Made by a program: the position numbers and the translations under genes. 64,000 nucleotides of DNA, taken from Massospora cicadina. Lineage: Eukaryota; Entomophthoromycota; Entomophthoromycetes; Entomophthorales; Entomophthoraceae. Below, one piece after another: positions 1-64,000 of the stretch (positions are counted from its first letter, which is position 1; every line of letters starts with the position of its first letter). The stretch is taken from positions 39,990 to 103,989 of the forward strand of contig JAKSZP010005580.1 of NCBI GenBank assembly GCA_022478985.1, read 5' to 3'. The notes under the pieces are model-generated. The model worked only from the letters and a program-made list of their open reading frames with translations. It had not been told where the DNA came from and searched no databases.

Positions 1-520
1 GGCCTGCTGATATCCCAATCAAAGGTATATCATTTATTTAAATTGAGCCAAAATCTCCCAGAATTCGTATTTCATCAGCAGTATGATGAAATTCATTTCA
101 AGATGATTATAGGACAATTTTATATGCTCATTGTTACAATTTTTATCCCTAAAATCCTCCCAAATATGAGAGTATTTTACCCTCAATAAACCTAGCAATA
201 AGTCTCAGTCATATCAGTTCAAGAGCCAAACTGAGGTGGAAAATAATCTGTTGCAATTATATACTCAAATATGGCCAGGAGATACCCTAGAGGTATAAAT
301 ACTGGTGCCTGGCCTAATAATTATCAAATAATATAGTCTGATAAAGATCTATTTTATTGAATCTTTTACTGGTTTTTCATCTGGAGTCCCTTTTTTAAGA
401 GTGTCAACAAGCTGAAATTGTCACATCCAAAGCTTGTACCTTTGCCTGCCTTGGAAGAAGTTCCCAATTATGAAGGGAAAATTAAGCCTAATACTGACCA
501 GAAGAGTCAAGGTTATAAAA
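1..520 (+). repeat. LTR fragment related to element C
   Basis: The stretch resembles the LTRs of element C (45802-46930 and 54384-55515) but is clearly more diverged. The best landmark is near 278-315, where a gaggtataaatactggtgcctggcc-like run matches the gaggtatataataccagcgcctggcc-like run of the C LTRs, which is the TATA/start region. Text before and after it (an AAATATGAGAGTA-like run, a CCCAATTATGAAGG-like run) also aligns loosely. No partner LTR is visible inside the window, so it is a solo LTR or the end of an element lying to the left. Confidence 0.5.
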
Positions 521-1466
521 ATATGCCTAGTGAGTTTCCGAATGGTCAAAATACCATAAGCCACAGGCAAAATTGAGGATCATTCGACTGAACTTCATCC
601 CGATTAAGCATACAGGATCATAATTATCAAGCGAGCGATCCTTGTATTTAACACTGAGTGTCACCAGACTAAAATTAAACTGGTGGCATAGTAGAAATAT
701 ATATTGATACAGTAGAAATATATCAATATGATGAGTAAAAATTGTATACAGCCACATTAAACTGGTGACCCTTTAAGAAACTGATCCATCAACCGTGTTA
801 GGAAAGCTTCTATCACATGGGTTATAGATTAAGCCAACCTGTGGACAGTATTTGTACTTTGATTAAAAAGCTAAAATCAGCTCATATGGTATTAAGTTTT
901 ATAATAAAACATCTTTTTTACTTATTTTCAGTTTGGTAGTTGATATTAGCTAAGAGTCAACCAAAACCCTTCCCCAAAGTTTCTCAATCTAGCAAACAAT
1001 TTTATCTAATTTGATGCAATAAAAAGTTGTTACGGAGTAATAGACAGATGTTGAGCTTCATATATCAATATAGATTAATGCATCCCTCGAAAAAAGTAAT
1101 ACTTTATAAAAAACCTAATCCCCCTGCCTTGAATAAAAGATTAACGAAATCAGCAAAACTCCAACCACCTATCGACGTTACCAACAGCCGGTTTATGATA
1201 GACTTATAAACCAACCTGCCTAAATCTTTTCAATAAATAGCAGGCATGCTTGGCAATCAACCTACACCAAAAAAAAGAAAATGCCAGCTACGAGTCAATT
1301 TTTAAGCCAAGGCCAAACTTTAACGCTGGCGTCAAACCACTACCCAAGACAAAAATACAGCTTGATAACAATGGTATTAGTCTATATTCTGATGGTACCA
1401 AAAGGTTAAACCCAACAAATTTAATCAACCCCATTCTGATCCTTCAAGTATCAAGCTAAAACGAAG
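521..1466. other. No recognised gene; two short open frames
   Basis: Intergenic, AT-rich sequence lying downstream of the nucleotidase gene. Two short frames on the plus strand (about 1027-1209, opening with TTG rather than ATG, and 1250-1459) are lysine- and proline-rich, and match no family I recognise. They lie in different frames and could be remains of one old exon, or chance. No splice signals or zinc-finger, retroelement or signal-peptide features are visible. Confidence 0.3.
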
Positions 1467-3553
1467 CTATGGGTGGGAGAAGCCTTGAAAGTTCTTAAAC
1501 TGAGAAATCCGGCCTTCTAATTTGGGGCTAACTGTGACGTATGGCCGTAACCTAGCGTCTAAGCACGAGCAAGGGGATTCGACGTTGGCCTCGGGGTCGC
1601 CTGGCGGGGAGAGGACGCTCGTGCAGATGCATTGGCGGAAAGCTGCGAGGCCTTTCCCAACTTTTGAATTTTGGCGCCAAAGCCGCACAGCAGCCTCGAC
1701 AGGGGAGGATTCCGCCTTCCCCGCCAAAAGAGCGGAATACTTGAGCCCAAGGAAGAAGCGCCTTACAAGGGTGGAAGCCATCATACCATTCTCCTCATCC
1801 ACAACGTACTTCCCTCGCTTGAGAGCATCGAAGCCATCAAAGCCTAGCGCCATGTAGTTGCGCGTCACCACTGAGTAGGACCTGTTGCGGACGATTGGCT
1901 CGGGTTTAATGGAGTTCGTAAGAAGCAATTCGACCACTCGATGGCCAGGGGTGGCCGAGGGATCGAACGTAAGCTCAAGTCCCGAAACCTGGGGAAACCG
2001 GCCCTCCTGTTTGGGATACATTGCCACCGAAGCTTCCAGAGCTTCGATGAGGTCTTCCCCGGTGAGGCTTAGCATCACAACCGGGTCGTCAAACGGGAGG
2101 ATGGCCAAAATTTCCCCAAGCGTCACCGGCCCGGGAGGATAAACCGTGTCGGACCGCAGCGCCCCACCGCATAACAACGCCATGTCGGCTTCGGGGTGGG
2201 CGCTGAGAAAAATGTCGGCCACAAAGTTGCCAACCGCGCTCTCGCCAAGGCGGACGGACTCGGACCGAGTGTCCCACGCAACGTCCCGGTAGCCGATGAT
2301 CACTTGGAGTTTTTCATCAACCGCGCGTTGTGCCTCTTCAACCAGCTGGGTGATCGCCATATCACTTTGCACCGCCTTGGTTATAGCGTAGCGCGTAACG
2401 GAAACCTTTCTCGTTCGCGTAAGCCGCACGTGGCTAAACGTGCGGAAATCGGTCCCCGATTTAACCACGCGCAGGTCAGGGACAGAAGGGCCCGGGCGCG
2501 GTGGCAGCGCTTCGGCAGGGTTCCCCAATTCGTCAATAAGGTCACAGCCCGAACCGACGTGAAAGAAGTGATCGTGGCCGCCAAGTATCAGATCGATTTC
2601 CCGCTGGCAAGCCTGGGCGAGCGCCTCGTCGTTGGGCAGCCGCATGTGCGTCAGCGCAATCACCAGATCTACCCCATGTTCATCCCGAAGTTTCCGCGAA
2701 AGGGCGATGCCAACCTGCTCAAAGTCCCGATAGTGATAATTTGGTGGCAGACTACCCAAACTAAGCTCCGTATCAAAGCCACGCCCAACCTACCTTGGGA
2801 TCGTCAAGAGCCACTCCTTTTCGGCCAGCCCGATCACCCCTATTTTCATACCTCCGCGTTGAAAAATAAGGTAGCGCTTCGCTTTGGCCAGAGGCGTATC
2901 GGGGTGCTGCTCGTCGACCGCGATGTTGGATAATAGCCAGGGGAAGTTGCACCGCTTGGCGAGATCTTCGAGCACTGGGACTCCAAAATCAAAATCCTAA
3001 GTTTTTCGTCAATAAAGATAGCGTTTGGGTCTTCAAGGGATATTAAAAATGACCAAAGTTTATTGATATCTTCACAAAAATGGGCCCCATTTTAAAAGAT
3101 TATCGTTGAAGTATATCGTACAAGAGTTTTAACGTAACGGTTCGGCACAAACTTGCGATAAAGTAAGTTTACAAAGATCAACCGTAATAAACAACTAGGC
3201 TCAACCAAAACAGGAGCCACGAGGCTAAATTCACCTCAATAAAAACCAAGCACTCAACTCACATGATTTCCATAACAAGCCGCATGAATCCCGAGGCTGT
3301 TTAACACCGGTACCATATGCGACCCCTTCGTTATCGTAGATTGGGTCGATGGGTTAAACGCGTCGCCAGAGAATAGGACCAACGGCTCATCAGTTGAAAG
3401 GGGTGCATCGCGCTTCAAAGTTGAAAATACGCGGCTCAACTCGCCCTTGAACCGGGCAGCCCCGCCAACGGGTTCCACTCTCCCCTCTTCGATATGGTAC
3501 ACGTCGTTAAAATGGAGGATATCAACATATTCATCGTAGTTGTGTGGTGGCAT
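1467..3553 (-). CDS. 5'-nucleotidase / UshA-type metallophosphoesterase, three exons
   Basis: Exons read 3553-3263, 2996-2794 and 2751-1467, about 592 residues. The 266-nt first intron starts GTGAGT and ends TTAG; the 42-nt second intron starts GTAGG and ends GGGTAG. Both junctions restore family motifs (GNH joined to DFDFG; TIPS joined to LPPNY). The metallophosphoesterase half shows HFNDVY (about 14-19), SGD (62-64), GNHD (95-98), TH (200-201) and GGHDH (223-227), the expected metal and phosphate ligands. The C-terminal nucleotidase domain shows GESAVGNFVAD (334-344), CGGALR (359-364) and LPFDDP (383-388). No signal peptide is obvious, so a cytosolic enzyme removing phosphate from nucleotides or related esters is inferred. 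The open frame extends 5' to 3649 only via a GTG, so the ATG at 3553 is preferred; a further 5' exon is possible. All motifs are intact. G+C is visibly higher than in the surroundings. Confidence 0.85.
2752..2793 (-). other. Very short (42-nt) intron of the nucleotidase gene
   Basis: The minus strand reads ...CCCAAG, then GTAGG...GGGTAG, then TCTGCCACC. An alternative acceptor 9 nt earlier would give a 33-nt intron and add three residues (LGS). The longer version gives the family-like join IPS-LPPNY. Without splicing, the frame shifts and stops. Confidence 0.65.
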
Positions 3554-3897
3554 CAAACTTGAAGTTTTTCTACACTTGTGGGCCCCAATTATCAGATTGG
3601 GTGGTTGGGGTTTAATTGAAGTTATTCGTGGGGTTGTAAGCTCCGTCACGCAAGTTATAACTAATTAGGTATCCCAAAATCCGATTTAAAGCCAATCTGA
3701 GCTGTACCCCTAATTAACTTGATTCAGTTTCTCATACCACTGGGTAACTACCCCACTTGCCTTATACGTTACCTGGCTACAAGCTAAGGTGGGGTAAAGC
3801 TGCCATAACAGGTTCGAAACCTGTTATAGCTAAGATGAACTTTTTTCCTCCATCCCCACTTATCATTATTCAATTAATGATATGGAGTTTTTGCATG
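3554..3897. promoter_or_regulatory. Upstream region of the nucleotidase gene with a hairpin and a B-box
   Basis: It lies between the preferred nucleotidase start and the mariner copy, so it should hold the promoter of that gene; I see no clear TATA box. It contains a 10-bp inverted repeat (ATAACAGGTT, 3-nt loop, AACCTGTTAT; 3805-3827). The centre, GGTTCGAAACC (3811-3821), fits the RNA polymerase III B-box consensus GGTTCGANNCC. A full tRNA fold around it could not be drawn: the acceptor strands do not pair. It may therefore be a tRNA-derived remnant or simply a palindrome. Confidence 0.35.
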
Positions 3898-3898
3898 A

Positions 3899-5212
3899 TA
3901 TATGAGGGTAAGTCAAAAAGTAAAGGAAAATAAAATTTTCCCTGCTGCAATGGATGGTAGCACTGACTGAACAATGATATATCATAACCTCAAAGTTTTT
4001 TGTTCTTTAGCTATGTTGTTTCAGTGCTCAACTCCATTTGTAGTGATTTCAGGGCATTTTATTATGAGTGCCCCATTGTCCATGTGCACCAAGGAAGAAA
4101 TGGGGGGAGTGGTATATTTTCTGTACTCTAAAGGGACCAAACCTGTGGAGATTATTTGCAGAATGCAGCAGCAGTATGGTGAGAGCTGTCTTAGTGAATG
4201 CAAAATTTATGAGTGGATAAATTACTTTAAAATGATCATGTATCTATCTGCGATGAAGAGCGTTCAGGTAGACCATCTACTTTGAAGACAGACAAGAACA
4301 TTGAGACAGTTGAGCAAATGATTCATGATGATTGTCATGTCAAAATTGATGATATTGCGCATGCATTGAATATTAGCCACGGTTCAGCAGTTACAATCAT
4401 CCACAAATCACTAAATTATTGCAAAGTGTGTGCTCATTGGGTACCATATCAACTGACAGACCAGCACAAACAGAAATATTTGGAAATTTTAAAATCATAT
4501 TTAAGGCATTTAGAAGAGGAAGGAGAAGAGTTTCTCAGTTATATAGTAACTGTTGATAAGATGTGGGTCCATCACTTCAAACCACAGAGTAAGCGGCAGA
4601 GTATGATGTGGAAACATCCATCCTCACCTACAGCAAAAAAGTTCAAAAGATAAGTTTCTGCAGGAAAGTTGATGATGATAGTGTTTTAGGATATAAAAGG
4701 TCCACTTCTAATTTATTACACTCCTAAAGGTCAAACAGTGAATAGTGACAGCTACTGTGAGCTACTACAAGTTCTGAAACCCAAACTCAAAGCAAAGAGG
4801 TGAGGAAAACTTTCAAAAGGTGTGCTTTTGCTTCAGGATAATGTCTATCCTCATACTGCAGGGAAATGATACAGTGCATTCAAGATCTTGGTTTTGAGCT
4901 GCTGGAGCATCTGCCATACAGTCCTGACCTAGCTCCAAGTGATTTTCACCTTTTTGGTCTGATAAAGGAGCACCTGCATGAATCCAAATTTTTGTTGGAT
5001 GATAAGGTTGTGGAGGTGGTGCACAAGTGGCTGTGCATGATGCCACAAATCTTCTTCCAGGACAGAATTAAGAAGCTTGTCAAGAGATGGACCAAGTGCA
5101 TAGAAATTGAGGGAGATTGTATAGAGAAATGATATTACTTGTCATCTTGTTTTCACAATAAAAAGTTCCTTTTTAAAAATTTTCCTTTACTTTTTGACTT
5201 ACCCTCATATAT
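3899..5212 (+). mobile_element. mariner-type (Tc1/mariner) DNA transposon, inactive copy
   Basis: Terminal inverted repeats of about 30 bp are directly visible: TATGAGGGTAAGTCAAAAAG at 3901-3920 and its reverse complement ending near 5210. The ends lie in TATA, consistent with the TA target duplication of the family. The length of about 1.3 kb is normal for mariner. The two arms are nearly identical over roughly 30 bp, although the gene between them is broken. It lies just upstream of the nucleotidase gene, on the opposite strand. Confidence 0.9.
4064..5132 (+). pseudogene. mariner transposase, broken
   Basis: The reading starts at ATG 4064 with an N-terminal helix-turn-helix part and continues with the strongly conserved DEERSGRPST linker near 4248-4277. 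The catalytic half shows TVDKMWVHH (about 4549-4575), then a QDN segment near 4836 and YSPDLAPSD ending near 4943. About 34 residues separate the second and third aspartates, as expected for the D,D34D class. The first motif has K where active copies have E (normally GDETW). Frame changes occur near 4230 and between 4650 and 4866, and stops interrupt 4680-4860. The C-terminal WTKCIE-like end is present at 5091-5108. It cannot encode a working enzyme. Confidence 0.88.
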
Positions 5213-6530
5213 CCTATGGCTGAGGGCATATTCAAAATTAAGGCAAGTATGAGATCATAGCATGATGAGTTTAAACCATTATAGATATCTATCATTTTTA
5301 TATAATTTGGCTAATAAAATCAACTAAATTTAAAATATATTATTGTGGATGACAATCAGTAAATTTAGCATAGGTTGACCTATGAAATCAACTAGATTTA
5401 ATAAAACAAATTATTGTAAATAGTTGTCAGAAAATTTAGTATAATTTGACCAATAAAATCAACCAAATAAATAAATGAGGTGGTATAGATAGATATCATA
5501 AAGTCTACCATATAAATAACAAATAAAAGCAATTATATATTAAAACTAATTATATAAATTAATCACCAACCTTATGCCTAAAACTCTGGACCAATCAAAC
5601 CAACTGAACAATTATATATATCTTATAGCACATTTGTGTCTAGTTATATAAGATTGGTAAGTATTTGGGAGGAGAGGTTAGAATAAACATGGCTATATAA
5701 TGATTTTATTCATAAGATGGTTTTCTAAACCACCACAACTGAATGATACCTAGTTTTATCTAAATTAAATAAATTATAATCTAACTACAGCTACCTGCCT
5801 GCTGACATACTCATCTTTAATTAGGCTAACCCAACCATTACTTAAGTAATCTAAAATCTCAGGTACTAATCTTGTAAAAGTTAAATGACAAAACACAATG
5901 ATAGTGTCAAATCATAAAAGTAAATAAAAATAAATAAAAAGTTAAGAAAGTTTGTAACAACATCCACTCATAAGGCACATATCATGCACTTAAGCTTTTG
6001 CTGTAAGGTAAAACTTAAATCATATTTAAAAAAGTCTTACACATTACCTTGAACAAATATGTAAAATGAAAGCATATTGTTGTTGTACACTTGATATCTA
6101 TTCTAATTCTAAGGTGTGAGACATATCAGATTTTAATTTGGCCATGTAATTAAAACATCAATAAATATTAAATTATGCTTGTTTATTACCCCAAAATATT
6201 ACAGGTTAGGTTAACCATTTACATAAGAGATAGAAGCAATTGTGAGCAATAGCAAAAGATTTAAAAAAATATTAAAATGTGAAATTAAAGTTATATATAT
6301 TATTACTAACATAGTCATATCATATCCTTTTTGCCTCCTCATATATTTGCTACTGGTAGTCTACTCTGAAATAAGGCTGATACAAAGAGTAAAATCATAG
6401 GGCAGTAAAATTAGGATTCTCTTCAAATCTTCTTCACCATATGATCACAAATATGGCTGCACACCACACACTGTCTAGTAGGATTTATTTCACTTTCAGA
6501 TATAGGTAAGTACACCAGAAAATGATAACA
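5213..6530. other. AT-rich, no gene seen
   Basis: Long A/T runs with no frame worth reporting. A motif of the type TTTAGTATAATTTGACCAATAAAATCAAC recurs loosely two or three times at about 5300-5470, suggesting a decayed short tandem or dispersed repeat. Confidence 0.5.
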
Positions 6531-6830
6531 AAAGCCTGCAATGTCTCTGTTTTGTACTTTTTGATGATTGATTCCTATGTATATTTGTGTGCTGAATTCA
6601 AAAATGACCTTAGTTTCTTTCCATCACGTCAGACTTTTTTAAATCACAATTTTCCAAATGTAGAATATGTCAAATTATCACAAATATGAGACTTAATGAC
6701 AGAGTGAAATAGGTTTTTTTTGTATAAAATGTATCATTTTGCAGCTTATAATAGACATAATATAATAGAATATAGAAATATAGAAAATAAAAAACTCACA
6801 ATTTTAGTTATTGTGTTGATGTCTTTTTGA
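6531..6830 (+). repeat. Left terminal inverted repeat arm
   Basis: Pairs with 8765-9072 in inverted orientation. Matching weakens outside about 6553, but a TGCAGGC-like block near 6536 still has a partner at 9061-9067. Small indels separate the arms, consistent with an old copy. Confidence 0.7.
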
Positions 6831-6849
6831 GCTAGTCATGCTCTGTTTC

Positions 6850-8218
6850 AGGTTTTTTCATGCATGTGCTCTTCTGGGACCATCTTTGTGCAACATCCAG
6901 CAATAGTTTGCCATCATTGTAGTATTCCATCTTCTTTGGTAATGCTTTTCCATTTCTTTGATGTCCTGATGAAATCTCTCACCCATCTCTTCACTAACAG
7001 CACCCAGATTCTCAGGAAAGTAGTCCAAATGTGAATGTAGGAAATGAACAATCAAACTCATGGAACATCCTAAATTTGGTACTTCTGCAGCATAGTCTCA
7101 GAGATAGACTTAAAATTCAGATCCTTTTGTTGCCCAAAAACTTGGTTACTATGTCTTTAAAGGTGACCCAGGCTTGTTTTTAAGCAACTTCTATTTCTTT
7201 TTCAAAATTCCATCTTTGCAAAGTTTTCTAATGTCTGGACCCATAAAGTAACCCTCTTTTAGTTTTGCAGTTGACAGGGCTGGAAATTTGTTAAAAATGT
7301 ACTGGAAACGTTTACCATCTTTTAGTAAAGCTTTCACAAATTGCTTCATCAAGTCTAATTTAATATGTAGAGGTAGAAGAAGAACTTTTGTCAACTTGAT
7401 GAGAGGTTTTTGGAGCACATATTTTACTCCAGGTTCCAATGAAGTCGTTGTGGACAATCTTTCTGTTTACAATGAATTACCCTGTCTCTGCTATCACATT
7501 TACATGAAAAACAAAGAACTTTGTGTACCCACCTTGCTGTCCAAGAATGATCAATACTACTTTGAGATAACCATACATGATCCACTTATGATCGTCATAC
7601 TTAATTTTATGGAGAACAAATTTCAAGGTATCATACCGTTATTTTAAGTGTACAGAATGCCTTATGGGTATTGACTCATACCTGTTTCTGTTATGAAGCA
7701 GGACAACTTTAAGGCTTTGTTTCAACAAATTGATGAATAGTCTTTATTCAGTTTTTATACGGAATGTTGAATGTCTTAGAAGGTTTAAACACATTATTGC
7801 AGAATACTAAGTTTTCTTCTTCCAAAAAGTATAGAATAAAATATATTTCTCTGTACCTGAACCAGAAAAATGAAGTGCCAGCTGTGAGCAAATTTTTATC
7901 TTTAAGCTGTAAACCAAGCAATTCTAAAGCCTCTTTGGTCAGATGTAAGTTATGAATCAAATTGTTCAGTTCATTTTGTGTAAATGGTTGTGGAGCAGAA
8001 TTGCTAGGTTCATACTATTCTTCATTATCTTCAGTTTCTTCACTTGATTCAATCTCTGGACCATTAACTTCAGGTAAATGTTTTGGTTGCATAGGCACTG
8101 GTACATCTGGAACATGAGGGACAGGACGTAAAGCTGATGGCAGATCAGGATAGAGGATGTTCTTTTTATTTTTTAAATTTGAAACTGTGAACACTAGTTG
8201 AACAAAAGTAACAACCAT
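6850..8218 (-). pseudogene. Uncharacterised repeated protein family (invertebrate), degraded
   Basis: Read on the minus strand, pieces occur in the family's order: a start at 8218 with a PSALRPVPHVPDVPVP-like proline-rich segment, then an acidic ESSEETEDNEE run (about 8015-8100). A segment ending LVFCNNVF (7748-7960) follows, then LPLHIKLDLMKQFVKAL (about 7350-7400), and finally HSHLDYFPENLGAVSEEMGE with RFHQDIKEMEK (6930-7035). I know these blocks from a protein of a few hundred residues with no assigned function, present in many copies in arthropod and other invertebrate genomes. Stops and frameshifts separate the pieces, particularly at 7460-7750. The family identification is from memory, and a search would be needed to confirm it. 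Its place inside long inverted repeats suggests it is a transposon protein. Confidence 0.6.
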
Positions 8219-8617
8219 TACTATGATTTTGTGGTTTTCGCCAGATCATTGGAAAGCCAAATCTGAAATCATGTTGTTCACCCTTTGACCACCGTCTCAG
8301 TTCTTCAACAAACATATATCAAACATAGTGGGGCGCCCAAGTTTTTTCTTAATTTCCTAGTTTTACACCAAAATATGTGAGATACACTTGCCGCACAAAT
8401 CATGATATATGTCTTTTTTGCCTTGACACCATTAACTCACCACAAATGTAACAAAAGGAATCTGCAGACTTTTTACAGCCTCTTGACGCCATTTGAACAC
8501 TGTTTGTTTGCTTTATAGCTTATATCCGCTGACACAAACACTTTTGATCATGGAGGATATGTACCAACGGTTGCTCCAACAATGATATTTGAGATGTACT
8601 ACATATTTAATATCGTT

Positions 8618-8689
8618 AAAGTGCTGCCATCTGCCAGTTTATGCTATCAACGATTTGTTTTCATCATAAAATGACAGATGGCAGCATTT
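8618..8689. repeat. Foldback hairpin, MITE-like
   Basis: TGCTGCCATCTG (8622-8633) and CAGATGGCAGCA (8675-8686) are perfect inverted copies. Imperfect pairing extends the arms to about 24 bp around a loop of about 24 nt. It sits between the gene and the right arm of the long-TIR element, and may be a small nested insertion. Confidence 0.5.
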
Positions 8690-8764
8690 CCTATGTATTT
8701 AAATCTGTCAGTACGTCTTATATTTGTGATTTTTTTGATATATAACACATTTGGCTGGTCCAAA

Positions 8765-9072
8765 AAGATGTTGACACAATGACTAAAATTGTGAGTTTTT
8801 TATTTTCTATATTTCTATATTCTATTATATTATATCTATTATAAGCCACAAAATAATATGTTTTATATGAAACAAACCTATTTCACTTTGTCATTAAGAC
8901 TTATATTTGTGATATTTTTGATATATACTACATTTGGCAAATTGCAATTTAAACAAGTCTGATGTGATGGAAAGAAACTAAGGTCATTTTTGGATTCAGC
9001 CCATAAACATACATTGGATTCCATCATCAAACCTTGAAAAACATGATGCAACCAAATAAATGCAGGCCTGTG
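8765..9072 (-). repeat. Right terminal inverted repeat arm
   Basis: Inverted partner of 6531-6830. Inside it, CTTATATTTGTGAT...GATATATACTACATTTGGC (8900-8938) is also found in direct orientation just before the arm, at 8718-8755. The inner edge therefore carries a partial duplication of arm sequence. Confidence 0.65.
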
Positions 9073-11600
9073 TAACCTGAAAGATAAAATGGATTTGGTG
9101 TAGAGCTTGGTCTGCCAACCAGAGAGGGTATTATCTCCATAGAATATTTTTTCATCACTTTACTGAGATAAAACAAGCCAAAACTCAAGCTGATATCTTT
9201 TTTATTCCATTTTTTATAGCCTACATAAAAATTTTACAAAGCAAGGCTATAAAAATGAGAATATTTTATTAAAGTATTTTTCCCCATTTTCTTAGTAAGC
9301 ATATATGGCATGGTGCTGATCAACCCTGTTCATACACCCTATTATGTCATTATAGTCAACCACAACTTGTAGTTTATCATCTGATTTTGCTTTTTATCTG
9401 CTTTCACCAGCGGCAGTGAATGGATTGAATCATTGACAATAGAGAAAATCTTTTTTAGCTTCCAACTCATCACATAAACTTTAGCCCTTTTAGATCCAAC
9501 AATTTCTCCTAAATAACTTTTATGGTTTTAAGTAAAAGGGCACCTTTTTGTTTTGATTTCAATATGACATACACATCAGTTTATTTTTAGAGCTAATAAT
9601 TTTTAAACTAATGGAAATTATAAGATTTTCTAATGTGATAGTTATTATTTTTAGACAGGGGCTGTTCAAAGGTTAAAACTACCTGTGATGATAATGGAAG
9701 AAAAGGGAAATTGGGAGATATAGTAGCTATCCTACCTAATTATATGCATCTATATATAAATCAGCCTTTAATTAAAAACATATACCATGATGCCAGATTA
9801 TGCACACTGTAGCAGAGTTACCAAAGATGGGTAAAGCAATTATTTACCTAATGAATGAGGTGAGGAATACAGCCAACAGAGGCTTGGAAGCAGTGATAAT
9901 AGATTGGAAGACCATGGCAATTTATTATATGACAACATATCAGATGATAATCATTACATAAACTGGCCACAGGTAGCTTTTGCTGTTAGGTCCATGTATA
10001 AAAACAATAAATGGCAAGGCATTTAGTGACAAAATAGTCAATATTTAAGGTGGCCCTTAACATGTTTAAAATATAACTTATTAGATAAAGTTATTACTAA
10101 CAAGGTTATAAGAAAAGGAGAAGCTACCATCAAAATTCAGTAAGCTTGAGGAACTTTAAAAAACTCAAGAGTTGATGACAAAGTTTCAGAATTGGTGAAA
10201 TGGTAACGAGGAAAATTGTCCATTTGCTACATCAGTGGTTGAGCTCCTGATCATGGTAAGCCCACCTGGTAGAATTAGACATTTTGTCTTAAATATTGCA
10301 AACTTTTTAAATTTAGTAATTTAAATATCATGCAAAACCTTTGATTCTCAGCTATTAGGATAAGCTTTAAAAGTGAGGATTATAGTTTTTTATGCTAATA
10401 TCAAGGTGGGATAGGAGCAGGTGGACTAGTCCTGAAATAGTACCTTAGCTAAAAGATCTTTTCTAAACAGCTCAATCGCTTTACACCAAATTTTGCCCAT
10501 AGCTCCAACCTTATATCTTCTAATTTATTTAGATCTCATACAAAAAAATGTGTACAAGTTAAATTATAGAATGATTTTCAAAGTGATGTTCCAGCTGGAA
10601 GGGCCACTCCCATTTATTGTATATCACTTTTAAGATGTTATCAATAGATTTGTGGGAGGCTTTGGCGCATTATTAGATAAGTTCCTAGCCCTCCTTTTGG
10701 ACTCTCTATGACAGAACTATTTTACTAGCTGTGACATCATCCTCCACTATTCAGATTGGGACCACTCCTCCTAGAAGGGTCATCAAAGAGGGCATACTTC
10801 TTGTAGGGGTTTTGGAGCTTGATTGCAGCAAGGGATGTAGGTATGGATACGTGACCTAAAGTGTCTTAAAACTTATGGTGTAATCCTTTAACCAGCACAG
10901 TAGCATGGGTGTAACCCATGGCGAAACCCCAAATATTCTCAGTCTTTAAATACCCCTTCCTGTAACACCAGAAAAGACCAGTTTTAAATTGCCATCTTGT
11001 CTTCAGTCTGACACCAATCTTTGATGTCAAATGAATTTCCAACACGAGGTTAAGCTCTCAAGGTAAGTGTTAGTGCCTCCTGCAACTAACTAATTAAACC
11101 TCAGATTTAAGGAAACTCAAAATTGAGTAAAAATATGAAATGGTTTAAGTGAGGTGTGAACCCTGGAATTAATCCTATTTGTTTAATATCAAATAAAAAC
11201 CCTCTTTAGAGAAAATCCCAATAAATCTAGGTGCCATGAGCACGCCAAGTAAAAGACAGGATAATTGGGGGAAATGACCATCAAAATCCCAAGCTTTTGT
11301 TTATGCAACAAAAACTTACTGCTTTGTGGCCTGCCATAAGACAAGGTAAGGGTGGCCTTAGAGCCACAGGAGTAGCCCAGCTCATGGCAGAAACTCCATA
11401 AGTGAGAGAAAATTCTAAATGAGGTTTGAAAATGCATGGGCTTGATCTTTAATGTCTCTCTTCCCAGATGGCTCTTCCTCACCATTCTTTAAGCTCTTGC
11501 ATGCCTAAAGAATGGCATGGGCGAGGCACAGCCCAGCGCCCAAACCAAACCAACAACCAAAATATTTTCAAATAATTCAACTCAGAATTCAGAAAATTCT
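9073..11600. other. No recognisable gene; probable old retroelement debris
   Basis: Many stops occur on both strands. At 10900-11060 there is LTR-like text: a short inverted repeat CATGGGTGTAACCCATG, then TTTAAATACCCC as a possible TATA region. No partner copy was found. As the chromovirus fossil to the right is on the minus strand, this could be part of its 3' LTR, but I cannot show it. A 98-residue open frame at 11189-11485 (minus) matches nothing I know. Confidence 0.3.
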
Positions 11601-11639
11601 GAACTCAAGTCAAGTGCAATAAATGGCTTAATCTCATTC

Positions 11640-12420
11640 ATTAAACCTCCAAGGTACTAAAATATTGTAGACGGTGGCATGTCAATACTGAGGCTATAAT
11701 GTTGTTGATCTCATACTCAGGCTACCATCTACCATGACAGAATCTGAGGTACTTGGCGTGGGCCCAGAGTAGGGGGTTAAAAGGCACTTGTGTAGAGTCT
11801 GAAATACTTCAATAGTAAGAGGGAGGTCAATATAAGGTGGCATGTACCACCATGAAAATTGCCACTAGTGGTCCAACACGCTTGGGCCCTTGTTCTGTCA
11901 GAGATGCTTTAGATGGAGGTTTTTGCGTGACTATGAGTTACTCCTCAGGTTGGTATAAAGGTCCCTTTTTTGCGTTTATGGTTGGCATATCCTTATAGAT
12001 TCTCAAAGCAATGACCTATCAGTCCTACACCTTTTAATGAATCTTCCTCAATTACTGAGCTCTATCTTTTGCTGCCGCCACTTTTGTGCTAGGATTAGGA
12101 CTGAGGCTGAAGCTGGGGTTGCAGCCATAGTTAGCTAAAAAGGAGATGTGACTGTGGATGAGTGCAGCAAGTTGTTTTAAGAGAAAAGAGCTAGTGGTAA
12201 GTGGGAAGCCCAACTGTCTTGTTCAGAGTTTGTGTAACTTTAGAGGGTTTACTTTAAACCTTGGTTCACTCTCTATGTCTGGCCATCTGACTGAGGGTGG
12301 AACATAGTTGAGCAGCATGGGAAACATGGAGAAAAAAAATTAATGCTTTATTCAGCTCCTCAGCCCTTGTTCATCTAACTTTGTCAAGGGATGTGGTTGA
12401 GTTGAAAATTAAGTGTTGTG
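11640..12420 (-). pseudogene. Ty3/gypsy chromovirus integrase C-terminal part with chromodomain, degraded
   Basis: The minus strand reads FHPQSDGQT followed by RVNQG (about 12255-12300), the well-known end of the integrase core with its catalytic-glutamate neighbourhood; a stop stands where the glutamate should be. After it come an HSSTVTSPF-like block and, near 11640-11735, a chromodomain-like start (EYEINNIIAS, then RLQYF). These blocks in this order define the chromovirus branch of Ty3/gypsy. Many stops and frameshifts are present. No LTRs could be assigned. Confidence 0.65.
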
Positions 12421-12429
12421 AATAACAGA

Positions 12430-15099
12430 TTAGACAAAAAAGTGGATTTGATATTTTTGAGAGCTTGACAAAATCCTTGAACATTGCTTCTTATTTTGCT
12501 CAAAACAAAGAATTCTAATATATAAAACTATTGTTTGCTCCAATGGAGTTTTATTATATTTGTAATTCTGTCACCTCTCTGAAAAACTTTGTACGTTAGC
12601 TTCTTAACCAAATCACAACAAATACTAGTTCAAACGCTTTCTTGCAAAGCTCAATCCTCACAAGCTACCCTCTTCACAAGAGCTTTTTAAGCAGATCCTT
12701 AGAAAGGTTACTGATGATGCCTTAAAACTGATCCAAGACCGTTTACTAAAGGATATATCATTTAAAAATAATATAAAATGAAACACAAGGACAGAAATTA
12801 AATCTCTGTGAAATAGACTAATTTGAGAAATTTAAAATTATGTATGTATTACTTTTTAAATAAAATATAATCTATAACTTAGAAAAAGGTTTGGGGTAGT
12901 ATCACCCTAATTAATCAGGAATTTTTATCATGTGCTTCTTCAATTATCCTTCTTCACATAGTCTATTTGCTTAAGATCCTTAATGCATGAGCTTCATCTA
13001 CTAGTTGCTTTCTTTTAACTAGGATGTTGGTTATCTCTTTATCAAACTCCATTTAATGGTCAGATGTGGAGTCCTTAGTACTCAATAAATGGGTTTGCCT
13101 TTTTATATGTGTAAATAAGTTTAGGTGATGTAATCAACATAAGGCATTAAAATTTGGTCTTTTATTAATTTCTGTAAATTTGGAAGTTCACCCAGTTTGG
13201 TAATATTCAGATCAGATGATGGTACTCAAATGGGGAAATGCATCTCAAGCAGAGTATTGTAGCTTTTATCATTATTGCAGAATTAGTTAAAGCTCATCCA
13301 TCAATGGTAATTATCAATTTATTTCAGCTGCTCTGTGATATAAATGGTCTTGATCTTTGCCATCACTGAATAACGAATACTTTGGCCATCAGATATAAAA
13401 AGCTTATGGCTGTGATGAAATTATCTTAGTTGTAGAAACTATATGAAGACTTTATTTGCAGTTCTTGCCAAATAATAGAAGTTTATTATATCTGTCTTTT
13501 CTATACTGTTAATTATTGAAGTGTTCCTTCCAAAGGTGAAGTATTATGTGGCATACTTGGGCTTTGACTACAACACCAATCATCACAAGACAAGGCTGGG
13601 GAAAGATCTATCAGCCATGAATATAGTCTGCTTACACAATGTTAGGTACACCCCTTTAATGAAGTACTCAGCCCCTCAATTGCCAAGCCAGTTGCTGGCC
13701 CAGTACAGAAGGCTTGCAACATATCTACCTGACATTTTAAAAGTAGAACACATTTTTCTCCTATTTTAAAATCGGGTAGTTTAGTTCTTCTTTGACTATT
13801 AGCTTAATATTTTATTTTGACTCAATATCCCTGAACACTTCTAACTTTATCTTGACTAACTCATTATATAATTTGATTAACAAATGCTAGGGGAAAATTT
13901 GTGGATGCATTAATAACTGGGGTTAAACAGTTGGTAAACCCACTTCTAATACATAGAGCGCCTTAAATGAAGACATGACTATTACCCAGTGTTAGCTAAG
14001 CCATAGGAAAGCAATGAGGAGAGTATCAGTAATTCTACTATGACTTATAGCTCATCACGATTTTTAACTATCTCTCCCAAGGGTTAATCACGCATTAGCC
14101 ACTTACATATATCGAGGGAGTGTAAGGGGTAGTTTATGCTGTTTTATTCCTTCCAGGTCTATCAATACTAATACTAAATCCATCTATACTAAAAATACTA
14201 ATACTAAATCTGTAATGAAGTTATTAAAATCATCAGATAGCAGAACTATGGCATCCGTGCATAGTGATGAAATGTGCTGAAAAATCCTTAACTAGAAGTA
14301 GTAAGTTTTTTTCTTGTAAGAAACCCCTTTAGATAATCAAAGTTTGATTATAATTATAATTAAAGTAAAGACATTGAGGAGATAAAACCCTTTTTATATA
14401 CCCATCTATGAGATGATTAAATTGTTATAATAGGAATTTTGAAGATTTTAACCAGCTTAATTCATTCTATGGATCCCAAATTAACATTTTATTAGTTGAG
14501 GTTGTCTGCCAATCAATTTAACTAGTTTTGATTATACATTATTTTATTAAGTAATACTAAATTTCCAAGTTGTGCTCCTCATTCATTTGAGTTGAGCTAT
14601 CTCAATAAATTTAATCATTTCTAATTTGTGCTCCTTATCTCTTGAGTCAAGCTATTTTGATTAATTAATAACAATGATATTCAGTTCCAAATTGTGCACC
14701 TTATTTAATTGAGTCATGCTATTTTGATGTATTAACCATTTCTAGTGTCTGGGGACAATACCTGATAGCATTTAGTATTATAATCCTGAAGATTGATTCT
14801 AAGGATAAATTGAGAGTTTATTATAAATTATTATTAGTATGTATTGACAATTTATGTTGAAGATGGTCGATTAATGATTTCTGGCAATCAACAATAAGAT
14901 TTTTTAATAGGGATGGTATCAGAACATCAGCAGGTTTTGCCAATAATAATTAGTAGATGGGCATAGTTTGCCAATTGAAGCCTAAGTAAAATACCTGAAT
15001 TTCCTTCAAAATAAGATACCTTTTTGCGCCTATATTTCATATTGATAGTTCTTTGACTTGTGATAATTTTATAATAGGATTTTAAGGTCCCTGAGGGTA
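12430..15099. other. No recognisable gene
   Basis: AT-rich, with stops in all frames. The 82-residue frame at 13521-13769 (plus) is the longest and has no recognisable motif. At 14570-14720 a phrase of the type CCAAGTTGTGCTCCTCATT...TTGAGT...GCTAT recurs about three times at intervals of roughly 70 bp, a decayed small tandem repeat. Confidence 0.45.
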
Positions 15100-15104
15100 G
15101 ATGT

Positions 15105-15520
15105 TGTTGGGATTTGAGATAAAAACAAATTGAATTCCCCACTTTTGAATTGAGCTGAAAAGAATTGACTCTCAAACCTATCTGAATGAAGACAACTTCA
15201 GGATTCTCATCCACAATTCCTGAGTTACATGGGGAAGAGTTTTCACCAATCCAGTCATGGGGGCGGTGAAATACATTGAGGGTGCCAATCTGGCAGTCAA
15301 TCTGGAAGGCCATGAAAGATCCTGAATGTATGGGTCTACAAAGATCCTTGAGGCACCATGTCCTCATGCACCCTATAAATATCAACATCTTTTGACCTAA
15401 TAAAGCATTTGGTATTATCTCCATTTTTCATTTCTTTTTCAACCCATTCTTACAAATTTTCAGCTTTGAGCCACCTTTGGACCTCATCAACAGTCTAGAG
15501 AACTGTAACACTGACAAACA
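15105..15520 (+). repeat. Element D 5' LTR
   Basis: It begins TGTTGGGATTTGAG and ends ACAAACA. CCCTATAAATATC near 15371-15383 is a plausible TATA region, and AATAAAGC at 15401-15408 a polyadenylation signal. The same order occurs in the 3' copy. Confidence 0.88.
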
Positions 15521-15536
15521 TGGTGCTCACTACAGG
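15521..15536 (+). other. Element D primer-binding site
   Basis: TGGTGCTCACTACAGG follows the LTR directly. The same site type is found in A, B and C, so they are expected to use the same tRNA 3' end (...GAGCACCA) to prime reverse transcription. I cannot name the tRNA. Confidence 0.75.
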
Positions 15537-15747
15537 TAGTTCCTAGCTGTCCTAAGTGTAAACGTCTATCACCAACAATGGAGAATACTAGAAGCTCTGA
15601 AGACCAATCTTCTGGTCAGTCAAGAAGTGTTCCTTGATGGGTTAGTACCTCGCAATATGAAATACCACCCTCAAAGCCTGAGAGGTTAAAATTCTGGGCC
15701 ACATTCTAGTTCTCCCTGCCCTCTATTGATGAAAGTCAGTACCAATT

Positions 15748-15800
15748 TCAGTATGAGAACCTTTTTTTTTTTAGTACTAGATGGTCAGTATGAGAACCTT
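15748..15800 (-). mobile_element. Microinsertion 1: 21-bp A-tailed insert with 16-bp target duplication
   Basis: TCAGTATGAGAACCTT stands at 15748-15763 and again at 15785-15800. Between them is a T9 run followed by AGTACTAGATGG, in sense CCATCTAGTACT plus an A tail. In sense orientation the target begins AAGG after TT, the site type cut by endonucleases of L1-like retrotransposons. The duplication has no mismatch. Confidence 0.85.
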
Positions 15801-16330
15801 AACAATGTCATCCGCCAATTAAGAAATGGCATCTACTCTGTGGGTGCTCGCTTTAGCTGCTCTTGTGCCTCTTCCATTCCCTCTATCATGTGGGACCTTT
15901 ATGACTCAGCCCAGCTAATGGCAGGAGAACTTGCCCTGGGTCCTGAACACTACCTTCGCAACTTTGTTCACCCAGCTATTCATCACTTACTCCAACTAGT
16001 TGGGTTGCACCATCAAGAAGTCTCTTAACAACTGGGGCTTACTCAGGCCTTACACTCTCACATTGTCAAATTCTACAATGCAGTTTCCTTCTTTGTTCAT
16101 GACAAAAGCAAGGCCATTATTGATAACTGATGGTTGATCAATGAGGTTGAGATTAAATTATGGTGTTAGATAGCGGTATCTTTGGCTATATTGAGGACCA
16201 GATGCATCAGAACGTCCAACTTCTTGAGGCGACTTGGAATTGGTGCCTCCTCCAAGTCAAGGATCTGGTACAGGCTCTGCAACAACACTATCAGGAGCTG
16301 GCCTCCCACAACTACTCCTCTAGGACTGAA

Positions 16331-16429
16331 GGTCCTAAAGGGCCTAGGGGGCCTGAAGGCCCAAAAGGGTGTGAAGGACACAAGGGACTGGAGGGTCCCT
16401 GTGGACCACCAGGGCCCCCAGGTCCCTCA
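16331..16429 (+). other. Collagen-like Gly-X-Y segment in element D gag
   Basis: Eleven uninterrupted Gly-X-Y triplets occur ([33 protein letters not shown]) in the frame starting at ATG 16160. They follow a glutamine-rich helical stretch ([10 protein letters not shown]). The glycine codons are mixed (GGT, GGC, GGG, GGA), so this is not a simple nucleotide repeat. The triplets are preserved in an otherwise degraded gag. Confidence 0.75.
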
Positions 16430-16471
16430 GCACCCACCCGTGATGGCCCTGAAGACCCATGGTGGAAGGAT

Positions 16472-16524
16472 GTGATAACAGTCTTTTTTTTTAGTACTAG
16501 ATGGTCCCAAGTGATAACAGTCTT
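16472..16524 (-). mobile_element. Microinsertion 2: 25-bp A-tailed insert with 14-bp target duplication
   Basis: GTGATAACAGTCTT stands at 16472-16485 and again at 16511-16524. The insert is T7 plus AGTACTAGATGGTCCCAA, in sense TTGGGACCATCTAGTACT plus an A tail. It is the longest of the five and extends the shared sequence in the 5' direction. Confidence 0.85.
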
Positions 16525-17761
16525 GGCTGCCCTATGCAATCAAATTCAGTATGTAGCTCAGGGATGCAAACTATGAGTAAATGGAGTCCCCCTCAACCCT
16601 AGGATATCCATTGAGGCACCGTCAGACAAAATGGACAACTCAGTGCCTTCACCAAGATTACTGATACTTGCATCTCTCAGCTTGAACAAACTTGTCAAGG
16701 GTTTGAAACCCATTTGACCACCCTCAAGAGCCAACTTTGCCTTCAGGGCGCTGACATATAATCCCATAAAGGAGCAGGTTGCAAATATATATTCCGTTTC
16801 CTCTCTCAACCAAAATTGGGATGATATTCATTAGAACCTTGAGGGCCTACAGTAATGGCTGGACCAGCAGGCACCCCATGACTATGCGGCAACTGAGATC
16901 TTGGAGCCAGCGCCCATCCCTGGTGTTAACACCCTCTCCACTCCTCTTGTAACTAACTTTTAACTAGTTTCAAAGAAAGGTTCACCCCCAGCCAGGAGAG
17001 CATTGCCTCCTTCCTGTACGCATATGAGAGCTCTATGGAGGATGTCACTGACTAGCAGAAGGTAAAGCATATCCGTTCCTGCCTCAACAGCACAGTCTGG
17101 GAGAATATGACCCCCCATTTGAAGGAGTGCAACACCTGGGAACTGGTCCATACAGCCTTATTTCAAGAGTTTGGCAGCATGAAACCCTGGCCAACCAAAA
17201 ACAGGTGTTCATGAGTATCTGACTGAATAAAGGAGAACTCCCATGGAGTTTGCCAGCCATATTTATGACCAAGCACAACCCTTAGTCACTTCAAATCGTA
17301 TCACCCTGGATGATGTTAATACCACAGTCATTTCTTCATTGGGATCCTACAATGAAGTTCAAATGCATATGATTGGGCAGAAGAATGGGTTTACCTGTAT
17401 CTGGGAGAACAAAGAAGCACTTAACGAGATCCCTGCATCAACTCTAACTTAAGGCTACATTTGCAGGCCCCAATAACCAACCTAGAGTCCATGTGGTCAA
17501 AGACCATAAGAATCCTTGAACTCAATGCTTATTGTAATGGTTTCAGACTCAGTGCTAAGATCTGCTGGAAATGACTTTCCAAGGAGGCCGGAAAAGGGCT
17601 GCCAACATGAAGGGCGAGGCGCTCCATGATGACATCCATACCCAGCCTCAAGAATCCTCCATAACCTCTAATGAACTGGAGGTATCATACCTGGAAAAGA
17701 AGTTTCAGTATTTAATAATAAAGAAATAGATACTGCTTACTCTTCTTCCAATGACTCTCCC

Positions 17762-17995
17762 ATGTTCCTCATACTACCGCCCCAGTTTGAAAGTCTAGTT
17801 ACCTGGGGCATATTTCGAGTTCATAAAATTCCAGTCCTTGCCATAGTCAACAGTGACTCCCCCGTGAACGTCATATCATCCAAGTTAATAAAGCGCACTA
17901 AGATCGCTCCAGATTTGCCACACTATATGGTGTATGGCGCGGCTGGCTTACAGTTTACCCGATCTATAGCGGCTTATTCCTCTCTACTGTTATGA
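17762..17995 (+). pseudogene. Element D protease
   Basis: An open frame of 77 residues holds an aspartic-protease-like pattern. The active-site region reads IVNSDSPVNVISS, where the family normally has I-D-S/T-G-A-P-x-N/S-x-I. Both the aspartate and the glycine are altered, so this copy is inactive. A hydrophobic LLL end follows before the stop. It lies between gag and reverse transcriptase, as expected. Confidence 0.5.
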
Positions 17996-18601
17996 TTTAA
18001 AAGCTTGATGTAAGCACCCTCACTGTCATGCTAGATAGCCCTAGCTATGACCTGCTCCTCAGGACTCAGTTCCATTCAAGACTATTCAGCAATATCCATT
18101 ATGATGGCGTCCCTATCCCTACTAGGGCATTGAGTTTCTCTGATCCTCAAGACCTCTTGTGATTCTAAGACTTAGGTCAAAGACCAATCCTGTTTACTGG
18201 AGAGTGAAGGCTGAATTGATTGGCTTAAATATCACAATAGGGGCTCCTGAGTCCAATTGCCCCCTCCTGCTGTTTATGGGCAAGATGGCATACCTATCTA
18301 CTTACCTAGGGTGACCACAATACCTCCAAAGTCCCAAGCCATTGCTGACACCCTGGTCCATATAAAAGTCCCCTCAGGATGCCTAATGGAAATCTGAGGC
18401 ATAGACAACCTATCCACAAAAGAGGTACTAACCTGCCCGGGATCCTAGATCCAGCTTATGCCAGATCTATATCAGTGTTGTTGGCCAACTTTACTGACAA
18501 ACCCAAAGTAGTAGGTTAAGATAGTCCCACCGCCTGTCTGCCTTCTACCAGAGGGAGCTATTGCTGATGTCCAAAGCTTTGGGGACTTAAGGGATTTTGG
18601 C

Positions 18602-20140
18602 TTGGAGACACCTCCATTGATCATCCTGGTCAACACCAATATTGGCAAGGACCTCTCAGATGACCAACAACATAAGGTTCAAGTGTTGTTGGAGGAGTAT
18701 TCAGACCTATTTTCAGCCTTGACCTACGAATTTAGAAGAATGAATGGAGTCTTACATCATGTGGAAACTGGGGATGCTCCCCCTTTCCGGTCCCAATCTT
18801 ACTGAAAAAGCAAGGTTGAAGAGGCTCAGGTGACAGTGGAACTCAAACAACTACTCAATGCAGGACTCCTGGTACCATCGTGCAGCCCTTGGACCTCCCC
18901 TCTTCTGCTAGTTTGGAAGACGGACAGCAGCCACTGGGTGGTGATGGACTACTGGTGACTCAACTCCATCACAAAGAAGGACAGTTATCCTCTGCCCTGA
19001 ATTTATGGTTCCCTCCATATTCTTGCAGGATCTCAGTACTTTTCTGCCATGGACCTTGCTAGCAGATATTGGAAAGTTTAGCTTGCCCCTGAAGATTGAG
19101 CCAAGTGCGCTCTCATAGCCAACGAAGGACTATCTAAGCTCACAAGAATGCTTAGGGCCTTTGTAACGCCCCAGCCAATTTCCAACGCGCCACGGAAAGT
19201 ATCCTTGGGGACTTAAAGCTTTCATGCGTCCTCGTCTACCTAGATGACATTATTATATTCTCACAAGCATTTAATGGACTTTTAAAGCATCTTAGGGAAG
19301 GCTTCAATTGGCTCCAAAAGGCTTTTATAAAGCTTAAACCTTAAGTGTTCTTTCTTTTAAACAGAACTGGTGTTCATGGGACACAAAGTTTCCAAGATGG
19401 AATCCAGCCTATACTGGACAAGGTCGACGCCATAAAGAGAATGTCACGCCCACAAAGCTTAAGAGATATCTAGTTACTCCTAGGCATGGTGGGCTATTAT
19501 CATCACTTTATCCCACAGTTTGCCAACCTAGCCAAGCCACTATTCTACCTTTTACAGAAAATGTGCCATTTGAATAGCGGCCTGAACAAGAACAGGATTT
19601 TAATGCCTTGAAAACTGCTTTATGTACTAAACCCATTCTAGTTCACCCACGCTTCAACAAACCTCCTTGTTGTTTATGGATGCAAGTGATGTTGCCGTTG
19701 GATTATCCTAGCCCAACATGGTAACAACTAGTCAACCATCCCGTAGGCTATTTTAGTAAGACACTGAGTAAAGTTGAATGGAACTACAGCGTTACTGAGA
19801 CGGAGTGCTTGGCTGTCTTGCTAGCCATCAAACATTTCTGGCCTTATCTCTATAGTACTCACTTTACCATTGTTACAGACCACTCCTCAATCTGGTGGCT
19901 CCAGCAAATGAAGGACCCAGACGGCCAGTTAACCAGGTAGGCTTTATGACTGCAGAGCTATACTTTCACCATTGTCCATTGTGCAGGCGCGATTCACCAA
20001 AACGCCAATGGCCTCTCCAGGATGCTGGTGCTAGCCGCTTTGATCCCGTGGAGGAATGCCTATATGATCTAATAGGTCAACCTGAGCAATGGAAATTGGA
20101 AACTCCCAATCTCCAAGAGGAACTCCAAAGGATGACTTGA
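18602..20140 (+). pseudogene. Element D reverse transcriptase and RNase H
   Basis: It starts with the spacer and RT N-terminal part (LLEEYSDLFSALTYE, near 18690). The catalytic YLDD is at 19237-19248 within VYLDDIIIFS. The RNase H part is recognised by its FTIVTDHSS block near 19861-19887, followed by an arginine-containing stretch that pairs with it in the family. RT and RNase H copy the element RNA into DNA in the particle. Several stops and frameshifts are present, for example after 18803 and around 19330-19800. The YLDD core remains, but an active enzyme cannot be made. Confidence 0.75.
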
Positions 20141-20159
20141 GAAACTAAAATTAAGGATG

Positions 20160-21210
20160 GGCTATTCTACAAGAAAGCCAATAAGAAGTGGCTCCCTTAT
20201 GTCCACCCCTCTTCCCAAACTGATGTTATTTTAGAGGGCCATTCTACTTTGGGACATGGGGCGGTTAAGAAGACTTATGAATGGCTGAGGTTATGATGTT
20301 ACTTGGACCAAATTAATGGAAACCATCCAAGAGGCCTTGGAGGCATGTATGACTTGTCAATCCCAAGACTGAGCCAATCCTCAATTTTAACACTCAGTTG
20401 TCACCCCGACTGGGACCTTCAATGTCATTAGGATTGATGTGGTGGGCCATCTTACCACTGGGTTGCATGGCCATAGATATTATCCTAGCCGTGGACCACT
20501 TAACCAAGTGGGTTGAAGCGATTTTAGTCCCAGCTGCCACTGCCAAAGCCACAGCTCTCTTCCTTGTTTGATCCGTTTTCACCCAGCATGGGTGCCCCCA
20601 AACCTTACTTTCAGATAACGTGTTAAATTTCACCTCACAGGTGGTACAAGAACTTACCTTACTATTTGGCACTAAACAGAGTTTTCTGCCCCTTACTACC
20701 CATCAACCAATGGAGCAGTAGAACGCGCTAACAGAGCTCTCATTTCCATTTTATAAAAGTTGACCACCTCAGATCCTGCCCATTGGAACCACTACCTACC
20801 CAGCGCCTTGCTTACCTACAGGGTAAGCTACCACTGAGTCATTAAGATGTCCCCATTTCAAGCCCTATATAGGCGTGCGCCTCAGCTACCAAGCAGAATC
20901 CAGCCTTTGCTCGAGACCTCCACACCTGAGAGCTCTGAATTAACTATGAGGGCCTTACCCAAAGAAATTGTCCAGCTTCAAGCCCTAGCTACACAAGATA
21001 TTGGTATCACTGCAGGAAAAGAGACATCCCAATTTTATATTGAATGTCCCTCCTTACCAACTTTCCAAATAGGTGACCTTGTTCTCTTTTATCACCATCA
21101 ACCTGAAGACTGACAGAATAAGCTAGACGTCCTTTGGTTTGGACCCTATAAGGTCATTAATAAATTGAAGTCAGAGTACTCCATTGACAATGTCAACCAG
21201 GGGACCGTGG
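20160..21210 (+). pseudogene. Element D integrase
   Basis: Core blocks are visible in order: RIDVVGHL near 20431 (first Asp), LSDNVLNFTSQ near 20608 (second Asp) and NGAVERANRAL near 20712 (Glu), so the DDE triad is still encoded. A C-terminal part around 20847-21210 includes IGDLVLFYH and a GPYKVINK-like block. The zinc-binding N-terminal part (20160-20340) is damaged, but CMTCQSQD remains. Stops and frameshifts occur. No chromodomain is seen. Confidence 0.72.
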
Positions 21211-21275
21211 TCAATTAGGTGCATGGCTGGTTCCTTTGGCCTTATACCCCCTCCAAAAGGACCTTGAGGGGTCTT

Positions 21276-21684
21276 TATTGGGATTTGAGATAATAACAAA
21301 TTGAGTTCCCCACTTCTGAATTGAGCCGTAACAAATTGAGTCTCAAACCTATCCAAATGGAGATGACTTCAGGATTCTCATCCCCATTCCTGAGTCACTT
21401 GGGGCAGAGTTTCCACCAATACCATCATGGGGCGGCGAAGTACATTGAGGGTGCCAATTTGCAGTTAATCCAGAAGGCCATGAATTATCCTGAATGGATA
21501 GGGCCATGAAGTTCCTCAAGGAAACATGTCCCCATGCACCCTATAAATATCAACACTTTTAACCTAATAAAGCATTCAGTATAATCTCCATTCATTGGTT
21601 TCCTTTTTGACCCATTTTTACGAATTTTCAGCTTTAAGCCACCTTTGGACCTCTGCAACAGTCTAGAGGGATGTGATGCCAAAA
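21276..21684 (+). repeat. Element D 3' LTR
   Basis: Starts TATTGGGATTTGAG (G to A change in the second base of the usual TG). It aligns throughout with the 5' LTR, including CCCTATAAATATC and AATAAAGC. It is followed by the GATGT duplication. The polypurine tract before it (CCTTGAGGGGTC) is degraded. Confidence 0.85.
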
Positions 21685-21689
21685 GATGT

Positions 21690-22195
21690 TGTGCGAGTAC
21701 ATCCAGGGAGTGGTCAGTGTTAATGCTCCTCACTTGGAGCTAAAGAAAATTAACACACAGATTCACCAACTGGCTACTGAATATTGAGGGACAGAAGGAC
21801 TGAATATCCCCTGAGTAGGGATCAAGAGAGTCATGGCTAATCCACTCTGAGGATAGGGTGTAGGGACCAATCTACTGATGTTGGTAATTCATCTGGTGAA
21901 GTTTTTGTTATACTGGTTGAAGATGTTGCTATGAACTTTTAGTGAAAGGCTTATAATTGTGGTAAAAGAGAAAGAGTCAACGGTCAGTATATTGTTGCCA
22001 GGAACACTTGCAGAGCACTTGATGAAGCATATTGCAAGATTTGCAACAGGACATCTGAGATCTTTTTATAGATAAAATCTAAAAAGATTTGATGATCAGA
22101 AGTGAAGATAATGATGAAGACCAAGTTCTTATGTACCTGTAAGTTTCCAATTTAATTTGATAACTTTCAGGAATAGCCAAATTCCATTTCATATT
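21690..22195. other. No recognisable gene between elements D and A
   Basis: About 500 bp between two LTR elements, with stops in all frames; perhaps fragments of an older gag. Nothing supportable. Confidence 0.4.
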
Positions 22196-23295
22196 TGTTA
22201 GGATTTTTGCCAACCGTACCAGATTCCTAGGTTATCTGCTAGTTCACTAGGGGATAGGTCCCACCAGCAAATAAATTGAATATTGGTTGATTTTGATTTT
22301 GGCTTAGTAATGTCCATGGGACTTTGGGTAATTCTCCAGGTTTGGATCAATTTGGGATTAATCTATGTGAATGCTTAAGATCTTGTTGGGCAGAGTTGCC
22401 AACAAAATCAAGGCATTTGATAGTTGATCGTTGAAAACTATTAGGTGCACCAATTAGATCAGTCAGGTTTCATCACAATTTGATTGAGAATTTAATCAGC
22501 AGTTGTGAGGTGAGTGATGCCATTTGCATCTAGCAAATCAACTAGTTGGTTTGTGACCTGCTATAAGGAGTAAAGAGTCCCATTACCTAAGCATGTCGCT
22601 AGCCAAATGTGGTTGGTTTGCTACTATTGAGTGGAAACGTTAGGGACACTTTTTGCTGGCTCTTTCCATTAGCAGGCCTCTGGGACGTTCAACGGAGTAA
22701 TTTTTTAGCCTAATGGAGAAGAATATTGCCAAAAGAGACTTTGCAAGAAATTTAATGGCAATGGATGCCATTTCATGGCTAAGGTGCTAACCAAGAGGTT
22801 GGGCACTGAATTCCCCTATAAATCTCAAAATTTTTTATTTATAAAGCAGATCAGATATTACCCTAAGTCTAATTTAATATCAATTTTATTCATCTCTGGT
22901 TAATTATCTTTGTAGTACAATAATTGCGGACTTTTTTGCGTGATAAATAGTAAGGATTGGATATCCCTAGAAGAGAATCAGATCTTTGACATAGATTTCC
23001 ACAGACTCAGCGTGATGATACTAAGGACTAGGAACCTCTGAATCTGAGAGTGGATTAAGCTTGTTGGGTAGAGAAGAAGTCCCTAATTTATAACATAATA
23101 AGTATTTTGTGGATCATTCCAAGCTTAAAGTTGGGCCACCAATCAACTGGATTTATCTATCCAACCATGAATAATAGTCTTCATAATTTTAGCGCTCATT
23201 TATCTAATACTGTCAAGCAACGCAAATCATGCAAATAACTGAACCTATACAGTTAACTTCTGGCAACAATCATTAACAAAGCCCATATTTTAACA
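22196..23295 (+). repeat. Element A 5' LTR
   Basis: Starts TGTTA and ends TAACA, a perfect 5-bp terminal inverted repeat. It aligns over its length with 39445-40545, e.g. the shared GATAAATAGTAAGGATTGGATATCCCTAGAAG-type block at 22942-22974 and 40187-40219. Cytosine/thymine and adenine/guanine differences predominate by eye. Confidence 0.85.
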
Positions 23296-23297
23296 AT

Positions 23298-23310
23298 TGA
23301 TGCTCACTAC
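23298..23310 (+). other. Element A primer-binding site (mutated)
   Basis: TGATGCTCACTAC three bases after the LTR differs from the TGGTGCTCACTAC of element D by one base. The three-base gap after the LTR matches element C. Confidence 0.6.
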
Positions 23311-23329
23311 AGCGGTTTTTGAGTAAGAT

Positions 23330-24830
23330 AAGTCAATCCATGATGACATATAAGGACAAATTAAGAAATCTATGGAAGGATTTGCAACTGTCAATAAGAT
23401 TGTCTTAAATTCAGACTATCATAGAGAATTTGCTGACATAGAGGAGAGAGTCAATGAGATCAAGGAAATAGTAGAAAAAGTTTACAATTTCAGAAATGAG
23501 TTACTTAGAAAAGTAACATCCCTGAAAAAGAAGGAGATTTGATCAGAGAAGTTTTATTACTTATGATAGAATGCAAAACATATTGTGTTTAATTGTGCTC
23601 ACTCAGCTCAGACATGGAATGTTTAATGAAATAAGTTGACAAACTGAAGAAGTAAAAATGTGAATGAAAACCCTGTGCAGTGACTGATGCCAAAGAAAAG
23701 ACCCCAAGAACTTTAGGTGGGAAGTCAGCAAATCCTAGATTTATGCCAACTGCATTCACTATCATTTTGGAGGTGAGCCCTGAGATTACTCCTATAGTCT
23801 TTTAAGTAGCCAAGCTGCAAGCAGCAGCTAGAGAAATCTAGAGGAATTCAAAGCCACGCCAAAAATAACCCATTTTTCACTGGGATAACATTCTTGCTTT
23901 TTCCCACCTGTTTGACATGACTATGTTTGGGTGTGGCAATAGACAAAAATCTTTGGCAGTCATGAAATTCTTGGATAATGACTGCCAAAACTTGGTGTTA
24001 CCTCATCTTGAGGGATAAAGCTGGTATTGTTCTGACGCCAAGGCTATAATTATGAAGGAGTTTGGAAGTCCAACCATATGTCAAAATGCAAGCAAGAATT
24101 TAAGGGGATCCAATTCCTGAAATATGAAACCTTAGAGAATTAGGCTGACCAATTCTACCAATATTCACATATTTAGGTCGGAGCAAAAGTTTTGACAATT
24201 TTGATGCTTGAATTGCATTACAAGAGGCTCTTTGGCCTTATTGTGTTTTACATCAAATGATGTATTCTGCGTTTATTTACTGAAAAAATAACGTGGCAAA
24301 TGGCGGATCACTTAAAGATGCTAGGAGCCACGTTTGGGTACCTAATTAAAGCTTCAAGCCTAGCTCAATCAGAAATCTGAACTTCACTAAATTTTTCAAA
24401 CCTGATAATGAATCTCCCAATCAAACAGTGCCAGGAAATAAACCTGAGGGGCTCAAATAAACAGCAAAGGCAACATGCGCTGTCTCCAGTGTGGGGGAAG
24501 GACCAATTCACTGCCCAGTGCTTCAGCAAGAAGCCTAAGGAGCAATTTAAAGTGGTTCAGGATAAGGAAGCAATATCCGCATAAAAGTCAGGAAAAGGGC
24601 CTGTGGCCTTGATGTGGAACCATCTAGAGCTGCGGTTAACCCTGTTATATTCAATATCATAAACAAGGGCATTGACATCAGCAATCTGTTTATTGATGAT
24701 GACACACCAGACCAGCTTTATCAAGTGGTTAACCTAGATGTCAATGCTGTAACCAGAGCCAGAGCAAAGGGGATTGATCCAAAATAATCAAGGAGGTTGC
24801 TTGTCCATATGCACACCAACTAGAAGACAA
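23330..24830 (+). pseudogene. Element A gag, broken
   Basis: Readable fragments include a charged, probably coiled-coil stretch (ADIEERVNEIKEIVEKVYNF, about 23433-23492). Near 24475-24540 there is a CCHC-like zinc knuckle split by a frameshift: CLQCG, then KDQFTAQCF, with Q where the histidine-containing position would be. The knuckle binds element RNA in the family. Order and content parallel gag of element C. Stops are frequent. Confidence 0.55.
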
Positions 24831-25089
24831 GATCCAGTCTGCTGAGAATCCGGATGAACTGGCTGATGTAATGGACCAGTTCTTTCCAGTAATGGACAAA
24901 AGAATTGGGCAATACCAACCAGGTAATAGTCCTCAAACTAGATAAAACCCCAGATAGTGCTCTGTAAGTCCGCATTCCACTATAATAAAGTTGAAGCCAT
25001 CCTTGGATAATGGTTAGGATAATACCTAATCCTAACAATGATCCTTGACTCCAGGTGAGGGCCAATAGAGAATCCCTTAAGTGACTAGT

Positions 25090-25880
25090 TTAGTGTCCTG
25101 GAGAAAGGCATTCATCATAGTATATTTCTCAATAAAATTAAAAATTAAAATAATTTTTATTAAGATGTTTATTGAGCCAACTGAGTAAGAACACAGAATT
25201 GAGGAATAAAATTATACTCAATTCTTTTTTTTTAGTACTAGATGGCTACTCAATTCTTTTTTATAGTATGCAAATAATAATTTTCTTAGACTTTTTTAAG
25301 TCTTATGAAATTATTAGTCTGAAATAATTGATAATTATGATTTTAAACATAGGATTAAATTATCAGATAATGGTTTTAAAATTATGATAATTATCAGTGA
25401 TTATTGACAATTGATAATCACTGTCAATAATCAAAATTTGGGAGGTCTATTTTTTAGACCTGATGATCTTGTTTTGATCAAATTAATTTTTGATAAAAAT
25501 TTGGGACCCCTTTTTATAGATTAATTTTGTCTGCAAAACAGATGAATTACTCCATTCGCTTGAAAATTACTCCATTTGGAACCCCTATATATAGGGGTTT
25601 TTTTGAGGCCCACATTTGGAGGAATCTGACATTATCGTCAGATTGGTTATTAATGTTTATCAGATTTCTTGAGCTCAGATTCATTGGATCCCTTGAGGTG
25701 GTACAAGGGCCTTCATTTAATATTGAATTTTGCCCCAATTTGGTGATTTTTCTCTTATTATTATCATTAAAATTATTGTTTTGCTTGTTATTATTAATTT
25801 TAATAATAACAATGTGATGGTCAGGAATATCCTGTACTGTCACAGCTGAGGTTAGGATTAGATGAACCAAACCTGTCAAT
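25090..25880. repeat. AT-rich, hairpin-rich block inside element A, probably an inserted LTR
   Basis: It interrupts the gag-to-protease stretch of A. It holds the 20-bp perfect palindrome AACCCCTATATATAGGGGTT (25580-25599), a hairpin AATCTGAC/GTCAGATT (25622-25643), and two overlapping alternative hairpins at 25395-25432 (arms CAGTGATTAT/ATAATCACTG and GATTATTGACA/TGTCAATAATC). A TATA-containing palindrome and a polyadenylation-like tail fit an LTR promoter, but no second copy or clean ends were found. Confidence 0.35.
25215..25262 (-). mobile_element. Microinsertion 3: A-tailed insert with 10-16 bp target duplication
   Basis: TACTCAATTC followed by T residues stands on both sides (25215-25230 and 25247-25262). 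Between them is AGTACTAGATGGC, preceded by T, in sense GCCATCTAGTACT plus an A tail. The T runs make the exact duplication length ambiguous (10 bp certain, 16 bp if T residues are counted). Confidence 0.8.
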
Positions 25881-25899
25881 TGATCTAAACGTGATTAAG

Positions 25900-26360
25900 G
25901 AATCCTTTCCTGATTTGTCAGAACAAATAATTTACACCCTCAATTTGGCAAGTAACGCCGCTATACACTAAGTAAACACTAATTTGCAATATTCAAAGTG
26001 TATTTATACTGATTTCTTAGTCGATCAAGTATGGGTTTGGGAAATAATTGACAGTGGGGCGCCAATCAATATTGTCTCAACCAAGTTGGTGAAGAAAAAT
26101 GAGAAACTTGACCAATTTGGAACGCAAGAAAGAATATGGGGCTGTCAGGCCTGATTTGACCATCTCATGTGGAGCATATAGTGCATTACCACTTAGATTT
26201 GGATCCTGGTGGTATCTGCCCCAGATATAGTTTTGGCCAACAAAAACTACGCCATTCTAATTTGGACCAAGTTTTTAAGGAAGTAAAGAGTTAAATGTAA
26301 CTTCAAGGACAGTGCATTGACCATATTGGGTCAAATGCTGCCTCTGGTATATCATAGAGA
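25900..26360 (+). pseudogene. Element A protease
   Basis: WEIIDSGAPINIVSTKLV is encoded around 26034-26090, with the aspartic-protease active site DSGA at 26050-26061 intact. A second conserved hydrophobic block with ILVVSAPDIVLANKNYAIL-like reading follows near 26195-26260, after frame changes. The enzyme would cut Gag-Pol in the particle. A stop and frameshift at about 26100-26170 break it. Confidence 0.65.
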
Positions 26361-27330
26361 TGGGGAAACTATGCTTATCAGGAGAAAAAATTTCACTAAT
26401 CTGATCTAAAACAATTGCATTATCCTAATCTGCTACCAATTGGTTGGATAAAAGTGAAGAGAAATGATAAATAAAAAAGTGGAAAATTGGGGATTTCTGT
26501 TACCAACCAAAAAGTTAAGTATCATACTTCTGGGATTGCAGATTATAGTCAATACAGGATCAACTTTGGAAACACCTGATCAACTCTATGGAGAGGTTGG
26601 TAACCCATGGAAGAAGTCCAGAGTAGAGCCATGGGTGGCGCCTGGAATAGTGATGCCAGGCCATGGAGAAATTTGATTCTCCTGGCGAATTTTAGTGGAA
26701 AACTGATGAAGATTGAAATAATTCAGTTGTCATGTTTGCCCATCTTATCCTGACAGCAGAATTGCGAAGAATCCATGGCTTTGGGACCCTCACTGTGATG
26801 GGATTGCTGGCAGGGGTTTCTGAGAATAACAAATTGTTGGTCAACTAAGAGCAACTCACTTGTAAGTCCAGGGGATCTCCCCTCCACTTGAACTGTGTGG
26901 CGTTCTCTTTCCCATCTAAGAAGAGTCTGAGAAGGCCAGCTGCCCCTCTCATCTCCCAGGGAGACATCGCCTATATGGTGGACGAGCAGTGGGTAACAGC
27001 TTACCCTTTGAGGACCCTGCCACCTATCCCTGTATTAACTTCAGATGAATTGATACTAAAAATAAGGGAATTCAAATTGAGCTATTGGAGAGTTGGCATT
27101 TTCAAGGGATAAAAGGTCCAAAGGAAGTTGATGGCAATAAGCATTCAGCATAAATGCCCAAGGGCACCAAATTATTGGAAACAAGTCCTGTTACATGTAC
27201 ACTTTTGATGAAAAAGCGTCTGACCTCAAATTCTTTGGTGAAACACACAGATTGCATTAGGTTATCAATGATATTGCTTCCAGTTCAAAACCTTCCCCAA
27301 AAACATTAAATTCCTCATTAAATTAATTTT
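26360..27330 (+). pseudogene. Element A protease-to-RT spacer
   Basis: Open stretches at 26464-26676 and 26888-27112 continue in the pol direction; the spacer ends in a P-x-x-PGIVMPGHGEI-like block near 26640-26675. Element C shows a comparable PGIIIPGHQEI-like block near 50240-50270, so this is a conserved part of pol of this lineage whose function I do not know. Confidence 0.5.
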
Positions 27331-27339
27331 TCTTGGTCA

Positions 27340-28030
27340 AATGGACGCCAAAGCAACCAAGTGCAGGTGGGTTGGGCGCCCCAAACCCATTCCCAACCTC
27401 TTGGGACCGCCTCTACTTGAGGCGGCCTTGGGAGGTTCTTATTGCCCATCAGGCAAGATGCCATCACGCTAATTGTCAGAACTGCAGTTAAACTGAAATT
27501 TGGGTGTCTGTGGACAAATTGATAGCAACTTGATCCACACCTGATACTTTCAAAGTCAGTTCAAAACAAGTTTGTTTCCCCCTAACTTGAAGCTCACCAG
27601 GTTGGGTCAAACCTTGAGGGACACAATCCCACGCTAACCTAAGCTATTTCCCAAAAGCATTCACCTATTTAAGCAGTCGTAAACAACTAAAGAAATTAAT
27701 AGTTAATTCTCTTATTTCAAATTTAATAAACATTTTCCCACACTCAGATTTAATTAATTAGTTTGAATTGTTATTTGCTGAACCCCTGTGACATCTTTAA
27801 TGTGGCCCCGCGGCCCACGTTTGAATGGGTTGTCTAAGTCATATTATTAACTTTGATCCCCACCATAGTCACTTGGGCCTATTGTGTCAAGGCCTTTATG
27901 GATTTTTCCCAGTCTCACAGCTCCCTATGCCAAGGCCCATTGGCCCTGAGCTGCAACAGTTTGGTTTCTTTCTGGGTTGTTTTTTACATTTGCAGCCTGG
28001 TGGCACTCCATGGTTACTTTTCTTCCAGCA
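27340..28030. repeat. GC-richer LTR-like insertion in element A
   Basis: It differs in base composition from flanking A. It contains GGGCGCCCC, a GGACCGCCTCTACTTGAGGCGGCC-like inverted repeat (about 27407-27432), CTATTTAAGCAG as a TATA region near 27666, and AATAAACATTTTCC as a polyadenylation region. Reverse transcriptase of A should begin soon after the spacer but appears only at 34690, so this block plus element B is foreign. Element B landed in it. Neither its ends nor a second copy could be fixed. Confidence 0.4.
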
Positions 28031-28035
28031 TATAT

Positions 28036-28585
28036 TGTTATAATTTTGGGCGGTATTGTTGAGATCCGCTGTGAGGGTCACATAGGTCAAACCCACTGAG
28101 CAACAGGAAGATGATGTGAGGATCGTTGGTCCTTCAAATAGACGGAAAATATAAGAAAATAGGAGCAATCGCCATGACAACACTTTTATTTATTTTTATA
28201 AATACAGTGACTATTCGCTGTTCCACTCTCTCTACTACTAACTAACTAACCTTTCAAATGCCCATCATGCTTATATACCAGCGACTTTGGATGATACCGC
28301 TCTCATAGCTTAAGCTATTCTACTCCACCAATTCTCCTTGTTTTTGAATTGTTATTCTTAAGCTCTCTATTGACCTAATTCAAGATGATCTAATTTGTTT
28401 TATCAAATGTCAACATTGCCTTATCACCTTATTTTGGAGGTGATACAATAAAAATCCCATTATAATACAATATTGCCTCATCTTGAGGCACTCAAATAAT
28501 TGAAAATAATAACATGGTCAGAAATTCTTCCCAATCAGCCATAGCTATTTCAGGCTTATCATCCAGTCATATCAGAATTGTGACA
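28036..28585 (-). repeat. Element B 3' LTR
   Basis: Aligns with 34011-34557 throughout, e.g. GGAGCAATC and the CTTATCACCTTATTT block. A polypurine tract AAGAGGGGTAA (minus strand, 28586-28596) abuts it. Confidence 0.9.
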
Positions 28586-29012
28586 TTACCCCTCTTGACT
28601 GGATGATATGGCTCCTATTGCTTATTTGGCCAGAGGAACATTGCGTGTGCTCAGTTAATGATCCAACCACTTGTGGGGTCCTTGATGGCATAGGCGTTGA
28701 CCTCAGTTTTCTCTATAACTTTGAATGGACTAATCCAAGTACTGACTAACTTGTGTTTCCGCCTGAACCCATGTTGATCATGGAAGAGAACCATATCACC
28801 TTCTTTGAACTGAGCCAAACCACTAAGCCGTACCTGATTGGCAGTCTGATTTTTTATCTCCTTGGCTATGTTGAAGGAATATGCTTTGGTTTACAATTTG
28901 ATCAAAGTGTTCACAAGGTTAGTCAAATAGTGGTGGGGTTCCATTCCACTGGTGTCTTCTATGCATGAATAAAGTAATGCCAGAAGAGCCAGGTGTTGCC
29001 CATATAGTAGTT

Positions 29013-29561
29013 TTAGGGGCTCTTTCCTGTGGCAGAAAGGTAGCTAATATTATAGGCAAACACTGCGGTGGAAATGAGGGAACTCCAAAAAGAATGTTGA
29101 TCCATTACTGATTTATGTAGTATGATCACCAAGGTCCCATTAACCTGTTTGATCATTCCGTTGGACTTAGGGTGATATGGCGTCATCAGAACCCTGCAGA
29201 TACCCATAAGCTCATTCAATTTATGAAGGATGTGCAAGGTGAAGTTGGTTCCATTAATGAGAAGTATGAACTGAGGGCAGCCATGTTGCTGGATAATACA
29301 TTCCATTACGAACTTGGCCACTGTGACCTCCCCCAGATACCGTATTGCCCACATTTCAACCCACCTGGTCAAGTGGTTGATAGCCACCATAATGTACTTA
29401 CACCGGTTAGCTCCTGTTCTCAGAGGGCCAACAACATCAAGGCAAACCATATGCCAAGCAAAATGTGGTTTCAATAACCAGTACGAGGTCTTCCAGAAGA
29501 ATGGCTTCTCCACTTGGCACTGGTGGCAGCAGGGTATGATTTCAAGCACGTCAAAGTCCAT
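29013..29561 (-). pseudogene. Element B integrase, catalytic residues altered
   Basis: An open frame of 182 residues shows the second half of the HHCC zinc finger (CCHQCQ), the first catalytic Asp in LDVVGPL, then LINGTNF where the family has S-D-N-G-T-N-F (second Asp lost), and SNGMIKQVNGTL where the family has N-G-x-V/I-E-R-V-N (Glu replaced by Lys). The frame is open but two of three catalytic residues are gone. The start belongs to a longer pol polyprotein and is not a real initiation site. Confidence 0.8.
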
Positions 29562-29599
29562 GCTTTCTCAATAGTGCCAAGGGTGCAACAACTCCATTT

Positions 29600-30350
29600 C
29601 TTGCGCATGCCACCATGGCTGACTACCTTATGAGCGATCATAATAATCCCTAGCCAATCTGAGGGTCATAGAATTCACAATAGAATCGCTAATCCACTTA
29701 TACAGTTCCCCATTCCATTGGAAGGCCTTTGATTACATCTCATTTAACACTTTGATTACTTGGGGCAGTTCGTCATCATATTATCCACTGAGCATCTTAT
29801 CATACATCATATCACTGAGATCCGCTGTCACAGATATGTCAGTAATCGAGATAAACAATAAGCGTTATGATGCTTTACTCCTGGGTGGTGAAGGATCTTG
29901 AAGTCATAAGCCTGCAGCTTAGGAGCCATCGAGCTAAACGCCCTTCAGGCTCTTTGAGGTTCTGCAACCAACATAATGACATGCGATCTGTTACAAATTT
30001 AAGCTTTACCCCATGCAAGTAGACTCTAAATTGCTTATATGCGTAGATCACCACTGATCACTCCCACTTGGTCATGGTATAAATACGCTCATGGCAGTTC
30101 AGACTTTGACTGAAGTATGCAACGGGATGCTCCTCTCCCTTGTCATCTTTATAAGAAAGTACCACAACAACAGCGGAAAGGAACACATCTGTTTAAATAA
30201 TAAACTCCCTATCAAAGTTTGGATAGAATATCATTGGCACACTGATAAGTGCCATCCAAAGTGTACCAAAGGCGTATTGATGTCTTTCTGTCCATTTGGA
30301 TGCATAAACCTTCTTTAGAAACTCAAATAGCGGCCCCCTATTACAGTTAA
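29600..30350 (-). pseudogene. Element B RNase H region
   Basis: Lies between RT and integrase on the minus strand. Its first part, FIPNFNCNRGPLFEFLKK with FYPNFDREFII (30190-30400), is the well-known connection between RT and RNase H in Ty3/gypsy pol. The remainder is broken by stops. Confidence 0.55.
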
Positions 30351-30352
30351 AG

Positions 30353-31003
30353 TTAGGGATGAAGTGATGGTAGTAACCATTCCCAAAAATACCTGCATGT
30401 CGCATTACTAATAGGTGGAGTCATTTTGTGGATGGCCTCCACCTCAGCCAGCTGTGGTTTCAGCCCCTTGGAGTCTACCACAAACCTCAGGTATTTAAAC
30501 TGATCTTTAAAGAAGTTACATTTTTGAGGCTTAACTTTGATGTTCACCTCAGCAAGTTGGGGGAATACTGCTTCTAGATGCTTGAGGTGCTCTGAAAAGG
30601 TTTGGGAGAAAACATTGATATCATCAAGATATATAAGGATGCACGACAGCTTCAGGTCACTGAGGATAATTTCCATGGCGCGTTGTAACATAGCTGGGGC
30701 GTTATACATCCCTTGAGGCATCTGGGTCAGTTGGAAAAGGCCTTTGGATGTGATTACAGCGCATTTTTCCTGTTCTGCCGTGGGTAGCTCAATCTGCCAG
30801 TAACCTAATATCAGGTCCATCGCTGAGAAGCAATGGACTCCCTCTAACTGATCCAAAGCATCATCAATTTGTGGTAAGGGGTATGTATCCTTATTTGTTT
30901 TACTATTAAGCTTCCAGTAGTCTATTACTACGCAGTTGATGCCATCCTTCTTTTTTACAATCAGAATGGGCAAAGCCCATGGATCCTTGGATGGTTCAAA
31001 CAT
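30353..31003 (-). pseudogene. Element B reverse transcriptase
   Basis: Uninterrupted frame of 216 residues covering fingers and palm: PILIVKKKDG, a D-Y-W-K-L-N block (usually D-Y-R-x-L-N), DTYPLPQIDDALDQL, FSAMDLILGYWQI, and the catalytic YLDD at 30620-30631 in IYLDDINVFS, followed by HLKHLEAVF and KCNFF. This is the best-preserved RT in the window. It is the Ty3/gypsy type. The frame breaks after the last block, so no complete Pol is encoded. Confidence 0.85.
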
Positions 31004-31631
31004 TCCTTACTCCAGCAACTTATCAATTTCCTCAGTGACAACATATTCTACTGCTCTCAATCAGCAGATCAGCCAAGACCTTATGGGAGGATGATCTCCT
31101 GTGTCCAATCAATGGACCACCTCCTGGGCACACCTTAAATCATGATAATTGACGGCGAAAATCTACTTGTAATTTTAAAATAAAGCAATCAATTGATTTT
31201 TTTGTTCTTCTGATAGCTTTAAGTTCTTCCGCAATACCACTGTCATTATGCGGCTAGAAGCTTGACTGTTAGGCCAAATTCATTTATTAAACCAAAATCA
31301 TGAACCTGAAGGACTTCTCAATTGGAGTCAAGTGTAAATACGCCACTATTTGGCATCAGCGGATTTGCATTGTATGCTCTGAAGATACGCTAACAGAAGC
31401 TTGATCTCTCCATGCCCTGGGAGTATAATCCCTGGAGCCACATGAGGCTCAAGCCATGTTTGATGATAGGGCCTAAGGACCTCCCCATAAAGCTCATCAG
31501 GCACTTCCACTTCTAAATAGGTTTACAAGACTTTAGTGTTCATAAGGGATATATATAGGCCCTGCAGCTCGGAGAGGTAGTCCTTAGTATTCATGTATCT
31601 TCTGAGGAAGGGGCAAAGTCTTACTTTTTAA

Positions 31632-32471
31632 TCAATGATAGCGAACTGGAATCATCCCATCACTATATGCAAGGTTGATGTGGCTCATGTGCACCATATC
31701 ATTTGGAACTCCATTAGAGGTAAAGTAAATTGGGATCCGCAGTCCAAAAATGGCAAGAGTCTCCTTCGTCATACCAACAATAGCCCTGAAATGTTGTAGG
31801 AAAGCAGTTCCAATTAGCAAATCATAATTTCTGTTTTGTAGCACAATTGCCAGAGCTACACTGACAATGGACCCAAACTGCAACGGGTAGCACATTGTAT
31901 GCTCCCTCAGAGACAGTGCTTTTAGCTCCATCAGTCCCATACACCATTTGATGGTCTACATCAGTTTTAATGTTAACTTCACCATCAACTTAGTGGAAAC
32001 TATGTTGACTGGAGCGCCTATATCTATTATAGCACAAACTCTATTTTTCGCTACAAAAATATCACAGTATGTACACCCAGAATAAGCTGAATACTGACTA
32101 TTTAATACATGGACATTTACAAGAACTCTTTTTCCAAGAAAACTTATTATCCCCTCACTGATTTTGGGGTATCCCTTAACAATGGTGTCTACTGGAAGGC
32201 CAACGTTTACTCCTTTCAGAGTTGGCATATCTGCAGCAGAATCCAGCTTGTCCAAGGAAGCTTGATCAAGAATTTGACAGGCGTACAGCTTTGGTTGCTC
32301 CAAAGATCCTTCATCCTCCGCAGCCATGGCTTGATCTTGTGTTACTACATTCACTCCTCCAACTGGCTGCTGATATAAAATTCCGTCAATGTACTGTGAG
32401 ACTTCCGCAGGATATACTACTATTGATTCAGGGACATTTGGGGTTGGGATCGTGGAGGTAGAGAGTCCCAT
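31632..32471 (-). pseudogene. Element B protease and following spacer
   Basis: IIDIGAPVNIVSTKL (about 31985-32030) is the aspartic-protease active-site block with DIG in place of D-S/T-G. A second open stretch, 31632-31940, contains NYDLLIGTAFLQHF, the C-terminal ILG/IIG-type block of retroviral-like proteases (here LIG). Order and spacing are normal; a frame change at about 31950 separates them. Confidence 0.65.
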
Positions 32472-32479
32472 CTCTACTC

Positions 32480-33945
32480 CACTCCATTTTTTCCCTGGTA
32501 GTATTGACCTTGTTGCACGTAGTGCACAAGACTGTTAGGGAAGATTCACGCCAAGTTGCCAGGGCGACCAAATTTATAGAAGCTAACCCCATAAGAGCCA
32601 CTTTCATGATTTTTGTAGATGGTCCAGATCAGAAAGTTTGGGTCATTCAGCGTAACCAGGGCCAGGTCAGTAAGATGATTGCTGACGTTTGGCGTAACTA
32701 GGTCCTGGTTGGTAGGTAGGTTGCTTTTGATTTTTGTAAGCGGCCCCAGGGCGGTAGTTGAAATGTTGGGAACAAATTGGCCAAAGTTGAGGCGTGGAAT
32801 TATAGTAAGGCTGAGGGTTGCTAAGTGGGATGTGGGCTGGATGAGCGTATTATCCTGAGTAAGAGGGTACAGCAGAGGTAGTACTTTTCTACTTTATATT
32901 TGGCAGCGGAAAGTTAGGGTATATGCAACGCAAAAACTGTATAATTTTGAGCAGAGGAACGTCATCATCCAGAATTGGTTAAAATGCCTTTGTAAAGCTC
33001 TCAGTATGGTCTTACTGCAGAGGGCATCACGATGCACACATCATCTTCTACTAAGTATACTGTCCCAATCAACACATAGACTTCTGTTGTAAATCAATCA
33101 GCGAACTCCATGAGAGTCTTATTATGGCGAAATCTAATTGTCAAGAATTCCACCTTCCATTATGACATCATTGAGGTGCCCCAAGACTGTTGAAGCATGG
33201 TATCTTTCACATCTTGGTAGGTAATGGAGCCGAGCAGAAGATAGCAGGTGACTTGATTGTCGCTCCCAACGTCCAAGGCGGATATCAATAGTTTTGCTTT
33301 CCATTGGTAGGCTGCACCTTTTGCTGCAGGTTCAAAACATTTGAAGAAGCCATGGATATTCCCAATTTGATCAAATGGAGGAAACTTTTTGATATTGACC
33401 TCCTCTTCCTGTTCATGACTTTTTGGGGCATACTGAGGAGTGATTCAAGACCCAAAAGCAGTTTCTTGATGAGAAGATGGTCCAGAGGAAGTTGGAATGC
33501 CGCTGCTTCAGAGGTAGCATGTCCTTCTGCCATGGGTAGCACCACCATCACTTGAGGGAATTTGCACTCTAACTCATACACATATCCAGAGCTACCATCC
33601 TGGGTTTAGTAGCTCCGACCAACGTCATATTCCTCCTCATATTGTTCCCCCTTGTTGTCCTTCCTCTTCCTAATTAGAGGGCTTAAAGGTACTTGTCAAT
33701 TTCCGCTCAGCATGTTGCAGTCATTTGGTGGTATCATCCAAACGATTGGAGAATTCCTTATTTTGTTGTCCCAGAATTTGCATTTGACTAAACGTGCTAT
33801 TAAGCTGGTGCATAATGGCATTCCATTCTTGAAGCAGTTCAACCTGTTTCTTGAGCACTGCGTCAAAAGTGAGTTTGAGTTCCTCATAATAAGCTGGTGC
33901 AGCACTTTGTGAAGATTACCCAGCAACGTAGGTTTTATGGGACAT
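32480..33945 (-). pseudogene. Element B gag
   Basis: It starts at ATG 33945 (minus), 47 nt after the primer site. The N-terminal part (33945-33700) is rich in Glu, Gln, Lys and Leu, e.g. VLKKQVELLQEWNAIMHQL, a likely coiled coil. Capsid-like text follows. A degraded zinc knuckle (FGRPGNLA, cysteines lost) lies near 32550-32580. Stops are scattered. The coiled-coil N terminus is shared in style with gag of A and C. Confidence 0.6.
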
Positions 33946-33991
33946 AGCTGGTGACCGGAGATATTAAGATTTTAGTGGTTGATCAGAGGGT

Positions 33992-34009
33992 CCCCTGTTG
34001 TGAATACCA
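33992..34009 (-). other. Element B primer-binding site
   Basis: The minus strand reads TGGTATTCACAACAGGGG one base after the LTR. It agrees with TGGTGCTCACTACAGG of element D at most positions. Confidence 0.65.
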
Positions 34010-34010
34010 C

Positions 34011-34557
34011 TGTTAAAATTTTTGGGTAGTATCATTGAGATCCGCTGTAAGGGTCACACAGGTCAAACCCACTGAGCAACGGGCAGACAATGTGAGGATC
34101 TTTAGTCCTTTAAACAGACTGAAAATATAAGAAAATAGGAGCAATCACCCCAACAACACTTTTATTTATTTTATAAATACAGCGACTCTTTGCTGTTCCG
34201 CTCTCTCTAAAAACTAACTAAAAATTCAATCGCCCATCTCGCTTTTATACCAGCGACTTCAGACACTACTGCTCGCATAGCTTAGGGTATTTTAAGCCGC
34301 TGATTCTCCTTGGTTTTGGCTTGTTATTCTTAAGCTCTCTATTGTCCTAATTTGAGGTGATCTAAATTGTATTCATCAGATGTTGACATCGTCTTATCAC
34401 CTTATTTGGAGGTGATCCAATAACAACCCATTATAACCCAATATCTTCTCATCCCAAAGCGCTCAAATAATTGTAACTAATAACATGGTTGGCAGATTCT
34501 TCCCAATCCGCCATAGCTATTTCAGGCTTATTATCCACTCTTATTGGAATTGCGACA
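34011..34557 (-). repeat. Element B 5' LTR
   Basis: Partner of 28036-28585. Minus-strand ends are TGTCGCAATTCC and TTTTAACA. The TATAT duplication follows directly on the plus-strand right side. Confidence 0.9.
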
Positions 34558-34689
34558 TATATAAACATAATTTGAGCAACAATGCCCCAGGCATTTTGGC
34601 TTGCATTTTGGGTGCTTTTGCATCCCAACATGCAGGCCACTCTAAACTCTATCTGCCGCTCCCCCTAACATCACTAATCTGACAGAAAG

Positions 34690-35570
34690 ACAGCAGAAGG
34701 AGGTTCTTAAATTATTTGAAAAGTACTGGGATTTTCCCCCCAGGATGACCACGACTTAGGATGTGCAAAGAACGTAATATATGAAACACTAGGAAAAATT
34801 TACCAATATGGATGAGACCAATCCAAAGGCGAAAGCAGCTAAAGTGATAGTGGAAGAGAAAATCAGCAAAATAGTTGAGCACGGGCTCCTAGTTCCCTTG
34901 TCAAGCCCTTGGGGGAGCCCTAACTTGATTTTAGAAGATAGATGGCTTTAATTGGGTGTGATTGACTATCAGAGATTGAAGAAAATAATGAAGAAGGGTT
35001 CATATCTACTACCACAGATCAATGATGCATTATATCGCCTGGGAGAAGCAAAGTATTTCTCTGTGATTGATCTAATCACAGGATATTCACAAAATCAATT
35101 TGCCAATGGAAGATCAAAGTGTGCAATCATTACCGCGCAGGGGCTGTACCAACCAACTTGGATGCTACAAGGTCTTTTTAATGCGCCTGCAACGTTCTGA
35201 AGAGCCATGGATGCCATATTAAATGATTTGAAGTTGCCCTGCGTCTTGTTGTACTTGGACGACATAAAAGTGTTTAGTAGAACAAAAATCATTTCTTCAA
35301 AAAGAGTTGGAATATCTGGGGTTTATCATTAACTCCAGTGGGCTGCAGCTGCTGATACAAAAGATTGAAGCCATAGAGCGAATGGCTATCTTGAGGAGTG
35401 TCTGAGGTATCCAGGTGAGCCTTAGAATGGTTAAATATTATAGAAGATTCATACAGGATTTGAAAAAACGGCAAGCCCCTTTTCCATTTGCTGAAGGATC
35501 TGAAGAAAATATTTGTATGGAACAAAGAAGCTCAAGATCTCTTTGATGAGTTATGCTAGTATATGATAGA
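34690..35570 (+). pseudogene. Element A reverse transcriptase
   Basis: Reading resumes after the nested insertions: KIVEHGLLVPLSSPWGSPN near 34868-34924, then LPQINDALYRLGEAKYFSVIDL, and the catalytic YLDD at 35252-35263 in LLYLDDIKVFS. The part following YLDD appears shortened by a deletion around 35280. A stop splits the frame at about 34949. Confidence 0.75.
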
Positions 35571-35960
35571 CTCTCTGGTTTTGTAATATTCAAATTTCAA
35601 TTGAGAGTTTAGGAATTCAAATCAATGCTTTGTTAATACCGATTGGCGACGTCCTGAGCCAAGTGGATGAACTTGGGGACAAACATCCAGTATCCTATGT
35701 GAGATGGTCGTTATCAGCAGCAGAAAGAAATTACACCATTACTGAGCATGAATGACTAGCAGTAATTTATGCCTATAAGCAGTTTAAGGTGTATATCCAC
35801 GTTATGCAATTTAAAGTGGTGATGAAGCACTTCTCCCTGAACTGACTGCATAATCTAAAAGAACCAGAAGGACGTCTGGTCCAATGGGCACTGAAACTTC
35901 AAGCTTACGACTTTAAAAATTGTCCATTGAGCGCAAACTGCCCATCAAAATGCGGATGGG
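35571..35960 (+). pseudogene. Element A RNase H region
   Basis: Fragments match the RT-RNase H connection and RNase H of element C: a TEHEXLAVIYAYKQFKVYIHVMQF-like block near 35738-35810 and an EPEGRLVQWALKLQAYDF-like block near 35862-35915, in broken frames. Confidence 0.6.
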
Positions 35961-36159
35961 CTATCAAGGTTACCAATGGTCCAAGTGGTACACCATCAGG
36001 CTGATGAACTATTACAGAGGATGGTTGGTGGAGAAGTCAGGAACAAACCCCAAGAAATCTAGGGTACGTTTCAAAAAGCAATGGAAAACACTAATACCAA
36101 GGATGGACAAGTATCTAAAATGACATATAGAAAAGACTGATATTTTCCAAAAACCATCT

Positions 36160-37190
36160 GAATGAGCGGCAATAGTTCAAGCTGCAAATAAGGGTGTTGG
36201 GAATGGAGGCCTGAGAAAACAACTAACCACATTTGCCAGTATTATTGAGAATCTATCAACTATGAAGTGGCCAATTATATGGCTTGCTGCGTGGAGTTCC
36301 AGTTGCATAAACCACACAAGAACGCTACTTGTTATATTGACAGATATTTCCAGGATTGATTGGGATACAGTGTCCATTGACATTATAAGACCACTGACTA
36401 TGATCACAGGGGAATCAAATATATAATAGTTGCAATCGACCATCTGACTAGATAGGTCGAGATGAAGGCCCTGATGAAAGTGAATGCTAAAAGTACTGCA
36501 CAGTTTATCCTAGACAAGTTGTATACCGCCATGGATGCCTGCAAGTATTGTTAAACAACAAGGAGCGCATTTAACGTCCCACATGATCCCAAGGTTGAAT
36601 GAGATAATGGGGATTTGAGGAGTCATTTCAGTACCTTACTGGCTGGAGATAAATGGACTGGTAGAGCGAGTAAATGGAACACTGGACATTATGCTGAGGA
36701 AGCTAGTCGCTGAGAGAACTTCTGCATGGAGATCATACTTCAGTTTGGTGACATGTTCTTTCAACATTAGTCACCATATGGCAACAGGAAAAATGCCGTT
36801 TGAGTTGCTGTATGGAAGAAGAGCTGCATTACCACTTTTTTTATATTTGGCAGTTGAGCCAACATTCAGGATGAGTGAAGAGCAGTACCTATTTCACCTA
36901 TCAAACATCATAATCAAGGTGCAATAACAAGCATTTTATACAACCTTTAAGAAAAGATCAAGACCAAAACAATGGATGATAAGAACCAACTGGCATTACA
37001 CAAATACCATGTAGGCGATAGGGTAGCCTATTGCAATATGCATGTCTTTGGGAGAAGAAAAAATTAGATGCGCTTTGGTTGGGTCTGTTTGAGATTATTG
37101 TTAAAATGGTGATAGATGAATATTTCAGCAGAAAATCTTGCAGCTGATATAATAGTGAACAGGGTCCATGCAAAGTACCTAAAGCAGTGG
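36160..37190 (+). pseudogene. Element A integrase
   Basis: AIDHLTR near 36433-36453 belongs to the catalytic core. LVERVNGT-like text near 36659-36682 carries the catalytic Glu. The open frame 36691-36927 gives the following helices with ISHHMATGKMPFELLYGRR, a hallmark of Ty3/gypsy integrases. The C-terminal part (to about 37190) includes YHVGDRVAY. Stops and frameshifts are frequent. Confidence 0.68.
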
Positions 37191-37199
37191 ATCCAAGTA

Positions 37200-38397
37200 A
37201 AAAAGAATGAGAGTGTTCCCAAGGGACCGCTAAACCATTAAAGATGGTTATGTCCTGAAAATTTTTGATTAAGTCCTAAAAAGGACTGCAAACCAAAAAT
37301 ATATGGTTAGGTCTTAAAAATAAGACCTCTGAACCATGAAAACTGGTAGTTCAGGGTATACCTAGGAACTAGTTTGGGGGAATAATAGAAGAAAAGATGG
37401 ACAGCTGAACCAAGTAAAGGTTATGTCCCATGGTTTTTTAAATTTTTTATTTGAGGTGGGCTGACTTGGGAACAATATCAAACTGATGAAGGACAGTGAA
37501 GAAAATGGGAGTCACACCTATAAATAATAATAAGAAAAAACAATAACAAATTGATAAAATATGGAAAAAAGAAAAGAAAAAAGAAAAAAGAATAGCACAA
37601 AAAGAAGTGTATATTTTATAATTTTCTTTTTTTTATTCTCAATTCAGGGATGATTTCGTTTATGCATCTCTTAGGGGAGGGAGAATGTATGAAAGTAGGT
37701 ATAAAATCCCATTGAAATCTATTTGAGATCAAACACTAGTAAGGGCTAGACCCAATTGAAGCCAAGTTTGTTAAGCAGAAGCTGAGACATGAGAGAATGT
37801 GATATGGGAAGTGAAAATCAAAGTGTTGGTACTAGCCAAATGCAATATTCCAGATTGGAGAGAAAAACAGCAGAAAGGAAAAGGGAGTCAGTTAATAACC
37901 CTGAGCAATCCCAATATGGCCTGGAGACAGAGTATTAGTCTTGAGTTCCTGTCAACAGGCTTCATTAAGAACGTTGGGAATGTGGGCCAGCATGGCCAAG
38001 GGATACTGGATGGAGATTGCCAAATCATGACCCCAATCAGAGCCATTAGAGGGAGACAACAGTGCGAAGCACCAGAAATAAGGTAGTTGTGCAACAAGTA
38101 AATGACATCCTGAAGGAGATGACTATAAGCTTCTTGGAATTAGAAACATAACAAACAATGGAAGTTAGGGGAGGCCGGAAGCTTTGTGGTCCAACTCTAA
38201 AGAACTTAACCTACAAAACAAAGAGCGTAGGCTGAAGCATCTCAATCCAAGATGCTTGAGAGATCAGAGGTGTATAGAGCCTCAGCAAGGACTATGGTTA
38301 CCCTGTTCCTTATATCTCAATTAGAGAGCTCAAATTGTTCTTAATTTCCAATAGTTAATTTGGATGAAAGTACTGCTGGTTTGTAATATTGGCTCAT
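37200..38397. other. Element A region between integrase and antisense frame
   Basis: Starts with a short repeated phrase (GTCCTGAAAATTTTTGATTAAGTCCTAAAAAGGACTG and a near copy about 50 bp on), then A-rich text. At 37665-37690 a purine run (TAGGGGAGGGAGAATG) resembles a polypurine tract and could be an internal or second one. The 95-residue frame at 37799-38086 is unrecognised. Confidence 0.35.
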
Positions 38398-38866
38398 TCA
38401 AAAAAGGAACTCTGGAAGAAAATTAACTCCGGCACAAAACTGCTGACTGATATTGGACAGCATTGCTTCAATAGGCTTGATGATTATAATTGAATAATCC
38501 GCAAAAGGAGCTGAATCTAACAAAGTGTCAAAGTCCAATTTAAGAACTAATGGAAGTGGGTGAATCAGCCACAATTTGTTTGAGAAGGTTGCTATTCTGG
38601 TGGGACCATCTAGTACTAAAAAAAAGGTTGCTATTCTGGTTTCATTGGGATCATATACCATTTCTGGTAGTTTAGCAGAAGGACTACCTACATGCACTTG
38701 ACTTTGATTATGGGTCCTAGAGGGACCATAAAATAGATTTCTTTTAGCAGTACAACTCATTAATTGGAAGAGGCGGACATCTTCAGAAGAAAAATTGTCC
38801 AGATATTGCTGATACAGGGAGTTGATGAATTTAACATATTTTCAGGATGAGCTGGATGAGCTGGGT
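38398..38866 (-). pseudogene. Element A antisense reading frame
   Basis: It lies on the opposite strand from gag-pol, between integrase and the 3' LTR. It begins with a serine-rich segment (about 38845-38866), has a stop at about 38842, then reads openly to 38398. Its start, Y-x-x-F-I-x-S-L-x-x-x-x-Y-x-x-F, lines up with Y-x-x-F-V-x-S-L-x-x-x-x-W-x-x-F at the start of the antisense frame of element C, and a C-terminal Leu/Phe-rich block also lines up. Element A and C sense genes are diverged, so a shared antisense protein is suggested. Function is unknown. Microinsertion 4 lies inside it and adds 39 nt, keeping the frame open. Confidence 0.55.
38585..38640 (+). mobile_element. Microinsertion 4: 22-bp A-tailed insert with 17-bp target duplication
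   Basis: AAGGTTGCTATTCTGGT stands at 38585-38601 and 38624-38640. The insert is GGGACCATCTAGTACT plus the A tail (eight A residues, two shared with the target). The duplication is perfect. Confidence 0.87.
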
Positions 38867-39444
38867 GAGGTTGAACTTTTTATAAAATAGTCAACATTAT
38901 CCAAATTGGTGAATATTAAGCTCAAATTTACTCTAATTTTGGCACAATTATTTTCTAATTTATGAAATAAGCTTTTCAAAAAAGAGAAAATTGTAATAAA
39001 ACTATGAGCAAAGATTTATTAAGAGAAAATAACCAGAGCATTTATAATTAATCATTCTTATTTTTGCCATGAGAAAGACATTGACAGTAGTAACCCCCTG
39101 CTAAGGGTGATGAGGGAGATCAATGAATCAAGGACGCTGAACCAAGATCCTGAAGATGACAAAAAGTCATATGCCCTGACCAGTGGAAAACTGGCTTTTT
39201 GGGACTAGTATCAGAACAAACAAACATACTAAGCTGGCATGGCAGTGGGTTGTGAGGACCGTGGTATGAGGAGGCGACAGTTAGGAAAAAGGAAGAGAAC
39301 CGCAGGCCAAAGGTTGTCATGAGCAGCGTTGAGTGCATAACAGCTGTGCGCCACTGGAAACTAAGAAGTAATTGACCTGGCCTAAGGCAGCATTCTCCTG
39401 TCCCAATCTTATTCTCACTGGAAATCTAGGCAAGAGGGAGGATA

Positions 39445-40545
39445 TGTTGAGATTTTTGCCCATCTTTCCAGCATCATAGTTATCTACTGGTTTGCTAAGG
39501 GATAAGTCTCACTAGCAAATGAATCAGATTTGGTTTATTTCGATTTTGGCTTAATAATGTCCTCAGGTTTTTGGGTAATTCGCCAGGTTCAGATCCATAA
39601 AGATGATTTGTGTGAATGCTTAGTATCTTGTCAGGCAGAGTTGCTGACAAAATCAAAGCATCTGATAGTTGATCGTTGATTAACTATTAGTGCACCAATT
39701 GAGATTGGACAGGTTTTATCAACGACTGATTCTGAATTCAATCAGCTATTGTGAGGCGAGTGATGACGCCTGCAACTAGAAAATCAATCATTTGGTTTGT
39801 GATCTGCTATAATGGGTTTAAGAGTCCCATCAACTAAGCAGGTCGCTAGCTATATGTGGTTGATTTGCTTGGATAAAGAGGAAAATGTTAGGGACACGTT
39901 TTATGAATCTTTCTGTTTTAGGTCTCAAGGATGTTTAATGATTAAATCCTTAGCACAATATAAAAAAATATTGCTAAAAAGAGACTTTGTAGAAAAATCC
40001 ATGGGCAATGGCTGCCGTTTTATGGCTGAGGTGCTACCCAAAAAGTTGGGTACTAATTTCCCCTATATATCTCAAGTTTTTATCTATAAAGAAGATCAGA
40101 TATTACCCTATATCTAATTTAATAGCAAATTTTATTCATCTTTAGTTAATTATTGTTGTAGTACAATAATTGCAGACTTTTTTGCGTGATAAATAGTAAG
40201 GATTGGATATCCCTAGAAGAGAATCAGATCTTTGACATAGATCTCCACAAACTCAGCGTGATGATACTAAGGACTGGGAACCTCTGAATCTGAGAGTAGA
40301 TTAAGTTTAGCTGGGGTAGGGAAGAAGTCCCTAAATGTCAACATAATCAGTAATTTTTGTGGATCATTTCAAGTTTAGCATTGGACCGCTATTCAACTGG
40401 ATTTATTTATTTATCTAGAGATAATGCTCTTTATACTATTATCGCCATATATTTAACACTATCAAGCAACGCAAATCATGCACATAACTGAATCTGTGCA
40501 ATTAACTTCTGACAACGATTGTCTAAAAAGCTCAGATTTTAAAGA
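39445..40545 (+). repeat. Element A 3' LTR
   Basis: Starts TGTTGAG, preceded by a polypurine tract. It aligns with 22196-23295 to its end near TTTAAAGA, where the 5' copy has TTTAACA. It is part of the same repeat pair although 17 kb away. Confidence 0.82.
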
Positions 40546-43199
40546 TAATGCTTATGCTAACCAAATCAACAATACTCCATTTAAACAAAAAAATTTTACC
40601 TGAGCATCAGCATCCAAAGTGAAAAATCCTGAAAGGTTAATCAAATAAAAAAATTTTAGAGGAATCAATAATGGCACTAAAATACACAAGTGCTATTAAA
40701 GTCACAAGAAGTACAAGTGCATTGATTAGCTCTAGTATAAAAACCATATGATTTGGGTTATATTATAAGATTTAGAGCAAGAGAGTTTAGTAGCCTTAGG
40801 AATTTGAACTCATTGTATTTGAAGCCAAGATGAAAGTGCGCAATTTATTATTGAGATGTGATTGAAAACACAACTATTCTCAAGTCTTATTAATCAAACT
40901 CAGAAACAAAATATTTTTATTAATTCTAGTTTGGCAAGCCCAACTTTACAGCTCAAAAATATATTGTTTATTATACTTGATCTTTTGGTTAATGCTTTAT
41001 CAGCCTAAGGCCCAAAATCCTTATCATATTAGGTTTATAAGCACAGCGCAATTTACCTTATGACGCTGAGATTCATGACTGAGAATCCTTTAGATAATTC
41101 TTACCGTTTTTTCCTCACTGGCCAATGAGATAGGGGTTGTTAAAATCTAGGGGCTGTGTACTCTTTCAAAATTATAGCTCGTTTTAGCTCCCTATACTTT
41201 TGCACAGGTCCCTTGCATGTGAATTGTATGAATTGCTGATAAATAATTGATTGGGGTAGTAGTAGTATGCAGACTATTACTCTAGTTGAATTACTTTTAC
41301 CAAAAAACCATTAGTACCAATGCTATACCAATGCTTGTCCTAACCTTTGGAAGTTCTTCTGCAATATTGGTAGGAACTTATTCCATATTTTAATAGAACT
41401 TAACTTAGGATTAGGTATAGTGGTTCTTCTCTCTTTTCACGCAGAGTATGAAGAAATAACAATAAAATAAATAATGATCTCTTATCCTTTTAAATCAAGT
41501 CTCAAGAGAAAATGTGACAGCCTAAATTAATAAAGTATATAATATGAAAGTAACTTTTTATATGTAGATATCTGAATTATTTAGAAAAATGCAAGGGAAT
41601 TTGTAAATGAATTTAACGCTCAACTCTTATGCTGGCAACCTAATTGGAAACAGCACCGCCGCTGATAAATTAACCCTTCAGGGTTACTCCAAAATGATTT
41701 TCCTCATTGGTTTAGTTGGGATTATACAGACTATCAATGTAACCTCTTCCAGGTTGAAATGAAAAAAATGTCACAACGCCTTTTCTCAACCCTAGTATGT
41801 CACCCTTATTAGGTTAACAACCTGCTTAGATAATGGGACTTTTACCCACAAGGAGCAGGTTGTGATTACTAAAAGTTTAGCTTTCAAGTTTCATATAGCA
41901 GGCGCTATCTCTAGCCTAGCAACTCATAAACCCCTTAGCCAATCAGTGTAAAACCTGATTGATTCCTACAAGTTGATTAGTTATCAATATTGCAATTGAC
42001 AATCTAATCTTTTTTGTTAAGGATCATCTCTGACAAAACATTAGGCAATCCAGCATATTGAAACCTGGAGAATTACTAAATATTCGCTGAGATACTTTTC
42101 TGAACAATAGTTATCGTAGATTTTTGATAAAACCCCACATCCAACAGTAGGATATATCCTTAGTGGACAAGCAGATTTAATATAATTAATTAAGGAGGGT
42201 AAGGTGGGATTATCAAAGTACCATTAAGACAATTGCCCAACCAACTCATTATCATCTTCATATTAAGTTTGAGGTTGTATTTCATAATTTAACTCTCCTA
42301 TTTGCCCATTAATAACCATATGTCACCTATTATGCCTTGATACCTGTTAGCATTCTAATAACAGATAATGGAAACCTCTCAAGTGTGTTACATTATTGAT
42401 CTCATCCAGTATCAAATGATGAATTCTGAACTATTTCAACCCTGAACCTGGACTATGCCATCTTTTCCTACATTCTGAATTTATTTTACCTCACACCTGG
42501 TATGCGCCTATCACTCATTATAACTTTAATTATTCCTGGCACTTTAATTAGTACTAACTTTTTACCAACAAAGTATTTCTTACTTTATATTTCTATTAAA
42601 GTTAAGTAGAAGTCATAGTCCTTAGAATTAAATAATTGCTATAACAACAACTATAATAAGATATCCATTAGGATCCAAGCAGAGTTTAATAGGATAGACC
42701 TTATCAAGTGGACAGAGGTTAAGAGATAAAGAGGATCTAAGGAGTTCAAAGAAGGGACAAAAAGCCTGAGCAATTAGTGTAATTTTTCCAGTCAGCACAC
42801 TCTCCCTTATCAAATTTACAAAAAATACCTTACTTTCTTAATAAATAGACCTTAAATTATCTCACAAAAACTAATTTTTCTGTATGTATCACTTTGGTGC
42901 TAATAACCAAAAGTTAGAGGGTATGGACTAAGCCTAAGTTTCAATTAGAGAATGAGAAGATTTGGGGCTAAACAAAAAGCTACCATCAAGTATTGTTCAA
43001 GGCCTTACAACGTTTGGACATTTTTGGACCATGAGTAAAGTCCAGTTGCAATTAAAATAGCAGTTTAGATAGACTAGTGATGAGCTTTATGACTTAATAT
43101 ATATTTATCTCTCTCAGAAGAACAGTTCTCTTACCATGTAGCCAAAGTTTTAAAATGGTCTCAAGTTGTAAACTAGAAGAGAGGTAGATATCGCGAAAT
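40546..43199. other. No recognisable gene
   Basis: AT-rich, with stops in all frames and no long open frame. Text at 41590-41990 reads in short pieces that could be an old gag, but no conserved block is present. Confidence 0.4.
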
Positions 43200-43700
43200 T
43201 GACCTTGGGCTCCGCTAGTGTGCCAGGGCAACCAGTATGAAGACTGGTGGCCCTTTGTTATTTCACCTTCATTGGTGTACCAACCCCTACAAGTCCTGTG
43301 TCCAACCTACCAACTAACCACCAATGGCTTCACTTTTAGCCCCAGGCGTCCTTGGCATGTGCCCCGGCAAGTCCTGCCCCCTTCCTGGGCGGCTCAGGAA
43401 CTCCCACGCTGCCCCACCCTCGCAACCCTTCACCAAGCCATCTGGGCATGCCCCGGCAAGTCCATCCACCTTCTTGGGCAGCTATGGCACCTCCCGCGCT
43501 GCACCCCGCTAGGGTTGGTGGCTATGCAGCTCACCATTGGTAGCCAGCTGGCCAGGTTCCCACTGGTTCCTCATAAGGAGGAGGTATGGGAGCTGGCAGC
43601 GCCAGCCACTCCAGGCGTGATCACCCGCGCCTTTGGGGATCTCCTATACAACCTTTCCCACTCTAGTTGCACCAAGCTACTTCAAACAAACATGAAAGAT
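43200..43700 (+). repeat. GC-rich island with two 65-bp direct repeats
   Basis: A sharp rise in G+C against AT-rich flanks. Two copies of a unit around GCATGTGCCCCGGCAAGTCC (43358-43377) and GCATGCCCCGGCAAGTCC (43445-43462) continue for about 65 bp each: CCTTCCTGGGCGGCTC...CCCACGCTGC and CCTTCTTGGGCAGCTA...CCCGCGCTGC. A 163-residue plus-strand frame spans it, but its composition (Pro, Leu, Trp, Cys) and the near-equal openness of other frames argue against a real protein. It could be a GC-rich LTR or a remnant of a host exon or promoter. Confidence 0.45.
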
Positions 43701-44220
43701 GACAAATGAGAAATGTTTATTAGGAAGGAATAAGTGAAAATTTAATACTACTTTCAGGGCTATGGTGCCCAAGTACTCTTTTGTCAATCAACTACTGGAA
43801 AACCCATCAGCCTCTTGGTGCCACAACTCTCTATCAGATCAGAAACTCTATTCATTCATACTCATAGCGATTCCCTCCAGATCTGCTCACTGATCACCAA
43901 ATACAAATTAGGTTAATCCATCCTCAGCATAAGTCACTGGTCGATTGTATATAAACTCATAGATAAATAGAAATTTGAGCATTCTCGGCATCAGTCACTG
44001 GTGCTCTGAATTAGTCAGTGGAACCATTTTGGACTATTCATAATGGATTCATCAACTTTCCACTGGAAACTCCCACAACGACCTTAGGATGGCATTTCAG
44101 CAGCTAATGCAGCTTCCATCAAACATAAACTCGAACAAACATATAATATTAAATAGTATCAAACTAGGTAATTAGCCAGCAATTATGCCTGACTAACCAA
44201 AACCCTAATTCGGATACTAT
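43701..44220. other. No recognisable gene
   Basis: The phrase CATCAGTCACTGG / CATAAGTCACTGG / AGTCAGTGGAACC recurs at about 43928, 43990 and 44013, a small decayed repeat. Otherwise nothing is seen. Confidence 0.35.
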
Positions 44221-44239
44221 CAGAAGGATACATCTGGTT

Positions 44240-44560
44240 AAAATCCTGACAGTAGATAAAATGAAAAGATGGGCGAAACAGACTACTTTTTGAGTTATAA
44301 AGCACTGATGTTTATAGGATGTGTGGGGATGTGATGCTCATGGGACCTTAGTGGCTCTGTACAATCAGGAATTTTTACAGTCTATTGAATTGACTGCCAG
44401 GTTGGCGTCCTCATTGTTCTGAGTCATCCTCATGACCACAATAGGTGGTCATGCTTCAAGTTCAGGAAGCAGCGATGAACTTTAGAAGGCATCTCCATCA
44501 ATTCTTATGCACATGATGCTTCCTTTTCAAAACTTGTACTAGTGCATTCAAGGCCAGGTT
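44240..44560 (-). repeat. Element D-like LTR, antisense, diverged
   Basis: The plus strand resembles the reverse complement of the D LTR: a GATGTTTATAGGATG run near 44308 (TATA region), CAATCAGGAATTTTTACAG near 44366, and GAATTGACTGCCAGGTTGGC (44387-44406) against GATTGACTGCCAGATTGGCA. No internal region or second copy was seen, so it is probably a solo LTR of a D relative. Confidence 0.55.
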
Positions 44561-45801
44561 TTATTTGCACTGGATTGATAGTTGACTTATTGATGCTTGA
44601 TTAAGTAGTAGGGTTTTGACTCGCTCATCATCTTAAATTCTGATAGGTGTGATTTAATGCCCAGACTACAAAAGTAACATACAACTTCCTCTAAATAAAG
44701 ACAGGAACATATCAATTTAATGGAATTTTTTAAGCAGAATGAGCCAAATTGATACTAAGAAAATCTATCTTGGGTAAAATGGGAATGAAAAAAGTTAAGG
44801 GCTTGGACAATGATGGGTGAATTTCGAGGTAGATGAATAAACAAAATATATAATGGAAGATCAACAGAAAAAAATAAAAAAGGTGAGGACAGCGGGGTGG
44901 CAAGGTTTATGCGAGAATGTATTAGAGGTCAATTTATATGACCATCAACACCAAATACCAACAATTTCCCACTACTTGACCAAACATAAGGAATTGACAA
45001 TTGCTTAGCAAATGAAAACTAATAAATTTATAGTGGAATTTGATGCCTTAAACCCAGTTGAAATTGTTTTAAATATACGGCATGTACTTAATAGATGATA
45101 TACACCTTAATATATCCTTTAGAGTTTAGGTACCCATAAGCAATTATTTATACAATAAAAAGAAAATTATAAATGTTTTCCAGTTTGTAATCCTACCAAA
45201 CTATGCCTATAATAATAAAGCACCTGCTTCATTAAATTAAAATGAAGTAAAGGGGTATTCATTCTGGTTGCTTATATACCTGCATATTATCTTTCAGGAA
45301 AGCGCATTAAGCTAAGTTACAATCTGGTGATAAATTAGCATTTATGTGGATTCTAAAGATATTGCTTGGAGATCATTTTCTCTCTGTGGACGCAAGAATA
45401 AAAAACTTGGATGCAGATCAGACTGTCTTTTGTACAATAGTTAAAACTATGGCCTAACCCTTGATGAGTGATTTACATTGTTAAGTATAAGGACAACGGA
45501 GGGCATAAGGAGGTTCTTGATGAATTGCCTTCCAAAGGCAACTTCTACAAGATGCTGATTTGGGAATTAGTGACACTATCCAATGTGTCATTAGTTTTAG
45601 ACTGATATTAATTTAACAGACATTTAAACCCCATGAGCTTTGGAATAACCTGAGAGGCGAAGTAGTCCCATAATCAATTAAGATATATTGATGGCCCAAT
45701 GCCCATACATAATATATTACAAGATAAAATGATGAATGTCATTACTCTTGAGTCCTTTGGTTTGGCTTCCTCCATTTTGTAATATGGTAAATAGATACTA
45801 T
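44561..45801. other. No recognisable gene
   Basis: AT-rich, without long open frames; short retroelement-like pieces only. It borders element C. Confidence 0.4.
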
Positions 45802-46930
45802 TGTTTTTTTTGATGGTTTTTATAAGTATATACCCTTTAAAACCATCAAACCCAATAGATTACTCTCATTGATAAATCCTTTGATCCTTCCCAATTTATC
45901 TGCATAGTATGATAAATTAGATTCACCTCATAACCACTTTAATTGCGTCTAAGTAACCCAACTATTGTAGCTAATAATAGCTATGATATAATAACATTAT
46001 CGCTGATTATAGGTCCACTTGGGTGCAAAGTGGTCTCATGGCATTAACTAAATTGAACCTCTAAATTAGTGCACTAATACTAATGCACTAAGATGGAATT
46101 TTGGGTTCAATTAATGAAATTGATTTACTAAGCACTTAAACATAGATGTCCCAATAAAGGGCATACTTAGTGCTATGAAAGACCTGCTGAGTCCCAAGTT
46201 AGGGGTGCAACATCTTTATTGTTCATATATATTATTATCCTCATTTAATGTTTTTTGTTGCGTTATGACGTAGCTCTAATCGGGAAGATTTTGGTGTTGA
46301 GTTTGCAACCAATATAGTCCCAATTATGAGAGTAAAATTGCCTTCAATCAGGTTGAAACAATTGTTATTTTTAGTCAATCTATGGGCCAAATTGACTTGG
46401 GGATATTTCATGATCATTGCCATGATCAGCAGAGGACTGGCATAATATGAATGAACTCAACTAATAGATGAGTTTGGCCTATAGATGCCCAAGAGGTATA
46501 TAATACCAGCGCCTGGCCAAATAATAAAACATCATTTATCTATTGATTATTAATAACTACTGTACTTTTGTTTACTTTTTGTTGTCCATCTGTCATCTAT
46601 CTGATATTTGTTTCTGCTGCCTTACATCTATAATAGATAGTTGTGTGTTCTTATACTTCCTAAAGAGAAGTACTCATTATACCTGCTGGAAAAGTAGTCC
46701 CATTTATAAAGGAATTCTTTCCTAATTTTTTCTAAAGACGAAGGTCTTGTAATTGTTGTTGCCAGTAGAATTAAGAACGGTGAGCGTACCAGAGTTACTT
46801 AACTATTATTGAGGATTATCTGAGAATCTTACTACTGATTACAAGCAGGAGTTTCATTAAAAAGTGAGTATAGATCCTCAATTTCCTTGTTAAGTCATTA
46901 TAGCTTGCACCATCAGCTAAAAACTTAACA
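45802..46930 (+). repeat. Element C 5' LTR
   Basis: Starts TGTTTTTTTTGATGG, ends TTAACA. AGGTATATAATACC (46494-46507) is the TATA region and AATAAAACATC (46521-46531) a polyadenylation region. It aligns closely with 54384-55515. Confidence 0.9.
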
Positions 46931-46933
46931 TTT

Positions 46934-46949
46934 TGGTGCTCACTCAAAA
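46934..46949 (+). other. Element C primer-binding site
   Basis: TGGTGCTCACTCAAAA lies three bases after the LTR. The first 11 bases are the same as in element D. Confidence 0.72.
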
Positions 46950-46973
46950 ATACAAATACTTTAATATAAACAT

Positions 46974-48290
46974 GGACAAAAGCTTTTTATAATTTTCCTG
47001 AAAGTACAGCAACAATGAGATGGAAACATGTGATGTTCAGTTTATTGAACACCTTATATCAAGTCATCATGACAAAGAGTAGGGGAATGATTACTCATTA
47101 GAACTAATATTGACTGAAACAGGTCCAACTTTACCCTCTAATCCATCTGAGTTTACCCAGGCAATATCAAGGAAATGTAGGAAACCTTGTTTCTAGGAAC
47201 CATGTTGGTTCTTCAAAAATTGACCCAATCTTTGGTCTGTTTTACTATATGAAGGACCAAGCCCTGAAAAACGAGATTTATCAAAAGTACAGAGAAGCCA
47301 CCATGGCTTTGGTCCAAAGACTTCAAGAGAATCAGATCAACACATATGAATATTTGGTCAACTTTGTACAGCCATCTATCAAACATTCTCAACGCATTTT
47401 TGCATGCAAAAATCTTGAGCTTTCCCACCTCCACCGTGTCCAAGATGAGGAACGGTCAGACCAAGCTTTCTTGTTAGAGAAGCTGGATAAATGCCTTGTA
47501 GAAGTGCGAAAAGCACTTGTTTAAAACACTGGAGCCTCAGCAGAAGCTCATGGTCATATTGACGAGTTGGTAGCTCAACTTAATGAAGGTGTCCCAAAAA
47601 TAGCAACACAAGTGTTAAATAATTATGGATTCTCAAGTCAGTGAAACGGGATATTACCAACTACTGCATCAGACTTGAGAAGCAGTACCATTAAGTAGCA
47701 TATAATACAGAAAATCTCCTACAACAGGGTCATGATTCAAGGGAAACCCTCCAAGAGTTGGAAGAAAGATATGTCAGATTGGAAGACTATATCCGGACTA
47801 AATTTGCAGCTACTTAAATGGATATTGAGGCTTTATCTCAGTTACCTCCCGTTACAGTAGACCAACCAGACAATTCAGATATTAAGGCTGAATTAGCAAT
47901 GTATGGTCAACTATTTCCGAACTCCATACTTCTAGTACCATCTTAGCTAATGAGAAAAATAATATAGAGAGATGACTATCTCTTGCTAACACTAGAATGA
48001 AGAGAATGTCAGAAGAAATGAAAGCACTTTCAGCACAACAGGCATTAGTTGAAGCAGATCTATCTCAAGTTAACAAGAAAGAGAACCTTAAGATTAATAG
48101 TTGCAAGTGTGCGACCAATCTTGGGGGAGGGGAGGATGAAGATGCGGTCCCAAAGACATGCAAAGTTGTGCTTCAGAAGCCTGTCAATCCTGATTTCAGA
48201 AAACAGAATCAAGCAATTATGAAGCTTATCATGAAACAGATGAAGTCTATGGAACTGATGTATCAAATACACGAAATATTCTACATGTAC
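46974..48290 (+). pseudogene. Element C gag, N-terminal coiled-coil part
   Basis: The first ATG after the primer site is at 46974. Readable parts at 47249-47524 and 47997-48293 are rich in Glu, Gln, Lys and Leu in heptad-like spacing, e.g. LVQRLQENQINTYEYLVNF and EERSDQAFLLEKLDKCLVEV, and suggest long coiled coils, as in the N termini of gag of A and B. Several stops interrupt it. Confidence 0.55.
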
Positions 48291-48383
48291 TGACCTCTAT
48301 GCCCACACCAAGCCACTCACAACATCCTATTATGCCCAAAGGTTCTCCAAGTCGGTCAAACTTGAGGAGAGAAACCGCCTCTC

Positions 48384-49498
48384 TTGTTAGGGACTCAGGA
48401 AGAGATGAATACAAAACTTTTAAATTTGCTTAGATTTGATAAAGAAGGCAATATATACTCCTTCCTAAAGCCTTTTGAGAAGGCCATGAGAGGAGCGTCT
48501 GATCATGCAAAAGGTATAGCCCTCATCAATTGTTTGGATTCTCACAGCGTAGACCTCAAAACGCCCTATTTAGGGGAAGATTGGTCTTACGATGAGGCCA
48601 AACAGGCTGTTATTAAGGAATTTGGTTTGCCTAAAAAGCTGTCAATCCAAAAGATAGAGCTTTTGAATATTGAGTTCAGACCCAATGAGTCCATAAAAGA
48701 CTTTGTCGACTGAATTTATCATGAAGCCCAAGTGCTCCTCAGATCAAATATTATGACCAAATTTAATGAAAAATTGCCATGGAACATGTCGTGCAGCCTT
48801 ATGATAATTTGGAACAAGTAATGATTCCAGATTTCAATCATGATACAGAAACAAATAGACTTGTGGACTCTTATGCCGGTGTGCAAGAAGTTTTGAGGCG
48901 CCAAATTGGCCAAACAATCAGCAGCAGGTGCATCCTCAACAGAAAAATAGTAGTACAATTCATGATCAAGAGTCTAGTACTAAAAAAAATTCATGATCAA
49001 GAGAGAACTGGGAATTCTAATGACCAGAGATCCAACTTTACCAAACCTAATGCCATCAATTACCATTGTTGTGGTAGAAAAGGGAACTTTGTCAATAAGT
49101 GTTATACCGAATGGATGCAAAATCAGGAGTTAGTGTGGCATATAAAGTTGAAAAGGACTCATAATCTGGAAAAGGGCAGGTGGAGTAGAGGCGGAATGCT
49201 CTACTACCACCCATCATACCAAAACATTCTTCCCAATCCTAGAAAGCTTTTTGTGTCAGATTCAATTAATGAAGATTCCTTGCATCGTATTATGGCCAAC
49301 AATGTACACATGGTCACAAAAAAATTCCAAAAAGGCCAAAAATCAGGTGAATCTTCAGAAGAAGCCCAAATAGAGGTGGCTAAACCATATGTTAAGCAAA
49401 TTATGGACTACGGCCTTGATCCTCATACTACTTGCTCCTGTGATCTGCCCTCTTTAAAAGATGTACAGGTCACAATACCCATACAGACTCTAGCGTAA
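48384..49498 (+). pseudogene. Element C gag, capsid and zinc-knuckle part
   Basis: 48384-48713 holds a Ty3-type capsid signature: FLKPFEKAMRG, WSYDEAKQAVIKEFG and EFRPNESIKDFVD, with a following YHEAQVLL after a stop. Then come a glutamine-rich linker and a CCHC zinc knuckle near 49063-49100 (CCGRKGNFVNKC, with N in place of H). Microinsertion 5 sits in the linker and adds 31 nt, shifting the frame; the reading on the two sides fits one frame when the insert is ignored. The end (to 49498) has a PHTTCSCDLPSL segment of unknown role. Confidence 0.72.
48957..49003 (+). mobile_element. Microinsertion 5: 15-bp A-tailed insert with 16-bp target duplication
   Basis: AATTCATGATCAAGAG stands at 48957-48972 and 48988-49003. 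The insert is TCTAGTACT plus A6, with two further A residues shared with the target. It is the shortest of the five, with only nine bases besides the A tail. Duplication perfect. Confidence 0.87.
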
Positions 49499-49589
49499 AA
49501 CTTCCTTAAAATATGTTCTTGCCTCAAATCACACTTGGAGTTGGGAAACTCTGAATCTATTCACCTAATAACCACTTCTGAACCATACT

Positions 49590-50110
49590 CTGAGTGTACT
49601 TATGCTAATATTGGTGTCAATAAAGTCCATGTTTGGGTTATTATAGACAGTGGAGCTTCTTTAAATATATCAGCACTAAGTAGGTGAAGAAGTTGGGAAT
49701 AGTCCGGATGTTATCCATGATCAAGAATATGGCACTGCGGGAACACATACCACCAGAACCCTTGGGGCATATAGTGCCTTACCTATAAGATTTAGATCTA
49801 TAGTAGTATCTGCCACGGCTATAGTTTTGCCTAATCAGAACTATAAGGTCCTTACTGGAACCCAAAATTATGAGAAGATATCAAAATGTTACTAGTCATA
49901 AGGATGACACCTTAACCATCCTAAACCAAACCATCCCAATTTACTATACAAAAGGCGCAAAATTGGGGATTAAAAAGCCTAATCAGTTTATTAATTTAAC
50001 CTACCAAGATGGAAAAATCCCTATTGAATACTCTAAATTGAAGCGCCATATCAAGGCCCTGCCAATGCAAATCCATGAGTCTAAGGGAATGCCCCTTTGA
50101 GCAAACAGGG
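49590..50110 (+). pseudogene. Element C protease
   Basis: VWVIIDSGASLNIS is encoded around 49630-49675, with an intact DSGA active site at 49646-49657. A VLTGTQNY-like block near 49850 corresponds to the C-terminal part in B. A frameshift near 49860 leads into 49870-50100, which ends with IPIEYSKLKRH, similar to element B near 31640. Inactive copy. Confidence 0.65.
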
Positions 50111-50419
50111 AGCTAACTGTGGACTCTGGAATGCAGGATGTAGTACTGACTGAGCTAAAATTCAAATCCCAGAAGGGCTCTATGGAGAAGTTTATCAACC
50201 TTGGTCCCAAACTCAACTCAAACCTAATGTGGCGCCTGGTATAATTATTCCTGGACATCAAGAAATTAGTGTCCTCTGCGCAAACATACAGAATTGAACA
50301 ACTATATCTAAAAACCAGGTGGTTGCCTATCTCCATTTGATTTTTATAACGGAGATTAAGTCTTTCCATGATTTTGGAACCCTGGATGAGCTAGAGCTTC
50401 CCAATGATGAGTTGAATTA

Positions 50420-51575
50420 TTTTCATATTATCATACCTGTGGCTGATTTAGGGGAACTAAATGAACAGGAAAAGGACTGAGACCTAGGATTTTTCGAGAA
50501 ATACCATGAAATATTCGCCATTGACGATTTTGACTTGGGATGTGCAGGAGTAACCCATACAATAGATACTGGGGATCTTTTATTATTTAATTTAAGCTGA
50601 TTAGGCTTTTGAAAGCTTCTAAGAGGTTGTGTCAAAGGAGATTAAGGAACTTCTCAACCACGGTATGTTGATACCATCCAAGGGTCCACAGGCTTCCCCA
50701 ATTTTTATTGTAAAAAAAGTTGGGAGCAACATGGTTGTTATTGACTAAAGAAGCTTAACAACATTACAAAAAAGGATTCATATCCTATACCACATATTGC
50801 CAATGCCCTAGACAGGCTTGGGGTTGCAAAGTCATTCTCAGCGATGGATTTAATTAGCAGAAATTGGCAAATTGACCCGCCTGAAGCTGAGCGAGAAAAG
50901 TGCGCTATTATTACCCAAAAAGGGTTATTTCAACTAATGAGGATGATTCAAGGACTCTGTAATGCTCCAGCAACCTTCCAGAGAGCGATGGACACTACAC
51001 TGGGAGATCTCAAATTGTTTGTGTACTAGTATACCTAGACAATATAAACGTCTTCAGCACACCTTTGATGAACATTGGAACACCTGGAGGAGGATTTAGA
51101 GATTAGCAGCTGCAAACTTGAAGATCAAGCCCTGGAAGTGTCAATCCTCTAAGGACCAACTGGAATAACTTAGGTTTGTGTTTGATAAAGAAGGTCTTCA
51201 TCCACAACCGGCCAAATTGGAAGCAATATCTAAGATGAAGAGGCCCAAATTCAAGCGAGACATTTTTGTATTTTGGGCATGATCTGGTACTATCCCCGAT
51301 TTATTGCTGACTTTGCTCAAATTGGAGAGCCCTTGTTTTATTTACTTAAGGGTAAGGCCCCTTTTGAGTGGAATTTGGCCTGCCAGGAGGCATTTGACCA
51401 GCTTAATTCAGCTCTAATAGTCACACCAGTGTTGTGCTATCCTGACTTTGACCAGGAGTTTGTTGTCCAGACAGATTCATCATTAACAGCAATTGGAGCC
51501 GTTTTGTCCCAAGTTGGAGAAGATGGCAAAGAACACCTAGTAGCCTATGCTAGTCAGACCCTAAATGCCATGTGA
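50420..51575 (+). pseudogene. Element C reverse transcriptase and connection
   Basis: Blocks in order: KEIKELLNHGMLIPSKGP (about 50636-50690), MDLISRNWQIDPPEAEREKCA (from 50844), and the catalytic block at 51032-51043 reading YLDN instead of YLDD, a lost aspartate. Then YYPRFIADFAQIGEPLF and PFEWNLACQEAFDQLNSAL (51273-51575), the standard link to RNase H. Stops and frameshifts occur near 50748, 51029 and 51100-51270. Confidence 0.78.
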
Positions 51576-51928
51576 GAAATTATACTGTAACAGAAAGGGA
51601 ATGTCTGGAAGATATATATGCCTATAAACAATTCCAAGTATACCTTCATGGAATGCATTTTACCGTGGTTACTGATCACACATCCTTAAGCTGGCCTAAT
51701 AATTTTAAGGAGCCAGAAGGACGTTTGGCTCGCTGGGCACCTAATCTGAAAGCTTATGACTATACTATCAAGCATCAAGCTGATGCTAAGCATCAGAATA
51801 GTGATTGTTTGTCTCTTCTGCCCATCATGGCAACCCTCTGCCAGCCTGCGGATGCCTTAAACAGAAGATGGTTATTGGAGTTTTTTCTGATGAGCCCATA
51901 CCAGTGCAGAAAATTCTCTCTGAATTAA
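51572..51928 (+). pseudogene. Element C RNase H
   Basis: Open frame with NYTVTERECLEDIYAYKQF, FTVVTDHTSLSW and EPEGRLARWAPNLKAYDYTI, then H-Q-A-D-A-K-H-Q-N-S-D, the classical end of the Ty3/gypsy RNase H (normally G-K-x-H-x-N-A-D). The preceding frame already contains VVQTDSSLTAIGAVLSQ (from about 51462) with the first active-site Asp. One frame change at about 51570 separates the halves. Confidence 0.8.
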
Positions 51929-52019
51929 AGAAAGGATACATACACTAAAAAAGGAGTCTTACCAAGGTGATTGATGGGGAGAAATATATTTCTCTGTCTC
52001 TTGGCCTGAGAATATTTAA

Positions 52020-53020
52020 TTTTAGCTTCTCATAAGGCCACCATCCATGGAGGCTTCAATAAAACAAAGGAGCAACTCAAGCAAAGTTATTATTAGGAAT
52101 CAATACACTTTGACATCCATGAAACTTTGAGTTGTTGCCAAGAGTTCCAAGGTGAAAAACACTTTCAAAAAGCTTCTTCATACCATCTTGTTCTTCAAAA
52201 ATTCGCTTGGCACACTATTAAAGATGTGGTTGGACCTCTCCTAATTAGCAATGTGAAAGCCAAGTATAATATTGTGGCAATTGATCACTTGAAAAAATGG
52301 GTCAAAGACAGGGCTGTTCGGGACTTAGGAGCTTCAACAACTTCTAAATTTATCATGAAGCAAGTTATTCATTAGCACATATGTAATCAATTCATATTAA
52401 TGAATAATGACACAAATTTCACCGCAGTTATTCTTCAGAAGCTCAATGAGTTAATGGTAGTGCATGGTGCTTTGTCAACTCAATACCACCCAGAAACAAA
52501 TGGTGCAGTGGAACGAGTTATTGATATACTTGTCAATATCCTAAGAAAGCTGACTTCTCAGAAGCCCTTCAAATGGAATACATTACTAAGTTCGGCCATT
52601 TTTGCTGATAACATCTCTTACCATTAGGACACATAGATGTCTCCTTTCCAACTTCTATATGGGAAGCAACCAGCCTTACTGCCATTGTTGTATTCCTTGC
52701 TATAACCCCAAGAATTAAGTTATTCTCAGTATGTTGAGAGGATTGCAGAAACCTTAATTAAACTGAAGCACAGGACTACAAATATAACTTTAGACTTTGT
52801 AAAACCTGAAATGAAAAAGATTAAAAAACAGATACAATTTACAAAAAATTGCGTGGGGGATGAGGTATTATCTTGTAATACCCATGGTTTAGGCCAAACT
52901 CACAAGTTAAATCGCATTTGAGTTGGCCCATTTGACGTTATGGAGAAGACTTTGAACTTCTCTTACACTATTAAGGATAAAAATTTGGGACATGTCTATA
53001 ATTGGTCCATGATAAGTTCT
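52020..53020 (+). pseudogene. Element C integrase
   Basis: The zinc-finger region is recognised by CCQEFQ (52131 on, one cysteine lost). Core blocks are KDVVGPL (first Asp), a MNNDTNF segment in place of S-D-N-G-T-N-F, and NGAVERVIDILVNILRKL with the catalytic Glu (about 52500-52550). MSPFQLLYGKQPALLP (about 52640) and a C-terminal VGPFDVMEK block follow. Stops at 52374 and 52625 break it. No chromodomain. Confidence 0.75.
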
Positions 53021-53039
53021 TATTAAAGTTTATGGAGAG

Positions 53040-53512
53040 GGCCAACTAGATGAAAAAATAAGTATATACAATTATAAGAAAATAAAAGATTTGAAAATAA
53101 ATAATAAGAAGAAGAAAAAAGAATAATAGTAAAAAAAATTATAATATTTTATATTACAAGTAATAATAGATTGGTAAATTTTATTGAATAATAAAGGTTT
53201 TTATTCCTCCACTTCGAGGAGGGGAGGTGACTTGGGACCTGATTCTTCATTTTTGTGTGCCAATTTGGCCCAATCTAGTTGCTGTGCAACAAGGAAAAGG
53301 GTCATAGCGTCATAAAGCCAGATGTGCCATGTACTTGTTGTAGATGACTCCTAGCAAACAATTGGAAGGGAAGGCACAAAACTGTTGATGGTTATCTGAT
53401 CAAGCCTGCAATTGGGTGGGAAACAAGCGCCCAGGAAATAGTTAACCAAGAAATCAGTTATTTACTGATATATATCCGTGGTTGACAGTTGGACACAATA
53501 AACTTGAGATTC
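53040..53512. other. Element C post-integrase region
   Basis: A-rich text followed at 53205-53230 by CCACTTCGAGGAGGGGAGG, a purine run like a polypurine tract but 1.15 kb before the 3' LTR. Element A has a comparable purine run about 1.75 kb before its LTR (37665-37690). A second, internal polypurine tract is therefore possible. The tract next to the LTR is AATGGGGGAAA (54373-54383). Confidence 0.45.
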
Positions 53513-54330
53513 TCACCAAACAATAAGAGAGGGAACATGCAAAAGCTGGCCTGAGGCCATCTGGTCAGGAAAGATACTCATAAGATGGCCGAGTAAGGCC
53601 ATCCTAGGAAGATAGTTGTCAGTGCTATCTTGGTGCAAGGCTTCAAAGGCTGCCCAAATGGCCGAGCAGAAATGAACATTCTGGACATTGCGCATATTTA
53701 GACCCAAGGAGGAAACAAAATCGGGCCAATTTTATAGTGGCACAGACCAGGAACTAAGAACCTCCTCCACAAAGCGGTGACCTGAACAAAATCTTGAGGT
53801 CATATGGTGGGATCCTCGGCAAGCAAAAGATGAATAAAGTTAAATAGCCTCCCTTATTTAGCCCTCAAAACATTAAGTTGTTGACCATGACGAGAATAGT
53901 TGGATAAACCCAACACCACATTGTAAGTTCAAGCTATTAGGAAATGGCTGAGCACAAAGATAAACTCCACCAGAAGTTTGACATCCTGATATATTAATTG
54001 AAGCAAAAAGGTTAGCTCTCTGGGATCAAAAGAACGCCCAAAAGTGTCTGCCAGAACAATTGTTGATGTATGAGACTGAAGTTTGTACCCTATCAATCCT
54101 TGAGTAAAATTAACAGCCAGGATAACCTCTTATTTGACAATGGTCTCAGGTCAAGTTAATGTTATGAAAGTTGGTGCAGGAACAAGATGACCCAAAAGAG
54201 ATGCTCGGAGAGAACCCATGAACATATGCATATGCATAGTTCTATCTAATTGATCAAATTGATGCCAATGTTTGGGTTCAAGTGAGGCAACAAAATTGTG
54301 GTACGTTGAGGAAGAACTGTCTTCAGACAT
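53513..54330 (-). pseudogene. Element C antisense reading frame
   Basis: A minus-strand frame begins at ATG 54330, only 54 bp from the 3' LTR, and can be followed for about 270 codons to the stop at 53513, with a few stops and frame changes (near 54160, 54130, 53940 and 53800-53710). The start reads MSEDSSSTYHNFVASL; the end reads ALLGHLMSIFPDQMASGQLL. The start and a middle Leu/Phe-rich block line up with the antisense frame of element A. Sense-strand reading of the same stretch is full of stops. The LTR could supply an antisense promoter. Function unknown; accessory antisense genes are known in some retroviruses and some plant Ty3/gypsy elements. Confidence 0.6.
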
Positions 54331-54383
54331 TAGAGATGAATTCAGGTAGTCTCAGGGTTTATTTTTCATTCAAATGGGGGAAA

Positions 54384-55515
54384 TGTTAGATTTTGATGAT
54401 TGACTCAAAAATAAACCCCTTTGAGAAAACCATCAATGCTAATAAATTACTCCCAATGATGAATCCTTTGATCCTTCCCAATTTATCTGCATAGTCTGAT
54501 AAGTCATATTCACCTCATAACCGCTTTAATTGCATCCAAGTAGCCCAATTATCATAGATAATAGATGCTATGATATAACTACATTATGGCTGATTATGGG
54601 TCCACTTGGGTGCAAAGTGGTCTCATGGCAAAAATAAATTGAACCTCCTAAATTGCACTAATACTAATGCACTAAGACGGAATTTTGGGTTCAATTAATG
54701 AAATTGATTTTTAAGCACTTAAACATAGATGTCCCAATAAAGGGCATACTTAGTGTTATGAAAGACCTGCTGAGTCCCAAGTTAGGGGTGCAAAATCTTT
54801 ATTGTTCATATATATTATTATCCTCATTTAGTGTTTTTTGTTGCGTTATGACGTAGCTCTAATCGGGAAGATTTTGGTGTTGAGTTTGCAACCAAAATAG
54901 TCCCAATTATGAGAATAAAATTGCCTATAATCAGGCTGAAACAATTGTTATTTTTAGTCAATATATGGGCCAAATTAACTTGGGGATATTTCATGATTAT
55001 TTCCATGATAAGCAGATGATTGGCATAATATTAATGAACTCAACTAATAGATGAGTTTGTCCAGGAGATGCTTGTGAGGTATATAATACCAGCGCCTGGA
55101 CAATTAATAAAACATCATTTATCTATTTTTCATTAATAACTACTATACTTTACTTTATTAATTTTTATTGTCCATATGTCATCTATCTGATATTTGTTTC
55201 TGCTGCCTTTACATCTATAATAGATAGTTGTGTGTTCTTATACTTCCTAAAGAGAAGTACTCATTCTACCTGCTGGAAAAGTAGTCCCATTTATAAAGGA
55301 ATTCTTTCCTAATTTTTCTAAAGACAGAAGGTCTTGTAATTGTTGCCAGTAGAATTAAGAACGGTGGGCGTACCAGAGTTACTTCACTATTAATGAGGAT
55401 TATCTGAGAATCTATTTACTGATTACAAGCAGGAGTTTCATTAGAAAAGTGAGTATAGATCCTTGATTTTCTTGAAAATTTATTATATCTTGCACCATCG
55501 GCTAAAAACTCAATA
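54384..55515 (+). repeat. Element C 3' LTR
   Basis: Starts TGTTAGATTTTGATG, preceded by AATGGGGGAAA. It matches the 5' LTR closely across its length, e.g. the 30-odd bases around GCGTTATGACGTAGCTC. It ends CTCAATA, where the 5' copy has CTTAACA. Confidence 0.9.
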
Positions 55516-56838
55516 ACTGTAGTATATATAAACTGGCATCGCTAATGGGAAGAGGACCTGCAATTTATTAACACAGTATGGAAAGTTATAGTGGTTTGGA
55601 CTATACGGTACAAGATAATTTTGTGACATAGGGCTTCTCCTTGATACACTTTACAACAACTGATGGCCTTATAAACATCAAAGTATATCAATTATCAGTG
55701 GTGATATTGTTTCAGCTGTTCATACATCTTCCTAAATCCGCCTTGACCATAAATTTGTTGATCTTGAGGATCAGGTCTTGTTGTTTCATCAGGTACATTA
55801 TCAAGGTTTTTCTTCCAAAATAAAATAAGCTTTATTATTTGACAATGGTACTACTCATTGGTCAGTCCAGAGCGTTCTGTACCTCCACTGGTTTGTTTCT
55901 AAATTGTTAATTTAACATTTATTGTTGAGTCTGTCCACCATCTCAGTGGTCAGCGCTATGGTAGGAAATTATATTTTAAAGGTGAACTGTTGCTTCTTGT
56001 TGGGTCAATGTTGAAATCTAAAATCATAATCTTGAATTACAAACGCCAAAAGGGCTAATAATTCTTCTGGCTCCTTAAGTTTTTGAAACCATCCAAAAAA
56101 TAGTGGTTTTTTAAACTTTAAAACGAACCTTGTGGACATAGATTCTAAAGTGTTTGCATGCGTAGATGATTAACAATTATTCATATTAAATCATATCATA
56201 CTTTATTCATGTACATCTAGCATTTGACTATATTAAAACATGGGGAGCTACACCCTCACATTGTCAAGTGGGATAGCGCAGCCCACATGGAGGTGTGGAT
56301 TGTATTAATTTAGATTTTAAATTATTTTTCAAGTTAAGATACACTAGTACCATCAGGAGGTGAGAAAAATTCACAGTTTGTCAAAAGCCAGTTGGCTGTT
56401 GGTTATCCAATCAAATAGGGTCCCATTATAAAGAGATGGAACAATAAATCCCTATTTTACTGAAATACTTTTGATCTTCAGTAGTAGTTGACCATTACTA
56501 TAAAGACTTGGACGTCTCACTTACTGGTTGGTAATTTCCATACTTTCACAGGCCTCTACTCTAGCCAGCCAAGTTTATAATCCCTAATTGCTAAAGACAG
56601 ATACCAGATACTCGAGTATCTTTAATGAAATTTTACTTTTTGGTTTGATCTTTAGAATGTAAGCGGCAACCCAGTTGAAGAATTTTAAATGCTATAAGTG
56701 TTTTCATTCTCATAAAACGTTTATGTAATCTAAGTAAAATAGGACAAAAGAGATTTTTTATCACCTGATATTACATCTAAGACCCATTAGAAGGTAGCAG
56801 GGGAATTGAATTGCCTTAAAAAATTCCAAATGGATTGG
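55516..56838. other. No recognisable gene
   Basis: AT-rich. A 40-codon minus-strand stretch near 56020-56140 (with LKEPEELLALLAFVIQDYDF) is open and of protein-like composition but matches nothing I know. It could belong to an old copia-type gag. Confidence 0.35.
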
Positions 56839-57050
56839 TGTTGAATTTTACAATTAAAGGGATAGTTGGCCATGCCTTCATAGGCTACAAGAGTATTAGT
56901 ATTGGTAGCGTCAGCATTCTTTCTAGTAGAATACCCCGTCAATAAGGCAATTAGCTCTTTGGCTTCTGTTAGTGGAATTCTTGGTCGCTAAGGCTATAAT
57001 AACCTTGACTGAATATAAAGGGGATTAGCCTAAATAATGTTCAGCGGCCC
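56839..57050 (-). repeat. Element E left LTR, first part
   Basis: TGTTGAATTTTACAATTAAAGGGATAG corresponds in parts to TGTTGGGTTTTTGGGTAACAGGATAG at 62021. The match continues through the AGCGTCAGCATTC / AGCGGTCAGCAATC region to GCGGCCC / GCGGTCCC, where F is inserted. Confidence 0.65.
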
Positions 57051-57649
57051 TGTCAGGACATGGGGGGAAACTCATGACTGAACCATCGTTAATTCAGGTC
57101 CCTGAAGCCCCCAGCAAGTTAGTAGGCCCTAAGGGCCTAATCAAGCTAAAATAGTAGCTGAAGTAGTTGAGAATTGATGGGCTTATTTAAATAGAGCTTT
57201 AAGGTATTTATAGTTCTTCAAAGCTAAAAGTGGGATAGGAAATGGGATATGGGATAGGCAGGTAGTGTGAGATAGGCAACAAATGTCTGGGGGCTGGGAG
57301 AGCTCGGCATCAGTTGCAATAAAAAGATATATAAAAATTGCTTAATAATACAAAGGAGATTTTGATTATCCTCAGAATATATGCCATTAAATCCTAAAAT
57401 GGAAATTTGATTGGTTTTAGCATCAATATAGGATTCTGCCATAACCCAATTGATTGGTCAACATCATAGGAATTAGTCACCGGTGTCACTTTGAGATATT
57501 AGATTAAAATTAAATACTATTTGAATCAATCCCTTTTACTTTGGATTGGGCTCAAACCAAATCATTAGGGAGCTCAATTTGGCATTCACCAAAAGGTGAG
57601 TCATGATCACTATATTAGGCTTCCCACAATAAAGGGATAATCCTCAACA
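57051..57649 (-). repeat. Element F left LTR
   Basis: TGTCAGGACATGGGGG to TCCTCAACA. It shares with 58653-59251 the CTGAAGCCCCCAGC block and an AAGGCCTAAT-like block. The TTTATAG stretch near 57211 is a possible promoter site. Confidence 0.72.
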
Positions 57650-57889
57650 AAACCCCTTACAAGTCTCAGTAGAGGTCAGAGCCAAAGCGCGGCCATCAGA
57701 TTTGGGCGGCAGAGTTTGGTATGGCATCAGAAGCAGTTAAGATACTGGTGCTCATATTTTTATAAAATAGAGAATCCAACTAGCATGTTGTATAGGGCAA
57801 GATAGTAGGTGCGGCCACAACAGAGAGATATGGCAAGCATCATCAGGAAGTGGGCCTGGCTCTGGAGAGTGACCCTGGAAAGATCATCA

Positions 57890-58215
57890 GCATAAGAGCC
57901 GGCATTGAGAAGGGGTTCTGGAAAGAGAATAGGTGGCGGGCAACTGAATGACTGGCTGAGTTTAGAAGATCATTGCATGGGAGCTGGCATCAGGAAGAGA
58001 TCCAGAAAGAAGATATGTGGCGGCACAACTTAATGCCTGGCTGTTTTGAGAGCCTATTGGCATGAATTGCTGATATTTAAATAAAAAAGTGGGAAAAGAT
58101 CCCAGCATTGGAAATTGTACCCAGAAAGAGCATTGGCATTGGAGCTGGCATCAGGAAAAGGTCTCAGAAAGAAAATAGGTAGCGGGGAAACTTAATACCT
58201 GGCCAATTTTGAGTG
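57890..58215. repeat. Element F internal tandem repeat, three or four units
   Basis: A unit of about 85-110 bp reads GGAGCTGGCATCAGGAAG...TCCAGAAAGAA...TAGGTGGCGG...ACTTAATGCCTGGC...TTTGAG...ATCATTG. It starts near 57897, 57978 and 58139, with a partial unit before. Units differ by substitutions and short indels. Non-coding. Confidence 0.65.
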
Positions 58216-58652
58216 ATCATTGTCATTGATTTCTGGCATTAGAAATTGGACCCAGAGAGTGATTTTTATTAAATTAAAATTAGTTTCAGTAAAGTAAATA
58301 AACTATTTAATTAAGTATTTATTATAAAAACATTGGGGAATAGCCCTGAAGATTTGATTCAACAGTGTTGTCACACCTGATCCTACTTGATTATTTTGGG
58401 GATCTTTTGGTCCCCTCATCCTGGTTTAGACGCTTTTGGAGAGTCATGCAGGAGCCAGGGTAACCTGGGCTTGGCCGCCCTGTTTATAAACGAATCAGAC
58501 CAGTTGAGGGAACCCATCAATTGATGATACTGCATCCCTCATGGTCTTGAGCTCTGAGATGACAAGAAAGCCAGGATGAGGACCATTCCTCCTCATATTT
58601 GGGTTATAGCCCTCACGGGGGACTCAAGGGCACCTGGAAGGGAGCGCCAGTT

Positions 58653-59251
58653 TTTCAGGACATGGGGGAGCAACTCCTAATCAGCCAATTGTTAATTCAG
58701 AGTTCTGAAGCCCCCAGCGAGTTATTAGGCACTAAGGGCCTAATAATAGCTAAAAATAGGAACTGGAGTAGGTGAGAAACGATGGCCTTATTTGAATAGA
58801 GCCTCGAGGTATTTATAAGTTCTCAAGGCTAAAAGTTGGATAGGAAAGGGGATTTGGGATAAAAGGTAGTGGGAACTATGCAAAAAATGCTTAGGGCAAG
58901 AATTATCTCAGCAGTGGGTGCCAAATAAAGGATATATAATAATTACTTACTAATACAAAGGAGATTATGATCCTCATCATATTTTCTAAAGAATTCCAAA
59001 ATGGCTATTTGACAGGGTCTTAACATTGGATGGGACTTGGCACAACTCAATTGATTGTTCATCATCCTTAGCATTAGTTGCTGGTGTTGAATAAAGGCAC
59101 TAAATTAATATTAAGTATTTTCAAAGTTGATCCACAATATTTTTTATCAGGCTCAAACCCAAGTCAATGGGGAGGCTAATTTAGCATTTGCCAATAGGTG
59201 AGTTGCAACTCCTAGTTGAGGATTCCCCCAATAATGGTAAAATTCTGACTA
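58653..59251 (-). repeat. Element F right LTR
   Basis: Partner of 57051-57649, differing by scattered substitutions. It is followed immediately by GTCCCAAGAG, the resumed left LTR of element E. Confidence 0.72.
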
Positions 59252-59790
59252 GTCCCAAGAGAACTAATGAATTTTAAATAAACATCAGTATGTGAAAAAT
59301 TATCTATTTAAGAAATAAACATCAAAACCAAAGAAAAAGCAAAAATAAAGCAGTGTGGGGTGTATTACAGGTTAAGATCTGGAAGTGAACTAAAATAATG
59401 AATCCTAGTCTGTTATTAAGAAGATTTTGGATGAGGGCCTATAATGGATAGCGTTATGGTATTGGGTGAGTGAGGCAATTTTGAATAATCTCTCCCTATT
59501 ATTTGTTACAATAATATCGCATGGACCATGGTGTCAAATTAATCCTATATATTGGTGGGGCACTCTGAGGTGATTCATTTCAAATTTTATTTTGGTCATA
59601 AATCTTGCGTTATTACTAAGATTGCTTGGTGCTTATGAACCCTAACGTTGATGATAGTTTTAGCCTCAAAACTGATAAAGCATCAAATATTAAGCAAAAT
59701 TAGTCATAGATATAATCTAAAATCAGTGGAAATGATAAACAAGTTGCATGCATAAAGTTTAGTCTTCACCTAAATAATTAAAGCTCAATA
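59252..59790 (-). repeat. Element E left LTR, second part
   Basis: Begins GTCCCAAGAGAACT, matching 62225-62238, and continues in parallel through GTTAAGATC/GTTAAGATT, TTGTTACAATA and GATAAAGCAT to a CTTCACCTAAA block (59774-59784 against 62735-62745). Confidence 0.65.
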
Positions 59791-60439
59791 TAGAAACTTT
59801 CAAGCCTTAACTAGGGGTGACAATAATTTTGTCAGGGTCTGCTAGCCTCTTTAAAGTCCTAAAATTACCAGAGTTAAGATGAGTGTGATAAACCAATACA
59901 GTTGAATTGTATGTCAGCCTAGAGAGGATGAGGTTGGTTACAGTTTCAATATCGGTGGGTAGTTGGTAGTATGATATTTTTTTCGTTGAAATAATTTAAG
60001 ATTTTATTTACCTTGACCAGCTTGATTTTTTAAGGTGAGAATCCCAAGAGTTTAGCACTTCATCCCACTCAGGAATATAAGCTTCATCTCAGCATTAGGG
60101 CTGAAAGACAGTGTATAAAACAGAATACATTTTTAGAGGATTGCTTGAGTTAGGCTTAGCCTTAGGTTTACAGGTGATGTGGCATTTCTTCTATGTTCAA
60201 AGTTAACGAAATTCTGAGAAAAAATTGACAAGATTTTTGGAAAGCTATGCAACCATCCAGTTATACAATTTGTTAAATGAAAGTTCACCATTATGACTGG
60301 TAAAAGCAAAATTTAATTGGGAGAATTAGTTTGGCAGATTTAAGGTGAGCATTAAAATAGCAAAGGGAAAGCATTTTATATGCTAGTCCAGTTGACGTGT
60401 TGGCTGTGGCAAGAAATCTTAATTATGGCCTTGCTTTAA

Positions 60440-60720
60440 ATCAAAATAGCGGTCAGGTGGGTAACAGATTGCTTTATTCATTGGATGAAAGTTAATAGCA
60501 TTAACAGATATATATTAACATAATTCTGGGGGCGTTGTGTTGGAAATGTAATAAAATCATCAACATAGGAAATAAAAATGGCAGTCTTATCTTGACTGAC
60601 GGATTGAAAAAGCATGAGATCATAGGTACAGTTTCACTAAAAGCAGTTTGGTGACATCTTTTTGAACTCATATACATTTGATTGAAGTAGGGTTGAAATT
60701 TTTACACAAATAGGAAAACC
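60440..60720 (-). pseudogene. Element E reverse transcriptase fragment (copia-like)
   Basis: On the minus strand one frame reads VYEFKK, a gap with two stops, then YDLMLFQSVSQDKTAIFISYVDDFITF. YVDD is encoded at 60556-60567. The distance and the D-x-x-L-F...Y-V-D-D pattern are those of Ty1/copia RT rather than Ty3/gypsy, which has YLDD and different flanks. The evidence is one motif and its neighbourhood, so the class is provisional. Confidence 0.42.
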
Positions 60721-60894
60721 TAAAACTTTTAGTTAAGTTATTAGAAAAAAATATCTTGAAGTAAATAAATTTCCAATAAGACAAATTTAGCTTTGAGGGT
60801 CCTCAGTTTGTCTGACATGAGTGAACTATCTGAATTCTCAGTGGCATTGGCTAAAAAAAGAAATGGGCGCGAAGGAAACTATTTTGGTTGGTTC

Positions 60895-61575
60895 AATGCT
60901 GTTGTTGTAACAGCATGAAGTCTCAGCGCAGAGAAATATGAGGGGCACAGAGGCTTATGGTTTAGCTGTTTTGTTCTCATTAAAAGAACATCAAAGCTTT
61001 TGCTTAGAGAGACAAATGGCCTAGAAGTATTCAGGTTAATTGTTCTAAATTTTAATGAAATAGAGAGGGGCCTTGGCACAGTGTAGCAAAAAGGGAGAGG
61101 AGACTGCTGGTTTAAAATTTACATTGTTGGAACAGCAAAGAGGCTTGATTTAGGGAAATGAGATGGGCTTGGAGGTATATGGTTTTTCTGTTATGATTTG
61201 TTGTCAGAACAGCAGTATGTATCAGTGCAGGGCAGCAAAAATGGTGTGGATGAATTTCATTTTGTTTGTTCCAACTTTGTTAGAACAGTGGGGATCCTTG
61301 GAACATGTAAATTAAAAGGGTGCAGATACTTCTAAATTGGATGTTCTGTCATCAGAACAGCAAGGAGCCTTAGTGTAGGAAATGAGATAGGCATATGGTA
61401 TTTGGTTTGGCTGTCCAATTTATATTGTTGGAACAGTGGTAAATATCAGTTCAAGGCAATGAAGTAGGTTAAAGGCTTTCAGTATGTTTGATCCAAATTT
61501 TATTGCCTGAATAATAAGGAGCCTTAGAACAGGGAAGCAAAAGTGGCGCATAAACTTCTGTTCAGCCAGTTTTAT
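60895..61575. repeat. Minisatellite-like array of about 75-bp units in element E
   Basis: About nine diverged units start near 60901, 60978, 61055, 61133, 61203, 61279, 61352, 61428 and 61502. A typical unit is TTGGAACAGCAAGGAGCCTT, then AG, CAGGGAAGCAAAAATGG, a variable part, and GGTTTGGCTGTTCCAA-like text. The unit ends (CTGTTCCAA ... TTGGAACAG) are complementary, so each junction can form a small hairpin. No frame is conserved across units. Confidence 0.7.
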
Positions 61576-62020
61576 TTCATCTGTATTGTTGATTATGTTA
61601 TTTCACGCGCTATAGAATTGTTTCAGGTGTCCTTAAGATGGTTGATAGCATCAAAGATGGTGTAATAAAGGGACTTGTACTTTTATTTCATGTTTTAAAT
61701 TAAAATGGCTGTATTTATATTTTAACGTCTGATATCTCTTTTTCTTTGGCACACTGATAAGCAGTTGTCCAATCAAAAATTTCCTTCTTGATTTTTTGAA
61801 AGCTTTGTCAAGTTGTTCATAACTAGGTAATTCATTAGTTTACTTGATCTGTCAGCTCCTACTACGTCTGGGGTTGTTAAATATTATTTATGGAAGAGGA
61901 ATCTTTTATTGGAGCGGACCTTTGGTGAAAACTCATTTTTTTCTTATTGCTGAGATAATTTAACTTTTCAATAGTATGTCATTGCTGCGTAGCTATGGAA
62001 GAATCTAGATAAAGCACCAG

Positions 62021-62765
62021 TGTTGGGTTTTTGGGTAACAGGATAGTTGTCCAGTCCTTAAAATCTACAAAAATTAGCCTTAGCGGTCAGCAATCTTCTT
62101 AGTGGGATACTCAATCACTAAGATAATTTTTGGTTATACTTAGTGGAATGCTTTTATCACTAAGGCAAAGGTCAGTTTTTACCATATATATAATGGAATT
62201 TTTTCCTAACTAAAGGTTTGGCGGTCCCAAGAGAACTTCCAACTTTTATATAGACATAAGTAAATGAAATTTATTTATCTACTGGATGACATATATATAT
62301 ATATAGTACCAGAGAAAACCAATAATAAAACTAATGTGGGAAATTTTAGGTTAAGATTTGTTGATAAAATAAGGATAGCAATCCTAGTATGATATTAAGA
62401 AGCCTATAATGAGGGCATATGATGTATAATGTTATGTAGCAACTGGGTTAGATGATTCTTAAGCAAGGTCTCTCCACATTATGTTGTTACAATAGTAATA
62501 CAGTGATTAGAGTGTCAAATTAATAATATCTGTCATTAAAGCGCTGATAGCGATCTATTACAACTATCATTTGATCACAACTTTGGTGTTATATAAAAGA
62601 TCGTTAGTTGCTTTAAACCCCAATGTTGATGTGAATTTTGGCCTTAGGCCTGATAAAGCATTAATGATATTAGTCATAATAATAATTGTTGGAATTAATA
62701 AAAATCAAACAAGATGGGAATCTAGAGTTGAAGCTTCACCTAAAACTTGTAAGGCACAGGTTCTT
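62021..62765 (-). repeat. Element E right LTR (5' LTR in minus orientation)
   Basis: Uninterrupted partner of 56839-57050 plus 59252-59790. It contains a short (AT)n tract (62291-62306). The minus-strand end CCCAACA is followed by C and the primer site TGGTGCTTTATC. Confidence 0.65.
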
Positions 62766-63424
62766 GCCAATACATGAAAATGAGTTGGGCAGCACCAGCC
62801 ATGTCATCAACTACATGACTGATAGTCCTGCAGAGAATCACCTTCTCACCAAAGCGACATTTCCCAAATTTCCAATGCATTCACAGACTAGAGTCCTGGC
62901 GATGCTGCAAGCAAGCAGTAAGGACTGTCCCCATGATAATGCTGCAAAATGAGGCTAAAGCCTGGCCTAGCTCACTTGTGGAGCTCATGGTTCAGGTTAT
63001 TCTCAATTAAATTTATTATCAAAATAAAACTTCTTTTTTAGAGAAAGCAAACATAAATTTTATTTGTTTTTCTGATTGAGAAAATAAAACTGTATTTGCA
63101 GTTGCCGTTTTCTTGTTTTTAGAGCATTTCTCATGAGTTAAATATATTAAACTCTAAATTAAGCTCTCAAGAAATAACTACACTTTTGCACATTCAAATC
63201 TTGAGTCTCACATAATGAAAACTCTGAGGATTTGAGATACCGGGCATTTGATGCACCAGATCAATCCTCATTTGTGAATCCCCAAATTCTTAACTATGAC
63301 TTCTGTTACAAGTGGTTCTTGTGATTGGTCCAACTTCTGAAATATGACCTCCAAATTCGTGCAAAAATTCAAATTGATATTTATGAGGTTGATGTGCGAA
63401 TCCAGCTGGCACCAATCCATCACA
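62766..63424. repeat. Probable 3' LTR region of the chromovirus at the window edge
   Basis: No gene. On the minus strand, the chromodomain stop (63451) is followed by ACAAGGGGGTGATG, a polypurine-tract-like run, and then TGATGGATTGGTGCC, a possible LTR start near 63419-63424. Its other end may be cut by element E. The second copy would lie outside the window, so this is inference. Confidence 0.35.
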
Positions 63425-63450
63425 TCACCCCCTTGTGAATCCAAAAACTC

Positions 63451-64000
63451 CTAAATCTTCTTGGGGCAGTGTGGACACTCCTTAGGTGTTTGCCAGGACA
63501 CTTCCTCCACTGGGCATTCCTTCCATCTTACCAGAAATTTCTTGTGATCCCTGACACAACGCTCCTTCAGGATCTGCTCAACATCATATTCCTGGTTGTT
63601 CTCCTCCCGTGGGTTCAGTGGCACAGGCTGCTCTGGTCCTTTCCCTCAGAATCCTCAAAGCTGAGACCCATGGATAACTGGATGGGCTTTTGACCCTTCC
63701 AGAAGGTCCAATTCAAATGCTACCTTGCTAATAACCTGGATCACCCTATATGGGCCTAAGAACTTTAGTCCAAGTTTCCGGCTCTTCACTGGTGCTGCAT
63801 AATTTTTTGCCACAACCAATACCCAATCCCCTGGAGCAAACAATGTTCTGGCGCTCTTCGTCAATCCACATATCATCTTTGCCACACTGTGGCATACTCC
63901 AGGTTGGTTCTATCTCCTTCCAATCTCATCCCATCTTCATGATAGTTCATCTGTCCTCTGGAATACTCTTCCGTTTGATCCCCCATCCAACGCTGGATTA
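63451..64000 (-). pseudogene. Ty3/gypsy chromovirus integrase C terminus with chromodomain, partial
   Basis: The minus strand enters at the window edge and reads LFAPGDWVLV, KLGLKFLGPYRVIQVISKVAFELDL and a HPVIHGSQL block (63655-63885), the standard integrase C-terminal region. After one frame change near 63640 follows a well-preserved chromodomain, EYDVEQILKERC...KKFLVRWKECP...EVSWQ (63480-63591), ending at a stop at 63451. Chromodomains in these elements guide integration to marked chromatin. Only one break is seen in the visible part, so this copy is better preserved than the fossil at 11.6-12.4 kb. Confidence 0.8.

What the first reader, a model, noticed from the sequence alone, without database searches (positions are those of the whole stretch)
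15748..49003. Five 15-25 bp A-tailed insertions with long perfect target duplications: a micro-retroinsertion family
At 15764, 16486, 25231, 38602 and 48973 the same core, CTAGTACT plus an A tail, is inserted between duplications of 14-17 bp (16, 14, 10-16, 17 and 16). Insert 5' ends differ (TTGGGACC.., GGGACC.., CCATC.. twice, TC..) while the 3' end is constant. That is the pattern of target-primed reverse transcription with 5' truncation, reduced to near the limit. Finding only stubs, five in 64 kb and no longer copy, is unusual. It may mean a source RNA that is itself tiny, or a reverse transcriptase that falls off almost at once. I know of no described element consisting only of such stubs.
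Basis: partly seen in the sequence, partly recalled or inferred. Interest (0 to 1): 0.88.

Follow-up and report, generated by a model that had tools for sequence, protein, structure and literature searches.

The report
Jumping gene leaving mostly tiny stubs
A retrotransposon of a cicada-infecting fungus copies itself almost all-or-nothing: about nine in ten of its sampled insertions stop within roughly the first 47 bases and leave only tiny scars, while most of the rest run to several thousand bases.

Summary
All five sites carry CTAGTACT plus an A tail between perfect 14-17-bp target duplications. The window is Massospora cicadina. The assembly holds 37,792 exact CTAGTACTAAAAAA sites (reversed control 47) and 31,059 CCATCTAGTACTAAAAAA. 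The source is not tiny: it is a ~6.45-kb L1-like LINE ("family A": endonuclease, reverse transcriptase) whose last bases are the stub sequence.

The insert-length distribution is unusual. Of 100 sampled copies, 90 are stubs: 63 of 8-24 nt, 4 of 25-35, 22 of 36-46, one about 47. Ten are long, seven of them full length and one of 513 nt. A 22-mer 481 nt from the 3' end occurs 2,812 times, one at 4.4 kb 2,019 times, one at the 5' end 1,733 times. A related LINE with nearly the same 3' end ("family B") shows no clear stub below 41 nt in 60 copies (one uncertain).

My model: the enzyme stalls opening a 3'-terminal stem-loop, then at AAUAAA. Family B folds alike without short stubs, so the loop alone is insufficient.

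The parts
15764..15784 (-). stub 1: CCATCTAGTACT + A tail (21 nt); TSD copies 15748-15763 and 15785-15800 (16 bp)
   Evidence: 100% match to the 3' end of LINE family A
16486..16510 (-). stub 2: TTGGGACCATCTAGTACT + A tail (25 nt); TSD copies 16472-16485 and 16511-16524 (14 bp)
25230..25246 (-). stub 3: G + CCATCTAGTACT + A tail (17 nt); TSD copies 25215-25229 and 25247-25261 (15 bp, 16 with one more tail A)
38602..38623 (+). stub 4: GGGACCATCTAGTACT + A tail (22 nt); TSD copies 38585-38601 and 38624-38640 (17 bp)
48973..48987 (+). stub 5: TCTAGTACT + A tail (15 nt); TSD copies 48957-48972 and 48988-49003 (16 bp); lies inside a gag-like open frame 48770-49498 (gag-like by eye; no Pfam match)
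   Evidence: too short to appear in the BLAST; uninterrupted paralogous sites elsewhere in the genome

Best explanation
The five inserts are extreme 5'-truncated copies of one young L1-like LINE (family A, ~6.45 kb) of the fungus Massospora cicadina, laid down by target-primed reverse transcription: the endonuclease nicks an A/T-rich site, the target end primes on the poly(A) tail, and the second nick leaves a duplication, mostly of 13-18 bp. Copying is close to two-state: about nine in ten first strands end within the first ~47 template nucleotides and are still resolved into a clean insertion with a TSD, whereas most that pass this zone run on for thousands of bases. Shown: source LINE, TSDs, length classes, contrast with related family B. 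Inferred: the cause of the stops. I think it most likely (about 0.45 for this step alone) that family A's reverse transcriptase unwinds poorly the 3'-terminal stem-loop (3' arm and loop at nt 8-24 from the end, where 63 of 90 sampled stubs end; 5' arm at nt 25-36, where few end) and meets a second block at or next to AAUAAA (seen in families A and B). After that the drop-off rate is more than a thousandfold lower.
For: Full-length LINE ending in the stub sequence. Domains PF03372 and PF00078 above, zf-RVT just below the curated cut-off. Best solved relatives LINE-1 ORF2p. Length classes and drop-off rates per nt (7.7% at nt 12-24, 1.1% at 25-35, 9.1% at 36-46, about 0.002-0.005% beyond). Genome-wide counts 37,792 / 31,059 / 2,812 / 2,019 / 1,733. 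TSDs. Uninterrupted targets. Stem-loop fold. Family B, 0 clear short stubs of 60.
Against: The stem-loop is no more stable than dinucleotide shuffles (z -0.31). A sequence variant within family A (...CCCCCTCAGG...) folds only weakly (-4.2 kcal/mol), yet copies bearing it are among the 36-46-nt class (e.g. L046, L083, L084). Family B folds a similar loop at -15.7 kcal/mol (a variant -11.2 with other basal pairs) against -8.9 and -10.8 for A, yet has no clear 13-40-nt stub in 60 copies, so the loop cannot be the whole cause. AAUAAA and distance from the 3' end cannot be separated (43 vs 44 nt). Full-length copies may be under-represented in a wtdbg2 nanopore assembly, which would inflate the stub share but not explain the lack of intermediates.
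Confidence: 0.82

Rival explanations
1. The templates, not the enzyme, are short: 3'-terminal fragments of LINE RNA (decay or processing products with a poly(A) tail) are copied to their 5' ends in trans by the LINE machinery. The sharp 43-45-nt class would be an RNA cut at AAUAAA.
For: The 36-46-nt class has a nearly constant 5' end in family A (AATAA|ACATCG) and in family B (AATAAA|GATGCG). For an R2 protein, RNA template instability correlated with more 5'-truncated insertions (PMC11331408, passages).
Against: The 8-24-nt stubs have many different 5' ends and have no clear counterpart in family B; general RNA decay should affect both families.
Confidence: 0.25
2. A host process (repair or restriction) cuts short or resolves the first-strand intermediate early; family A was active when this defence acted, family B earlier.
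For: Family specificity and apparent age difference: sampled long A copies are about 91-99% alike piece by piece, B copies 65-94%.
Against: A time-limited cut-off would not obviously follow the arms of the stem-loop, nor spare nearly all template beyond nt 47.
Confidence: 0.2
3. An independent micro-SINE or tiny RNA gene that uses LINE enzymes.
For: No long copy was found in the window.
Against: Full-length LINEs end in the identical sequence; the stubs' 5' ends vary down to 8 nt, which no gene could encode.
Confidence: 0.02
4. Sequencing or assembly artefact (adapter or homopolymer debris).
For: Nanopore-based assembly (PMC9584336).
Against: TSDs in 85 of 90 vs 3 of 90 re-paired controls; uninterrupted paralogous targets for one stub; same 3' end on 6.45-kb LINEs.
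Confidence: 0.01

Closest known systems
Human LINE-1 (L1) and its 5'-truncated copies
   Same: APE-type endonuclease, L1-like RT (best solved match), poly(A) tail, TSDs, 5' truncation; most human L1s are 5'-truncated and about a third of human-specific ones are full length (PMC4859970, passages).
   Different: In family A 90 of 100 copies end within about 47 nt and only one of 100 (513 nt) is a copy measured between 50 nt and 4.7 kb. I know of no L1 with a majority of sub-50-nt insertions (recalled, not a test).
Stringent-type LINEs with a 3'-tail stem-loop bound by ORF2 (ZfL2-1, ZfL2-2; UnaL2)
   Same: A short stem-loop close to the RNA 3' end; binding by the cognate ORF2 is shown for ZfL2 (PMC4176376, abstract). 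A 3'UTR stem-loop is also proposed for human L1 and Alu (PMC5135761, abstract).
   Different: Family A carries a poly(A) tail; whether its ORF2 needs or binds the loop is untested. The loop is discussed here as a barrier, not as a recognition site.
SINEs, including those of fungi (e.g. Aspergillus fumigatus, PMC5063351, listing only)
   Same: Short, dispersed, TSD-flanked, LINE-mobilised (recalled).
   Different: SINEs have a fixed 5' end and an internal promoter (recalled); the stubs have variable 5' ends and about 8-47 nt.

Membership tests
L1-like (APE endonuclease) LINE | apurinic-type endonuclease domain in ORF2 | tested here: met
   PF03372 E 3.1e-10, above cut-off, on L032:5770-6684; PDB L1 endonuclease matches
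L1-like (APE endonuclease) LINE | non-LTR reverse transcriptase | tested here: met
   PF00078 E 3.6e-33 on L034:6519-8225; best solved hits 8c8j and LINE-1 ORF2p entries (E 1.6e-37 to 8.6e-37), then R2 (2.4e-28)
L1-like (APE endonuclease) LINE | ORF1 upstream of ORF2 | tested here: inconclusive
   880-aa open frame upstream in L035 but no Pfam match
L1-like (APE endonuclease) LINE | TSDs and 3' poly(A) | tested here: met
   of five long copies, three have exact TSDs (L033 13 bp, L034 15, L035 17); L032 and L036 only imperfect ones by eye; stubs 85 of 90
L1-like (APE endonuclease) LINE | endonuclease site of the TT/AAAA type | tested here: inconclusive
   TSDs begin AA (85 and 80 of 90 at the first two positions), but TSD starts are partly forced towards A by the tail
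L1-like (APE endonuclease) LINE | phylogenetic placement inside the L1 clade | not tested
   no tree built; the listed protein neighbours are mixed, fungi, plants and metagenomes
SINE | fixed 5' end and internal Pol III promoter | tested here: not met
   variable 5' ends, about 8-47 nt; no room for a promoter. Promoter motifs themselves were not scanned
stringent-type LINE | ORF2 requires the cognate 3' stem-loop | not testable with these tools
   only a predicted fold

The most novel reading that the evidence does not exclude
Family A carries out target-primed reverse transcription with a built-in abort/escape checkpoint, like abortive initiation and promoter escape by RNA polymerase: the first ~47 nt (terminal stem-loop, then AAUAAA) must be passed or the insertion is closed as a stub, and passing it switches the enzyme into a processive state that usually copies several kb. 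Family B lacks the first, stem-loop stage, so the checkpoint strength is an evolved property of the element or of its host at that time.
Probability: 0.3. Interest if true: 0.82.

Novelty: new variant of a known kind. Interest (0 to 1): 0.68.

Why it matters
The cause of LINE 5' truncation is not settled (a 2016 review, PMC4859970, passages), and insertions under about 50 nt are, to my knowledge, below what usual repeat annotation detects (recalled; no RepeatMasker run was made). Here tens of thousands of stub sites, TSD-flanked in nearly all sampled cases, lie beside roughly 2,000-2,800 long copies and a related family with scattered truncation. They give a natural record of where first-strand synthesis stops. 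This makes testable whether RNA structure, the enzyme or the host sets truncation, and suggests that most integration events of a LINE can go unseen. TSD-flanked stubs could also serve as insertion markers.

Tried and rejected
Considered and dropped: 5S rRNA antisense origin (resemblance from memory only); marsupial or plant origin (first impressions, overturned); SINE. No tRNA, tmRNA or Rfam match at gathering score was found in the window. The IMG/VR scan gave one exact hit, inside a phage-like gene (L001) with no TSD seen by eye, i.e. chance. Paper searches gave nothing that I could see on sub-50-nt LINE copies (listings; most listed papers were not opened). The library lacks most subscription journals, so I do not claim it is absent from print. 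The share of long copies that are about 50-1100 nt does not differ significantly between A (1 of 10) and B (17 of 52): p 0.26. One search gave 0.16 with B miscounted as 18, and one search gave 0.004-0.04 on an earlier, partly guessed count from 20 copies; these are superseded. Genome-wide counting of copies of at least 20 nt was not achieved. No uninterrupted site was sought for the other four stubs.

Rows and limits: family A sample = all 100 places listed, contigs C1-C8 only, conditioned on exact CCATCTAGTACT plus at least 6 A. Five stubs (L027, L040, L049, L050, L059) have no clear TSD by score; their lengths come from LINE matching. Family B sample = 60 of the 100 places listed; 40 were not fetched. 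Of the eight B copies counted as 43-45 nt, two are uncertain: L156 (alignment reaches 98 nt, imperfect TSD at 44) and L163 (alignment reaches only 27 nt, no TSD, placed by eye). If L163 were a short stub the contrast would be 1 of 60 and p 1.4e-18. L149 was misplaced in alignment A1 and is ignored there. Of the 18 places's list of 100 that lack CCAT, 14 are stubs (13 events, since L115 and L116 share flanks; L118 has an imperfect TSD; stubs of 8-9 nt cannot be assigned to A or B) and 4 are family B.
Full report
What is there. The five inserts were re-derived from the sequence. Each is a 3'-anchored piece of TTGGGACCATCTAGTACT plus an A tail between perfect duplications of 14-17 bp. The 14-mer CTAGTACTAAAAAA occurs 5 times in the window and 0 times in 100 shuffles. 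A scan for A-tailed insertions of 12-8000 nt with exact TSDs listed these five with 14-17-bp TSDs and five weaker candidates with 11-14 bp.

Where it is. An open frame at 1467-2789 (-) is 99% identical to a Massospora cicadina protein (P0001). Whole-genome search places the window at G000:C4855:39990-103989 of a 1.47-Gb assembly. The published assembly is 1.488 Gb, nanopore plus Illumina, 92% transposable elements (PMC9584336, first of three parts of the text read). A comparative paper states that M. cicadina uniquely shows an expansion of LINE elements after the Ty3 expansion (PMC11105155, passages). That fits a young LINE.

The source. Fetching 30 genome-wide copies showed that five run on upstream into shared sequence 95-99% alike. 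Stretches of 9.8 kb gave elements of about 6.45 kb with a long first open frame (no Pfam match), endonuclease, reverse transcriptase and a zinc-finger match just below cut-off. The best solved relatives are LINE-1 ORF2p. Exact TSDs were found in three of five long copies (L033 13 bp, L034 15, L035 17); the other two have only imperfect ones by eye. Four of the window's stubs match the LINE 3' end at 100% by BLAST; the fifth (9 nt plus tail) is too short for BLAST but is identical by eye. No other part of this LINE was found in the window. Call it family A.

How long the copies are. All 100 places listed were fetched and measured. Ten are long. Seven start within about 8 nt of the LINE 5' end as seen in L034 (L002, L004, L013, L060, L081, L086, L098). 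One begins about 240 nt in (L014), one is at least about 4.7 kb and leaves the fetched stretch (L067), and one is about 513 nt (L006). Ninety are stubs: 63 of 8-24 nt, 4 of 25-35 nt, 22 of 36-46 nt and one (L059) of about 47 nt with the same 5' boundary as the last class. TSDs score at least 9 in 85 of 90 stubs against 3 of 90 in re-paired controls; 68 of 90 are perfect and at least 11 bp. Another 18 places lacking CCAT (one search list) gave 14 stubs of 8-13 nt and 4 copies of a related family.

Genome-wide counts agree. CTAGTACTAAAAAA: 37,792 (control 47; this includes family B). CCATCTAGTACTAAAAAA: 31,059 (control 0). A 22-mer 481 nt from the 3' end, carried by 10 of 10 long sample copies: 2,812. 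One 4.4 kb from the 3' end, carried by 9 of 9 that reach it: 2,019. One at the 5' end, carried by 6 of 7 full-length copies: 1,733 (carriage). Of the first 40 listed places of the -481 marker, 29 have the 4.4-kb marker at the right distance. So long copies are 7-9% of all, and about 72% of those that show the -481 marker also show the 4.4-kb marker; some of the rest will be mutation or contig ends.

Drop-off per template nucleotide in the 100-copy sample: 60 events in 783 nt at risk for nt 12-24 (7.7%), 4 in 375 for nt 25-35 (1.1%), 22 in 242 for nt 36-46 (9.1%), and 1-3 in 56,050 beyond. The 3' end of the RNA can fold into a stem-loop with its 3' arm at nt 8-20, loop at 21-24 and 5' arm at 25-36. 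A reverse transcriptase must open base pairs only while it crosses the 3' arm, so stops at nt 8-24 and few at 25-36 are what stalling in this loop predicts. The fold is not more stable than shuffles (z -0.31), and one variant of family A folds only weakly, so this rests on stop positions, not on energy. The second class ends at the poly(A) signal: AATAA|ACATCG.

The related family B ends in ...CCCCCTTTTGGGTTGGGCACCACTAGTACT and occurs 1,148 times with 13 nt and 6 A matched. Of its 100 listed copies I examined 60: no clear stub of 13-40 nt; 8 of 43-45 nt (L156 and L163 uncertain) that also begin right after AATAAA; 13 of 111-283 nt; and 39 reaching at least 337 nt (counts). Short stubs: 67 of 100 in A against 0 of 60 in B, Fisher p 2.8e-20, or 1.4e-18 if L163 is counted as short. 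Family B folds the same kind of loop; by eye two base pairs of the basal stem are changed on both sides, one evolutionary event and therefore weak support. The loop is thus not sufficient; family A's enzyme, or the host at the time, must differ. The AAUAAA-adjacent stop is shared.

Target. For the stub at 48973, six other places in the genome carry the uninterrupted target with 2-3 mismatches (exact search 0).

Limits. The sample comes from the largest contigs. Collapse of near-identical 6.4-kb copies could lower their count, but it should not remove 50-500-nt copies. TSD starts are biased towards A by the tail. The reading of the stops is inference; RNA fragments as templates or a host process are live rivals.

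Noticed in passing
L131-L190 and L002-L106, 43-45 nt from the 3' end: In both LINE families a sharp class of truncated copies begins at or next to AATAAA, 43-44 nt from the 3' end, although the sequence just downstream differs between the families.
   Followed up: partly
window 15104-21668, 22361-40542, 28044-34558, 45839-55513: Four pairs of direct repeats 6.0-17.2 kb apart (74-96% alike) look like nested LTR-retrotransposon ends; all five stubs lie inside such intervals, with RT and integrase-like pieces at 29-31 kb.
   Followed up: no
window 6548-6838 and 8752-9043: Inverted repeats of 127 and 167 nt, 85-87% complementary, about 1.9-2.2 kb apart; possibly a DNA transposon.
   Followed up: no
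L115 and L116 (G000:C1:177895 and 184308): The same 8-nt stub with identical flanks occurs twice, 6.4 kb apart in the same orientation; perhaps a stub inside an LTR that was copied with it.
   Followed up: no
G000 family A copies: A tails are short and narrow: 74 of 100 sampled copies have 7 or 8 A (copies were selected for at least 6).
   Followed up: no
window 1467-2789 (-): 5'-nucleotidase C-terminal domain gene (PF02872), the only host gene I recognised; its listed relatives include Entomophthora and other early-diverging fungi.
   Followed up: no
family B, L133, L135, L144, L183: Four of 60 sampled family-B copies end at 252-258 nt from the 3' end, which may be another preferred stop.
   Followed up: no
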